The notes under the pieces were generated by a model, which saw nothing but the letters and a program-made list of their open reading frames with translations, was not told the origin of the DNA and searched no databases. Source: a virus. Taken from it: a stretch of DNA of 48,215 nucleotides. Below are positions 1 through 48,215 of the stretch, one piece after another. Location: positions 1-48,215 of IMG/VR virus record IMGVR_UViG_3300017967_002895; one strand, given 5' to 3'. Made by a program: the position numbers and the translations under genes. Within the stretch, counting starts at the first letter, position 1, and every line of letters starts with the position of its first letter.

Positions 1-83
1 TACAAGGAGATAAAATATATATTTTCTCATCTCCTGAGACTATGGTATTCTTGTTAGAAGAACCAGACAAAAGGTTATTATAG
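1..83 (+). CDS. C-terminal tail of an upstream gene (5' end outside window)
   Basis: The third forward frame is open from the left edge to a TAG at 81-83 and would encode a C-terminus ending in EEPDKRLL. It lies directly before a late-promoter box and the virion structural genes, so it is probably the end of another late structural gene. The fragment is too short to assign a family. The other two forward frames are interrupted by stops earlier. Confidence 0.45.
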   Translation, partial: QGDKIYIFSSPETMVFLLEEPDKRLL

Positions 84-99
84 CATAATTTGTTAAAAT

Positions 100-107
100 G
101 ATAAATA
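100..107 (+). promoter_or_regulatory. Late-promoter box GATAAATA
   Basis: GATAAATA matches the T4 late-promoter core TATAAATA at 7 of 8 positions. It sits in the 56-nt non-coding gap before the structural gene at 140, with a 32-nt leader containing an AAGAGAG ribosome-binding site. Similar boxes precede several other genes here. Confidence 0.6.
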
Positions 108-139
108 TATAGAATAAAAACTTTTTAAGAGAGACTAGA

Positions 140-814
140 ATGTTTAAAGATGATGTAAAGTCCCAAATCATAGGGACAATAAAAATTTATGACAAGGATA
201 GTGGAAAAGTTCTTCTTCAAAAGAAGAATGCCATTCATCCTGGTAATATGGCATATGCTCTTGCTTCTGCCTTAGGCGGTCATCCAACAAGCGTTAATAG
301 TAATGGTGCCCCACCCGTTGTTAATTGGTTAGCATTCGGTAACGGCGGCTCTAATTCAACAACTGCGCTTTCTTATCGTGCGCCAAGAGTATTTGGTACA
401 TACGATCAACTTCCTATAACTTCTAGTAACTCAACATTATATGCTAAAACATATGAACAAGAGACTGTAAATACAGTATTTCATGCTGGACAAGACATGG
501 GAAATGGTGAAGTTGTTCCAGCGAATACAGCAAAGATACTATGTTCAGTTGAAATATCTCATACAGATTATGAGGCTGCTGTACAGGCAGTAGACCCTAA
601 TCTTTCTTTGCCTGTATCGGATAGTTCACCTGATATGGATAGTGTTAGAGCATTTACATTTGATGAGATTGGACTATTAAGTGGTGTTAAGAACGGCAAT
701 GAACTTGACGAAGACAAGACAATAATGCTGACACATGTAACATTCCATCCAGTTTTACTTTCAGCAAATAGAACGATAGTGATAGATTATACAATAACAA
801 TACAAGTAAACTAA
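140..814 (+). CDS. Phage virion structural protein (fibre/baseplate-associated)
   Basis: A 224-aa protein with no signal peptide or membrane segment. Near residues 28-75 it carries a pattern I know from structural proteins of large tailed phages: an N-A-I-H-P-x-N-M-A stretch followed by an A-F-G-N-G-G turn. The C-terminal half is beta-rich and ends in a hydrophobic strand (VIDYTITIQVN). An AAGAGAG ribosome-binding site precedes the ATG, and a T4-type late box lies upstream. The next gene starts 10 nt after its stop. The exact virion position (baseplate, fibre adaptor or fibre) cannot be read from sequence. Confidence 0.65.
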   Translation: MFKDDVKSQIIGTIKIYDKDSGKVLLQKKNAIHPGNMAYALASALGGHPTSVNSNGAPPVVNWLAFGNGGSNSTTALSYRAPRVFGTYDQLPITSSNSTLYAKTYEQETVNTVFHAGQDMGNGEVVPANTAKILCSVEISHTDYEAAVQAVDPNLSLPVSDSSPDMDSVRAFTFDEIGLLSGVKNGNELDEDKTIMLTHVTFHPVLLSANRTIVIDYTITIQVN

Positions 815-824
815 GGAAGAGTGA

Positions 825-1898
825 ATGTCGCCGCAAAGTTATCCGATTGTAAGTTACTTTAAAGCAAAAGATTATAACCAACTAGCTAACGATATTAACG
901 AAGTCGTTGCGCTAGGATCAGGAGATGCTGGATACGGACAAGATCAATTGTTTGTGAATTTGATAACAAGTGGGACACGAATAAGTAGAAGACACTGGCT
1001 TAGATTATTTGATGCTATGAAGTTTGCAGCAGTTCATCAGGGAACTTTGTTAACTACTCCTACGACATTACTTAACGGTGACTTTAGAACTAAAGCTGAA
1101 GTTGTTGCTCATATGGCAAAGATTATGGATGACATAGAAGAGCTAAGAGCAAACAAACTAAATTATACTTTATCTAAAATGAGCATTCAAAGTAACCTAG
1201 TAAGTTCTATGAATGAATTTGTCGTATGCGAACCAGACCCCACAGATGAACAGTGGGGACAAGAAAATCAATGGTACGAATTTAGAGTTAATTTTGTTGA
1301 CGCAGACTCAATGAGACACTTCTTTAATGCCGGCGGTGAAATTAGAATTGAATCAGAATTAGATCCTAACCTTCCTGATATACCTGAAGGTTATCACTTT
1401 GATACATCTGAAGGATGGCATAGACTATTGTTTGATATTGGGGTAGTGAAAATTCAACACAGCGAAACAGTATCAAGTAAGGGCGCAGGTACTCCTGGTT
1501 TAGGATATACCGGTCTTATTGGTAGCTATCAAAATGTTTACACAAAAAGAGCCAATTATATAGGTCTGCCTAATAACGCTTATGAAGTATGGGCGAAACT
1601 ACATTCAGATCATCAAATTGATGTAGCAGTATATTTCTTAAATAATGAACATTTAAATACTTATGGTGGATACTGTGGTTATACAGGATACAGTGGTTAT
1701 AGTGGTTATGGTGGCTACGGTGGATACAGTAACTATATAACAGGTCAAATCCAAGGTGTTCTTAGTATGAACGTTTCACAGCAAAGAGCAGACGACCCTC
1801 ATCCATCACGCTTAGGTGTTATTTCACCTTCTCCAACATATCAAATTCTACACGATATGGAAGGCACTCTTTATAATCCAAATAGTCCTAATAATTAA
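825..1898 (+). CDS. Phage virion structural protein with Gly-Tyr repeat
   Basis: A 357-aa protein. The N-terminal 90 residues contain D-Y-N-x-L, a Y-G-Q turn and H-Q-G-T, a combination seen in structural/fibre proteins of marine T4-like phages. Residues 280-304 form a G-Y-x triplet repeat (GYTGYSGYSGY core) with one cysteine inside, like the Gly-Tyr-rich linkers of such fibres. A second short GYTG stretch lies near residue 227. The start at 825 follows AAGGAAGAG. It sits between two other structural genes and is presumably co-transcribed from the late box at 100. The Tyr/Gly tract could also be a substrate for modification, which is speculation. Confidence 0.65.
   Translation: MSPQSYPIVSYFKAKDYNQLANDINEVVALGSGDAGYGQDQLFVNLITSGTRISRRHWLRLFDAMKFAAVHQGTLLTTPTTLLNGDFRTKAEVVAHMAKIMDDIEELRANKLNYTLSKMSIQSNLVSSMNEFVVCEPDPTDEQWGQENQWYEFRVNFVDADSMRHFFNAGGEIRIESELDPNLPDIPEGYHFDTSEGWHRLLFDIGVVKIQHSETVSSKGAGTPGLGYTGLIGSYQNVYTKRANYIGLPNNAYEVWAKLHSDHQIDVAVYFLNNEHLNTYGGYCGYTGYSGYSGYGGYGGYSNYITGQIQGVLSMNVSQQRADDPHPSRLGVISPSPTYQILHDMEGTLYNPNSPNN
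1662..1736 (+). repeat. In-frame G-Y-x triplet repeat
   Basis: Twenty-five codons in the preceding structural gene encode tandem Gly-Tyr-containing triplets (residues 280-304). At the DNA level GGTTAT/GGATAC-type units recur, which could promote repeat expansion or contraction by slippage. Confidence 0.8.
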
Positions 1899-1904
1899 TA
1901 AATA
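1897..1904 (+). promoter_or_regulatory. Late-promoter box AATAAATA
   Basis: AATAAATA lies in the 31-nt gap before the fibre gene, 25 nt upstream of its TTG start. It matches the T4 late consensus TATAAATA at 7 of 8 positions. Confidence 0.5.
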
Positions 1905-1929
1905 CTAATAGTAATATTAGGAGAGAGCT

Positions 1930-3960
1930 TTGCCACTACAAAGTACCGGACCTATTTCTATGTCCGACATCAGAACAGAATTTAGTACACGACTTCCGGA
2001 AGCTGCAAGGCCTTCTGCTACCGCAATTGCGTCTTCACAATTTTTAGCATCTATCGGTGATGTATTAGGAAAGAATACAGGTGATCCTGTGTCTTTTAGT
2101 GATTTTTACGGTTTATCTAATTATCAAATTATTCTTCCTACTAATTCATTTGAAGTATACACAACATATACTGCTACTATACCAATCGCAGATATTTTAA
2201 ATGGCGCAGTTGATGAATATAGTAATAATCAAGACCCTTTGACAATCATATCTGTTTCTAACGCAGTTAATGGTACGGTTGTTCTTAGTGGTTCTAACAT
2301 TGAATTTACAAGTACTGGTGGAGTTGGTGTAGCAGCAAGTTTTACATATACAGCTAGAAACTCATCTAATATTACAAAACAAGGCACTGTAACAATGAAT
2401 GTTGTAGCGATACCGCCTATTATTGCTGTATCTGATACATATGATTTGAGACAAGCTGAAACTCTTTTACTAAGTTCTTCTGACCTAGTATCAAACGATA
2501 TTGATGGACAGGGTTTATCACTAAGTGTATCATCTGTTCAAAATCCAACTAATGGTACATTAAGTTTAAATGGTACTACTATTGAGTTTGTTTCGACAGG
2601 GCTTTCTGGTCAACCAGCCGGATTTCAATACACTGTTACTAATGGAACAGAAACACAAACAGGAAATGTTTATATAAACATTACCCCTCTACCGGAACAA
2701 GAGTCTTATATCTATAGGGATTCCGGTGATGCTACTGCTGCTACACAAACACTTGTTCCACCAACACAACAAGACATTTTCAACAGTTGGGACAGATTTG
2801 ATGGAGGAAATTATTATCCTGGCGGTACAACTCCTGGAGGGCAAGCTGCTGATTGGTATTATGATACTAATACTGAAAGTTTTGTTCAACCTACAAATAC
2901 TTCTCTGGGTGGCGGGTTCATTTCACCAACAACTCACAGCGATTTTACTTTTGAAGGTACAGTATATTCTGTAGCTACATGGGATGACGATACTATCGGT
3001 CTTATTGCTGCTTTTGTGAGAGACGGTACGACCAACAAAGCACTAGTTGCTGCTCGTACAAAAGGTGGTCAACAACCAACTGGGCATTGGGGGGTATTTT
3101 ATACTGAAAATGGACCATGGTTGCCTCAGTATGTAATAGCAAATATATCATTTACAACTGGTTCAACAGTTTCTAATGCTTGGTATCCAGATCAAGCACG
3201 AATAAAAGTACAAAGACAAGGTGACACATTTAAGTTTTATACAACACATTGGAACGATCTGGAAAACTATCAAATCTCTTCAGAGATAACTGTAGATTTA
3301 GATAGCGATCCACGATTGGCAGTATTTAAAGGCGAAGCCCCATATGGGTATTATAGCCACTCTCAAGGTGGTAGTACATATGCTGATATTAATTTTACAG
3401 GTGGTCTTGATGCTAATATTCTTATTGACGCACAGACTGGTATCGTTTATGAATGGAATGGGTCTTCTTGGGTTGATAGCGGCAGAACAATACAAGACGA
3501 AATCGGTTACACTAGAAAGGTTACAAATCCAGCGAACGGACAAAGATTTATTGTTAAAGAAACAGAAATTGTTTATCTTGGTACATCCGTTGGTGCAACA
3601 TTCAATGCTACTAGAATACTAAACGAAGAACAAAACATTATCATAAATTCTGTTAATGGTGGTACAGGTGCTGGTAGCGGAGTTCAAGTAGTAGGGCTAT
3701 TCCAGTCTGGTATAGAAGAAACAAATCTACTAAACGGTCTTCCTACTCTTAACACAACTAGTGCGTATTCAAGCAATACAAACAATGTCGGTTCAGGAAC
3801 ATACTTTAGTGATAATGGATTAGATATATCTACATTAAGTTTAGTGGGTGGGGTCGTAGCATTTGCAAATGGTACAATAGGCCAAATCACTGGTGTTACT
3901 GACTCATCTATATCATATTCTCCAACAACAGACTATACTATTTACGATGAAGTAATATAG
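1930..3960 (+). CDS. Tail-fibre-like protein with Ig-like repeats and lectin-like region
   Basis: A 676-aa protein. Residues 7-18 and 53-61 carry the G-P-I-S-x-S-D-I-R-x-E-F and V-S-F-S-D-F-Y-G motifs typical of marine T4-like fibre proteins. Two successive beta-sandwich repeats follow (about 68-160 and 165-252), resembling cadherin/Ig-like modules; both contain N-G-T-(V/L) strands. Residues about 260-495 resemble a concanavalin/thrombospondin-type lectin fold, and the rest is Gly/Asn/Ser-rich. The start is TTG at 1930 behind a strong AGGAGAG site; an ATG ten codons in would cut the conserved N-terminus. It probably contacts the host surface. The domain names are inferred from pattern, not from a search. 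Confidence 0.65.
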   Translation: MPLQSTGPISMSDIRTEFSTRLPEAARPSATAIASSQFLASIGDVLGKNTGDPVSFSDFYGLSNYQIILPTNSFEVYTTYTATIPIADILNGAVDEYSNNQDPLTIISVSNAVNGTVVLSGSNIEFTSTGGVGVAASFTYTARNSSNITKQGTVTMNVVAIPPIIAVSDTYDLRQAETLLLSSSDLVSNDIDGQGLSLSVSSVQNPTNGTLSLNGTTIEFVSTGLSGQPAGFQYTVTNGTETQTGNVYINITPLPEQESYIYRDSGDATAATQTLVPPTQQDIFNSWDRFDGGNYYPGGTTPGGQAADWYYDTNTESFVQPTNTSLGGGFISPTTHSDFTFEGTVYSVATWDDDTIGLIAAFVRDGTTNKALVAARTKGGQQPTGHWGVFYTENGPWLPQYVIANISFTTGSTVSNAWYPDQARIKVQRQGDTFKFYTTHWNDLENYQISSEITVDLDSDPRLAVFKGEAPYGYYSHSQGGSTYADINFTGGLDANILIDAQTGIVYEWNGSSWVDSGRTIQDEIGYTRKVTNPANGQRFIVKETEIVYLGTSVGATFNATRILNEEQNIIINSVNGGTGAGSGVQVVGLFQSGIEETNLLNGLPTLNTTSAYSSNTNNVGSGTYFSDNGLDISTLSLVGGVVAFANGTIGQITGVTDSSISYSPTTDYTIYDEVI

Positions 3961-3963
3961 TAG

Positions 3964-3992
3964 TTGACAACAAAAATCATATAGTGTATAAT
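3964..3992 (+). promoter_or_regulatory. Perfect consensus sigma70 promoter
   Basis: TTGACA at 3964-3969, a 17-nt spacer and TATAAT at 3987-3992. Both hexamers and the spacing match the bacterial sigma70 consensus exactly. It follows the fibre gene stop at once and precedes the ribosome-binding site (AGGAG) of the gene at 4019, so it should fire early with unmodified host polymerase and drive the glycosyltransferase/rSAM operon. Confidence 0.85.
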
Positions 3993-4018
3993 TGTAGTAT
4001 TATATCAGGAGTACACGT

Positions 4019-4411
4019 ATGGCTAAGAGAAAACCATCGAATGATGATTTAAATAGAAACTTACAAAAAGAAAAAATCGAAAATGCTCTTCATATGAAAA
4101 ACGCTATGAAGACCTTTAACTTGAATAAAGAAAACATCAAAGCTAAAGTAGATAATTTATTGTCATACAGTATGAATGGAGGTACATTTGAAGTATCGCC
4201 TGAACTTATAGGTTTTGTTAACTTTATAGTTTCATCTGGTAGAGAAGAGGCTATTATACTTGACAAGAATAGACTACCTATAATCATTAATAACACAAAA
4301 GAATTTTTAGATAAAATTTCAGATGTATACTTTTTTGCTGTAAATGAGTATTACTTGGAATACGAGCAATTAAGAAGCTCCAGAAGGATTGATGTGGCAC
4401 TAGAATTATAA
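4019..4411 (+). CDS. Hypothetical phage protein, helical N-terminus
   Basis: A 130-aa protein I do not recognise. The first 45 residues are highly charged and probably helical or coiled-coil (Lys/Glu/Asn-rich). The remainder alternates hydrophobic and charged residues, as in a small alpha/beta fold. An AGGAG site precedes the ATG, and the promoter at 3964-3992 lies just upstream, making it the first gene of the long plus-strand operon. Its TAA overlaps the ATG of the next gene by one base, which suggests translational coupling to the glycosyltransferase that follows. No membrane or export signal is visible. Confidence 0.7.
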   Translation: MAKRKPSNDDLNRNLQKEKIENALHMKNAMKTFNLNKENIKAKVDNLLSYSMNGGTFEVSPELIGFVNFIVSSGREEAIILDKNRLPIIINNTKEFLDKISDVYFFAVNEYYLEYEQLRSSRRIDVALEL

Positions 4412-5280
4412 TGAAGGGTATTTTATTATTTGCACAAAACAATGATTACGTTGACTACGTAAAGATAGCTTGCGCAAGTGCTGGCTATGCTAGAAAGAAT
4501 TTGTCTGGATTTGATGAAATTTGCTTAGTCACTGATGTACATTCTGAGTATGATGAAGAATTGGTAAGTCGTGCGTTTGATAGAGTTATCACATTAGACA
4601 ATCGTGGGTTTTATACAAATAGACTATACCGTGATACAGCAGATGATACAGAATATGCTAAATTTATAAACGCAAGTAGAAGTTCTGTTTTTGATATCTC
4701 TCCATACGCACAAACACTAGTAATAGATTGTGATTATTTTGTAATGAGTAACGCACTAGACGGTGTTTGGGATAGTCATAATGATTTTATGATTACAAAA
4801 AGTTATAGGGATATATCCGGCGGAGAAGATAAAGATAATAACGTGGTAAAAATAGACGATTATTCAATTGATATGTATTGGGCGACTGTGTTCTATTTTA
4901 GAAAAACAGTATTTACTGAAAGTCTATTCAGTATGATACATAATGTTAAAGAACATTATATGTATTACTACAACTTATACAATTGTGAAGGCGCACTATT
5001 CAGAAATGATTATGCGTTTTCAATTGCTCTTCATATTTTAAATGGTAATGTAAAGTATACAGTTCCAGAACTACCTATAAAATATCTTATGAATAGCTAT
5101 GATACAAATGACATATACAAGGTTAGCAGCGAAAAGGAAATGGTTCTTACAACATCTACTCTTAAGAAGTCTAAAGAATGTGTACTAAGTAGATTTAAAA
5201 ATTGTGACCTTCATATTATGAATAAGCGTTCTATTGAAAGACATATGGATAGCTTATTGGAATTTGGAGGCTTGGCATGA
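4411..5280 (+). CDS. Glycosyltransferase-like protein (GT-A type)
   Basis: A 289-aa protein that looks like a GT-A nucleotide-sugar transferase, closest in style to GT8-like enzymes. The N-terminus forms a beta strand (GILLFAQNN) and a helix, and a hydrophobic strand then leads into D106-C-D108, a plausible metal-binding DxD motif. It probably transfers a sugar in the cytoplasm. Its start shares a base with the previous stop and its end overlaps the next gene by ATGA. The next gene has the same opening pattern (I-V-I-V-Q-N-N), so the two may be distant paralogues. Acceptor and donor cannot be told from sequence. Confidence 0.6.
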   Translation: MKGILLFAQNNDYVDYVKIACASAGYARKNLSGFDEICLVTDVHSEYDEELVSRAFDRVITLDNRGFYTNRLYRDTADDTEYAKFINASRSSVFDISPYAQTLVIDCDYFVMSNALDGVWDSHNDFMITKSYRDISGGEDKDNNVVKIDDYSIDMYWATVFYFRKTVFTESLFSMIHNVKEHYMYYYNLYNCEGALFRNDYAFSIALHILNGNVKYTVPELPIKYLMNSYDTNDIYKVSSEKEMVLTTSTLKKSKECVLSRFKNCDLHIMNKRSIERHMDSLLEFGGLA

Positions 5281-6134
5281 GTAGAGGGTATATTGTTATA
5301 GTTCAAAATAACAAAAAGCATGACTATCTAAGAATGACATATGCGTTAGCATTAAGTCTTAAAGCAACACAACGTGAAAACTCTATTTGTGTATGTGTAG
5401 ATGAATACACAAAAACTTTAATTACTGATAAACATAGAAAAGTGTTTGACCATATTGTAGATATTCCGTGGGAAGATGAAGCAGATGAATCTACTTGGAA
5501 GATAGAAAACAAGTGGAAGTATATTCACATGTCTCCATATGATGAAACTATTATACTAGATAGTGATATGATATTCACTCATAGTGTTGATCATTGGTGG
5601 GATTATCTAGCGCAAAAAGATGTTTGGTTGTGTACAAATGTAAAGACATTTAGAAATGAAGAAGTAACAAGCGACTTCTATAGAAAAAAGTTTACGTCAC
5701 TTGATTTGCCAAATGTTTACAGTAATTTCTCATACTTCAATAAATCAGAGTTTGCATATGATTTTTTCAAAACTGTAGAAAAAATTATGACAAACTGGGA
5801 AGATGTGTATGAACAGCATCTACGTGGAAGCGGACAAGATTGGATGAGTGCTGATATCGCATATGCGTTAGCAGTAAAGTTTATGGATATTGAAGAGTTA
5901 GTGTGCGACTACAGTATTAAATCATACCCAACATTTGTGCATATGAAGAGTCATATACAAAATATACCCAAGCATAAAATATCTAACATTTGGAATACTG
6001 ATATATTTTCTAACGTAGCAGACGATTTAACATTAACTGTTGGAAATTTTGAACAAATTTATCCATTTCATTATGTTGAAAAAGATTGGCTAACACATAG
6101 TATCATAAAAAAGTATGAAGGTGTGGTACTATGA
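5277..6134 (+). CDS. Glycosyltransferase-like protein (GT-A type)
   Basis: A 285-aa GT-A-like protein with strand-helix units at the N-terminus (GYIVIVQNN) and a clear I-I-L-D95-S-D97-M-I-F motif, the classic DxD context for Mn/Mg and nucleotide-sugar binding. An aromatic, acidic second half (residues 100-190, with D-W-M-S-A-D) would form the acceptor side. The ATG overlaps the stop of the previous gene in ATGA, and its own stop overlaps the next start the same way, so it belongs to a coupled operon. It is a probable partner of the preceding protein in building one glycan. Substrates are unknown. Confidence 0.65.
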   Translation: MSRGYIVIVQNNKKHDYLRMTYALALSLKATQRENSICVCVDEYTKTLITDKHRKVFDHIVDIPWEDEADESTWKIENKWKYIHMSPYDETIILDSDMIFTHSVDHWWDYLAQKDVWLCTNVKTFRNEEVTSDFYRKKFTSLDLPNVYSNFSYFNKSEFAYDFFKTVEKIMTNWEDVYEQHLRGSGQDWMSADIAYALAVKFMDIEELVCDYSIKSYPTFVHMKSHIQNIPKHKISNIWNTDIFSNVADDLTLTVGNFEQIYPFHYVEKDWLTHSIIKKYEGVVL

Positions 6135-6715
6135 TTAAGAGTATTAAAGAAATAGATTGGAATACTGAGTTCAAAATCATCCACTTTGATGACCGAGGGG
6201 TTATACTTTCAATCGATAATAGAATTTCAGAAGAACCTGGTGTACAACACGCATATTTTGAAATTAAAGATATTATGGGGTTAGTTGTAGGCACGGAAAG
6301 ATTGCGTGACTATAAAGTATTCTACGATAGTAAAACTTTGAATCATCATCTAAAAAAATTAACAAGTGAAGAATACAAGTCTAATAACTTGACAACATAT
6401 GTTAAGAAGATAGAACGTACTGACAATCCAGAAGTAATCGTAAAGATTGTGGATGACGGCATAACAATACGTGCCACAGATTTATTGCGTGATTATTTTG
6501 TACCAGACGCTTCTGAAAAAGTAAAAATAGGTGGTAAATTAGATCACCGTTTTTACATCACATTAAAAGACGAACCTGAGTTTATAGTAGAAGATTTGAA
6601 AATTAAGTTTTCAGAGATTCTAACAGGCAAAGAGATACACATTAACTACGAACATAAATATGACATAAGTGTTTATACACGTTATGTTTTCAGTACATAT
6701 TCATTAGGAGATTAA
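6131..6715 (+). CDS. Hypothetical phage protein
   Basis: A 194-aa protein of unknown function, beta-rich, with alternating hydrophobic/charged segments and no catalytic motif I recognise. It is cytoplasmic by composition. The ATG overlaps the preceding glycosyltransferase stop (ATGA), and the next gene begins 1 nt after its stop behind a TAGGAG site lying in its own last codons. Operon position suggests a role linked to the glycosyltransferases on both sides. It could be a structural or chaperone-type protein instead. Confidence 0.65.
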   Translation: MIKSIKEIDWNTEFKIIHFDDRGVILSIDNRISEEPGVQHAYFEIKDIMGLVVGTERLRDYKVFYDSKTLNHHLKKLTSEEYKSNNLTTYVKKIERTDNPEVIVKIVDDGITIRATDLLRDYFVPDASEKVKIGGKLDHRFYITLKDEPEFIVEDLKIKFSEILTGKEIHINYEHKYDISVYTRYVFSTYSLGD

Positions 6716-6716
6716 A

Positions 6717-7694
6717 ATGACAATTTTGCGGGTAGCTGAGACAGATGTTTTTTATCTAAGCTATGATGAACCCAACAAAGAAGAACATTGGGCAGATGTT
6801 TTGCGTAAATGCCCATGGGCAAAAAGAGTAGATGGCGTTAAAGGATTTGATAACGCACATAAAGCATGTGCTAGGGCAAGCGAAACCGATAGATTTATCA
6901 CAATTGATGGTGATAATATAGTTGACAAAAAGTTCTTTGATTTAGAACTAGTCTTTCCTGAAAAAACAAATATTTCACGTTCTATTATTTCTTGGGGTGC
7001 GAAGAATGTTGTTAATGGTTTAGTTTACGGTAACGGCGGAATCAAATGTTGGCCAGTAGACTTGGTACTAGAAATGAAAACCCACGAAAACGCAGAAGAC
7101 GAAACAAAGAAAGTTGACTTCTGTTGGGACTTAGATTATGTTCATATGAACAACGTATATTCAATGGTGTTTAACGCAGGTTCACCTTTCCAAGCATTTC
7201 GTGCCGGTTTCCGTGAAGGTGTTAAAATGTCACTTGATGAAGGTAATCGTGTAAAGCCAGAAGAGTTCAAAGACAGGTTATGGCCAAAGAATTATGAACG
7301 TCTTTTGACATGGTGTAATATAGGCGCCGATGTTGAAAACGGGCTTTGGGCTTTATATGGTGCTAGATTGGGATGTCATGATGTTTGTTTTAAAGATGAC
7401 TTTGTGTTAGAATGTATATCTAGCTATGATTGGTTTAATGATTATTTTTATAATGAGATATTCCCACAGTATGAAGGTGGAGATGAGATTTGCACTTCAA
7501 CTAGATTAACATGGGACTATGATACATTATACGAAGATGTATTAAGAGTAGGCGATACACTAGCAGACGATATCGGTATGGAGATTTGTGATCCAACCCC
7601 AGAGGTTGCTCAATTCTTTAAGAAGGTATATACAAATCCAAAACGTGTTGCTAATCCACTAGCAACAGAAAAATCAACCGGTTGGGATAGATAG
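6717..7694 (+). CDS. Phage glycosyltransferase-like protein
   Basis: A 325-aa protein with a GT-A-like half: Y-L-S-Y-D-E-P at residues 13-19, A-K-R-V-x-G-V-K-G near 35-43, A-H-K at 47-49, and I-D64-G-D66-N as the likely metal/nucleotide-sugar motif. The same ordered motifs occur in the second half of the protein at 21662-22762, as does the later Y-G-x-G-G-(I/V)-K element, so the two are paralogues. Residues about 190-325 form a Trp/Tyr-rich C-terminal region. A TAGGAG ribosome-binding site precedes the ATG. It probably acts with the two upstream glycosyltransferases. Donor and acceptor are unknown. Confidence 0.65.
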   Translation: MTILRVAETDVFYLSYDEPNKEEHWADVLRKCPWAKRVDGVKGFDNAHKACARASETDRFITIDGDNIVDKKFFDLELVFPEKTNISRSIISWGAKNVVNGLVYGNGGIKCWPVDLVLEMKTHENAEDETKKVDFCWDLDYVHMNNVYSMVFNAGSPFQAFRAGFREGVKMSLDEGNRVKPEEFKDRLWPKNYERLLTWCNIGADVENGLWALYGARLGCHDVCFKDDFVLECISSYDWFNDYFYNEIFPQYEGGDEICTSTRLTWDYDTLYEDVLRVGDTLADDIGMEICDPTPEVAQFFKKVYTNPKRVANPLATEKSTGWDR

Positions 7695-7702
7695 GAGCTA
7701 TT

Positions 7703-8710
7703 ATGCCATTAGGACCACAGAACTTTTATAACAGACTAGATCATCACCACGAAGAATGTAAAGATTGGGTCGTAGTTAATTGGAATTTAGGCAACATGTG
7801 TAACTTTACATGTTCTTATTGTCCTAGTATTCTTAACGACGGTAGCTTTGGATGGAATGATTTTGACGTAGTTAAAGGTTTTATCGATGAAGTTGTTGAG
7901 CATTACTCTCCTAGAACTGTATATTTTGAATTTACAGGCGGTGAAGTTACACTATGGAAAGACTTTGTTAAGTGTGCTGAATACATTAAAGAAATAGGAC
8001 ATGATATAGGATTTATCAGTAACAGTAGTAGAACTATAAGATGGTGGGAGAAGAATAAAGAAAAGTTCGACCACGTGTGTTTAAGTTTTCATCCAGAAGA
8101 AGGAAATCCAGAACACTTTTTAGAAGTTGTTAAAATTATGAGTCAACAGTGTAGAACACATGTTAATATTATGATGCATTACAATCCTGAAATCTGGCCT
8201 ACTTGTGTAGACGTTGCCGAAAAAGTTATTGAAATACCTAATATCTCATTAGCACTACAGCCGTTGATTATTGATTTTGGTGAAACTCTTTACTCTTACA
8301 GTGAAGAACAAATCAAATATATCGATGACCAATGGAAACTGTTGGGTAGTAAAATCAAGTATGATAAGCAGTGGAAGATATACCGCGGTAGTATGGATAT
8401 GTGTGACGATGTGAATGATTTAAAGCAGAACAGCAGCGCACATAGATTTATTAACGATAAAACAAATGACTGGGAAGGCTGGTATTGCTGGAGTGGCATA
8501 GAACAGATTGTTGTAGATTTTGACGGAAGTGTTATGATCGGCTGGTGTAGAGTTGGTGGTGCATTTGGTAATATGAAAGACCCTAAGAATATCAAGTGGC
8601 CTAGAAAACCTACTATGTGTACAAAAAGTATGTGTCATTGTAACTTTGACATTATGAGTAAAAAAGTATTACCTGCTGATTGTTATGAGGTTTTGGAAGA
8701 TGCCGATTAA
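7703..8710 (+). CDS. Radical SAM protein with C-terminal auxiliary-cluster region
   Basis: A 335-aa radical SAM enzyme. C33-N-F-T-C37-S-Y-C40 is the CX3CX2C motif that holds the SAM-binding [4Fe-4S] cluster, and F-T-G-G-E (about residues 78-82) is the SAM methionine-binding GGE motif. The C-terminal third has G-W-Y-C, D-F-D-G-S and a C-x4-C-x-C group, a SPASM/twitch-like pattern suggesting one extra Fe-S cluster. Reductive SAM cleavage would give a 5'-deoxyadenosyl radical for dehydrogenation, epimerisation or bond formation on an unknown substrate. It follows a glycosyltransferase by 8 nt with a TAGGAG site and overlaps the next rSAM gene. It is related to the genes at 37513 and 40939. Confidence 0.9.
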   Translation: MPLGPQNFYNRLDHHHEECKDWVVVNWNLGNMCNFTCSYCPSILNDGSFGWNDFDVVKGFIDEVVEHYSPRTVYFEFTGGEVTLWKDFVKCAEYIKEIGHDIGFISNSSRTIRWWEKNKEKFDHVCLSFHPEEGNPEHFLEVVKIMSQQCRTHVNIMMHYNPEIWPTCVDVAEKVIEIPNISLALQPLIIDFGETLYSYSEEQIKYIDDQWKLLGSKIKYDKQWKIYRGSMDMCDDVNDLKQNSSAHRFINDKTNDWEGWYCWSGIEQIVVDFDGSVMIGWCRVGGAFGNMKDPKNIKWPRKPTMCTKSMCHCNFDIMSKKVLPADCYEVLEDAD

Positions 8711-10079
8711 AGAAGATCCAAGCATCCCACTAGACAATAAGCAATTGCGTTTGTATGGTTCGGATGGCAAGTTCATTAGAATGAGTGTAGACGAAGCGAT
8801 TGCTAGAGGTCATAACTCTTGGAAGGGATGGAAGTGTAGTGCGGGTGTCCGAGGACTTTATATTGATTACGACGGTAACATATGGAATGCAAACTGTGCT
8901 AGTAGCCACAGAAATAGTAGCGCACATTATAATACAGTTGTAGAAGAATGGAGACTTGAACGTGAACGTGTTTTTGGTCCATATCCTCATATTGAATGGT
9001 ATAATGAAAATACAGAAGGGGGTTGGCCTCTTCCAAAAATAGGCTGGGAAACTTGTGAACAACACGTAAAATTACAGCAGACCCTAAAAGAAACTGAAGA
9101 AGCATTCTTTAGTAATTTAGGTAGAAATATGATAAAAGAAAAAATAGATACAACTGCTAGTGCTTGGAAATGGGAAAGTACACTAGATGATATACCAGAC
9201 AATTGGGGTCTATTAGGTAATATCCGTGAAGGTATAGATATACCCGAAGAGTATGTAGTATGTCCATTTAATAATTGTGGCTGCGGTGCTGATGTTATAT
9301 TAAGTAAAGCAAAAACAAAAAAGCATATAAAGTTTTTAGATGTGACTCATAACGGTTATTCTGGAACGGAACGAGGTGGCGATGATTACACAGCACAATC
9401 TATTGACAAAGGAGTCGCTGTAGAAATGAACTTTCCTATACCATATCAGATATTATGGGATATTGGTAGAAGATGTAATTATGCTTGTGATTATTGCTGG
9501 CCAGCAGTTCATAGTAACACAGAAAGATTTCCTACATATGAATCAGTTATCGAAACGATAGATATGATTATTGAACATTGGAGCGGCGGAGATCAAATCA
9601 GATGGAACTTTGGTGGAGGAGAGCCTACAATGCATCCTCAATTTATTGATATCTTAAAGCATTTGAAATCTAAAAATCAATGGACGCTGGTAACTACAAA
9701 TGGTAGTCGCAGTACTAAGTTTTGGCGTGAGGCAACACAGTATATAAATAGTGTCAATATGAGCGCACATTTTGCTAGTATGGATTTATACCGTGGAAAC
9801 GAAGACAGATTTATCGAAAATTGTAAAATAATCATGCAGCACCATGATGATGTTGATGATGATCTATGGTTAGAAATTAAACTTATGACCCCTCCAGGAT
9901 TTTTAGATAGAGCGCAAAAACTAAGAGATAGAATTTTAAACATACCACAATGGCATACCAATGGTGCAAATGGAAGAATGAAAGGTACTCTTAGTTTGGT
10001 ACCAATCAGAGATATAAATGATGCTAGTAGTCTTGTAAAATATAGTGATAACGAAATAGAATTTTTTAAGGAACAGTAA
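8700..10079 (+). CDS. Radical SAM protein with domain order reversed
   Basis: A 459-aa protein from the ATG at 8700; an ATG at 8685 would add five residues. The rSAM core is in the second half: C259-N-Y-A-C263-D-Y-C266 and F-G-G-G-E-P (304-309). The first 200 residues instead resemble the C-terminal auxiliary part of its neighbours: G-W-K-C46, I-D-Y-D-G-N, N-C66, then C188 and C193-G-C195. The auxiliary domain thus precedes the core, the opposite of the usual order. This could be a circular permutation, or a remnant of a lost rSAM gene fused to a new core. It overlaps the preceding rSAM gene by 11 nt. The substrate is unknown. Confidence 0.85.
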   Translation: MPIKEDPSIPLDNKQLRLYGSDGKFIRMSVDEAIARGHNSWKGWKCSAGVRGLYIDYDGNIWNANCASSHRNSSAHYNTVVEEWRLERERVFGPYPHIEWYNENTEGGWPLPKIGWETCEQHVKLQQTLKETEEAFFSNLGRNMIKEKIDTTASAWKWESTLDDIPDNWGLLGNIREGIDIPEEYVVCPFNNCGCGADVILSKAKTKKHIKFLDVTHNGYSGTERGGDDYTAQSIDKGVAVEMNFPIPYQILWDIGRRCNYACDYCWPAVHSNTERFPTYESVIETIDMIIEHWSGGDQIRWNFGGGEPTMHPQFIDILKHLKSKNQWTLVTTNGSRSTKFWREATQYINSVNMSAHFASMDLYRGNEDRFIENCKIIMQHHDDVDDDLWLEIKLMTPPGFLDRAQKLRDRILNIPQWHTNGANGRMKGTLSLVPIRDINDASSLVKYSDNEIEFFKEQ

Positions 10080-10081
10080 GA

Positions 10082-11770
10082 ATGAGTGATGTAGATAGTA
10101 GATTTGATCTGAATCCAGACATATACAGAACGCCTGAGCAACGTATAGACATGATTCTAGATCCAGATTGTCCACGTGAGGTACTTGAAATTGTAGCAAC
10201 ATTTGATGAAGACCAAGATGTATTACTTAGCGTACTTAGATCACCAATAATAGATGATGATATAATAGATATTGTAAAAGATAGACTCGGTGAGGTTTAC
10301 AATGATTTATTAGAATCTAAATTACTAAGAGAAGCAGACCAAAGTTCATTCTGTACTATTCCATGGATCCATGCTGGTACTAATGCGAATGGTAGTATTC
10401 GTGCTTGTTGTCAAATGATATACACGGATGAGTCATCTAATGTAGGACTTATTGAAAAAGATGATGGTACGTTATTGAATTATAATGATAAGATAAGCAG
10501 AAACAGAAACGCAAAATTTTGGAAGATGTTGCGAAGTGATATGTTGAAAGGTAAAAGACCATCTGCGTGTAAATTATGTTTTGACGAAGAAGATGCTGTG
10601 CCGTATGGCATGTCAAGAAGAAAATATGCCAATAAACATTTTCCAGATGTAGTACTAAATGCATATGAAAAAACTAAAAAAGATGGAAAAATTAAAAACA
10701 AAGATTTTCCTATTAGATGGTGGGATCTACGTTTTGGTAATAAATGTAATTTAAAATGCAGGTCTTGTGGTCCATCAAATAGTGATTTGTGGTATAAAGA
10801 TTATATGGAAATGGTAGACAGTAAAAAATCTGATAAACCATTTACAATTGATTTAGACGGAGAACATGCTGAAATCATAACAAATTCTAAAGGTCAGGTT
10901 GAGATACCTCATATGAAAAGTTGGTATGAAGGTTCACAACTATGGACTGATATTACAAAAAACTTAAAGTATATAGAAAGATTATATTTTACAGGAGGTG
11001 AACCTACTATCAATCATAAGCATAGAGAATTGTTAGAAATGATTGTTGAAAAAGGTTTATCGAAAAATATAGAGTTAGAATATAATAGTAATATGGCTGC
11101 GAGTAGTAAGAGCTTTTTCGATCTTTGGGCACAATTCAAAAAAGTAGTAATAGGGATGAGTCTTGATGGTATGGATAGTCATTTTGAATACATACGAAAT
11201 CCTGGAAAATGGAGTAAGACTGAAAGATTACTAAAAGAGTTAGATACTGATCCCAGACTTGATAATTTAGAAGCTAAAGTTACTTTAACTCTTAGTATTA
11301 TGAATGTGTTTCATGTACCAGACTTTATGTATTGGATAAAAGAACAAAACTTTAAGCGTCTTAGTAATGAAATGCATATACATTTAGTATTTGGTCCAGA
11401 GCAATATTGTATACAAAATTTACCTACATATCTTAAAAAAGAAGTAGAGGATCTATATAATAGATTTATAACTCATATCTGGAAAAGATGGCCAATCGAC
11501 ACTTGTACACAACATGATATGATATGGGCAGGTATTACTGAAACTGCTTTAAAGCAAGCGTTAGGACAAATGTGGGCAAAAGAACAAGACCCTAATATGT
11601 GGGAAAAATTTAAAAGAGACACAATTAGACTTGATAAAATAAGAAAAGAAGACTGGAAAGAAAGTCTACCAGATTTAGCGGCAGCAATAGGAAGAATGAA
11701 TGACGCAGAGAAACGAAAGCAAAGAACAAAACTCGCTGACCTCTCAAAAAAAGTCAAAACCAAAGTATGA
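10082..11770 (+). CDS. Twitch-type radical SAM protein with helical N-terminal extension
   Basis: A 562-aa protein of the group with an N-terminal twitch-like auxiliary domain. Residues 1-85 are a helical, HEAT-like acidic extension absent from its paralogues. The auxiliary cysteines follow: F-C91-T-I-P-W, C109-C110 and C163-x-x-C166. The core has C222-N-L-K-C226-R-S-C229 and F-T-G-G-E-P (303-308). A later G-M-S-L-D-G and Y-I-R-N-P-x-x-W segment recurs in all members here. The start is 2 nt after the preceding rSAM stop. The next gene overlaps its end by 71 nt. It is a probable oxidoreductive or coupling enzyme, substrate unknown. Confidence 0.9.
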   Translation: MSDVDSRFDLNPDIYRTPEQRIDMILDPDCPREVLEIVATFDEDQDVLLSVLRSPIIDDDIIDIVKDRLGEVYNDLLESKLLREADQSSFCTIPWIHAGTNANGSIRACCQMIYTDESSNVGLIEKDDGTLLNYNDKISRNRNAKFWKMLRSDMLKGKRPSACKLCFDEEDAVPYGMSRRKYANKHFPDVVLNAYEKTKKDGKIKNKDFPIRWWDLRFGNKCNLKCRSCGPSNSDLWYKDYMEMVDSKKSDKPFTIDLDGEHAEIITNSKGQVEIPHMKSWYEGSQLWTDITKNLKYIERLYFTGGEPTINHKHRELLEMIVEKGLSKNIELEYNSNMAASSKSFFDLWAQFKKVVIGMSLDGMDSHFEYIRNPGKWSKTERLLKELDTDPRLDNLEAKVTLTLSIMNVFHVPDFMYWIKEQNFKRLSNEMHIHLVFGPEQYCIQNLPTYLKKEVEDLYNRFITHIWKRWPIDTCTQHDMIWAGITETALKQALGQMWAKEQDPNMWEKFKRDTIRLDKIRKEDWKESLPDLAAAIGRMNDAEKRKQRTKLADLSKKVKTKV

Positions 11771-13838
11771 TTTTAAAAGCGAAGACAGAGATCAAATTGT
11801 TCTAACTGTTATTCAGCATGAAGAAGAAATGCGTCATGCCAACAGTCATTTAGGAACAGATCCTGTTTCTTCTGTTTCTAAAAATTATACATATTGGAGT
11901 CAAAGAGAGGATACTGGATATGAGTATTGGTCTAGTTTAAATCCTCCTAGAAAAAATGATAAAATATCTTTTGTTGTTTGTCCTAGTTGGGGTATTATAT
12001 TTCCTCCATATAACGCAGCACGTATATCATCATTGCTGAGAGAAAATGGTTATGAAGTAACAGTATATGATACTAATATTGAATCTTATCATTATCTTAA
12101 AGATAAGTTAGATTATGATCCATGGGACGCAATATACTGGGATCATTGGATTGTTCCAAACTATGATACTAAAATAAAACCTGCGTTAACTCCACTATTA
12201 GACGAAACAGTACAGCGTATTATTAACGATGGTGCTAGATTTGTTGGCTTCAGTTTGTATGCTACAAATACTGTTCCTAGTGCGTATATGATAAAAGAAT
12301 TAAAGCGTCTTGCGCCCGATATCACAATATTAATAGGTGGCCCAGAAGCGTTCCAAGACTGGTTAGATGATTATGAAGAACCCAATCCTCATAAAAGACA
12401 TCCATATCCTTTGGCAGATATAATAGAAAACTATGATGTTAGAATTATAGGTGAAGGTGAAGAAATGTTATTGGGTTACCTAGAAAACTATAGTGAATAT
12501 TCAAAAGAAGATGGTCCTCATGTTTTCGGAGGAGCAAATAGCAGACTTGATTTAAACCAAATGCCTTTTCCAGATTATTCAGATTATGATTTGTCTCTAT
12601 ATTCTCACCAAGGCGGTGTTAGTATTGAAACTAGTAGAGGTTGTATTGCTCTATGTAGTTTCTGTTCCGAGACACACTTTTGGAAGTTTAGATCCCGTGA
12701 AAGTACAAATGTTATAGATGAAATGCAGCATCAGATTGATACTTATGGTACAAGACGATTTTGGTTTGTTGATAGTTTAGTAAATGGTAATATAAAAGCG
12801 TTTAGAGATTTAGTAGATCAGATAATTGAACGTAGTATGGACATCAGATGGAATAGCTATGCTAGATGTGATGGACGTATGGATTTAGAATTCTTTCATA
12901 AAATCAAAGCGAGTGGTTGTAGCTTGTTAAGTTTTGGAGTTGAAAGTGGAAGTGAAAAGGTTCTACTTGATATGAAAAAGAAAATTAAAGTTTGGGAAAT
13001 AGAAGACAACTTACGTGATGCTAAAATAGCAGGAATAGAAAATCATATTAACTGGGTCGTCGGATTCCCAACTGAAGGACCTGCTGAATGGTGTCATAGT
13101 TTACACGTTTTGTATAATATACGAAATTGGGCCACGGTTATCTCGCCGGGCATGACATGCGGTGATGCTCCACTGAGTGATATGAACAAGAACTGGAAAA
13201 ACTATAAAATTCAATGGAGTGAAACTCCATGGGATAATAAGTTTATGAGTAATTGGTATACAGAAAATTATGAGAATACTATTCTACATAGGGCATTACG
13301 ATTGAAGTACATGAATCAATGGTTGTCTATGTGTATCAACGAAGCAGAAGGAACTATAATTAATTCTCAGAGTCGTCCGGGAATGAGTAAATTTGTAGAA
13401 TTTGAACAGAATAATCCCGGAGAATATAAGGATTACATACCACAACGTTCAAATCAAAATTTTAATATTTTTAGTGGTGATACCGCCCAAAATAATTTAG
13501 CTGCTACATTGGCAAATGAAAACTTACCACATATGTGGATTATGTATCAAGCGTTCAGTGGACATAAATTTAAAATGACTTGGGATCCGGAACTAGATAT
13601 GCAGGAGTTTGGTGTGAGCCTTGCCACTATGCTATCAGGCGAAGCAGAGTGGGAAGTTGATGACAACGGCGACTATAGCTTTAAATGCTGGTATGAATTT
13701 GAGCATGTAGCACAAAACGAAGACAGGTCAGTAGAAGAACATGAACTAAAAAGAGAAGATATGTCTTTTGATAAACAGTATTTTGAACTAACAGGAAACG
13801 TATCAGAGTTCGATGGAGTTGAATTTATAAATGAATGA
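11700..13838 (+). CDS. B12-binding-type radical SAM protein
   Basis: A 712-aa protein of the class B (cobalamin-binding) rSAM type. Residues about 87-260 resemble the Rossmann-like B12-binding domain (FVVCPSWG, then Y-x-V-T-V-Y-D, V-G-F-S, I-L-I-G-G-P-E and I-I-G-E-G-E). The core follows with R-G-C315-I-A-L-C319-S-F-C322 and later G-V-E-S-G-S and V-V-G-F-P-T-E-G. Residues about 480-712 are a long extension I do not recognise. Class B members are often methylases or ring-forming enzymes. The ATG at 11700 is preceded by AGGAAGA; an ATG at 11829 would avoid most of the 71-nt overlap but has a weaker site. Confidence 0.88.
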   Translation: MTQRNESKEQNSLTSQKKSKPKYDFKSEDRDQIVLTVIQHEEEMRHANSHLGTDPVSSVSKNYTYWSQREDTGYEYWSSLNPPRKNDKISFVVCPSWGIIFPPYNAARISSLLRENGYEVTVYDTNIESYHYLKDKLDYDPWDAIYWDHWIVPNYDTKIKPALTPLLDETVQRIINDGARFVGFSLYATNTVPSAYMIKELKRLAPDITILIGGPEAFQDWLDDYEEPNPHKRHPYPLADIIENYDVRIIGEGEEMLLGYLENYSEYSKEDGPHVFGGANSRLDLNQMPFPDYSDYDLSLYSHQGGVSIETSRGCIALCSFCSETHFWKFRSRESTNVIDEMQHQIDTYGTRRFWFVDSLVNGNIKAFRDLVDQIIERSMDIRWNSYARCDGRMDLEFFHKIKASGCSLLSFGVESGSEKVLLDMKKKIKVWEIEDNLRDAKIAGIENHINWVVGFPTEGPAEWCHSLHVLYNIRNWATVISPGMTCGDAPLSDMNKNWKNYKIQWSETPWDNKFMSNWYTENYENTILHRALRLKYMNQWLSMCINEAEGTIINSQSRPGMSKFVEFEQNNPGEYKDYIPQRSNQNFNIFSGDTAQNNLAATLANENLPHMWIMYQAFSGHKFKMTWDPELDMQEFGVSLATMLSGEAEWEVDDNGDYSFKCWYEFEHVAQNEDRSVEEHELKREDMSFDKQYFELTGNVSEFDGVEFINE

Positions 13839-14706
13839 ACATGAATTATTTAAAAAGATATTTTTAGATAATAGAGATGATGATGTAAACTATGCGTTAT
13901 TGACTCATCCATCTCACTCATGGCGTACGATAGCACAACCAACATACGAAGATTGGAAAGACGTATTAAAAGAATTTAGTTTGATAGATTGTTTTATAGA
14001 CACAAGGGAACATAACATGAGTCAACTGTGGTTAGATGGCAACCTTTCAGAAAAATATCATAGTATACCATATGGTAGTGGCGTTTTAAAAGGTCTAGAT
14101 TTTTTAAAAGACTTACAGCTTATAGACAAAAACGATGAAGCAGACTTTGATAATCTATTCGCAAGATTCTATCGTATGCTAGTATTATGTAGTGATTTGA
14201 TAGAAGGAGATGTTAAGTCGCCTCCTGTATTAAGCAACGTTCATAGAAATACAATTCATCCAGGAAGTACAATAAGCCAATCTCATCAAATAATCGATAA
14301 GCCTCTGCGTATAATCTTAATGAAACCTAAAGATGAAAGTAGAATTGAAATCCCTGTTAACATATTAAAAGTAAACAAGTATATTTCAACTTTAGAAGAT
14401 TTAGAAAAATCATATGAAGGAAATCTTCTTGGCTTCATAGAAAGAATAGCAGGAAGAATAAAACATTTACATCTTTACAGTTATCATTCATCTTGGGAAA
14501 AACCTGATGATAGAGGTTATGTAGAATACCCAAAGTTTGATGCTGTGAAATTTTTAAAATATTGTAATGATAACTTTCCAGATACATGTGAAAGTGTAAC
14601 CGTACGATTACCAAGGATGACAACAGATTTAACATTTAAAGTAACAAACGATTCAGATTTAATAAAACAAGCATTCATTTACGGAAAGAAAGAATGTTTC
14701 ATTTAA
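13831..14706 (+). CDS. Hypothetical protein in glycan/rSAM operon
   Basis: A 291-aa soluble protein I do not recognise. It has a mixed alpha/beta composition with conspicuous His and Trp residues in the N-terminal third, and ends in a beta-like segment followed by Y-G-K-K-E-C-F-I. No Fe-S, nucleotide-binding or membrane motif is evident. It overlaps the B12-type rSAM gene by 8 nt and is followed after 12 nt by the cytidylyltransferase-like gene. The context suggests a role in the same pathway, for example as a partner or substrate carrier, but nothing in the sequence proves this. Confidence 0.65.
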   Translation: MNEHELFKKIFLDNRDDDVNYALLTHPSHSWRTIAQPTYEDWKDVLKEFSLIDCFIDTREHNMSQLWLDGNLSEKYHSIPYGSGVLKGLDFLKDLQLIDKNDEADFDNLFARFYRMLVLCSDLIEGDVKSPPVLSNVHRNTIHPGSTISQSHQIIDKPLRIILMKPKDESRIEIPVNILKVNKYISTLEDLEKSYEGNLLGFIERIAGRIKHLHLYSYHSSWEKPDDRGYVEYPKFDAVKFLKYCNDNFPDTCESVTVRLPRMTTDLTFKVTNDSDLIKQAFIYGKKECFI

Positions 14707-14718
14707 GAAAGGTATAAT

Positions 14719-15363
14719 ATGGGATTTGTAGGTGTAACTAATTATAAAAAGAGTAGTGAAAGATTACCCGGTAAACATCATATGGAGTTTTACGATGGTA
14801 AATCTCTTGTAGATGTAAAACTAGAACAATTGTTTGCAGCCGGAGCAGAACACGTTTATATTAGCACAGATGATACAGAAGTATCTAATACAGAAAATGT
14901 CACGTATGTTCAACGTGATTCTGAATATTGTAACAATGTAACTAGATTTACATATGTATTAGAACAGATATATAACGGTGTACCAGTTGAAGATGACCAA
15001 GATGTAATTTATACATTTGTTTGTTGTCCTCTGTTTAAAAGATATGATGAATTATATAATGTATATAAGAATACAGGAAAGAACCATATTGCTGTACACA
15101 ATAGTTCACATTATTATTTGGATGTTAATAAAAGACCTATTAATTTTACATTCGGTCTTTGGCATCCATACAGTCAAGGAATAGATCCAGTATATATGTT
15201 TCCATATGCAGGTACAGTCTGTAAGATGAAAGATTTAAGAGAAGCAAAATACATGATACCAATGGAGTTCGAATATTTTAATATGAATCAATTCGAAGCT
15301 ATCGATATTGATGAATTGGAAGAGTTTGAATTAGCACAGGCATTGTATAGTCATTATAAATAA
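14719..15363 (+). CDS. CMP-sugar cytidylyltransferase-like protein (NeuA/KdsB type)
   Basis: A 214-aa protein with the layout of CMP-sialic acid / acylneuraminate cytidylyltransferases. K-S-S-E-R-L-P-G-K (11-19) corresponds to the CTP-binding S-x-R-x-P-x-K loop. V-Y-I-S-T-D-D-T-E-V (46-55) matches the conserved V-x-x-S-T-D-D-x-x-I strand, and a late I-D-I-D-x-x-E-E-F-E-L-A-Q-A stretch matches the family C-terminus. Such enzymes activate a nonulosonic or related acidic sugar with CTP. The lysine replacing the usual N-terminal arginine is unusual. AAGAAAGG precedes the ATG. No other sialic-acid synthesis genes are visible, so the sugar may come from the host or from the rSAM enzymes. Confidence 0.75.
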   Translation: MGFVGVTNYKKSSERLPGKHHMEFYDGKSLVDVKLEQLFAAGAEHVYISTDDTEVSNTENVTYVQRDSEYCNNVTRFTYVLEQIYNGVPVEDDQDVIYTFVCCPLFKRYDELYNVYKNTGKNHIAVHNSSHYYLDVNKRPINFTFGLWHPYSQGIDPVYMFPYAGTVCKMKDLREAKYMIPMEFEYFNMNQFEAIDIDELEEFELAQALYSHYK

Positions 15364-15367
15364 TCCT

Positions 15368-16363
15368 ATGATAGAATTATATGGGCGTGGAATTTATCCA
15401 TCTTACGGTAGAGAAATAAAAAGTAAGTTAGTAGAAGAATTTACTGACCATGGAAAGTTTGGCAATGACAATTGTGCTGAAGATAGAACCGTCGAAATAG
15501 TAAAAAAATATAGTAAATCACAACCAGAACTATTAAGTAAACTTTTTACCATTGGTATAGATGATTATACTATAGAAGAATTCTGTAATTGGACGTACAA
15601 ATATAACAATTACGATTTTAGAAGCAAACACAACTATACTGATAAAAATACTAAAAATGAAATCTGGTGTTTTGGTTGTAGCTATACTGAAGGGATAGGA
15701 GTCCCAGAGAGTCGAAGATGGACCAGTATTCTACAAAATTTCACAGATCAAAAAATTATCAACTATGGACTTAGTGGTACTGGTATAAACACAGCCTATA
15801 GAATTTTTTTGAATTGGGTAAAGTTTGTAGAACATCCTCCTAGCCATATTATAATGCTTGGTTTTTTTGAAGGTAGAGCAGAACAGAAAAGAACATTTGA
15901 AGGTAATACTTTTTACAGGCCCTTAATGTTGACTATATTAGATGATTTAAAAAACAGAAACAAAAATATGGGTGTAGAGAGGTTCAAAGAAATGGAACAC
16001 GGTTATACTCTTAAACAAATAGAAAAGTTTTTTTATGATGAAATATTGAGATACGATTTTTATAAGAATAGTATATTAGATATCTGTAAAGAATATAACA
16101 TAAAATATTATTTTGAAGAACCATGGTTTTTAGATTTACCAAAAATAACTACACATACATATGGTTTTGCAAGGGATTTACAGCCAGCTGATATAAGTAA
16201 ATCCCTTGATATTTTAGATAGTGATTTAATCTTTAATGAACACGTTCACAGTCCAGAAAATTTTCAACAAAACTTTTATAAGAAATTTATCAGCCATCCT
16301 AGCCCTATATTTCATAAAAAAGTAGGAGAACACATGTATAATAACTTTCTTAGACAATCTTAA
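15368..16363 (+). CDS. SGNH/GDSL hydrolase-like protein with N-terminal extension
   Basis: A 331-aa protein. From residue 99 it has the SGNH block I signature W-C-F-G-C-S105-Y-T-E-G, with S105 the presumed nucleophile; G-L-S-G-T-G is the likely block II. A terminal H-P-S-P-x-x-H-K-K-V-G-E-H may give the His partner. The first 95 residues are a separate helical region. SGNH proteins encoded with glycan genes are often O-acyltransferases or esterases, so acylation or deacylation of a sugar is plausible. Three other proteins in the window start with the same motif. Its last 14 nt overlap a convergent minus-strand gene. Confidence 0.7.
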   Translation: MIELYGRGIYPSYGREIKSKLVEEFTDHGKFGNDNCAEDRTVEIVKKYSKSQPELLSKLFTIGIDDYTIEEFCNWTYKYNNYDFRSKHNYTDKNTKNEIWCFGCSYTEGIGVPESRRWTSILQNFTDQKIINYGLSGTGINTAYRIFLNWVKFVEHPPSHIIMLGFFEGRAEQKRTFEGNTFYRPLMLTILDDLKNRNKNMGVERFKEMEHGYTLKQIEKFFYDEILRYDFYKNSILDICKEYNIKYYFEEPWFLDLPKITTHTYGFARDLQPADISKSLDILDSDLIFNEHVHSPENFQQNFYKKFISHPSPIFHKKVGEHMYNNFLRQS

Positions 16364-17090
16364 CGTAGTTCAGTCGAGTCTCTTTGATTGTCTCATTGTT
16401 CCAAACACGTCCCAAATCTTTTACTTTTCCTGTAATTTTAAAAGAACCTTTTTTATTTGCTATATAATCTTTTGTAGTAAAGAATGAAACACGATTACCA
16501 TCAGTCGTAATAGCATTAATATTATATCCTGCCCATGCTGTTGCTGGACGCTTAGAAATAATTTCAATTTCAGTAGACACAGTATCACCTTTAGAACCGA
16601 TATGCTCAGAACCAACTGAACGTTCTGCCAAACGCTTCTGTGTTTCTTCACGCTCAACATATGCTGGGATGTAAGCAACAACACCAATATGATGGCGAGG
16701 AGAAAGTTCTTCATCATCGGAAAGAAACTGCTGAATGCTTGTTTCAAAGTCATTCAATTGATCTCCTAAAACTTTGAACATGTAGTCAAGTTCTAGATTC
16801 TTCATCATTTCTTCAGCTTCTATCATAACATCAGTAGAAAGAGCATCGCCGTCTAACTGTTGGATGGTTTCCATAACAAAGCGGTTACTTTGCTTGACTA
16901 ATACATATTGACTGTTTCCGTCTTCATCTTCTATGAAGTCCGAATGGCCGCCACGTTTGATATACTCACCGTTAATCTTTTGAGCAACGATAGCAAGCGC
17001 AAGTAACTCAGTTTTAGTAACAGGATTATCGTAGAAAACTGATGGTTTTAGTTTTAAAGTTTCATCAGCAAATGAACGAGCATTAATCAT
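16350..17090 (-). CDS. Conserved phage hypothetical protein (early)
   Basis: A 246-aa protein I cannot name. The N-terminal half is helical and acidic. The C-terminal 70 residues (S-F-K-I-T-G-K-V-K-D near the end, then a terminal strand) look like a small beta-barrel or OB-type fold, as in phage proteins handling nucleic acids; this is inference. It starts at ATG 17090 behind AGAGGA and a sigma70-type promoter at 17120-17147, so early expression is expected. Its end overlaps the convergent SGNH gene by 14 nt. Confidence 0.65.
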   Translation of the reverse strand: MINARSFADETLKLKPSVFYDNPVTKTELLALAIVAQKINGEYIKRGGHSDFIEDEDGNSQYVLVKQSNRFVMETIQQLDGDALSTDVMIEAEEMMKNLELDYMFKVLGDQLNDFETSIQQFLSDDEELSPRHHIGVVAYIPAYVEREETQKRLAERSVGSEHIGSKGDTVSTEIEIISKRPATAWAGYNINAITTDGNRVSFFTTKDYIANKKGSFKITGKVKDLGRVWNNETIKETRLNYVKIV

Positions 17091-17119
17091 GTTTAAGTCC
17101 TCTCTGTGATTACTCTATT

Positions 17120-17147
17120 AATATAGCACGATTCGCTATCTTGTCAA
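17120..17147 (-). promoter_or_regulatory. Sigma70-type early promoter
   Basis: On the minus strand, TTGACA (17147-17142), a 16-nt spacer containing CGAATCGTGC, and TATATT (17125-17120). The leader after it (TAATCACAGAGAGGACTTA) is nearly repeated downstream of the promoter at 19167-19194. Confidence 0.8.
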
Positions 17148-17150
17148 GTT

Positions 17151-17342
17151 TTAGTAGATTGCCTCCCATACACACTCAGCAACAAAGTCACCATTATCAT
17201 TGATAGCATCTAGTTCTTCCTCAGTAGCAGGAACACCATCAATGTCACAGCTTTCGATATACGCATCGCAGAAGTCAGGATAGTCTGCCATGTCAATACA
17301 TGCTACTTCTACATTATCAATTTTATTAAAGTCTATATTCAT
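17151..17342 (-). CDS. Small acidic phage protein
   Basis: A 63-aa, strongly acidic protein (many Asp/Glu, four Cys) of unknown function. Its ATG shares one base with the TAA of the gene before it (TAATG), so translation is probably coupled. It is the last gene of an early three-gene minus-strand operon from the promoter at 17828-17856. Acidic proteins of this size from early phage operons are often inhibitors of host factors or DNA mimics; there is no specific evidence for that here. Confidence 0.6.
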   Translation of the reverse strand: MNIDFNKIDNVEVACIDMADYPDFCDAYIESCDIDGVPATEEELDAINDNGDFVAECVWEAIY

Positions 17343-17536
17343 TACACTACCTCCGCATAGTCACAGAATGTTTGATTAAAAACAGAAACAAGATCCTCAT
17401 AGTCACCTGACTTCATTTCGTCAAGCACAGCTTCGGCATCTTGCGAAGCATAACCTAAATCTTTCATCAACTGAACTGCTACACCTAAGATGTAGAAAGC
17501 GTTTCCGTTTGGTGAATCCCGATAAATTGTCTGCAT
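17342..17536 (-). CDS. Small conserved phage protein
   Basis: A 64-aa protein beginning M-x-T-I-Y-R-D-S-P-N-G-N-A-F, an opening I recognise from small early proteins of many large phages, followed by an amphipathic helix and an acidic tail. Function unknown. AAGGAGAG precedes the ATG, 10 nt after the upstream stop. Middle gene of the early operon 17798-17151. Confidence 0.65.
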   Translation of the reverse strand: MQTIYRDSPNGNAFYILGVAVQLMKDLGYASQDAEAVLDEMKSGDYEDLVSVFNQTFCDYAEVV

Positions 17537-17546
17537 ATCTCTCTCC

Positions 17547-17798
17547 TTATGCGAATAAAGGTTTCATTGTTTCGAACACTTTGTTGTAAGCATTCACTTC
17601 TGCTTCATACCATTCGTAGAAGTCACTGTCACTATCAAAACGAGCATTGTCACTGCCATAACTTGCGCAGTGTTCTTCCCAAACACGATCCATAGCCATC
17701 ATGCCTTCAAGCAAGTCGCCACGACCATAATGTGTCATAGTCACTTTTGCTTCTTCAAAAGTCATATCAAATTTGTTAAAAGCTGGGATACGAAACAT
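17547..17798 (-). CDS. Small early phage protein
   Basis: An 83-aa soluble protein, probably all-helical and rich in Asp/Glu/Tyr/Trp. I do not recognise a family. It is the first gene behind the sigma70-type promoter at 17828-17856, with AGAAAGG ahead of the ATG, and is followed by two more small genes in the same direction. Position and size fit an early host-interaction or accessory protein; no function can be assigned. Confidence 0.6.
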   Translation of the reverse strand: MFRIPAFNKFDMTFEEAKVTMTHYGRGDLLEGMMAMDRVWEEHCASYGSDNARFDSDSDFYEWYEAEVNAYNKVFETMKPLFA

Positions 17799-17827
17799 AT
17801 TGTCACCTTTCTCTCAATTACATATAT

Positions 17828-17856
17828 AATATATAGTGATTCGCAGGATCTGTCAA
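17828..17856 (-). promoter_or_regulatory. Sigma70-type early promoter
   Basis: Minus strand TTGACA (17856-17851), a 17-nt spacer ending GCGAATCACTA, and TATATT (17833-17828), just after the stop of the lipoprotein gene. It shares the ACTTGACA start and the GAATC spacer element with the promoters at 17120 and 19167. Confidence 0.8.
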
Positions 17857-17859
17857 GTT

Positions 17860-18834
17860 TTAAAACCGTTTTAATACACGCCCGCCACTGTTAATGAAAT
17901 CTGTTTTTTGGTTCATTTCGAATTCAAAAACTTTAGTAGCTGATGGGTATCCCATTACATTTTGAGTTCTATATAATGAGTCACAGTTTGTTATTTCTAA
18001 TGTTTCACATGTACCTGCTGTGCCTACTTTGCTAAAGTATATTTCTAGGTCTCTTACGGTATTAAATTCATTCATACGAATACGATATAGACCAAACTTA
18101 AATGCAATTCTATCAGCACCAAATGATGTATTGCCACGATAACCGATAACCTTTCTACCATCTATCCAAGCATCGTATACACCATTAGTATCATTTGACC
18201 AAACAGCACGGCTTACATATTCTACCCAACGTCCAGTATAACGCTGTGTTCCACCCAAGAATACCATTGTATCTGTCTTATCACAGAATGAATTCTCGCC
18301 GTCACCGTCACGTCCAATAATACAGTCATTTTCTTTAAACTGATGTTTTATAGTAAGACCTTCACCTCGAACTGAAAGATTTAATAGGGGACCGAATGTT
18401 TGATTATTTCGTATTTCTTTTAAATCAAAGATTGTAGCAGGTGCGTCTGCTACAGTACCTTTGGGTAACCAAAAAACAATTCGTGTCCAAATCTCTTTAT
18501 TAAAACGCTGTGCCGTTTCTTTTCGTTGTCCATATTCAAAACGTTGTCCAAAACCGCCTACACCATTACGATACCAATCATCACGTGCACCTCCCATAGA
18601 GGTACTAAGATGTATTCTAGCAGCAATTTCACCCTGATGTTCTACCATTTTAAATGCTTTACTTTTGGCAACATTTCTCTCAACAAATATGTTGCCATAC
18701 TTGCTATCTGCCATAAGTATTTGTCCTATATTTTGATTAACACCTGTTGGCTTTTCTTGTTGTATGGTAGAAGTATCAGGCGAACAACCTAATACACTAA
18801 GACTTAATAAACTTAATGCTACGAATTTTTTCAT
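17860..18834 (-). CDS. Predicted lipoprotein, polysaccharide-lyase-like
   Basis: A 324-aa protein with a lipoprotein signal peptide: M-K-K, a hydrophobic stretch, then V-L-G-C17, so Cys17 would be lipidated after export by host machinery. The mature part is beta-rich with R-W-V-E-Y-V-S-R-A-V-W, G-V-Y-D-A-W-I-D-G-R-K and F-K-F-G-L-Y-R, the pattern of the jelly-roll polysaccharide lyase / heparinase-like family. It may degrade or bind an acidic polysaccharide at the envelope. It sits 2 nt after the preceding early gene, with an AGAAGG site. A lipid-anchored lyase made early in infection is unusual for a phage; acquisition from a bacterium is likely. Confidence 0.65.
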   Translation of the reverse strand: MKKFVALSLLSLSVLGCSPDTSTIQQEKPTGVNQNIGQILMADSKYGNIFVERNVAKSKAFKMVEHQGEIAARIHLSTSMGGARDDWYRNGVGGFGQRFEYGQRKETAQRFNKEIWTRIVFWLPKGTVADAPATIFDLKEIRNNQTFGPLLNLSVRGEGLTIKHQFKENDCIIGRDGDGENSFCDKTDTMVFLGGTQRYTGRWVEYVSRAVWSNDTNGVYDAWIDGRKVIGYRGNTSFGADRIAFKFGLYRIRMNEFNTVRDLEIYFSKVGTAGTCETLEITNCDSLYRTQNVMGYPSATKVFEFEMNQKTDFINSGGRVLKRF

Positions 18835-18836
18835 GT

Positions 18837-19136
18837 TTATTTACCTTCTATAATGTCTGCAGCTTTTTCAAAGTATTCAGTATACAGTTCACCGTCAAGC
18901 AACACTCCCCATTTCATGTACATATCGCTATCAACAAAGTTCCAGTTAATAGTACCGTCTTTGTTCTTGTTAGCAGGCTCAGTAGCAGTCCAGATCATAT
19001 CGTTATAGAACTGATTGAATGTGCTTAACTCTTGCTCTTTAATGGCATTGTATAAGTTTTCGGGAATATAACCGTAACCACGTGCTGTATTGTACGCTAC
19101 ATATGCTTCATATGTTTTATGTTCTACTGCTTGCAT
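18837..19136 (-). CDS. Hypothetical early phage protein
   Basis: A 99-aa soluble protein rich in Tyr, Asn and Trp, with a probable helical N-terminus and acidic C-terminus; no family recognised. It is the first gene after the sigma70-type promoter at 19167-19194 and has an AGAAGGAC site. The lipoprotein gene begins 2 nt after its stop, so both are probably expressed together early in infection. Confidence 0.65.
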   Translation of the reverse strand: MQAVEHKTYEAYVAYNTARGYGYIPENLYNAIKEQELSTFNQFYNDMIWTATEPANKNKDGTINWNFVDSDMYMKWGVLLDGELYTEYFEKAADIIEGK

Positions 19137-19166
19137 AACTAAGTCCTTCTCTTTGATTACATAATT

Positions 19167-19194
19167 AATATAGCATGATTCGTGGATATGTCAA
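19167..19194 (-). promoter_or_regulatory. Sigma70-type early promoter
   Basis: Minus strand TTGACA (19194-19189), a 16-nt spacer with CGAATCATGC, and TATATT (19172-19167). The following leader TAATCAAAGAGAAGGACTTA resembles that of the promoter at 17120-17147 base for base apart from a few changes. Confidence 0.8.
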
Positions 19195-19203
19195 GTTTTT
19201 AAA

Positions 19204-19211
19204 GATAAATA
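19204..19211 (+). promoter_or_regulatory. Late-promoter box GATAAATA
   Basis: GATAAATA lies 26 nt before the ATG of the SGNH gene at 19238 and back to back with the minus-strand early promoter, so this 101-nt gap holds divergent early and late promoters. The leader has an AAAAAGGA ribosome-binding site. Confidence 0.6.
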
Positions 19212-19237
19212 AGTACGAAGTTAAAAAGGATACTTGA

Positions 19238-19969
19238 ATGTTATACGCAAATGGATGTAGCTTTACATATGGAACTGGACTAGCAGATAAAGAAACTGCA
19301 TGGCCTTATGAACTAGCAGAGATGTTAGGGTTTGATAGAGATGAAACTGTCACAGAAGCAGACAGAGGCGTTTCTAATACATATATTGTAAGAACAACAA
19401 TTAAAACTGTGAGTGATTTTCTACAAGAAGGTAAGAAGCCTTTTTGTGCTATAGGTATGACTGCTCCTAGCAGAAGAGAGCATTTTATAGAAGATAAAAA
19501 TCTACTAGTTCATAATATACCGTCACCGGAATATCATGGTAACATTAGACTCGAAGAAGAAACTAATAAAGAATTGGCATTGTTAAATTCTTTATACATG
19601 AAGCATTTTTGGAGTCCAACATATGACTTCCATCAATATCTTATAAATGTTTTAACACTTCAAAACTTTTTTAAGAATGCTGATTTAGAATATGTAATTT
19701 TTAATTCACTAAATCTTACACCTAACTTGATTGATCCTACAATCTTTTCAGAAATTTGTGAGCAAACAGAAATGACAAATGTTATGGCGCAAATAGATAT
19801 GACTAGATTATATGAACAACAAACATTCTTTACATATATGTATGATAATGAGTTATACTATGATAAAGAGGGCGACGAAAGGTATATGCATCCAAACAAA
19901 GAAGCACATAATGGTTGGGCAAAAATATTATTTGATGATATAGAAAGAACAAGATCAGGAAACGGATAA
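19238..19969 (+). CDS. SGNH hydrolase-like protein
   Basis: A 243-aa protein starting directly at the SGNH block I motif: Y-A-N-G-C-S8-F-T-Y-G-x-G, with S8 the expected nucleophile. A G-x-S-N-T segment about 40 residues on fits block II, and M-H-P-N-K-E-A-H-N-G-W-A near the C-terminus could supply the His/Asp block. Likely an esterase or O-acyltransferase acting on a glycan; the substrate is not visible. It follows a late-promoter box. Its TAA overlaps the ATG of a 37-aa gene. Confidence 0.7.
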   Translation: MLYANGCSFTYGTGLADKETAWPYELAEMLGFDRDETVTEADRGVSNTYIVRTTIKTVSDFLQEGKKPFCAIGMTAPSRREHFIEDKNLLVHNIPSPEYHGNIRLEEETNKELALLNSLYMKHFWSPTYDFHQYLINVLTLQNFFKNADLEYVIFNSLNLTPNLIDPTIFSEICEQTEMTNVMAQIDMTRLYEQQTFFTYMYDNELYYDKEGDERYMHPNKEAHNGWAKILFDDIERTRSGNG

Positions 19970-20082
19970 TGAAAACACTTTGGGAAATCATAACTTGGCC
20001 TTTTGTCGAGTATAAAAGAAAAAAGCAGCTAAAGAAGAAAATGGAAGAACTTCGTAAGAGAGATCCTTTCATTTACAAATAG
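19969..20082 (+). CDS. 37-aa conserved basic small protein ending RDPFIYK
   Basis: A short gene overlapping the preceding stop (TAATG) and ending at TAG 20080-20082. It has an aromatic/hydrophobic start (L-W-E-I-I-T-W-P-F) and a very basic helix, then a K-R-D-P-F-I-Y-K ending. I know similar tiny proteins with an R-D-P-F-I-Y end from marine T4-like phages, which makes it a real gene despite its size. The amphipathic N-terminus could associate with membranes. Function unknown. The next gene's TAGGAG site overlaps its stop. Confidence 0.7.
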   Translation: MKTLWEIITWPFVEYKRKKQLKKKMEELRKRDPFIYK

Positions 20083-20091
20083 GAGTTACCT

Positions 20092-21627
20092 ATGAGAGTT
20101 ATGGGAATTAGCGGTGCGTTAAACCACGATGCGGCAGTATCAGTTGTTGAAGATGGTCGCATATTATATGCTTCACATAGTGAACGCTACAGTAAGATTA
20201 AAAACGATCCACTGCTAAATGATGCGATTATAAATGCTGCGTTATCGTATGGTAAACCAGATGTTATTGCTTGGTATGAAAAACCTCTACTAAAGAAATT
20301 TAGACAAGCAACAGCACAACAATGGGATTTTGTATTTGATTGGGACGAAATGCCCAAGCGTTATATTAAGAAAAAGTTCCCACAGTTAGCAGGTATCAAA
20401 ATTGAATATCAATCGCATCATTACACACATGCTGCCTCTGGTTATTACACAAGTAAACTTGCGGAAGCGGCTGTCGTTGTTATTGATTCTATAGGTGAAT
20501 TTGAAACTCTTAGTATCTGGCGTGGTCGAGGAGACAAACTGGAAAAACTATATTCTCAGGATTATCCTAACAGTGTAGGTCTTTTCTATTCAGCTATGAC
20601 ACAGCGACTAGGACTAAAGCCACAAGAAGACGAATACATTCTTATGGGTATGGCAGCGTATGGTGATCCGTATCGCAGACATAATGGAAAAACTTTAGTA
20701 CAACATTTAATGGATGATTTTGGTATTAAGTTAGAAGACCGCAGCGGAGAAGTATTCAAATTAATATCATTTAAAGAAAATCTACATAGAGGTTGTCGTT
20801 GGTTTTTAGAAGAACTACAAGAAGAACAAGACTTGTTTGATATAGCTGCCGCAACTCAATTGGTGTATGAACATATGTTGGAGCGTATTGTATATACAGC
20901 TAGAAATATGTCTCTTAGTACAAACATAATAATTATGGGAGGCTGTGCGCTAAACTGTAGTGCTAACTCTAAAATCACAGCAGCATTTAGAAATATATGG
21001 ATCATGCCTAACCCAGGTGATGCAGGTTCTTGTATCGGCGCTACACAAAAATATTTTAATAATCGTATTCATTGGGAAACACCTTATTTAGGACATGAGA
21101 TTAAAGGATCATATCCAGTAGAGAAAGCATTAGCAGCATTATTACGTGGTGAGATTGTTGGTATAGCAAACGGAAGAGCAGAGTTCGGTCCACGTGCGCT
21201 AGGCAATCGTACATTAACAGCAGACCCACGTGGTGATGATATTAAAGACCGTATGAATGAAATCAAACGCAGACAAAAGTTTAGACCTTTTGCACCGATG
21301 ATTTTAGAAGAAGACGTAAATGATTATTTTTACATGCCAAAAAATGTGACAGAAAGCCCATATATGCAGTTTGTTGCTGAATGTAAATATCCTGATGAAT
21401 TACCTGCTATCATTCACAAAGACGGAACATCACGTGTACAGACTGTAAGACATGACCAACATCCTGAGCTATATGAATTACTATATAAGTTCAAAAAAGA
21501 AACAGGATGTCCGATGTTAGTCAATACATCATTAAACATAAAGGGACAACCAATAGTAAATGATGAAAAGGATGCTGAAGATTTTGCCAAACATTATGGT
21601 ATTTCGGTGTTTACAAGTGACGATTAA
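20092..21627 (+). CDS. NodU/TobZ-type O-carbamoyltransferase
   Basis: A 511-aa carbamoyltransferase. The N-terminal Kae1-like ATPase domain starts G-I-S-G-A-L-N-H-D-A-A-V-S (5-17), followed by H109-H110-x-x-H113 with A-A-S-G-Y-Y, M-G-M-A-A-Y-G and G-G-C-A-L-N-C. The C-terminal domain contains the family signature G-R-A-E-F-G-P-R-A-L-G-N-R (about 361-373) and V-N-T-S-L-N. The family transfers a carbamoyl group from carbamoyl phosphate, via carbamoyl-AMP, to sugar hydroxyls. Length is slightly short for the family but complete. It follows a TAGGAG site. It would decorate a glycan made by the neighbouring glycosyltransferases. Confidence 0.92.
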   Translation: MRVMGISGALNHDAAVSVVEDGRILYASHSERYSKIKNDPLLNDAIINAALSYGKPDVIAWYEKPLLKKFRQATAQQWDFVFDWDEMPKRYIKKKFPQLAGIKIEYQSHHYTHAASGYYTSKLAEAAVVVIDSIGEFETLSIWRGRGDKLEKLYSQDYPNSVGLFYSAMTQRLGLKPQEDEYILMGMAAYGDPYRRHNGKTLVQHLMDDFGIKLEDRSGEVFKLISFKENLHRGCRWFLEELQEEQDLFDIAAATQLVYEHMLERIVYTARNMSLSTNIIIMGGCALNCSANSKITAAFRNIWIMPNPGDAGSCIGATQKYFNNRIHWETPYLGHEIKGSYPVEKALAALLRGEIVGIANGRAEFGPRALGNRTLTADPRGDDIKDRMNEIKRRQKFRPFAPMILEEDVNDYFYMPKNVTESPYMQFVAECKYPDELPAIIHKDGTSRVQTVRHDQHPELYELLYKFKKETGCPMLVNTSLNIKGQPIVNDEKDAEDFAKHYGISVFTSDD

Positions 21628-21638
21628 TATGTTATAAT
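21610..21638 (+). promoter_or_regulatory. Extended -10 sigma70 promoter
   Basis: TTTACA at 21610-21615, a 17-nt spacer and TATAAT at 21633-21638 preceded by TGT (extended -10). It straddles the carbamoyltransferase stop and points at the gene at 21662. Confidence 0.65.
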
Positions 21639-21661
21639 ACGTTAAAGATATATGGATAATT

Positions 21662-22762
21662 ATGGCTTACGATTGTTTTTTTATAACACTTGATTATTGC
21701 AAAGAAGAATTTTCAAAGTACAAACGTATTAGGGAAAAAATGCCTAATGTTCGCATGGTTAAAATTTCAGATAACAATCAAATAAAAGAAGCAGTGACCA
21801 AAATACAAAAGTTGAGTAATACAGAATATATGTGGGTGATTGATCCTGAAACACAAGTCAACGATGATTTTAATTGGAACATGATCCCTGAAGTTTGGGA
21901 TAATAAGTTATCACATGTTTGGTATACGGATCTAAGAAATAACTATTCAATGTCTATTGGGGTTAAACTTATACACAAAAATTATGACTTAGATGATTTT
22001 GATAACAGTTTGTATTTTAAAAAAGGACATTACAAAGAACACAAAAGTAATGTTCATTATGTTACAGTTGATAAAAAATATGATATTGTTTATTTGAGTT
22101 ATAATGAACCTTTTGCTGATGAAAATTACCATAAACTTTTAGAAAAGGAACCAGACGCAAAAAGAGTTCGTGGTGTTAAGGGTATTTTTAATGCTCACAA
22201 GGTAGCATCTGAGATAGTAGAAACTGATATGTTTTATGTCGTAGATGCAGACGCTGAGATAGTAGAGGATTTTGAATTTGATTATTATGCTGATCCATGG
22301 GATAGAGAAACAGTACATGTTTGGAAATCTCGTAATCCGATCAATGATTTAGAATATGGTTATGGCGGCGTGAAACTATTTCCAACTAAATTGTTACGTC
22401 AAGCAACCCATTGGAACATAGATTTTACTACGTCAATATCAGATAAATTCAGAATTATGGATGCAGTATCCAACTATACTACATTTAACACTGATCCGTT
22501 TAATACTTGGAAGAGTGCTTTTAGAGAATGTGTTAAGCTAAGTAGTAATATTATTAATCGTAGTGTAGAAGAAGAAAATAATACTAGATTAGATACTTGG
22601 TGTACTGTGGGAAAAGACAGACACATGGGCGAATTTGCTTTATTGGGAGCAAACTCTGGAAAACAATATGGTGAGAAATTTCACAACCAACAAGATAAAT
22701 TAAATCTTATAAATGATTTTGATTGGTTAAAAACAAAGTTCAAGGAAGAAAACAATGGTTAA
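21662..22762 (+). CDS. Glycosyltransferase-like protein with two tandem halves
   Basis: A 366-aa protein in which residues about 141-240 carry the motifs of the glycosyltransferase at 6717: Y-L-S-Y-N-E-P, A-K-R-V-x-G-V-K-G, A-H-K, D195-A-D197 and Y-G-x-G-G-V-K. Residues 5-92 follow the same order more weakly, with D61-P-E where the DxD motif would be, so the first half looks like a degenerate copy. The active half would use a nucleotide sugar with a metal. The promoter at 21610-21638 precedes it. It overlaps the next gene by 8 nt. Confidence 0.65.
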   Translation: MAYDCFFITLDYCKEEFSKYKRIREKMPNVRMVKISDNNQIKEAVTKIQKLSNTEYMWVIDPETQVNDDFNWNMIPEVWDNKLSHVWYTDLRNNYSMSIGVKLIHKNYDLDDFDNSLYFKKGHYKEHKSNVHYVTVDKKYDIVYLSYNEPFADENYHKLLEKEPDAKRVRGVKGIFNAHKVASEIVETDMFYVVDADAEIVEDFEFDYYADPWDRETVHVWKSRNPINDLEYGYGGVKLFPTKLLRQATHWNIDFTTSISDKFRIMDAVSNYTTFNTDPFNTWKSAFRECVKLSSNIINRSVEEENNTRLDTWCTVGKDRHMGEFALLGANSGKQYGEKFHNQQDKLNLINDFDWLKTKFKEENNG

Positions 22763-23696
22763 AAAAATTAGAATGATTGATAAAAACAGACGTAGAAAAA
22801 CATCAGTCAAATCAAATCAAGACCTATATGATAGTGTAGGAGTAGATCCAACGCTTACTATAGAAGATGAAACAGAGAGTGCAGCAGCAGGAGCTACAAT
22901 AACTATAGCAGAAAATTTTCCTGAAGTTATCGGTACTCCGCTTTTAGAACATTATAATTACCAAGAAATGGTAGAACAGTATTCACAAGTTAATGTTGCT
23001 CAACAATTAGGTAACTATCGTAGTGCTATGGACTTTTTAACTTATTATACGCCACAAGATAAAGATAATCTTTCGGATAGATTAAAAAAGATTATCTATC
23101 ACTTCCCCAATGTCGATATGGGTTCTTTCTTAACAAAAGAAAGTGCTAGAATTAACACATGGATTATTCAACATTTGTTCCATTCATTTGGAGAAAAGTA
23201 TATCGGTACTGTGTATCTATTAGGCGGCGGCATGGGGTTACTGGGTGCCATGATGCTAGACACGAAACTTAGGTTTGAAAATATTCGTTCTTTTGATATT
23301 CACGGATCTGGACAGTTTTTGGCTGATGAAATGATGTCAAATGAATTATTACAAGATTGGAGATTTAAGGCAACAACACAAGATATATTTAATATTGGTT
23401 ATGATGAAAATGTATTCTCTACTGTTCTTCCAGACGGTACTATATCTAACCCATTCAAAGAAATACCTGGAACTTTGATCAATCCTAATATTAGTTACTT
23501 AGAAAAATATGAAGCATGGTGGGATATGATACCAGATATGCGCAGAGTAGTTGTAGTCGGTGAAACTGGTGATGTACCAAGACCATTCTCCAGCTCACAA
23601 GCATTCAATCGTAAGTTTGAAATGAACTACGAAGTATATACTGGTGTTATACAAGTCGATAAAAAATATTACTTTATGAAAATAGGATACAAATAA
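22755..23696 (+). CDS. Methyltransferase-like protein
   Basis: A 313-aa protein. Residues 153-190 look like a class I SAM-dependent methyltransferase core: strand and loop V-Y-L-L-G-G-G-M-G-L-L, then an R-S-F-D181-I-H strand ending in an acidic residue, then D-W-R-F-K-A-T. The same blocks occur in the next protein, and both end F-M-K-I-G-Y-K, so they are paralogues. The first 30 residues are basic and the next 30 acidic, probably disordered. It may methylate a product of the island. Adjacent genes overlap at both ends. Confidence 0.6.
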   Translation: MVKKIRMIDKNRRRKTSVKSNQDLYDSVGVDPTLTIEDETESAAAGATITIAENFPEVIGTPLLEHYNYQEMVEQYSQVNVAQQLGNYRSAMDFLTYYTPQDKDNLSDRLKKIIYHFPNVDMGSFLTKESARINTWIIQHLFHSFGEKYIGTVYLLGGGMGLLGAMMLDTKLRFENIRSFDIHGSGQFLADEMMSNELLQDWRFKATTQDIFNIGYDENVFSTVLPDGTISNPFKEIPGTLINPNISYLEKYEAWWDMIPDMRRVVVVGETGDVPRPFSSSQAFNRKFEMNYEVYTGVIQVDKKYYFMKIGYK

Positions 23697-25003
23697 TGTT
23701 AGAAACTTTTGAATTATTAGATAGATTTGAAATACTATATCCTGAAGTAGAAGAATTTCCTCTACTTAGACGGGCATATATTGATAAAGATATGTCTAGT
23801 ATATTCAAACTATTAGAAAAAACTAACTTATATGCAGACGAATTGCGCAAAGCTGTTATTGAAGAAAATCTGCATAGTATTTTTAGATTACTTCCAGATG
23901 ATTATGATGACCTGCGTAAAGCAGTTGTAGAAGAAAATAGACACAGTATTTTTAGACTATTACCTGCGCAGTTCGATGAACTTAGAAAAGCAGTTATTGA
24001 AAAAAATATAAGAAGTATTTTCAGACTATTAGAAGAAGAAAAACATTATAATAAACTAGAAGATTTAAAAAAGGCGGTGGCAGAGGACAATTTATATAGT
24101 TTGTTTAGATTATTACCTGACTATTATTCTGGTTTAAAAAACAGCGTGTGTGATAAGAATGTACATAGTATTTTTAGATTTGTAGATACTGATGATAGAA
24201 AAACAGATGATTTAAGAAAAGCAGTATTAGAAAAAAACTTACATAGTGTCTTTAGATTATTAGAAGACCATGATTTGCGTAAATTACTTTTAGAAGATAA
24301 TACCAACAAATTGTGGGATATTATCAAAAGATATAAAGACGTACAATTTGTGGATGCTTTAAAATATTTTTATTTGAATGATATAGAAATCAATACTGAT
24401 TGTTTGAGTAGAGGTCAGATAAAAAGTAAGATGTGGTTAGTTGAAGAAGTTTCTAAATTAGATGTAGATTTAGGAATAGTATTCCTATGCGCAGGATGGT
24501 ATGGTACGCTTGCTACAATGTTATTTGAAAGCGGAATTAAGATTGAAAAGATAAGAAGTTTTGATATTGATCCTACTTGTGCTAACATAGCAGAGACATT
24601 TAATAAGAAATGGTTATTAGAAGATTGGCGTTTTAAGGCAAGTACATTAGATATTATGAAATTCAAATGGTCAAAAAACCCAGCACCTAGCGACGGTTCT
24701 ATCGGTAATATGTATTATGAAACGATTGCAAATGATGCTGTTGTAAAACTTAAAGACAATCCTGATACTATAATTAACACAAGTAGTGAACATATTGAAA
24801 ACTTTGATGAATGGTATAATAATATACCAGATGGAAAATTAATTATACTTCAGAATAATAATTTTGTAGATATTGAAGAACATGTAAATTCTTTTAAAAC
24901 ACTAAAGCAGTTTAGTAAAAGCGTAAAAATGAAAGAAACTCTATTCGAAGGTGAATTAGTATTACCACAATATAAGAGATTTATGAAAATAGGTTACAAG
25001 TAA
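23696..25003 (+). CDS. Repeat-containing methyltransferase-like protein
   Basis: A 435-aa protein in two parts. Residues 24-212 contain about eight tandem repeats of 22-27 residues with the core LRKAVIEENLHSIFRLL, probably helical hairpins forming a scaffold. Residues about 235-435 match the methyltransferase-like part of the preceding protein (V-F-L-C-A-G-W-Y-G-T, R-S-F-D-I-D, D-W-R-F-K-A-S) and end in the same F-M-K-I-G-Y-K. The repeats could hold a partner or polymeric substrate while the C-terminal domain methylates it. I do not recognise this architecture from a named family. The start shares a base with the previous stop. Confidence 0.6.
   Translation: MLETFELLDRFEILYPEVEEFPLLRRAYIDKDMSSIFKLLEKTNLYADELRKAVIEENLHSIFRLLPDDYDDLRKAVVEENRHSIFRLLPAQFDELRKAVIEKNIRSIFRLLEEEKHYNKLEDLKKAVAEDNLYSLFRLLPDYYSGLKNSVCDKNVHSIFRFVDTDDRKTDDLRKAVLEKNLHSVFRLLEDHDLRKLLLEDNTNKLWDIIKRYKDVQFVDALKYFYLNDIEINTDCLSRGQIKSKMWLVEEVSKLDVDLGIVFLCAGWYGTLATMLFESGIKIEKIRSFDIDPTCANIAETFNKKWLLEDWRFKASTLDIMKFKWSKNPAPSDGSIGNMYYETIANDAVVKLKDNPDTIINTSSEHIENFDEWYNNIPDGKLIILQNNNFVDIEEHVNSFKTLKQFSKSVKMKETLFEGELVLPQYKRFMKIGYK
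23765..24331 (+). repeat. Eight in-frame 22-27-residue repeats
   Basis: Region coding for residues 24-212 of the gene at 23696. Repeats two, three, four, five and seven are clearest (L-[RK]-K-A-V-x-E-x-N-x-x-S-[IVL]-F-R-L-L); the first, sixth and last are degenerate. The spacers differ in length, so the array is old rather than a recent tandem duplication. Confidence 0.85.
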
Positions 25004-25812
25004 TGAATAAAAATATACTACTCGTTGGATGTAGTTTTATTAGAGGAGTATATTCAGACGATGAACTAGATCCAAATATATTAGACTTGAGATTTGGTCA
25101 TTTGTTGTATGATACATTGACAGAAAGAGGATTAAAAGATTTTAATATATATGATACATCTTTTTTCTGTAATAGTGTACCTACACAGTGTATGATGATA
25201 GAACAACATCTAAAACACGAAAGAGTAGATTATGTAGTTTTTCAAGCAACTGTACCAAATAGAATTGGTTTAATAACAGATATTGAAAAGTTTATGTATG
25301 CAATATCTAATATTGGAATGATAATTGATGAAAATCTTACTAGGGGAGATGATAGAACTAAAAGAAACTACTTTACACTAAGAGGAAAAAATAACGGTGA
25401 AGATGTTTTCGGAAAAATAGATAAAGATTTGGGCGGTGTTTGGCTAAATGCAGGAATGATATATCACATGATTGAAAACAATAATAATTTGCTTAAATGG
25501 GTGACAGAAACATATTCAGAATATATGTCATGTCATGTCGGAGACATCGGAAATTGGTATTCTGTACAATCTAATTTATCGTTATTATTATATTCTCGTA
25601 AGTTATTAGAAAAAAGTAAAGTGCCTTTTAAAATCTTTGAATGGTTTGGATATGATGATTGTGAAACACTTGATACTTTTGATTTTTCTGTAAAAAAAGA
25701 AGGAATATTAGATAACCATTGGACAGATGATGGTTGTCATTTAGGTATTACCGGTCAGAAGAATATAATTGATAATTACTTAGTAGATGATATAATGAAA
25801 GTATTAACATAA
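25003..25812 (+). CDS. SGNH hydrolase-like protein
   Basis: A 269-aa protein with an N-terminal N-I-L-L-V-G-C-S11-F-I-R-G block I motif. Near the C-terminus D-N-H-W-T-D-D-G-C-H-L-G may hold the catalytic Asp and His. The middle contains V-D-Y-V-V-F-Q-A-T, the usual fourth strand of the fold. Esterase or acyltransferase activity on a glycan is plausible. The start overlaps the preceding stop, and its TAA overlaps the next ATG (TAATG), so it is coupled to both neighbours. Confidence 0.65.
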   Translation: MNKNILLVGCSFIRGVYSDDELDPNILDLRFGHLLYDTLTERGLKDFNIYDTSFFCNSVPTQCMMIEQHLKHERVDYVVFQATVPNRIGLITDIEKFMYAISNIGMIIDENLTRGDDRTKRNYFTLRGKNNGEDVFGKIDKDLGGVWLNAGMIYHMIENNNNLLKWVTETYSEYMSCHVGDIGNWYSVQSNLSLLLYSRKLLEKSKVPFKIFEWFGYDDCETLDTFDFSVKKEGILDNHWTDDGCHLGITGQKNIIDNYLVDDIMKVLT

Positions 25813-26897
25813 TGTATAACTATGATGATATAAAAATGGTACACTTAGAAGTTACACAACGTTGTCAAGCAGCATGTCCTATGTGTGACCGTAACGAAAA
25901 CGGCGGACCTGATAATAAACACATCACTAATGCTGAACTAAGTTTAGAAGATTGTAAGCGTATTTTTCCAGTTGAATTTATTCAACAATTAGATACTATG
26001 TATATGTGTGGCAACTTAGGAGATCCTATTGTTGCTAGAGATACACTTGAAATATTTAAATACTTTAGAGAACACAACAAAGACATGTGGCTCTCAATGA
26101 ATACAAATGCAGGAGCAAAAGATGAAACGTGGTGGCGTGAACTTGCCCAAGTCTTTGGTAGAATGGGCACTGTTATTTTCAGCGTGGATGGTCTTAGTGA
26201 CACTAATCATCTATACAGGCAGAATGTTGTCTGGCCTAACGTAGAACGCAACATGAAGGCGTTCATAGACGCCGGAGGTAGAGCAAGATGGGACTATATA
26301 ATATTTGCTCACAATGAACATCAAGTAGAAGAAGCTGAAGCACTTGCTAATGAGTGGGGATGTGAAAGATTTCAAAAGAAAAAGTCTGGTAGATTTATTG
26401 TAGCAAGTGGTGAAACACAAAAAGATTCACATCAAGCACAAAATCGTAAAGGTGAAAAAACTACTGAAATCAAAAAACCTACTAGCGAAGAAAATCAGAA
26501 TCTAGCACTTCTAAAACAAAAAGAAATAGAAAAGTCATACGGCAGTATGCGTGATTACTATGATAAGTGTAGTATAAATTGTAAAGCAATTGAAAAGAAA
26601 GAAATCTTTGTCACTGCGGAAGGCTTACTGATGCCTTGTTGTTGGACTGCTGGGCGTATGTACAAGTGGTGGCATAAAGACTATCGTGTAGAACAAATTT
26701 GGGATCATATTGATGCATCTGGAGGTAAAGATGCTATCAGTTTACTAGATAATTCTATAGAAGAAGTAATGAACGGTAAATTACTTGATGGTATCGTAGA
26801 CAGTTGGAATAAACCCAGCTTATCAGATGGTAAACTGGGTGTATGTTCTATGAAATGTGGAAGTGAATTTGATCCATTTGGTGAGCAATTTAAATAG
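25812..26897 (+). CDS. Radical SAM protein, H-N-E-H group
   Basis: A 361-aa rSAM enzyme. V-T-Q-R-C18-Q-A-A-C22-P-M-C25 is the cluster motif. Instead of GGEP it has M-C-G-N-L-G-D-P, a variant shared with the protein at 28253. A F-A-H-N-E-H-Q-V-E-E-A segment (about residue 160) defines a group of three here. The C-terminal part has P-C-C-W and C-S-M-K-C, a SPASM-like region for an extra cluster. The substrate is unknown. Its last 8 nt overlap the convergent rSAM gene at 26890. Confidence 0.88.
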   Translation: MYNYDDIKMVHLEVTQRCQAACPMCDRNENGGPDNKHITNAELSLEDCKRIFPVEFIQQLDTMYMCGNLGDPIVARDTLEIFKYFREHNKDMWLSMNTNAGAKDETWWRELAQVFGRMGTVIFSVDGLSDTNHLYRQNVVWPNVERNMKAFIDAGGRARWDYIIFAHNEHQVEEAEALANEWGCERFQKKKSGRFIVASGETQKDSHQAQNRKGEKTTEIKKPTSEENQNLALLKQKEIEKSYGSMRDYYDKCSINCKAIEKKEIFVTAEGLLMPCCWTAGRMYKWWHKDYRVEQIWDHIDASGGKDAISLLDNSIEEVMNGKLLDGIVDSWNKPSLSDGKLGVCSMKCGSEFDPFGEQFK

Positions 26898-28215
26898 ACT
26901 TTGCTTTATCATAAAGCGGAGTTAATTCAGGGAATGTTTTACACAAATCTGTTCTACGTTTATTATCTATTAATACTGTACCATCATACCAAGATTTAAG
27001 ATTTTTTGTATTAGTTGTGTGTTCGGGGTCATCTTTATTAAGCCAATCAATCCATCTAGGCAATGTATACTTCCATGATGATGGATGTTTACCTGATTTC
27101 AATGATCTTTCGGCGGCATCCTTTGCCTTCTCTGCCAATTCAGGAATGTATAAAAGCATGTCGGGTGATGTTGTTAAGTTATTCCATATAGTTAAACTAC
27201 CATCAACAATTTTAAGTCTATTTTCATTATCGTCTGGTGGGCAATTATCTATATACCATTCGCCTAATTCATCTATTGTAAGAGCATTATATACATTCCA
27301 ACATGTTTGTATATTGAGTACTAAACCTGCATCACGGACTTTATTATAGGTTTCTAACCATTTATTGTCTTTATATCCCCAACGAATATATTCACCCTTT
27401 TCTCCGTGGCCATCACTACTCATTATAACTTTGGCGTTATCGCCCCAATGTACTAAGTATTCTGAAATAATATCAACACCTTTGTAGCTTTTTGTAATAC
27501 TACCGTTTGTATGACTCCATATGAATATTTTCTTGTGTAGTCCACGTTTTAGAAGAGCATCCAATAATTCATATGTTTCTTCAGCTAACCATGGTTCACC
27601 GCCATTTAAGTGTATATCTTTTATAGTATCAGCATGATCCAGTACATACTGTACTTTCTTTTTACCGTCATTTTTCCAATTGTCCATATGACTAAAATAG
27701 TTTTCTGGATCATTACCGTTTAAGATAGCAAATTCTTTTTTGTAGTTGTTGTTAATAGTAGTACTAAGTTCCGGTGTACAACCTAAACACGCAAAGTTAC
27801 ATTTATTTGTCCATAAAAAATCTAACCAATACGGCTTATGCTCATGTAGTGTGCCATCCTCATCTGTCGCATTAATTAGAGTTTCTAAATCATCTAACTC
27901 TGCGTTAGCATTGCCCATTATTCTGTTAAGAGCTGGATCGCCTTTTTGTTCTTGTAACCAACATGCTTTGCATTGTGGATGTCTTTTGTTTTGTAAGAAT
28001 GCAGCACGTACACTTTTAGCGTGGTCACTATTGTACATTTCTTCAAATGTCTCTTTTGTACTCCAACCTATTGGAACCCTTGATTTACAGCATGTACTAA
28101 CCAATCCTTGTGGTCCCTCGTGGAAACTATTCCAAGGACTAGCACAAAAATTACTACCGTACTTTTTTGTTACTTCTACGTGCTGTTCGTATCTTTTATC
28201 AATTGACTTTTGCAT
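26890..28215 (-). CDS. Twitch-type radical SAM protein (minus strand)
   Basis: A 441-aa protein from the ATG at 28215. Longer readings to 28419 overlap a divergent gene and add unrelated residues. Auxiliary cysteines: F-C24-A-S-P-W, C42-C43, C82-x-x-C85. Core: N-K-C139-N-F-A-C143-L-G-C146 and L-N-G-G-E-P-W (203-209). It is one of only two rSAM genes on this strand. There is no ribosome-binding site; a GATAAATA box ends exactly 5 nt before the ATG, so the late transcript may be leaderless. It is convergent with the rSAM gene ending at 26897. Confidence 0.88.
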   Translation of the reverse strand: MQKSIDKRYEQHVEVTKKYGSNFCASPWNSFHEGPQGLVSTCCKSRVPIGWSTKETFEEMYNSDHAKSVRAAFLQNKRHPQCKACWLQEQKGDPALNRIMGNANAELDDLETLINATDEDGTLHEHKPYWLDFLWTNKCNFACLGCTPELSTTINNNYKKEFAILNGNDPENYFSHMDNWKNDGKKKVQYVLDHADTIKDIHLNGGEPWLAEETYELLDALLKRGLHKKIFIWSHTNGSITKSYKGVDIISEYLVHWGDNAKVIMSSDGHGEKGEYIRWGYKDNKWLETYNKVRDAGLVLNIQTCWNVYNALTIDELGEWYIDNCPPDDNENRLKIVDGSLTIWNNLTTSPDMLLYIPELAEKAKDAAERSLKSGKHPSSWKYTLPRWIDWLNKDDPEHTTNTKNLKSWYDGTVLIDNKRRTDLCKTFPELTPLYDKAKSI

Positions 28216-28220
28216 AAATA
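28213..28220 (+). promoter_or_regulatory. Late-promoter-like box CATAAATA (plus)
   Basis: CATAAATA faces the gene at 28253, 32 nt upstream. It forms half of a perfect 14-bp palindrome (28214-28227) with the minus-strand box, so the gap may be a divergent late promoter. The plus gene has no clear ribosome-binding site. Confidence 0.4.
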
Positions 28221-28228
28221 TATTTATC
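28221..28228 (-). promoter_or_regulatory. Late-promoter box GATAAATA (minus)
   Basis: On the minus strand GATAAATA runs from 28228 to 28221, then TATTT, then the ATG at 28215. The 5-nt gap equals that at three other genes in the window. Confidence 0.6.
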
Positions 28229-28252
28229 ATAATTAAGTGAGTATATAATACA

Positions 28253-29347
28253 ATGAATATAGATGAAATAAAAAGAGTTGAGTTAGAGATTACTAGTGAC
28301 TGTAACGCAGCATGTCCGGGTTGTGCTAGAACACAAAACTTAGATATATTACAACCGCGAAATCTGTCAATTGAACAAATTAAAACTTGGTTTCCAGATC
28401 GTAGACATATTGAAAACAAGATATTTAAATTGTGCGGTGTATTGGGTGATCCTATTGTAAACCCAGATTGTATGGCTATAACTAAATGGTTATTAGAAAA
28501 TGGTGGTTATGTACACTATTCTACAAACGGTGGGCGTAATAGCGCAGACTGGTGGTATGAGCTAGGTGTGCTAGGTGGTACGTATGACCGAGACAGGCTT
28601 AAGGTTCATTTCTGTGTAGACGGAATGGAAACAAATTACATCTATCGTGTCAATACAGTCTACGATGTTATAGATAGAAATATGCAGGCATATAGCGATG
28701 GTGGACACAGTACGGGTGGTCGTGCTGAAGCTAGTTGGATCTATATCGTATTTGACCACAATGAACATGAAGTAGAAGCAGCAAAGAAACGTGCTGAAGA
28801 ACTTGACTTTAGATTTGCCACTCGTACAGGTATGAGAAATACTTACCATGATTGGGTTGCAAAAATTAAAAAGAAAGACCATGAAAAAAAGAAAGTTGTT
28901 ACAGAAGAAAAGACAATTACGACTACTGGTGCTAAAGAACACAGTAAAGTGGCTGTTGTAAAAGAACTTGACAAATTTATTGAAGCGTATACAGAAGAAC
29001 CAAAGAGTATAGATGAACAAAAACTAAAAGAAGTTGTTGATAGTATTAACTGTAAGTTTTACCATGATAAAGAAATATTTGTAAGTGCTAATAGTACTCT
29101 ATGGCCTTGTTGTTTCTTGTGGGATAGTGCTTTTAAAAATAAAGATGGTATACTAGATAAGTATAGTTCTTTCCCTGAAGGTTGGAACGATTTAAATAAA
29201 CATAGTATTGAAGAAGTATTAAACACTGATTACTATCTACAGACACTAGCAGACAGTTTTGATCCAAGACATAATAAACATATTAGTCGTTGTATTAGAA
29301 CTTGTGCCAAAAATCGTGCGTATCATAATGAGATAAATTATGCCTGA
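28253..29347 (+). CDS. Radical SAM protein, H-N-E-H group
   Basis: A 364-aa rSAM enzyme with T-S-D-C17-N-A-A-C21-P-G-C24, an L-C-G-V-L-G-D-P motif replacing GGEP, and F-D-H-N-E-H-E-V-E-A-A. The C-terminal region has P-C-C-F and C-x3-C, suggesting a further Fe-S cluster. A Lys/Glu-rich insert lies between (about 200-240). It resembles the protein at 25812 most closely. The start is the ATG at 28253 without a visible Shine-Dalgarno sequence. It overlaps the next gene (SGNH) by 8 nt. Confidence 0.88.
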   Translation: MNIDEIKRVELEITSDCNAACPGCARTQNLDILQPRNLSIEQIKTWFPDRRHIENKIFKLCGVLGDPIVNPDCMAITKWLLENGGYVHYSTNGGRNSADWWYELGVLGGTYDRDRLKVHFCVDGMETNYIYRVNTVYDVIDRNMQAYSDGGHSTGGRAEASWIYIVFDHNEHEVEAAKKRAEELDFRFATRTGMRNTYHDWVAKIKKKDHEKKKVVTEEKTITTTGAKEHSKVAVVKELDKFIEAYTEEPKSIDEQKLKEVVDSINCKFYHDKEIFVSANSTLWPCCFLWDSAFKNKDGILDKYSSFPEGWNDLNKHSIEEVLNTDYYLQTLADSFDPRHNKHISRCIRTCAKNRAYHNEINYA

Positions 29348-30056
29348 TATATTAGTTTTTGGCTGTAGCTACACACAAGGGTTTAAAGCTCCATACGAAG
29401 AAAGCTGGAGTTGGCAACTAAGCAAAAGACATCCACACTTAAATTTTATAGATTTGAGTAAAGGCGGTAGTAGTGTACAATTTCAATATTTCTTATACAG
29501 TATATTATTACAAGAAATGAATCCAGACGCTGTGATATTTCAACTTACTACTCCATTCAGAATTACTTTATGGCCAGAAGTGTTTGACTGGAAAAAGTAT
29601 ACTGTAAAACGTTCAGATAACTATACATTCTTTGATAACGATTTATTAGAAAAAGATTGTGTATTTGCTAGTAGCGCCTGGTTAACTACTCATGGTATAT
29701 TTACGGGTAATAGACCAAAAGACTTAACAAACTTACCTGGTATCGCTCCTGATTATATAGAATGGGTACAATCATATTTTGAAAATGTAAATAGTCATCA
29801 GCATAAGATTAATTTTCAACCACTAGCAGATAGAATTAACCGTGAAGTAGATTTATGCTTTGAACACAAAGACAGTGTAAGCGGAGCAGAACATCAATAT
29901 AACAGTGCAGAGCCAATACATTGTATAGAAACAATGTTTGGTGATGACTTTAAAAAATATTCTGCTGATTCAGCTAGTCACTTTACAGTAGAAGGTTGTT
30001 TACGAGTAGCAGATTGGATCGAAAAGGATTTTTTAAAACCTAGAGGTCTAGTATGA
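29340..30056 (+). CDS. SGNH hydrolase-like protein
   Basis: A 238-aa protein with D-I-L-V-F-G-C-S10-Y-T-Q-G (block I), G-G-S-S (block II) and D-A-V-I-F-Q-L-T strands. A late D-S-A-S-H-F-T-V-E-G segment could supply the Asp-x-x-His pair. It lies between two rSAM genes with overlaps at both ends (8 nt and ATGA), so it is expressed with them and probably works on the same product as an acyltransferase or esterase. Confidence 0.7.
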   Translation: MPDILVFGCSYTQGFKAPYEESWSWQLSKRHPHLNFIDLSKGGSSVQFQYFLYSILLQEMNPDAVIFQLTTPFRITLWPEVFDWKKYTVKRSDNYTFFDNDLLEKDCVFASSAWLTTHGIFTGNRPKDLTNLPGIAPDYIEWVQSYFENVNSHQHKINFQPLADRINREVDLCFEHKDSVSGAEHQYNSAEPIHCIETMFGDDFKKYSADSASHFTVEGCLRVADWIEKDFLKPRGLV

Positions 30057-31162
30057 AATGTGCCGCGCCATATATAGGTATATTCTATCGTACTAATAAT
30101 AATCGTATCTCTCCGTGTTGTCAATATAGAACAACATATGATCCAATGGAGTATGATTATAAAGACGCTGTACAGGATATAGAAGAACAAGAACAAACGC
30201 CTAACTGTGAAACATGTTGGGAACGTGAACGTTATGGTAAGAGTACACTAAGAAAAAGTTTTGATCGATACCGTGAATCATTCGCAAGTGATTGGGATGG
30301 TCACAGTTTTATGCCAGTATATGCGGATATACGCACAAGTAATTATTGTAATCTACAATGTAATATGTGTTCACCATTAGACAGTAGTAAGATAGAAAGT
30401 TTTATTAAAACTAATCCAGAAATGGAAGAGTATTTCAAAGACGTTTCACCGGGATATCAAAATAGTACAGTGAATGTTCCAGTAGCAGATTTAGGAAAAT
30501 TAAGAGTTCTTAAAGTTGCAGGTGGTGAACCTACAATTGATCCAAAATGTATAGAATTTTTAGATAGCTTTATAGCAGAACATGACGCTAGTAATGTTGA
30601 ATTGTGGGTTACAACAAATGCTACACGCATGTTACCGTTCTTACGCAAATATAAACCATTGTTTAAAAGATTATGTGTTACACTAAGTTTAGATGCGTCT
30701 GGTCCTATTGTTGAATTTATACGTTATCCTGCAGATTGGAATATTATACAATCAAATATAGACTCGGCTATCGAAGAAGAATTATGTGATGATATGAATA
30801 TCAATATAGTTACACAACCTTATAATTTAATATCATTTAGTAGTTGGGCACCATGGTTCTCTGAATTTAAAGAACGTGTGCCTAGAACTAAAATAGTATT
30901 TTTAGAATGTAGTAACCCAAAACACTTTAGTACCAGGGCAATGTCTGAGAGAGCCAGAGAGCGTTCTGTAGAAGGTATAGACTATATAAGAAGCAACTAT
31001 AGTAATTTACAAGATAAGTGTGATGAACTTTATAAAATTGTAACAGGTAAAACTTATGATGTAAAATATCATAAAAAGTTAATTAAGTATACAGAAGACA
31101 TAGGTCGAATAAGAAACATCGATGTTTGGTCTATTGATCCTTCATTTGAATATCTGAAATAA
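30053..31162 (+). CDS. Twitch-type radical SAM protein (short form)
   Basis: A 369-aa protein, the shortest of the twitch-type group. Auxiliary cysteines C3, C22-C23 and C52-x-x-C55 lie right at the N-terminus. The core is N-Y-C99-N-L-Q-C103-N-M-C106 with V-A-G-G-E-P (155-160), then L-S-L-D and Y-P-x-x-W. The ATG overlaps the SGNH stop (ATGA). The final 32 nt overlap the convergent gene at 31131, so the two rSAM C-termini are encoded on opposite strands of the same DNA. The substrate is unknown. Confidence 0.88.
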   Translation: MKCAAPYIGIFYRTNNNRISPCCQYRTTYDPMEYDYKDAVQDIEEQEQTPNCETCWERERYGKSTLRKSFDRYRESFASDWDGHSFMPVYADIRTSNYCNLQCNMCSPLDSSKIESFIKTNPEMEEYFKDVSPGYQNSTVNVPVADLGKLRVLKVAGGEPTIDPKCIEFLDSFIAEHDASNVELWVTTNATRMLPFLRKYKPLFKRLCVTLSLDASGPIVEFIRYPADWNIIQSNIDSAIEEELCDDMNINIVTQPYNLISFSSWAPWFSEFKERVPRTKIVFLECSNPKHFSTRAMSERARERSVEGIDYIRSNYSNLQDKCDELYKIVTGKTYDVKYHKKLIKYTEDIGRIRNIDVWSIDPSFEYLK

Positions 31163-32405
31163 AATCTGCTATTTGTGGATATAGCATTTCAGTGTAATCT
31201 TGTTCTCTTACTTTATCTAGTGTTAGCGTATCTAGTTTTAGTTTTGCCCGCTTTTTAAGCACCATCTCTTCATCCATCTCAGCGTCTATACAATCTCTGA
31301 GATACGCACATGTCTTTTGCAATGCTGGTCTTGTATATGAGTTAGCATCTTCTAAGGCAACACACATATTCATCCATGCAGTTTCTAATAACTCTTGTGA
31401 TGCCCATTTGACATCTAAACAGCTTTCATATGGATGAGGGTCTGGTATACATTTCCAAGTAATTTTATGCTCTGCAAACCAGTTATGTTGGTGTACCCAA
31501 TCTACTAGATTACGAATATTAATCATATTATATATTGTTAAAACAGAACACACGTGTATTTCTAATTTTTCTGGATCTGTATTCTCACATAAATCTTCAA
31601 TGTTCTTCTCTAATTTTCTCCAACTAAATGGATATCTTATATATTCATATGTACTACGGGTCGCATCAACTGAAATAGTAAAGTGAGTTTTATTGAACTT
31701 ATTAATTGTTTCAAACAATCTATTGTTGAACTTAGTTCCGTTTGTTGTAAGGTGTAGTTTTATATTTTCTGGATTAATATTATCAACGATATCCCAGAAT
31801 ATTTTACTAGTAGTAGGTTCACCGCCGGTAAATTTTAATTCTGTTATTTCATCAGACAATTCTATAATTTCGTTTACATATTGCTCACCTATTCCAAAGA
31901 AAGTTTGTGTTCCATTTGTGTCATCTTTACTTTCTTCTTCTTTTATGTTATAATACTCTGGTAAAGGTAAGCCAAGTTCTAATATCTTATTGTAGTCTTG
32001 TCTTAGACTGTTACTGACACTGGGAGAACACATACGACAACGTAAATTACAATTTTCATCTAACATAGAATCTATTCTAGTGAGTTTAGTATCGATAGGT
32101 TTCTCTATTGCCTCTATAGCAGTAATACGAGGACTATGTCCTGTTTTGTCTTCTAAGTTCCAGCAATAGTTACACGCTTCATTTTTAATACCATTTAAAA
32201 TATCGGAACGTAGATTGTCAAACTGTTCACTTAAAAATATATCTTTTAATGATTTGCCTTCTGATATCAGTTCTGATACTCCCATTGGGTCATCATCATT
32301 AGTTTTCATATTACAGCATGGGGTTATACGGTGTGGTTTTCCTTTGTACCAAGACTTGGGTGCAATACTATCAAATGGGAAAGTGCAATATGTTCTGTGT
32401 TTCAT
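31131..32405 (-). CDS. Twitch-type radical SAM protein (minus strand)
   Basis: A 424-aa protein from the ATG at 32405; readings further upstream run into a divergent gene. Auxiliary cysteines C7, C30-C31 and C78-x-x-C81; core E-N-C119-N-L-R-C123-R-M-C126; F-T-G-G-E-P (192-197); I-S-V-D-A and Y-I-R-Y-P-x-x-W later. The N-terminal K-S-W-Y-K-G-K insert resembles that of the protein at 36065. There is no ribosome-binding site; CATAAATA ends 5 nt before the ATG. Second of the two minus-strand rSAM genes. Confidence 0.88.
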   Translation of the reverse strand: MKHRTYCTFPFDSIAPKSWYKGKPHRITPCCNMKTNDDDPMGVSELISEGKSLKDIFLSEQFDNLRSDILNGIKNEACNYCWNLEDKTGHSPRITAIEAIEKPIDTKLTRIDSMLDENCNLRCRMCSPSVSNSLRQDYNKILELGLPLPEYYNIKEEESKDDTNGTQTFFGIGEQYVNEIIELSDEITELKFTGGEPTTSKIFWDIVDNINPENIKLHLTTNGTKFNNRLFETINKFNKTHFTISVDATRSTYEYIRYPFSWRKLEKNIEDLCENTDPEKLEIHVCSVLTIYNMINIRNLVDWVHQHNWFAEHKITWKCIPDPHPYESCLDVKWASQELLETAWMNMCVALEDANSYTRPALQKTCAYLRDCIDAEMDEEMVLKKRAKLKLDTLTLDKVREQDYTEMLYPQIADFISDIQMKDQ

Positions 32406-32410
32406 ACTGT

Positions 32411-32418
32411 TATTTATG
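32411..32418 (-). promoter_or_regulatory. Late-promoter box CATAAATA (minus)
   Basis: Minus strand CATAAATA (32418-32411), then ACAGT, then ATG at 32405. It is paired divergently with the plus box at 32433-32440 inside a 40-nt intergenic gap. Confidence 0.6.
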
Positions 32419-32432
32419 TTCGTAGTTAATAA

Positions 32433-32440
32433 GATAAATA
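32433..32440 (+). promoter_or_regulatory. Late-promoter box GATAAATA (plus)
   Basis: GATAAATA, then TAAGC, then ATG at 32446. The same 5-nt spacing as at 28215, 32405 and 46181, and again no ribosome-binding site. Confidence 0.6.
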
Positions 32441-32445
32441 TAAGC

Positions 32446-33813
32446 ATGTCACATAAAAACTTTTGTATTCTACCTTTCATACATCTTGCGACTACAACAG
32501 AAGGTAATTGCCGTCTGTGTTGTAAAGTATCAAAGCATAATGTCATACGTGATAACGATGGGATTCCATATAACATCAATACACATAGTGTAGATGAAAT
32601 ATGGAATAGTACACATATGAAAAATAGAAGACAGCGTATTTTAAATGATGAGAGATTACCTGAATGTGATATATGTTTTGATGAGGAAGACAAATATTAT
32701 ACATCTGGTTCTGAAATTTATCCCAGCAAAAGACGTAGAGAAAATCAAAAATGGGTACAGAAAAATGAGTTTGATGATACTGTAATAAACAATCCAAAAA
32801 TAAAATACTATGACATAAGACTTGGTAATCTATGTAATTTAAAATGTCGTATGTGCTGGCCTCAGTTTAGCAGTCAAATTGTAAAAGAGCATACTAAGTT
32901 TGAACAGAGTGGTGATAAACTTTGGTACAGTAATTTTAAAGATATAAATGAAAATTGGGCAACACAAGAGTTTTGGGATTTTATAAGTAAAAACAGAGTT
33001 GATATAGAAGAGATTACATTTGTTGGAGGTGAACCTACTCTACACGAAGAAATGTATGATTTTTTAAAACAAGTTACTGATGATGGTACATCAAAAAATA
33101 TAAGATTAAAGATTACTACAAATCTAACAAATCTACAAGAACGATTATTAGAGTATCTACCTCAATTTAAAAAGGTAACATTAGATTGTAGTATTGATGG
33201 TGTTGGTAAAGTACAAGAGTATATAAGAAATCCAAGTGACTGGGAAACGATTGGTAGAAATATGAATCGAATACTAGAATTGAATAGTGATACCATACTT
33301 TTAAATATTAGTACAGTTGTTCAAGTATATAACTTATTTGATTTGGGTAACTTAGTTGATTGGTATATTGAAAAATTAACACAAAATACATCAGGGCTGA
33401 ATAACGTACAGTTGATGCTTAACAAATTATATGATCCAAATTACTTAAGTATGTATTTAATAAATAAGAGTGCTAGAAAAGAATGGTACTATGATGTGTT
33501 TGTGCCAACTAATACAAAACTAAAAAGTATCATAGACAACATAGAAGACTATGATGAAAATGATAGATGGAAATGGAAAGAAATCGAAGAAGTCAGACTT
33601 AGAATATTAAGTATTGCTAAAGAGCTTGGGTTAGTATACGTTAATAGCAAATCAAAAAAAGAAATACATAATCCAGAGTTAGATTGGTCTGATGATATAA
33701 AATATGCTGAACAAACATTAAAAGATGAATTTATTGCTTATACAAAACAACTGGATAGGCATAGAAAAGAAAATATTAAAGACATAATACAAATAGAAAG
33801 ACATATATTATGA
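32446..33813 (+). CDS. Twitch-type radical SAM protein
   Basis: A 455-aa protein from the ATG at 32446. An open frame reaching back to 32215 overlaps the divergent gene and should not be used. Auxiliary cysteines: F-C7-I-L-P-F, C25-C26 (with C22) and C74-x-x-C77. Core: N-L-C130-N-L-K-C134-R-M-C137 and F-V-G-G-E-P (192-197), then S-I-D-G and Y-I-R-N-P-x-x-W. Closest in plan to the proteins at 10082 and 33810. It is probably transcribed from the box 5 nt before its start, and overlaps the next rSAM gene by ATGA. Confidence 0.9.
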   Translation: MSHKNFCILPFIHLATTTEGNCRLCCKVSKHNVIRDNDGIPYNINTHSVDEIWNSTHMKNRRQRILNDERLPECDICFDEEDKYYTSGSEIYPSKRRRENQKWVQKNEFDDTVINNPKIKYYDIRLGNLCNLKCRMCWPQFSSQIVKEHTKFEQSGDKLWYSNFKDINENWATQEFWDFISKNRVDIEEITFVGGEPTLHEEMYDFLKQVTDDGTSKNIRLKITTNLTNLQERLLEYLPQFKKVTLDCSIDGVGKVQEYIRNPSDWETIGRNMNRILELNSDTILLNISTVVQVYNLFDLGNLVDWYIEKLTQNTSGLNNVQLMLNKLYDPNYLSMYLINKSARKEWYYDVFVPTNTKLKSIIDNIEDYDENDRWKWKEIEEVRLRILSIAKELGLVYVNSKSKKEIHNPELDWSDDIKYAEQTLKDEFIAYTKQLDRHRKENIKDIIQIERHIL

Positions 33814-35210
33814 CAAAGAAAAGTGATACATTCTGTATTTTACCGTGGGTACATCTGAGTACAAGACCAGATGGTTCAATGCGTGTATGTTGTACTGCTA
33901 ATGCATCCAGTGTTGGACCAACTAATGATAAAGAACACGGTGGTATGGTAGGTATTCTAAAAGATGATGAAGGTAGACCCAACAATCTGAATGTAACTGA
34001 TTTTCAAACTGCTTGGAATAGTAAGTACATGAAGAATGTACGCAGACAGATGATGAACAGTGAAGTCCCACCGAGTTGTGTAAAATGTTTTAAAGAAGAG
34101 GCTGCTGGACACAATTCAAAACGTATGTGGGAGACTAATTACTGGAGTCAACGTGTAGATGTTGACAGATTACTAGATAATACAACTGAAGATGGTGAAG
34201 TCCCACCAGAGTTGACGTATATTGATTTGCGATTTGGTACAAAATGTCAGTTAGCATGTGTTATGTGTTCGCCACACGATAGTTCAGGTTGGATTAAAGA
34301 CCATTCAAAGATATTCCCACTTGTTCAGAATAATTCATTGAAGGAAACAATGCAATGGGCTGATAAGGGCAGCACAAATGGTAGTTCTTACAACTGGCAT
34401 AAACAAAATCCAGTATTTTGGGAACAATTCTATTCACAGATACCGAATATGCAGCAGATTTATTTTGCTGGTGGCGAAAGTCTTATTATTGAAGAACACT
34501 ATGAGATATTAGAAGAATGCATACGTCAGGGTCATGCTAAAAACTTAGAACTACGTTATAATTCAAACGGAGTTGAGTGGCGTGATGACTTATTTGACTT
34601 GTGGAAAGAATTTAAACTAGTTCGTTTCCATTATAGTGTAGATAGTATTGGTGAAATGAATAGTTATATTCGTTATCCTAGTGAGTGGAAGCGTACTGAA
34701 GAAGTTTTTCATATACTAGATAATGAAACAACTGATAATGTTGAGATTACAGTTGCGTGTGCTGTACAAGCACTTAATATCTACTATTTGCCAGACTTTA
34801 TTCGTTGGAAATTAGAACAAGGATTTAAAAAGATTAATATGTGGCCGTTTGGAGCTGGTGGTATTAATTATCACTTTGTATACCATCCACCACATTTAAA
34901 TGTTAAAGTTCTACCTACTGAATTTAAAGAAAAATGTAGAAAAAAATACGAAGAGTTTTATCCATGGTGGGAGGCTAACTGGGAAAAAGGTATTCCTGGC
35001 TGGCACAAGGGTAAAGTAAATTATGATGAATGGCGTAGCGCAAGTTATGGTATTGATAGATTAGAAGGGATGCTCAAATTTATGGAGAGTGAGGATTGGA
35101 GTATTCGCCTTCCCGAATTAAAAGAATATTTAATGCTGTGTGACAAACAAAGAAACTTAAATTTTTACGAAGTATTTAAAGATATGAAAGGAATATTCGA
35201 TGGCATTTGA
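33810..35210 (+). CDS. Twitch-type radical SAM protein
   Basis: A 466-aa protein. Auxiliary cysteines: F-C9-I-L-P-W, C27-C28, C90-x-x-C93. Core: T-K-C146-Q-L-A-C150-V-M-C153, with F-A-G-G-E-S (219-224) in place of GGEP. S-V-D-S and Y-I-R-Y-P-x-x-W follow. The start overlaps the previous rSAM stop (ATGA). Its end overlaps the PP-loop gene at 35200 by 11 nt, whose AAAGGA site lies within its last codons, so the rSAM and ATP-pyrophosphatase are probably translated together. Confidence 0.9.
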   Translation: MTKKSDTFCILPWVHLSTRPDGSMRVCCTANASSVGPTNDKEHGGMVGILKDDEGRPNNLNVTDFQTAWNSKYMKNVRRQMMNSEVPPSCVKCFKEEAAGHNSKRMWETNYWSQRVDVDRLLDNTTEDGEVPPELTYIDLRFGTKCQLACVMCSPHDSSGWIKDHSKIFPLVQNNSLKETMQWADKGSTNGSSYNWHKQNPVFWEQFYSQIPNMQQIYFAGGESLIIEEHYEILEECIRQGHAKNLELRYNSNGVEWRDDLFDLWKEFKLVRFHYSVDSIGEMNSYIRYPSEWKRTEEVFHILDNETTDNVEITVACAVQALNIYYLPDFIRWKLEQGFKKINMWPFGAGGINYHFVYHPPHLNVKVLPTEFKEKCRKKYEEFYPWWEANWEKGIPGWHKGKVNYDEWRSASYGIDRLEGMLKFMESEDWSIRLPELKEYLMLCDKQRNLNFYEVFKDMKGIFDGI

Positions 35211-36078
35211 TGTTAGTTTAAGTAATAAAAGTTATGAAATGCACAATATCAGTACTGATGTATTACATCAAGTAGACGAGGCATTATATCCGTATGATCC
35301 GACTTGGAAACGTGTTGGTGTAAATGTTAGTGGCGGCGCAGATAGTGCTGTTGGCACAGCGATACTAGCAGAGTTAATTGAAAAACATGGAAACAACACA
35401 GCAATCTATTTTTTAACAAACGTAAGAGTTTGGAATAATAGACCTTGGGCAGCACCTATTAGTGTAGAAGTATATAATAAAATACGTGAAATGTTCCCAA
35501 ATGTTTGTATGGAACGTATTCAGAATTTTATTCCACCAGAGTTAGAAGAAGGCGCTATTGGTATTATAGAGAAACTAGGGACAACCGGTGATAGGCAATG
35601 TACACAGAGTTTCAATAGTTTTGCTGTTCACACATATAAGTTAGATGCTGTATATAATTTTATTACAAATAATCCAGCACCTGATGTGGTAAATCATACC
35701 AAAGGTCCATGGGATAGAGTATGGAATGAAGAAAGATTATCAACTACCAGCGTATGTCCACAATATATTGAAAAAGATGATACAGCCTTCAGAGATCCAG
35801 TACTGGTTCATCCTTGGAAACTTATTACCAAAGACTTTATTATGGCACAATATTATAGACGTGGTTGGGAAGATTTACTTAACACTACTCGTAGTTGTGA
35901 AGGTGATAAAGTTATATTCCCAGATGATTTTGTGGATCACACCAAATATGTACATGGCGAAACACCACTACCCACGTGCGATCAGTTATCAGATGATCCT
36001 AATAGAGGCTGTTATTGGTGTGCCGAACGTGAATGGGCAAAAGCAACAGCAAAGGAAAAGTTAGGTGAAACCAACTAA
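35200..36078 (+). CDS. PP-loop ATP-pyrophosphatase, QueC-like
   Basis: A 292-aa protein with V-S44-G-G-A-D-S49, the PP-loop that binds ATP and releases pyrophosphate in N-type ATP-pyrophosphatases (QueC, TilS, GuaA, NAD synthetase). Near the C-terminus R-S-C-E and G-C-Y-W-C-A-E-R-E-W resemble the Zn-binding end of QueC. The family adenylates a carboxyl or carbonyl for amide, nitrile or thio chemistry. It lies between two twitch-type rSAM genes with overlaps on both sides. A second member is at 40316, sharing N-P-x-x-D-V-V. No other queuosine genes are visible, so a role in deazaguanine synthesis is not supported. Confidence 0.8.
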   Translation: MAFDVSLSNKSYEMHNISTDVLHQVDEALYPYDPTWKRVGVNVSGGADSAVGTAILAELIEKHGNNTAIYFLTNVRVWNNRPWAAPISVEVYNKIREMFPNVCMERIQNFIPPELEEGAIGIIEKLGTTGDRQCTQSFNSFAVHTYKLDAVYNFITNNPAPDVVNHTKGPWDRVWNEERLSTTSVCPQYIEKDDTAFRDPVLVHPWKLITKDFIMAQYYRRGWEDLLNTTRSCEGDKVIFPDDFVDHTKYVHGETPLPTCDQLSDDPNRGCYWCAEREWAKATAKEKLGETN

Positions 36079-37516
36079 AGATAATACTTTTTGCTGGTTT
36101 CCATTTTCATTACTGGCGTTAAAGACTTGGCATTACAAGTATGGCATTACGAATGCTGCGCCGTGCTGTAATTCGATACGTCCTGATATGCCTGATCCGT
36201 TAAATAACCACATAGAACTGATATCTAATCCTGATACTATTACCGCAGAAGAAATATTTCATGGCAAGACGATGAATGAAATAAGAGAGTATGCGTTAAC
36301 TAACAGAAGACATCCTTCATGTGCTACGTGTTGGAAGATGGAAGAAAACGGAAATGGAGATGATGTTTATAGTTATAGATTAGACAGCATGCCTCCTGGC
36401 TTATTAAAAATAACAGACGAAGACGAATTAGATGATCTTATAGAAAATCCAAAATTAAGTTCTATTGATTTTGCGTTTGGTGAAAACTGTAATTTGAGAT
36501 GTCGTATGTGTCAACCAGGTTTAAGTAATAAACTTAGATTAGACTATCAATATTTTGCCGATAACAATGTGGACACAAGTGGTATTCAAGGATTTGATTG
36601 GCAGAAACGCAGAGATACTATCATAAAAGAAAATTCTCTTACTGAATTATCGTTAGAAGAACAAAAGAGAACGGATCAAGAATTATACATAGGTGGCGAA
36701 TACCAAGTATACAACTGGAAAGACGGAAAACAGTGGGAAAATATATTAGACAATATACATAATTTAAAACATATAAAAGCAACTGGTGGTGAAACTCTTA
36801 TGAGTAAACCTTTTATACAGTTTTTAGATACGGCTATTGAAACTGGAGCCTCAAAAAATATTATGTTAGAGTTCCATACTAATGCTACTAAGTTTTCAAA
36901 TGAAAATATAGAAAAGTTAAAAAAGTTTGACGGTCTTGTATTAAATTGTAGTATCGATGGATATGGGAAAAATTATGAATATATAAGATACCCTATGAAA
37001 TTTTCAGTATTAGAAAAGAGTTTAAGAAATATTTTAGAATCTGTCAAAGATATTAATTATAAAAGAACACCATATGGATTCATAAAAAACTTTAGTTTCA
37101 ATGTCGTTCTTAGTGTGCTAAATGCACATTACTTAGAGGATTTAGTAGAGTTTCATTATAGTTTACATAAAGAGTATGGTAGAAAATCAAATGAATTTGC
37201 TGTATTCTTTTTAGACTTGCTTTGGCCCGAAGAAAAATACATAAATGTTAAGTTTTTACCTAAACATATAAAGTTAGACTTGATAGAAAAATTTAAAAAT
37301 ATCAAAGAAAATTATAGTCATAATAATGATTATTATCATACTAATATGACAAGTGGTATTTCTTTCTTAGAAGCAAACTTAGATTTAGAAATAACAGAAC
37401 AACATAGATTGAATATGCTAAAAGAAATAAAAGTGTTTGACATGAGTAGAAATCAATGTTATAATGATTACATTCATCCGGACATAATAGAATTTTTGGA
37501 GACTCCAATAAAATGA
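36065..37516 (+). CDS. Twitch-type radical SAM protein (GTG start)
   Basis: A 483-aa protein. The start appears to be GTG at 36065, 14 nt inside the PP-loop gene, behind AAAGGA; the conserved N-terminus begins at once, so no later ATG fits. Auxiliary cysteines: F-C10-W-F-P-F, C34-C35, C86-x-x-C89. Core: C142-N-L-R-C146-R-M-C149 and A-T-G-G-E-T (239-244). Then S-I-D-G and Y-I-R-Y-P. It shares the K-x-W-x-x-x-(K/Y) insert with the minus-strand gene at 31131. The substrate is unknown. Confidence 0.88.
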   Translation: MKPTKDNTFCWFPFSLLALKTWHYKYGITNAAPCCNSIRPDMPDPLNNHIELISNPDTITAEEIFHGKTMNEIREYALTNRRHPSCATCWKMEENGNGDDVYSYRLDSMPPGLLKITDEDELDDLIENPKLSSIDFAFGENCNLRCRMCQPGLSNKLRLDYQYFADNNVDTSGIQGFDWQKRRDTIIKENSLTELSLEEQKRTDQELYIGGEYQVYNWKDGKQWENILDNIHNLKHIKATGGETLMSKPFIQFLDTAIETGASKNIMLEFHTNATKFSNENIEKLKKFDGLVLNCSIDGYGKNYEYIRYPMKFSVLEKSLRNILESVKDINYKRTPYGFIKNFSFNVVLSVLNAHYLEDLVEFHYSLHKEYGRKSNEFAVFFLDLLWPEEKYINVKFLPKHIKLDLIEKFKNIKENYSHNNDYYHTNMTSGISFLEANLDLEITEQHRLNMLKEIKVFDMSRNQCYNDYIHPDIIEFLETPIK

Positions 37517-38727
37517 AAGATTTAGAATACACTGATTTTACAGCAATCAATTTGCTGGATGGTGACAATCTTACTGTAACGTGGGATGTGGGTAGACGTT
37601 GTAACTATGACTGTACATATTGTCCACCACATAGACACGATAACTTTTCACCACATGCTAATTTAGAAACTTTAAAAAAGACTGGCAGATTTATTTTTGA
37701 TTACGCAAATTTAATGATGCCTTATAAAAAAAATAAAGGTATAAACATCAATTTTACTGGTGGTGAACCTACAAACAATCCAAACTTTTTAGAGTTTGGC
37801 GAATGGCTACAGCAAACATGGCGTGAAAATTATAAAGATGATTATAGACTAAACTTGACTATTACTAGTAACGGTGCTTTCGGTAAAAAGATGGCAGACA
37901 GTGTTTGCGAAAACTATGGCTTTATGACTATCAGTTACCATGCGGAAGCACATTCAAGTTTAAAAAAACAAGTTGTTAATAACATTTACTATCTAACTGA
38001 AAAAGGATTCCCAATCAAAATTAATGTTATGTTCCATGCTGAATATTGGGATGAATGTAAAGAATTATGTATGCGTTTCGAACGTGATGGTATCGGTTAC
38101 GTTCCGCGTATGATTGGTGAACACGAAGATAGTAAAAATAGTTATGCCCATAAATATACTGAAGAACAATTACAGTGGATGAAAGATTATTGGGCAGATA
38201 AAAATGCAGCACTTAATAAAGATAAAACTACGGAAGAAGCAGAAGCAGAAGTAGGACACGAAGCTGGTGCTGTACAAGTCGAAAAAACAGAAGAAAAGAA
38301 ATTTGCTAGACAGTTGGGTAGACCGTGTTGTGGTAGTCGCACAATGGAAACTTGCGGTACAGATGGTTGCTGGAGTAAAAGCACATTTTTAGAGTTTGCT
38401 AAGTTTCGAAACTGGCAATGTAGTGTCAACTGGTTCTTTTTACATATTGAACAACAAACAGATACTATCTGGCATCACCAAACTTGTCAAGCACGTTTTG
38501 ATGGTACACGTGGTCCAATTGGATCTATTTCAGAATGCGATAAGATTATAGAAGAGTTCCGTACTAATATAGAAAATAAAACAATGCCTATTATAACATG
38601 CCCTCTAGGTCCTGGAAAGCATTGTGGATGCGGTATGTGTACACCTAAGAGTATTGAACGTGATGAACTAATGAGTATTTTACCTCAACACATTGAAGAC
38701 ATGAGTATATTTGAGAACACAAAATGA
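37513..38727 (+). CDS. Radical SAM protein, G-R-R-C-N-Y group
   Basis: A 404-aa rSAM enzyme: T-W-D-V-G-R-R-C30-N-Y-D-C34-T-Y-C37, with I-N-F-T-G-G-E-P-T (about 74-82). The C-terminal half is unusually Cys-rich: P-C-C-G-S-R, C-G-T-D-G-C-W, W-Q-C, C, then C-P and H-C-G-C-G-M-C, enough for two auxiliary Fe-S clusters. An acidic, Glu/Ala-rich insert (about 235-262) separates the core from this region. ATGA overlaps occur at both ends. It is related to the proteins at 7703, 8700 and 40939. Confidence 0.9.
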   Translation: MKDLEYTDFTAINLLDGDNLTVTWDVGRRCNYDCTYCPPHRHDNFSPHANLETLKKTGRFIFDYANLMMPYKKNKGININFTGGEPTNNPNFLEFGEWLQQTWRENYKDDYRLNLTITSNGAFGKKMADSVCENYGFMTISYHAEAHSSLKKQVVNNIYYLTEKGFPIKINVMFHAEYWDECKELCMRFERDGIGYVPRMIGEHEDSKNSYAHKYTEEQLQWMKDYWADKNAALNKDKTTEEAEAEVGHEAGAVQVEKTEEKKFARQLGRPCCGSRTMETCGTDGCWSKSTFLEFAKFRNWQCSVNWFFLHIEQQTDTIWHHQTCQARFDGTRGPIGSISECDKIIEEFRTNIENKTMPIITCPLGPGKHCGCGMCTPKSIERDELMSILPQHIEDMSIFENTK

Positions 38728-39353
38728 ATGTAAATGAATTAATTGAAGCAAGCAAAAACGCTGAACATTGCCAACGTAACTGGGATCATACACAATCGGT
38801 TCCAGAAGAACATGTACATGCGCTAATTGATATAGCAATAAACATGCCTACTAAATCTAATGATGAATTTTACAGATTAGTAGTATCAACCGATAGAGAT
38901 TTAAATCGTAAATTTTATGAATTGGCAGAAGATCCAGATAATCAACAAACTGTAGGTAGAAACGCACAAGTTGATGCACCTGTGGTGTTTACTTGGTTTG
39001 AACTTAAAAAAGAAGGCATTGGAGATTGGAAAAACACTCAAGGATTTTTTGATCCATGGTTATTAAATGCCAGAACTGCTATGGGAATTAGCAGTGGCGC
39101 TGTAGCATTTGCAGCGAATGCTTTAGGATACCGTACCGGATACAATCAATGTTTTGATTCAAAAGATATTGCTGAATTAGTAACAGAAGTTACAGGCGAA
39201 ACAGATATTGAATTTTTTTCAAAACCACACTATCAATTGGGTATAGGTTTTCCTAATAAAGAACATACGTGGAATACTGTACTAAATGATGATGGTACTG
39301 TTTTTAGAAATATAGTTTCTCATAGTAAATCTATAAAAACATATGTAATATAA
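38724..39353 (+). CDS. Nitroreductase-like flavoprotein
   Basis: A 209-aa protein resembling the FMN-dependent nitroreductase family: N-terminal helix, P-T-K-S-N-D-E-F-Y-R-L-V-V (the family uses P-S-x-x-N-x-x-P-W), a central D-P-W-x-x-N-A-R-T-A-M-G-I-S-S-G helix start, A-L-G-Y-R-T-G and a Y-Q-L-G-I-G-F-P strand. Such enzymes reduce or dehydrogenate substrates with FMN, and some act in azoline oxidation or lipid/sugar redox steps. It overlaps the preceding rSAM stop (ATGA), so it could complete or prepare a redox step of the same pathway. A degraded active site is possible. Confidence 0.65.
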   Translation: MNVNELIEASKNAEHCQRNWDHTQSVPEEHVHALIDIAINMPTKSNDEFYRLVVSTDRDLNRKFYELAEDPDNQQTVGRNAQVDAPVVFTWFELKKEGIGDWKNTQGFFDPWLLNARTAMGISSGAVAFAANALGYRTGYNQCFDSKDIAELVTEVTGETDIEFFSKPHYQLGIGFPNKEHTWNTVLNDDGTVFRNIVSHSKSIKTYVI

Positions 39354-39365
39354 AGAGAATACATA

Positions 39366-40319
39366 ATGTGGGATATGAAAACAATAGAATGGTTAGATAT
39401 AGAACTAACAAGTTTTTGTAACATCCAATGTAAAGGATGTTTTAGAGTTATATCTAAACATGCTGATAAAATATTAAACAAAGAATATATTACAATTGAT
39501 ACAATACGTGAACGATTTCAAAAAGATATGTTTCCAAGTATTAAGATTATAAATTTTTGTGGCAGTGTAGACGAACCCACATCGCACCCACAATTCTTTG
39601 ATATCATAAGACACTTTGCTGATTGGGGTGCGCATATTAACATTGCTACTAATGGCAGTTTGCGTCACCCACAATGGTGGACAGACTTAGCAGGACTACT
39701 ACCAGAGAGCCACGCAGTTACCTGGGGAATCGATGGAAGTGATGAACTAAGTGAAGTTTATAGAGAAGGCAGTAGCTTTAAAAAAGTAGAACAAAACTAT
39801 AAAGCATTTAACGCAGCAGGTGGTCGAAGTAATTGGCAGTTCATTGTTTTTGAACATAACGAACATCAGATGGAAGAAGCAAAACAAAAAGCATCTGACG
39901 AAGGGTTTAAAAATTTTAAAACTATTATTAGTCATCGTAAAGACACTAAAGGTGTGAAAGCGGCAAAGACTGAAGACATAGATAACGCAGTAGAGATACC
40001 ATATGTGAGTTGTAAATATGGAAATCAAAAGCGTATCTTTATTAATCATACTGGTAACGTAATACCTTGTTGTCATTTAAATAGTAAAATGATGGAATAT
40101 AATGTAACAGGTATTCACAAAGATGAATTTGAAACACTACTAGAAGAAAACGATTATAAAAATACGATAAATTTAGAAAACGCAAGTATTGAAGATGCCA
40201 TAAACAGTAAAGTGTGGAAGGGCATTATTGATAGTTGGGATGGGGATAATCCTGTTCCTCGCTGTATGCAAGTATGTAAGCAAATGAAGCGTGATACATT
40301 TATAAAAGAAGAATTATGA
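39366..40319 (+). CDS. Radical SAM protein, H-N-E-H group
   Basis: A 317-aa rSAM enzyme: T-S-F-C18-N-I-Q-C22-K-G-C25, F-C-G-S-V-D-E-P in place of GGEP, and F-E-H-N-E-H-Q-M-E-E-A. The C-terminal part has P-C-C-H and C-M-Q-V-C. It is the third and shortest member of the group at 25812 and 28253. It is separated from the nitroreductase gene by 12 nt, with AGAGAAT before the ATG. It overlaps the PP-loop gene (ATGA), placing an H-N-E-H rSAM directly before a QueC-like ATPase. Confidence 0.88.
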   Translation: MWDMKTIEWLDIELTSFCNIQCKGCFRVISKHADKILNKEYITIDTIRERFQKDMFPSIKIINFCGSVDEPTSHPQFFDIIRHFADWGAHINIATNGSLRHPQWWTDLAGLLPESHAVTWGIDGSDELSEVYREGSSFKKVEQNYKAFNAAGGRSNWQFIVFEHNEHQMEEAKQKASDEGFKNFKTIISHRKDTKGVKAAKTEDIDNAVEIPYVSCKYGNQKRIFINHTGNVIPCCHLNSKMMEYNVTGIHKDEFETLLEENDYKNTINLENASIEDAINSKVWKGIIDSWDGDNPVPRCMQVCKQMKRDTFIKEEL

Positions 40320-40942
40320 TTATAGAAACACCGAATGAACCTATAGGAGTATCAGTCAGTGGAGGTGCAGATAGCGCACTTCTATTGTACTTACTGATGT
40401 CTGTACATAAAAATAAAATGTACATATGTACAGTAGCAGCAGCAGATAAATTTGAACGTAATGCAAAAAGAACTCCTTCTATCATAGAGTACTGTAGCAA
40501 TGCTACTGGATTTACAAACTATGACCATAGATTAAGACATATACCACATCAGACATTAGAAAACTTGAACGAGGATCTTAGTTCATTATTAGATAGTAAT
40601 ACTATAAGTTGTTTTTATAATGGTGCTACAGCTAATCCGCCGGCAGATGTCGTTGAGAGTTTCATTAGTAAAGATGGTCCAGTAGATGATAGAACACCAG
40701 ACGGTAATCGCCCTGAAATTCTGTTTGATGGTAAAGTTAGATTACCATTTGCTAATATAGATAAACGTGGTATTGCTAATTTATATAGAAAACATAACTT
40801 ATTAGATTTGTTTGAGTTAACTAGTAGTTGTGAATGGATGGATGACACGATGAAACATCTACCAGACATTGATCCTACAGTAGAACAGTGTGGTTATTGT
40901 TGGTGGTGTGAAGAAAGACAATGGGGATTTGGACGACTATGA
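40316..40942 (+). CDS. PP-loop ATP-pyrophosphatase, QueC-like (short)
   Basis: A 208-aa protein with V-S15-G-G-A-D-S20 (PP-loop), N-P-P-A-D-V-V in the middle, S-S-C-E and a C-terminal C-G-Y-C-W-W-C-E-E-R-Q-W-G-F resembling the Zn site of QueC (C-G-x-C-x-x-C-x-x-R). It is a shorter paralogue of the protein at 35200. It would activate a carboxyl or similar group as an adenylate. The start overlaps the rSAM gene before it and the stop overlaps the rSAM gene after it (both ATGA), tying it to rSAM chemistry. Confidence 0.8.
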   Translation: MIIETPNEPIGVSVSGGADSALLLYLLMSVHKNKMYICTVAAADKFERNAKRTPSIIEYCSNATGFTNYDHRLRHIPHQTLENLNEDLSSLLDSNTISCFYNGATANPPADVVESFISKDGPVDDRTPDGNRPEILFDGKVRLPFANIDKRGIANLYRKHNLLDLFELTSSCEWMDDTMKHLPDIDPTVEQCGYCWWCEERQWGFGRL

Positions 40943-42051
40943 GTGAAGACTTAAAATGGAGTGAGTATGACTTTACTAAAATACCTTTTGATGATTTAGT
41001 ACAAGTAGGACAGCGTACATTACTTTACCGTGACTTATTTACAGTGTCATGGTTACTTGGACGCTTCTGTAACTATAGATGTAGTTATTGCTGGCCCTAT
41101 GCCAGAAGTGACAGAAAAGATCACAGACCAACAGAGTTGTGTCTAGCAACAGTAGATGAAATAAAGAGGCAAGCACGTGATAATGGATTTAATAGTTTTC
41201 ACTTTAGTCTTAGTGGGGGCGAGCCTACCTTCCACCCTGGATACTTGGACATACTGGGCCATTTGGCTGATGATGTTCCTAATACTAACTATACTAGTAT
41301 ACATATGACTAGTAATTGTTCTCGCCCACTTAAGTGGTTTGAGGATTATGTGGAAAGAGCGAAACCTTTTCATAGAGCAAGTATTACAGCAAGTTTACAT
41401 ACAGAGCATTTAGACACGAAGGAGAAGATGCAGGAATTCGCAGACAAATTAATCCTGTGTCAGGAACACGATGTACAGATTACAATCAACATGGTCATGG
41501 TTCCCGAGTGGTTTGAAAAAGATTGGGAAAATGCTCTTTTCTTCCACGAGCAAGGAATCAACGTTACCCTCAAACCCCAAAGTGACCCAACAGCGTCAAA
41601 AGTTGTTGAAGGATATACAGAAGAACAAATGAAGCGTTTGTGGAATGGTATGCCTCAAATGGCTTATACTGAAGTAAAAAGAAAATGGGAGGGTAGACCG
41701 AAGCCTACATTTGAAATGCCACAGTACGCTATTGGTGAAAATGATAAAAGCGTTCCATGGCATATGCAGGTAGAGTTCACTGATTCAAAAGGTAAGAAGT
41801 GGTATATGGACCAAGCAGAACGTTTCAATGCTTTTAACTTTAATAATTTTGAAGGATGGAGTTGTAACAGTGGATATCAAGGAATTATTATACGTGAACC
41901 TGACGGATCCATCAAACGTTCATATAGTTGTGCAGATCAACCATTAGGATATATTGAGAGTGGATTTAAACTATTTGATAAACCGATGCCTTGTATTAGC
42001 AAAAGTTGTGTAAGTTCAGCCGATAGTAAAATACCAAAGAGAAAAGTCTAA
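40939..42051 (+). CDS. Radical SAM protein, G-R-x-C-N-Y group
   Basis: A 370-aa rSAM enzyme. The ATG at 40939 gives the ATGA overlap typical of this operon; an ATG at 40921 would add six residues and a longer overlap. Core: S-W-L-L-G-R-F-C44-N-Y-R-C48-S-Y-C51 and F-S-L-S-G-G-E-P-T-F-H-P. The C-terminal region has G-W-S-C, a second Cys after E-P-D-G-S, and C-I-S-K-S-C, an SPASM-like set shared with the protein at 7703. It ends in a 4-nt convergent overlap with the oxygenase gene. It closes the rSAM island. Confidence 0.9.
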   Translation: MSEDLKWSEYDFTKIPFDDLVQVGQRTLLYRDLFTVSWLLGRFCNYRCSYCWPYARSDRKDHRPTELCLATVDEIKRQARDNGFNSFHFSLSGGEPTFHPGYLDILGHLADDVPNTNYTSIHMTSNCSRPLKWFEDYVERAKPFHRASITASLHTEHLDTKEKMQEFADKLILCQEHDVQITINMVMVPEWFEKDWENALFFHEQGINVTLKPQSDPTASKVVEGYTEEQMKRLWNGMPQMAYTEVKRKWEGRPKPTFEMPQYAIGENDKSVPWHMQVEFTDSKGKKWYMDQAERFNAFNFNNFEGWSCNSGYQGIIIREPDGSIKRSYSCADQPLGYIESGFKLFDKPMPCISKSCVSSADSKIPKRKV

Positions 42052-42677
42052 TTTTGTTTTAAGTTTCTCAAAACAGCGTTTACCGAATCTTTATTACATT
42101 TTATGTTAAAAACAATCCAGTAACTATTATCAAAACTAGCATTAAAAAGGGTATGTACTTTAGTTGTATTAAGAAAGTACATACGTCCCTGTTCCCAATG
42201 CATTGCGTTTTCTTCTAAGTTGAAGAAAACATTTGGTGGGTTACAATTGTGTAATGGAACAATTAATCTAAAAGTATTGATATCATAATGATATGTGTCA
42301 CGGTGTGGTGGGAAAAAACCTCCCGGGCCTAATCTGATTACATGTGAACGAAACATGTAATTTTTCCATGGTTCAATAATTTGTTGAAGTTCTTTATATT
42401 GTTCGTAAACTGGTGTGACTACATCAAAGTCTGTTTCAGCATGACTAGTATTGTTTTCTATATTATATTGATGTAGGCTATCTAAATCTGGTACACCACT
42501 AAGCCCACCATCTAAACTAGTTATACTTAACCCCCAACGATTAACATCGTGTCTTGGATTATATCTAACATACTTGAAGTTGTCTTCTGACCAGCGAACA
42601 AACTTCTTTCCATCTATAGTTGGCTTTAATTCTATTTGATCACCATATGCTGTTAATGTTAAGAAGTCAAAACTCAT
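42048..42677 (-). CDS. Asp/Asn hydroxylase-like 2OG-Fe(II) oxygenase
   Basis: A 209-aa protein whose second half matches the aspartyl/asparaginyl beta-hydroxylase-like family: R-L-G-P-G-G-F-F-P-P-H125-R-D127 (iron ligands), F-R137-L-I-V-P-L and V-H175-T-L-F-N-A. These enzymes use 2-oxoglutarate, O2 and Fe(II) to hydroxylate a protein side chain or small molecule. The HxD...H triad is intact. The start overlaps the thyA stop by 4 nt, so it is co-expressed with nucleotide-synthesis genes, but it faces the rSAM island. The substrate could be a virion or host protein, or a product of the island. Confidence 0.78.
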   Translation of the reverse strand: MSFDFLTLTAYGDQIELKPTIDGKKFVRWSEDNFKYVRYNPRHDVNRWGLSITSLDGGLSGVPDLDSLHQYNIENNTSHAETDFDVVTPVYEQYKELQQIIEPWKNYMFRSHVIRLGPGGFFPPHRDTYHYDINTFRLIVPLHNCNPPNVFFNLEENAMHWEQGRMYFLNTTKVHTLFNASFDNSYWIVFNIKCNKDSVNAVLRNLKQN

Positions 42678-43555
42678 ACTGCCATATCCGCTTTGATAGT
42701 CCCATGACTGTTATAGTCTTTAATTTCAAAATCATTCATTTTGAAATCGTCAATTGATTTAATATCTGGATTGATTACCAAATTTGGATAATCATTTGGT
42801 TCTCTTTCTAATTGCTCCTTAACCGCATCTATATGGTTCATATAAATGTGAGCATCACCGATAGTGTGAAAAAACTCTCCCACTTTAAGTTCACATACTT
42901 GTGCAATCATATGTGTTAATAGTGAGTATGACGCAATGTTGAACGGCACGCCCAAGAATAAATCAGCACTACGTTGATACAGATTGCAGCTTAGTTCTCC
43001 ATTATTATTAACATAAAATTGTGAGAATGTGTGACATGGTGGTAATGCCATCTTGTCGATATCTGCTACATTCCAAGCAGAAAGAATATGTCTACGTGAT
43101 TGTGGATTGGTTTTTATATTCTCAATCAAGTTAGCTAGTTGATCTATATGCCCGCCCTCTGGCTTCTCCCAGCGTCTCCATTGCTTTCCGTACACGGGTC
43201 CTAGATGCTTTGTTAATGCTGTATTGATGTAACCTAATTCTTTACCTTGATTATCAGCATTGGCTGTCCAGATAGTTTTTTTGTCCATTATGTTACCAGA
43301 TGTTGTACCATAATGTATTTCTGCTAATCTGCGTTCATCTGTGGATCCTTCAATGAACCAAAGCAGTTCACTTAGTACAGATTTGAATGGGACTTTCTTT
43401 GTAGTTAAAAGTGGGAATCCATCTTTAAAATCAAAGTTTAGCATTGACATAAAAATAGATTTTGTGCCTACGCCAGTTCGCTCCTTGTCACGTTCTTCGC
43501 CTTTTTCCATCACTGTGTGAAGTAAGTCTAAATACATTTCTTCAGAAGTGTTCAT
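42674..43555 (-). CDS. thyA: Thymidylate synthase
   Basis: A 293-aa thymidylate synthase, normal in length. R-T-G-V-G-T (26-31), the L-P-P-C174-H nucleophile region, Y-Q-R-S-A-D-L-F-L-G-V-P-F-N-I-A-S-Y and G-D-A-H-I-Y are all present. It converts dUMP and methylene-tetrahydrofolate to dTMP and dihydrofolate for phage DNA synthesis. It is adjacent to and overlaps (ATGA) the dihydrofolate reductase gene, which regenerates tetrahydrofolate, as in T4 td/frd. No intron is visible. Confidence 0.97.
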   Translation of the reverse strand: MNTSEEMYLDLLHTVMEKGEERDKERTGVGTKSIFMSMLNFDFKDGFPLLTTKKVPFKSVLSELLWFIEGSTDERRLAEIHYGTTSGNIMDKKTIWTANADNQGKELGYINTALTKHLGPVYGKQWRRWEKPEGGHIDQLANLIENIKTNPQSRRHILSAWNVADIDKMALPPCHTFSQFYVNNNGELSCNLYQRSADLFLGVPFNIASYSLLTHMIAQVCELKVGEFFHTIGDAHIYMNHIDAVKEQLEREPNDYPNLVINPDIKSIDDFKMNDFEIKDYNSHGTIKADMAV

Positions 43556-44064
43556 ACTTTTTTTCTACTCCATCTTTCTGCGTTAACTGTTGGATTGTGT
43601 CTATTACCGTATAATACTCTTTCGTACTCTTTTCTGTATCCATGAAAATAGTTACCAGTATCTAATGTTCTGTCACATTTATAGGAACCTTGTACTTTAC
43701 AATAATAAATTATATCACACATATTATGACATTGTTCGAATAATGTTGCTCCGCCAACTATTATTTTAGATTTGCCTGGATGTCTAAAATCAATCGCATC
43801 TAATATATCACGCATAGTATGTGCCGTATAATCATAGCAATCGAATACTCCAGGGAAGTTGGATATATCTTTTGTTGTTATTACATATGATTGTGTCTTT
43901 GGGATTGATCTAAATCTTTGCCAAGATTTAGATCCCATAATAACAACATTATCTTTTAATGTTGAATTTAAGTAGTGTTGGTATGAATCACTGATAGGCC
44001 AGGGCATCCCATTTTTATATCCTATACCGTTGTTCTTGTCAACAGACAACAACATACTAATCAT
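43552..44064 (-). CDS. folA: Dihydrofolate reductase
   Basis: A 170-aa dihydrofolate reductase starting at ATG 44064 (M-I-S-M-L-L-S-V-D). An earlier TTG at 44088 is open but adds residues outside the family start. N-N-G-I-G-Y-K-N-G-M-P-W, V-I-M-G-S-K-S-W (the M-G-R-x-T-W region), V-I-T and I-I-V-G-G-A-T-L-F (NADPH loop) are present. It reduces dihydrofolate with NADPH and partners with ThyA. It overlaps the preceding small gene's stop and the thyA start. AAGG precedes the ATG. Confidence 0.9.
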   Translation of the reverse strand: MISMLLSVDKNNGIGYKNGMPWPISDSYQHYLNSTLKDNVVIMGSKSWQRFRSIPKTQSYVITTKDISNFPGVFDCYDYTAHTMRDILDAIDFRHPGKSKIIVGGATLFEQCHNMCDIIYYCKVQGSYKCDRTLDTGNYFHGYRKEYERVLYGNRHNPTVNAERWSRKKV

Positions 44065-44374
44065 TATCATCGCCTTTATAACTGTCAAAATGTTTCTTTA
44101 AAATATTTTTAACATTTTTAATTACGCTATCACGTAATTCTGGTATGTCTACTAATACTTCAACATCATCAATTGCTTCAAAGTTTTTAGCAACTTCTGA
44201 CCAACTAAAGTCTCCTGACATTGGGAGCGGATTTAGTAACTCTTCTCCCGATAGATAGATTACCGAACCATTTCTCATTTTAACTACGATAGTTTTTACA
44301 TATGATGCTGGTATACTAAGAGGAAGTATTTCTTCCATAATTCTATCAAACTCATTTTCTCTATCAAACTTCAT
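44057..44374 (-). CDS. Hypothetical phage protein
   Basis: A 105-aa soluble protein, acidic, with a predicted small alpha/beta fold (V-K-T-I-V-V-K-M-R strand, then L-S-G-E-E-L and a C-terminal helix). No known family recognised. It is placed between a conserved small phage protein and DHFR, with 1-nt and 8-nt overlaps, so it is part of the early nucleotide-metabolism operon. It could be an accessory or host-modulating protein; nothing specific can be seen. Confidence 0.65.
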   Translation of the reverse strand: MKFDRENEFDRIMEEILPLSIPASYVKTIVVKMRNGSVIYLSGEELLNPLPMSGDFSWSEVAKNFEAIDDVEVLVDIPELRDSVIKNVKNILKKHFDSYKGDDND

Positions 44375-44646
44375 CAGCTTAGATCACCATTTTCTTTCAT
44401 TACTTCAACGTGTTCTAACGCTGCTAGAATAACTGCTGCCGACTTAATAAGTTCACTTTCAAAATCGGTTGTGGATGGAGGAGTAAGCATAGTAGCACGT
44501 TTAGTTTCTTGTACAAGATAATAAGAAGCGATTGCAATCCAATCATTTGGTTTGTTTTTAGCATCCCATTCACTACCAGGGATATCTGCCTGGCGTATAC
44601 GCTCCTGTTCAATTCTACTTAATATACTACTACGCTTACTTGACAT
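44374..44646 (-). CDS. Conserved small phage protein
   Basis: A 90-aa protein with a pattern common in phages: I-x-x-E-R-x-R-Q near the start, then N-x-P-N-D-W-I-A-I-A-S-Y-Y and a C-terminal helix with K-S-A-A-V-I-L-A-A-L-E. It is helical and probably cytoplasmic. The function of this family is unknown to me. It starts directly after the stop of the gene at 44647 and overlaps the next start by one base, so it is translationally coupled in the minus-strand operon. Confidence 0.75.
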   Translation of the reverse strand: MSSKRSSILSRIEQERIRQADIPGSEWDAKNKPNDWIAIASYYLVQETKRATMLTPPSTTDFESELIKSAAVILAALEHVEVMKENGDLS

Positions 44647-45285
44647 TTAAGCCTCCGACTTCTTTGGACGACCACGTTTCTTTGGTGCGTCTGTTTTTGC
44701 TTTTGTTGTTACACGAACCTTAGGCTTTGCTTCAGATGGACGCAATGAAGGATCATATTTGTATGCTTCTTCACGTTTTGCGATTGCATCCTGTTCAAGT
44801 AAATTAGCTTGAACCATTAGATTTTGAGCAATAGCACGATTTTCGTCCTTTTTTGAATCTTCTACATTAGCATCTACCTGTGATGGTGCTGATGCTGGTA
44901 CCTCTTCTACTGGCGCCGGGGTATCTGAATCAACCTGATCCATTTGTTCTAAAATTTCTGATAGCCTAACGTTAGTATTTGAATTAGGTGTCATAATAAT
45001 AGAATTTGTTGGAAGTTTTTTAAGATGGCCTTCTTTGTGAAGTGTTTCTAGCATAGGTGTACCATGCCAAAATACTTTACGTGTAAGAACTTCATACAAG
45101 TTATTTGTTGCTTGCCCTTCTGGTGATTCAATAGCTTCCATGTAAGCATCATGGTATCGATCTGGTAATGAATCACTATAAACAACTAAAGCATAGTCTT
45201 TTTCATCAGGTAGTTGCATGAACACTGTACTTAAACGTTGTCCAGTTCCATCATGTCTACCTACATGTTTAAGAAACTTAGCCAT
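44647..45285 (-). CDS. Conserved phage protein with AT-hook-like C-terminus
   Basis: A 212-aa protein. The first 110 residues form a compact alpha/beta region (F-L-K-H-V-G-R-H-D-G-T-G, V-V-Y-S-D-S-L-P-D) seen in marine T4-like phages as a conserved hypothetical. The C-terminal 90 residues are low-complexity and charged, and end in K-K-R-G-R-P-K-K-S, an AT-hook-like DNA-binding motif. It could be a DNA- or RNA-associated early protein. It follows the gene at 45286 with no intergenic base. Confidence 0.7.
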   Translation of the reverse strand: MAKFLKHVGRHDGTGQRLSTVFMQLPDEKDYALVVYSDSLPDRYHDAYMEAIESPEGQATNNLYEVLTRKVFWHGTPMLETLHKEGHLKKLPTNSIIMTPNSNTNVRLSEILEQMDQVDSDTPAPVEEVPASAPSQVDANVEDSKKDENRAIAQNLMVQANLLEQDAIAKREEAYKYDPSLRPSEAKPKVRVTTKAKTDAPKKRGRPKKSEA

Positions 45286-45537
45286 TTATGACTCCGAAGC
45301 CTCTTCAGTTGCTTCGCCTTCTGCTTCAGCATTTTCTGCGTTTTGTGCTTGTACAAAGTCAACAAATGCTTTAACTCTGTTAGCAACATTACCTACAGCA
45401 GAAAGTTCTGATGCTTGAAATGCTCCTCGTTTTGATGCTAGATCGATAATAGCATAAACATTCGCTAGGTCATTTACTGTGACGCTAGGTTGTTCTGTTG
45501 TAGCTGCCTCTTCTACAGCTTGGGTTTCTTCTGACAT
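45286..45537 (-). CDS. Conserved small phage protein, acidic
   Basis: An 83-aa protein. Acidic, low-complexity ends flank a helical core (V-N-D-L-A-N-V-Y-A-I-I-D-L-A-S-K-R-G-A-F-Q-A-S-E-L) of a type conserved in marine T4-like phages. The R-G-A-F-x-x-x-E-L stretch is the best marker. Function unknown. It is the first gene after a perfect consensus promoter (45604-45632) and a structured leader, with AAAGGAG before the ATG; the downstream genes to 42048 probably follow from it. Confidence 0.75.
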   Translation of the reverse strand: MSEETQAVEEAATTEQPSVTVNDLANVYAIIDLASKRGAFQASELSAVGNVANRVKAFVDFVQAQNAENAEAEGEATEEASES

Positions 45538-45560
45538 TTAAAACTCCTTTATTTCTTATG

Positions 45561-45595
45561 TCATATTATATATAATATGAATAAACAGTTATTCA
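45561..45595 (-). promoter_or_regulatory. Two inverted repeats in the 5' leader
   Basis: 45561-45580 is a perfect 20-bp palindrome with half-site TCATATTATA. 45578-45595 is a perfect 7-bp inverted repeat (TGAATAA / TTATTCA) with a 4-nt loop. Both lie between the -10 box at 45604-45609 and the ribosome-binding site, so the transcript should start with a stem-loop, or the DNA may bind a regulator. Confidence 0.6.
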
Positions 45596-45603
45596 TACCT
45601 ACT

Positions 45604-45632
45604 ATTATATCTTATTTTGGGATGAGTGTCAA
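45604..45632 (-). promoter_or_regulatory. Perfect consensus sigma70 promoter
   Basis: Minus strand TTGACA (45632-45627), a 17-nt spacer and TATAAT (45609-45604): the second perfect consensus promoter in the window. It lies between the HNH gene and the operon that runs through thyA. Confidence 0.85.
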
Positions 45633-45638
45633 GTGTTT

Positions 45639-46181
45639 TTACACTGCCATTTGTACATATTCTTCTGGCCAGTTTAGGTATTTTAACCAAATCTCATATC
45701 TAATATGTATCATAAAGTTTTTATTATTATACAATTGATAGAAGTTTGGTTTACTAGGCATTTTCTTTGGAAGAATATGTGTTTTATTTCCTTTACTGTG
45801 ATTGCATTTTTTACATGCTGTTACAATATTTTCCCATGTTGTTTTACCACCTTTTGATTTTGGTAGTACATGGTCTAATGTTAATTCTGAGTTTTTAAAC
45901 TGGGTATGACAGTACTGACATGTCCATTTATCACGTATAAAAATATTGTTTCTTGTAAAGTTCACTGCACCTGTCTGTGGCACATATTCTTTTACAGACA
46001 CAACAGATGGTACTTGTAGTGTATGGTTAACACTATGTACTTCCCATTCATCATGCCATTCTAATACATTGATTTTATCGAGCCAAATGAGTTTGATACT
46101 TTCCTGCCACGTTAGCGTGGAAAGCGGAGTCACACTGAGTGGTGACCCATTGGCATTTAGCAATAAGGTGTCATTACTCAT
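45639..46181 (-). CDS. HNH endonuclease
   Basis: A 180-aa protein with an HNH nuclease domain: C88-x-x-C91, L-D103-H104-V-L-P-K-S-K-G-G, T-W-E-N118-I-V, and C123-x-x-C126 with N-x-x-K-G-N. The two CxxC pairs bind structural zinc and the His-Asn-His set binds the catalytic metal. The N-terminal 80 residues match a domain often found in free-standing phage and cyanobacterial HNH proteins. It may be a homing-type or DNA-processing nuclease. There is no ribosome-binding site; an AATAAATA box ends 5 nt before its ATG. Confidence 0.88.
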   Translation of the reverse strand: MSNDTLLLNANGSPLSVTPLSTLTWQESIKLIWLDKINVLEWHDEWEVHSVNHTLQVPSVVSVKEYVPQTGAVNFTRNNIFIRDKWTCQYCHTQFKNSELTLDHVLPKSKGGKTTWENIVTACKKCNHSKGNKTHILPKKMPSKPNFYQLYNNKNFMIHIRYEIWLKYLNWPEEYVQMAV

Positions 46182-46186
46182 ATAGT

Positions 46187-46194
46187 TATTTATT
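46187..46194 (-). promoter_or_regulatory. Late-promoter box AATAAATA (minus)
   Basis: Minus strand AATAAATA (46194-46187), then ACTAT, then the ATG of the HNH gene at 46181. It gives the HNH gene a late promoter inside an otherwise early block, with the same 5-nt spacing as at three rSAM genes. Confidence 0.6.
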
Positions 46195-46196
46195 CT

Positions 46197-47534
46197 TTAT
46201 TTGGAGTAGTAAGTATGCTCTCCAAACGGTGGGATGATATGATCTGATCCATGAATAACAAACAATGTGTCACAATAGTTTGGATTACCCCATGAACCAA
46301 ACGGATAACCATCTGTGAACATGATGAACTTGTCAGGTTGAATATCGTTTTCTTCCATGAAGTTCCAATTACATTCAAAGTCAGTACCACCACAGCCGAT
46401 AATTTCGTATTCTTTGATTTCCTCAGCATTCATAGGAGTGAATTCTTTAAATGAATCTGCGTATACTTGTGTATCAAAAGTCCAAATACGGAGACGAAAA
46501 TCTTGAAACTGTTGCATGATGCCGTAGATTTCACCTAGAAAGTCACGAATCATGTCATGTGAAATAGAACCTGAAACATCAATACCGATAGCAGCCTCAA
46601 CTTGATACTCATTATCCATACCTGGTAGATAGATACCTAGTGAACGTGACTTACGAGATTGACGCATCCAAGTAAAATCTGATTTTAGTGCAGACTGCAT
46701 TGAAAGATTAAGATGTTCACGCCAGTCCATTTTAGGTTCAGTCATATCTTTAATGATACGCTTGATATCACCGGGAAGATTGCCAGAACCCGCAGACTGT
46801 GCAGCCTGTAGAACAGCTTGTTTCATCTGATCCTTGATTGCTTTAGCTTCTTCTTTAGAAATTTTGATAGGAGCATTGCGTCCAGTAGGATCATTTTCAC
46901 CGTCGCTACCTTGACCTTCACCATCACCAAACATGTGTTCATCAAGTGTTTCAGTGTTAGAGAAATCTTTACCTTGTTCTTTTTGTTCTAGTAGGTCTGC
47001 GTAAATTTCTTCTGTATAAGACTTGTAGTATTTACGATCATACAGCGCAGACTTAGGCATAGTACCGATTTTCGCTTCTACTGTAGCCTGATTAACTTTG
47101 TAGTCAGCAGCAATGTTCCACAGTTTAGGATCACGCTTTTCTTCAGTAAAGTCCATAAGACGACCACCTACACCGCAGTGATCATATACACAGTGAAAGA
47201 CCTCGTGTCCTACAACGAAGTCGATTTCCTCAGGTGTTAGAGTACGAAAGAAGTCACAATTGTAGTAGAAATGCTTGCCGTCAACAGCAGCAGTAGGAAG
47301 CCATTCAGCCTCGACTAGTTTAAGACGAGTAGCAAGTGTACCAAAGAACGGGTGTTTGATTAGCATTCTCACACGACCCGATACAATCATTTCTTTGACT
47401 TCTAAATCAGTGTATTCGAATACTACAGGTTCAGCAGAATCTTCGTCTACTTCGATACCGTTTTCTTTCAGAATATCATCAAGTACTGCGTTAAAATCAT
47501 CTTCTGATTTAATTTCATGAGGTTTGACTTGCAT
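46197..47534 (-). CDS. VWA-domain metallopeptidase-like protein
   Basis: A 445-aa protein with two parts. The N-terminal putative metallopeptidase-like domain has V-V-G-H110-E111-V-F-H114-C (HExxH). The C-terminal VWA-like domain has I-D-V-S-G-S (about 318-323, MIDAS), C-G-G-T-D and F-T-D-G. A low-complexity linker (about 190-245) joins them. Such proteins are encoded beside MoxR-like AAA ATPases in bacteria and marine T4-like phages, and are thought to act as chaperone-type partners. The MoxR-like gene is just upstream. It has its own sigma70-type promoter at 47566-47593 and AAAGGA before the ATG. Confidence 0.85.
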   Translation of the reverse strand: MQVKPHEIKSEDDFNAVLDDILKENGIEVDEDSAEPVVFEYTDLEVKEMIVSGRVRMLIKHPFFGTLATRLKLVEAEWLPTAAVDGKHFYYNCDFFRTLTPEEIDFVVGHEVFHCVYDHCGVGGRLMDFTEEKRDPKLWNIAADYKVNQATVEAKIGTMPKSALYDRKYYKSYTEEIYADLLEQKEQGKDFSNTETLDEHMFGDGEGQGSDGENDPTGRNAPIKISKEEAKAIKDQMKQAVLQAAQSAGSGNLPGDIKRIIKDMTEPKMDWREHLNLSMQSALKSDFTWMRQSRKSRSLGIYLPGMDNEYQVEAAIGIDVSGSISHDMIRDFLGEIYGIMQQFQDFRLRIWTFDTQVYADSFKEFTPMNAEEIKEYEIIGCGGTDFECNWNFMEENDIQPDKFIMFTDGYPFGSWGNPNYCDTLFVIHGSDHIIPPFGEHTYYSK

Positions 47535-47565
47535 GTGATTCGTCCTTTTTTCTAACTACTCTACT

Positions 47566-47593
47566 AATATAACACATATTTAGATAGTGTCAA
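47566..47593 (-). promoter_or_regulatory. Sigma70-type early promoter
   Basis: Minus strand TTGACA (47593-47588), a 16-nt spacer, and TATATT (47571-47566). The same ACTTGACA-N16-TATATTA plan as the promoters at 17120 and 19167. It lies immediately after the terminator hairpin. Confidence 0.8.
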
Positions 47594-47602
47594 GTAATTA
47601 AA

Positions 47603-47617
47603 GGGAGCAATGCTCCC
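47603..47617 (-). terminator. Rho-independent terminator of the MoxR-like gene
   Basis: Read on the minus strand directly after the TAA at 47621-47619: GGGAGC, a 3-nt loop and GCTCCC, followed by TTTAATTA. The GC-rich stem stands out in an AT-rich region. The T-run is short, so termination may be partial. Confidence 0.65.
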
Positions 47618-47618
47618 C

Positions 47619-48215
47619 TTATGCGTTGTGTGCATCAATGATTAGTTTGCCATACTTCTTAAAGAACTTTTCAATGCAGGGAACTTTGCGAGGTTCAAGA
47701 GGAAGTTTGTAAACTTTCAGTGCAGTACGACCACCAAGTACGGTCATTTCTGTTTCAAAGTTATCCATCATAAAGTTGAAGAAGTTGTCAGCCATTTTGT
47801 ACAACTCGTCCATTTTCTCTTTACCATTACGATCAACAAAGTCCTTCAACTCATAACAAAGTGAAGCAGTTAATGAGAACATCGCAGAAATTTCGCTTGC
47901 TTCTGAACCCAGTGTCTTTACTTTACCTGACAAGATATCTGTCGGATTAGGCAGTTTACCAGCAATTGCTCGGTGTGCCATGAACTTAGTTGCGATACCA
48001 TCACCAACAGTACCTGCAATCAAATCATGTAAACGACTGTCTGAGATTTGCTCACCTTCTTGAGGAAGCATCTGAGAAACAAAAGTCCATGAACGAGGAG
48101 TAGCAAACGCCCGTGACGCAGTGCGAGGATCAAAGTTCATAAGATCCATCTTGTTAGCAGTTACATAACCTACGACCTCAGGATCGATATTGTTTTGTAA
48201 TGCCCAAGTCTGCCA
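47619..48215 (-). CDS. MoxR-like AAA+ ATPase, C-terminal part (5' end outside window)
   Basis: The frame is open from the right edge for 198 codons to the TAA at 47621-47619. A Met at 48149 is internal, because the upstream residues (W-Q-T-W-A-L-Q-N-N-I-D-P-E-V-V-G-Y) continue the family pattern. S-R-A-F-A-T-P-R-S-W with the following helical lid matches the C-terminal domain of MoxR-like AAA+ ATPases. The P-loop and Walker B regions lie beyond the window. MoxR ATPases work with VWA proteins, and one is encoded next in the same direction. Confidence 0.8.
   Translation of the reverse strand, partial: WQTWALQNNIDPEVVGYVTANKMDLMNFDPRTASRAFATPRSWTFVSQMLPQEGEQISDSRLHDLIAGTVGDGIATKFMAHRAIAGKLPNPTDILSGKVKTLGSEASEISAMFSLTASLCYELKDFVDRNGKEKMDELYKMADNFFNFMMDNFETEMTVLGGRTALKVYKLPLEPRKVPCIEKFFKKYGKLIIDAHNA

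Follow-up and report, generated by a model that had tools for sequence, protein, structure and literature searches.

Why would a virus carry fifteen radical SAM (rSAM) genes in one region, and what might they make? The question is raised by a 48-kb IMG/VR fragment (IMGVR_UViG_3300017967_002895), and the whole stretch of 48,215 nucleotides is referred to below as the window. A sequence-only reading had described the genes as an undescribed biosynthetic island, kept by selection and perhaps building a complex surface glycan or a modified peptide.

Genes of the window

The following features, given with coordinates and strand, are used throughout.

140..3960, plus: g01-g03, tail-fibre-side genes
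825-1898: g02, of the family directly preceding g04 in relatives
1930-3960: g03, Big_9/cadherin domains and tail-fibre PHROG matches, between g02 and g04 here
4019..4411, plus: g04, 130 aa, no assigned function, between fibre and glycosyltransferase genes
4411..5280, plus: g05, GT8-like in that it resembles g06 (21% identity, E 7e-7), without a Pfam match
5277..6134, plus: g06, GT8 (glycogenin-like) glycosyltransferase, PDB profile match to glycogenin at E 1.1e-5
6131..6715, plus: g07, no assigned function, recurs between g06 and g08
6717..7694, plus: g08, GT-A-like fold, D64 and D66 invariant
7703..8710, plus: g09, variable rSAM (PF04055)
8685..10079, plus: g10, variable rSAM (PF04055)
10082..11770, plus: g11, variable N_Twi rSAM by N_Twi_rSAM score
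11700..13838, plus: g12, variable B12-binding rSAM, methyltransferase-like, found at 7 viral loci
14719..15363, plus: g14, cytidylyltransferase (CTP_transf_3; weakly PseF-like)
17860..18834, minus: g20, polysaccharide lyase (PF14099) whose N-terminus is lipoprotein-like, part of the minus-strand block g16-g21 within the island
20092..21627, plus: g23, carbamoyltransferase (NodU-like)
21662..22762, plus: g24, paralogue of g08 (35% identity)
22755..25003, plus: g25 and g26, mutually related, no family or PDB match over the cut-off
25003..25812, plus: g27, putatively SGNH-like by motif, similar to g31
25812..26897, plus: g28, core rSAM with C-terminal auxiliary cysteines
26890..28215, minus: g29, N_Twi rSAM by score, probable later start
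28253..29347, plus: g30, rSAM, paralogue of g28 by similarity
30053..31162, plus: g32, N_Twi rSAM by score
31131..32405, minus: g33, N_Twi rSAM by score, probable later start
32446..33813, plus: g34, N_Twi rSAM by score, probable later start
33810..35210, plus: g35, core N_Twi rSAM, with a relative encoded in 294 viral stretches
35200..36078, plus: g36, resembling PP-loop protein g41 (26%, E 3e-6), itself matching no family
36065..37516, plus: g37, N_Twi rSAM by score
37513..38727, plus: g38, rSAM, present at 45% identity in 9 of 17 islands
38724..39353, plus: g39, nitroreductase-like, slightly under the Pfam cut-off
39366..40319, plus: g40, rSAM/SPASM
40316..40942, plus: g41, PP-loop protein, ATP_bind_3 slightly under and QueC slightly over the cut-off
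40921..42051, plus: g42, core rSAM
42048..42677, minus: g43, Asp/Asn beta-hydroxylase-like, right edge of the island

Verification of the radical SAM genes

All fifteen genes could be placed in the rSAM superfamily by profile search, as had been claimed. PF04055 matched 15 separate stretches of the window, stop-free throughout, of which 12 scored above the curated cut-off and the other three had E values of 4e-8 to 4e-5. On whole proteins 13 of the 15 exceed the Pfam cut-off. The exceptions are g29, which exceeds the N_Twi_rSAM cut-off (228 vs 170 bits), and g30, whose alignment to g28 spans 362 columns at 32% identity (E 9e-39). Membership of N_Twi_rSAM (NF033640), defined as a whole-protein score above 170 bits, applies to seven proteins (g11, g29, g32, g33, g34, g35 and g37) and not to the other eight. 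The CX3CX2C motif is intact in all fifteen, and together these results rule out chance or mis-annotation. Viperin membership was rejected on score, as no rSAM reaches the cut-off of NF038283 (180 bits; best 55.7 bits, g10). Several show weak similarity to this profile.

The coordinates given earlier fit; g29, g33 and g34 probably start later than listed, each with its ATG codon 12 nt behind an ATAAATA motif. The genes do mostly overlap or abut, but as ORFs the overlaps are not all of 1-14 nt as had been described (e.g. g11/g12), and the whole window has nine gaps of at least 25 nt between genes. The earlier reading also stated that rSAM genes are absent or few in most phages. Among four isolates, PF04055 gave 11 in Campylobacter phage F379, 6 in Vibrio phage K566, and 2 and 1 in the Pelagibacter phages Mosig and HTVC008M, vs 15 in the window.

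Origin of the fragment

A near-identical record of 92 kb (G008) encodes 51 of the 53 listed genes of the window, with proteins 98-100% identical, and additionally has baseplate, portal and gp23 genes. Its order is gp25- and gp6-like genes, an ORF of 3369 aa, g01-g03 and then the island. These T4-type genes establish the window as phage DNA and rule out a misbinned bacterial island; judged from its genes, the virus is a large, distant T4-like phage. Like a host recognition cluster, the island follows baseplate and fibre genes, is hypervariable and encodes a GT8 protein (g06). With blastp at E 1e-4, neither VrlC nor the neck protein gp14 of HTVC008M, the published bounds of such a cluster, had a match in the 92-kb record. 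The T4-like group with this island is apparently uncultured, and the word 'marine' for the viral records comes from the earlier reading and the papers used for comparison. Gene trees were rejected as a means of host assignment: phage and bacterial g35 form separate supported groups, and in the g42 tree the phage sequences make a supported group and the remainder is weak.

Conservation and selection

Sixteen relatives, which are records picked for having g35, were read for gene content. All sixteen keep g28, g35 and g42, and the other twelve rSAM genes of the window vary, so that the set is not conserved as one block. Across the islands, 186 rSAM proteins fall into 85 families (counted without G010, whose island is the same as that of G001, and without G001b and G002b; G016 gives one gene). 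This keeping of three rSAMs while others are swapped suggests a mix-and-match decoration of the virus particle or the host surface. Besides the trio, g08 or g24 occurs in the stretches of 12 of the 16, and relatives of g26 in 13 of the 16 as well as in several Bdellovibrionota regions. Directly upstream of g04 stands a g02-family protein in 12 of the 12 relatives with a readable neighbour.

Seven of the 17 genomes found to have g42 were already known. Identity of g42 is 73-90% to phage relatives and 56-66% to those from Bdellovibrionota regions. At 46 independent g42 loci (80 minus 9 already seen, giving 71, minus 25 without full flanks), g35 lies at most 10 kb away in 21 and g28 in 9. The phage collection was searched with seven window proteins plus g52; for g02, g06, g08 and g42 there was no match in 50,697 phage records.

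The idea that selection maintains the island was borne out. Medians of dN/dS were 0.069-0.078, indicating purifying selection, in non-independent pairs at 80-98.5% identity with dS of 0.1-1.5 and a median dS near 1. The motif is retained in 168 of 171 rSAM-like genes of the relatives, and with the low dN/dS this rules out gene decay.

Bdellovibrionota loci

Relatives of g28, g35 and g42 are also found on Bdellovibrionota chromosomes, where, as in the phages, the trio stands together (10 of 16 regions), frequently accompanied by g08/g24- and g26-type genes. Unlike in the phages, two GT2 families recur nearby, in 6 regions each; in one locus (L157) the trio's neighbours are asparagine-synthase and acyltransferase/SGNH genes. 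One contig, L251, repeats the order g02-g04-g05-g06-x-g08 and is the only one of the 16 bacterial regions with g02; the trio can therefore work without g02. L251 was rejected as a phage contig, since only the block itself matched phage proteins in the 138 of 140 kb read. It may be a chimeric assembly.

Sugar-type genes, structures and a promoter-like motif

The glycan part of the earlier guess gained support from the GT8, GT-A-like, cytidylyltransferase, carbamoyltransferase and SGNH-like genes, and the modified peptide received little. Structure comparison gives a GT-A-like fold for g08, with D64 and D66 invariant; among its matches, glycosyltransferases and nucleotidyltransferases (MobA, for example) intermingle within about 1 Z, and a single Foldseek match reaches E 0.001 or better. 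The island of relative G002 encodes a UDP-glucose/GDP-mannose dehydrogenase, sugar-type methyltransferases and a nucleotidyltransferase, all traced to proteins. Epimerase-type and DegT matches are among the matches listed for the relatives' islands, without tracing to a protein (62 representatives, 25 of 48 families listed, mostly one protein each), and the Epimerase, GDP_Man_Dehyd, RmlD and Polysacc_synt_2 matches may all be one protein. Scanned one by one, 6 of 10 representatives had a family match (10 of the 62, 8 of them from G002).

Substrate could not be read from structure, as peptide-, sugar- and nucleotide-acting rSAMs tie at Z 11-12 for the g35 model. For the g28 group the top PDB profile is BlsE, nearly tied with tetraether synthase. 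BlsE acts on a cytosyl sugar.

The late-promoter-like motif ATAAATA stands before the ORF start in 112 of 190 cases, vs 15-22% for four control 7-mers. It precedes some fibre, baseplate and rSAM genes, including gp25, a fibre-like gene, g01 (39 nt before) and g03 (32 nt before), but only 4 of the 15 rSAMs of the window. It is also found before g15, g22 and the HNH gene g50, and is absent before gp23 of the 92-kb record. The full TATAAATA was rejected as a promoter (2 in the window vs 10 expected).

Proposed function

Tentatively, we favour decoration of the fibre by a soluble pathway that builds a glycan using radical chemistry. The island, in the host-recognition region, would be expressed at least partly from late-type promoters. 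The scaffold g05, g06 and g08/g24, with g26 and the core rSAMs, would build a common sugar-based unit. Exchangeable enzymes (the twelve further rSAMs, among them the B12-rSAM, and the cytidylyltransferase, carbamoyltransferase, PP-loop and SGNH-like proteins) would alter it by epimerisation, deoxygenation, dehydrogenation or C-methylation, giving each phage its own variant. The likeliest acceptor would be the neighbouring g02-type fibre protein, and the benefit may be altered adsorption or recognition. The candidate g02 is known from its sequence, is separated from g04 by g03 in the window and has no PHROG match; its collagen-like GYX repeats were rejected as the acceptor, as a run of them was met in no stretch read other than that of the window's own phage. 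Strength is taken from this reading by the motif standing before g50 and not gp23, and by the traced sugar enzymes being mostly those of G002. Also counting against it are the bacterial trio without g02, the tie among the g35 structures, the mixed g08 matches, the motif's small share of the window's rSAMs, and the choice of records for g35, with g35 and g28 close by at only part of the independent g42 loci. What has been observed is the genes, their families or folds, how they are linked and vary, purifying selection and where the motif stands; the sugar, the radical reactions, the acceptor, the timing and the benefit are inferred.

The main rival, which we hold to be somewhat unlikely, is a change of the host surface: rSAM-altered activated sugars would enter host lipopolysaccharide or capsule via host machinery and exclude competing phages or predators. 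This is how the analogous pelagimyophage cluster is interpreted in the available part of PMC7029224, and it agrees with the GT2 genes beside the Bdellovibrionota trio, with the neighbours in L157 and with the lyase and cytidylyltransferase of the window. The lyase g20 fits a host-surface theme and counts against the fibre.

A Gtr-type serotype conversion cassette has a multi-pass membrane flippase and an anchor transferase. Under a simple hydropathy criterion, none of the 408 genes of the relatives' islands and no window protein has two or more hydrophobic segments, so that a flippase, a polymerase or an anchor transferase of the Gtr type is not apparent. This, together with the tight linkage to a fibre-side gene in relatives, argues against the host surface. 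In the bacterial regions 20 of 280 ORFs have such segments, which is no like-for-like control because flanking chromosomal genes are included. Export of a phage-made glycan by a host flippase is conceivable.

It is improbable, in our view, that the rSAMs modify fibre residues or a small peptide without any sugar, as in RiPP pathways. In its favour, the structures nearest to g35 include SkfB and a sactipeptide enzyme, and 67 of 87 loci have a conserved 74-aa protein next to the core. However, this protein is missing from the window (ORFs of at least 60 aa were considered) and from G002, G003, G009 and G018, four relatives in which the trio is retained, its absence from the window ruling it out as an obligatory precursor; glycosyltransferase-type proteins are part of the scaffold, and BlsE, with its cytosyl-sugar substrate, narrowly tops the g28-group matches. 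Very improbable is auxiliary metabolism (host cofactor or iron-sulphur support, or an antiviral-type nucleotide, instead of decoration), to which the iron-sulphur related genes of an environmental T4-like genome having 12 rSAMs (PMC5332604, in part) and the weak viperin-profile similarity point, since the rSAM set differs from phage to phage, which fits a fixed metabolic task badly, and every rSAM falls short of the viperin cut-off.

Fibre decoration may be extended to a combinatorial scheme, rather doubtful as a whole, in which a fibre glycan built on the rSAM trio is diversified by the exchangeable rSAM pool and the pathway is shared with Bdellovibrionota by old gene exchange. If true, viruses would hold a large and varied pool of uncharacterised rSAM enzymes around one common scaffold, and prediction of substrates and reactions would become tractable by comparison. 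The phage pathway would be tied to one open to genetics in a culturable predator, and a role would be suggested for the rSAM genes reported from Campylobacter phages and pelagimyophages, so far without an explanation.

Comparison with known systems

Calling the island undescribed was too strong, since rSAM-rich T4-like phages and fibre-side sugar islands have already been published: the pelagimyophage clusters, Campylobacter phages with 11-12 rSAMs and an environmental genome with 12. The latter, TARA_ERS488813_N000010, is a T4-like genome of 183 kb whose rSAM genes are treated, in the accessible portion of PMC5332604, as iron-sulphur metabolism, without an island, core or glycan reading. Mycobacteriophages (Freeman 2023, as covered in part of PMC12619734) encode glycosyltransferases, and their virion proteins carry glycans; the acceptors are capsid and tail tube and that part does not mention rSAM chemistry.

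The genomes of the T4-like Campylobacter phages CP220 and CPt10 each encode 11-12 rSAM proteins, and an interchangeable module of five rSAMs with an amidinotransferase is described for such phages (both from the section of PMC2853527 at hand). Similarity to the window is weak (24% over half of g28), their clusters hold fewer rSAMs, and g35 and g42 had no match in Campylobacter phages. Phage F379 has, by annotation, a nucleotide-sugar transferase in its rSAM cluster near baseplate genes.

The pelagimyophage clusters are hypervariable, lie on the fibre side and contain GT8 genes and rSAM cassettes according to the part of PMC7029224 available; they share with the window a variable island adjoining the tail fibres of T4-like phages. 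By annotation, the fibre-side island of Pelagibacter phage Mosig EXVC030M has carbamoyltransferase, nitroreductase, hydroxylase, aminotransferase, epimerase and MoaA-like genes.

Radical SAM genes of the window

The window spans an entire IMG/VR record (48,215 bases), which is classed as linear. The sequence-only reading had counted fifteen separate radical SAM (rSAM) genes with an intact CX3CX2C motif, and this count holds: PF04055 matches 15 separate stretches, none containing an inner stop, and the motif is kept in 15/15 proteins. Their placement in the rSAM superfamily is borne out by HMM search, in which all 15 matched and 13 passed the Pfam cut-off. Seven (g11, g29, g32, g33, g34, g35 and g37, numbered in gene order) pass the N_Twi_rSAM cut-off and carry conserved auxiliary cysteines N-terminal to the rSAM domain. 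Genes g28, g30 and g40 encode mutual relatives with auxiliary cysteines at the C-terminal side, Pfam SPASM being over the cut-off only in g40. A loosely related group of four comprises g09, g10, g38 and g42, and in g12 a B12-binding domain is joined to the rSAM domain.

The available text of Timms 2010 (PMC2853527) describes Campylobacter phages CP220 and CPt10 with 11 and 12 rSAM proteins, and a swappable five-rSAM module in Campylobacter phages; that of Nishimura 2017 (PMC5332604) gives 12 rSAMs in one T4-like environmental genome. The rSAM-rich island of the window is real and striking, and is a variant within a kind of phage island already known.

Conserved scaffold and variable filling

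Out of 17 related records, 19 stretches were mapped, and 17 of these cover the island. Counted over the genes that each stretch holds, the scaffold order is identical in all 17: g02 (a fibre-side family), g04, the GT8-like g05 and g06, g07, the GT-A-like g08, then g24/g26, g28, g35 and g42, with variable genes in between. With one duplicate record left out, relatives of g28, g35 and g42 (the trio) are found in 16/16 relatives; the records were selected for g35, so only the g28 and g42 counts are independent. The protein without family match, g26, is found in 13/16, and g08 or its paralogue g24 in 12/16, some stretches being cut short. The trio is not tightly spaced: among 46 independent g42 loci, g35 is found no farther than 10 kb from g42 in 21 and g28 in 9.

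At 45% identity, 186 rSAMs (window included) fall into 85 families, of which 56 are singletons, and the widest families outside the trio are present in 9, 8 and 8 islands. Conservation of the set as a block, raised by the sequence-only reading, thus stands for the trio, in relatives chosen for g35, and fails for the remaining rSAMs, which vary. The proposal that selection keeps these genes agrees with the CX3CX2C motif being retained by 168 of the 171 rSAM-like genes of relatives, and with median dN/dS values of 0.069 both for variable genes (169 pairs) and for g28 (254 pairs), 0.074 for g35 (595 pairs) and 0.078 for g42 (52 pairs).

A conserved small protein of ~74 aa lies between g26 and g28 in 67/87 loci of relatives (e.g. 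L133, L130, L145) and is absent from the window.

Sugar-type genes and putative rSAM substrate

The g06 family matches glycogenin-type GT8. In the g08 model (pLDDT 88.7), residues 1-190 adopt a GT-A-like fold, and D64 and D66 are invariant in 20 aligned rows. Its best structural match is a Leptospira glycosyltransferase (Z 10.1, 3.2 A over 138 residues), nucleotidyltransferases such as MobA scoring within ~1 Z of it; the single Foldseek match at E 0.001 or better is hyaluronan synthase. The window further encodes CTP_transf_3 and carbamoyltransferase proteins, together with PP-loop, nitroreductase-like and hydroxylase-like ones. For 62 proteins left unassigned in the islands of relatives, 25 of 48 families are listed, among them Epimerase, UDPG_MGDP_dh, DegT, AMP-binding and sugar-type methyltransferases, most with a single protein; those traced to source (UDPG_MGDP_dh, Methyltransf_14, TylF, NTP_transf_3) are all in one relative, G002. 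The matches listed further include single proteins of the RuBisCO-large and tryptophan-halogenase types, the latter at L134:2968-4464.

BlsE is an enzyme acting on a cytosyl sugar. By PDB profiles the N_Twi group lies near SkfB, tetraether synthase and BlsE, and the g28 group near BlsE, with tetraether synthase almost tied. The g35 model (pLDDT 85.1) ties at Z 11-12 among a sactipeptide enzyme, BlsE, anSME, viperin, SkfB and DesII. Since these neighbours are tied, it is from gene context that we infer a sugar substrate for the rSAMs.

Phage identity and spread among viruses

A near-identical 92-kb phage record, G008, contains 51 of the 53 listed window genes at 98-100% protein identity. Beyond g01 it continues with a 3369-aa ORF and gp6- and gp25-like baseplate genes, and it also holds gp55-, gp46/47-, portal-, gp21- and gp23-like genes, with 22-45% identity to Pelagibacter phage HTVC008M. 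PF07068 (gp23) was matched in 9/20 related records, whose sizes reach 383 kb, and the best 20 of 754 records with relatives of g52 (metallopeptidase-VWA) are phages of 284-490 kb. The window is therefore a piece of a distant, probably large T4-like phage. Its island is placed after fibre genes, like the pelagimyophage host recognition cluster, which in the available text of Zaragoza-Solas 2020 (PMC7029224) has GT8 genes and rSAM cassettes and for which O-chain modification is suggested. Searching G008 gave no VrlC or gp14 match at the island borders.

We confirmed 294 viral stretches with g35 relatives (best 80 of 294 retained) and at least 578, of 600 checked, with g42 relatives. All 23 related records searched have 8-19 rSAM matches, and each of the 46 independent g42 loci whose flanks are complete has 4-12 rSAM ORFs within 21 kb (median 7). 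Seven window proteins were searched in a phage collection of 50,697 records: four (g02, g06, g08, g42) had no match, and each of the other three (g12, g28, g35) weakly matched two records. Public bacterial bins named Chloroflexi, Gammaproteobacteria and Rickettsiales (L161, L160, L159) apparently include contigs from this group of phages, gp23 being present in their genomes.

Bdellovibrionota counterpart

A scan of genomes for the N_Twi profile yielded 110 confirmed stretches and 77 retained loci, 52 of the latter with Bdellovibrio-, Bacteriovorax- or Oligoflexia-type names (counted from titles). N_Twi proteins exceed the cut-off in 94/290 Bdellovibrionota genomes, and the g42 profile matches 17/290 (7 of the 17 already found by the N_Twi scan). 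In the phylum to which G033 belongs (398 genomes), the g42 profile matches G033 alone, a bin with phage capsid genes. Up to 50 first-look N_Twi candidate stretches occur in one Bdellovibrionota genome (e.g. G262), 6 being scored.

Relatives of g28, g35 and g42 occur together in 10/16 bacterial regions (thresholds 40, 50 and 50% identity); a pair of GT2 families is shared, each by 6 regions, and the L157 region has asparagine-synthase and acyltransferase/SGNH genes. A gp23 search of eighteen such genomes gave no match, and for part of them the control gave no match anywhere either. Phage and bacterial sequences form separate supported groups in the g35 tree; in the g42 tree only the phage group is supported. 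On one Bdellovibrionota contig (L251, G195:C21:118000-137999), genes that we take from their sequence to be PheS/PheT-like are followed by g35, a g08-g24 fusion, g42 and g02-g04-g05-g06-x-g08. In this single assembly, the 138 kb read gave no phage match besides the block.

Fibre linkage and a late-promoter-like motif

The upstream neighbour of g04 is a g02-family protein in 12/12 relatives with a readable neighbour, four of them detected by HMM and not by BLAST; in the window g03 separates g02 from g04. None of 408 island genes encodes two or more hydrophobic segments. A soluble sugar pathway adjoining a fibre gene would most simply decorate the fibre. Alternatively, the host's own export may be used and the product may change the host surface, which one gene inside the island, in the opposite-strand block of six genes g16-g21, may favour:

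17860-18834, minus strand: g20, polysaccharide lyase (PF14099) with lipoprotein-like N-terminus

Fibre decoration remains the simplest reading. Among the titles and abstract openings listed from open-licence literature, no paper dealt with the trio, the Bdellovibrionota counterpart or the fibre linkage.

ATAAATA is part of the T4 late promoter. The window contains fewer copies than expected by chance (13 observed vs 32 expected), and in the stretches read the motif lies 8-60 nt upstream of an ORF start in 112/190 copies, vs 15-22% for four control 7-mers. It precedes g01, g03, g08, g15, g22, the HNH gene g50 and 4/15 rSAMs (g29, g30, g33, g34) in the window, and gp25 and a fibre-like gene in G008, where none was found before gp23. 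Such placement would be compatible with part of the island being expressed late. The distance to the start peaks at 12 nt (24/190 copies), as at these window positions:

15356, 32434; minus strand 28227, 32417, 46193: ATAAATA exactly 12 nt before ATG

If ATAAATA is a late promoter, this spacing would leave almost no leader.
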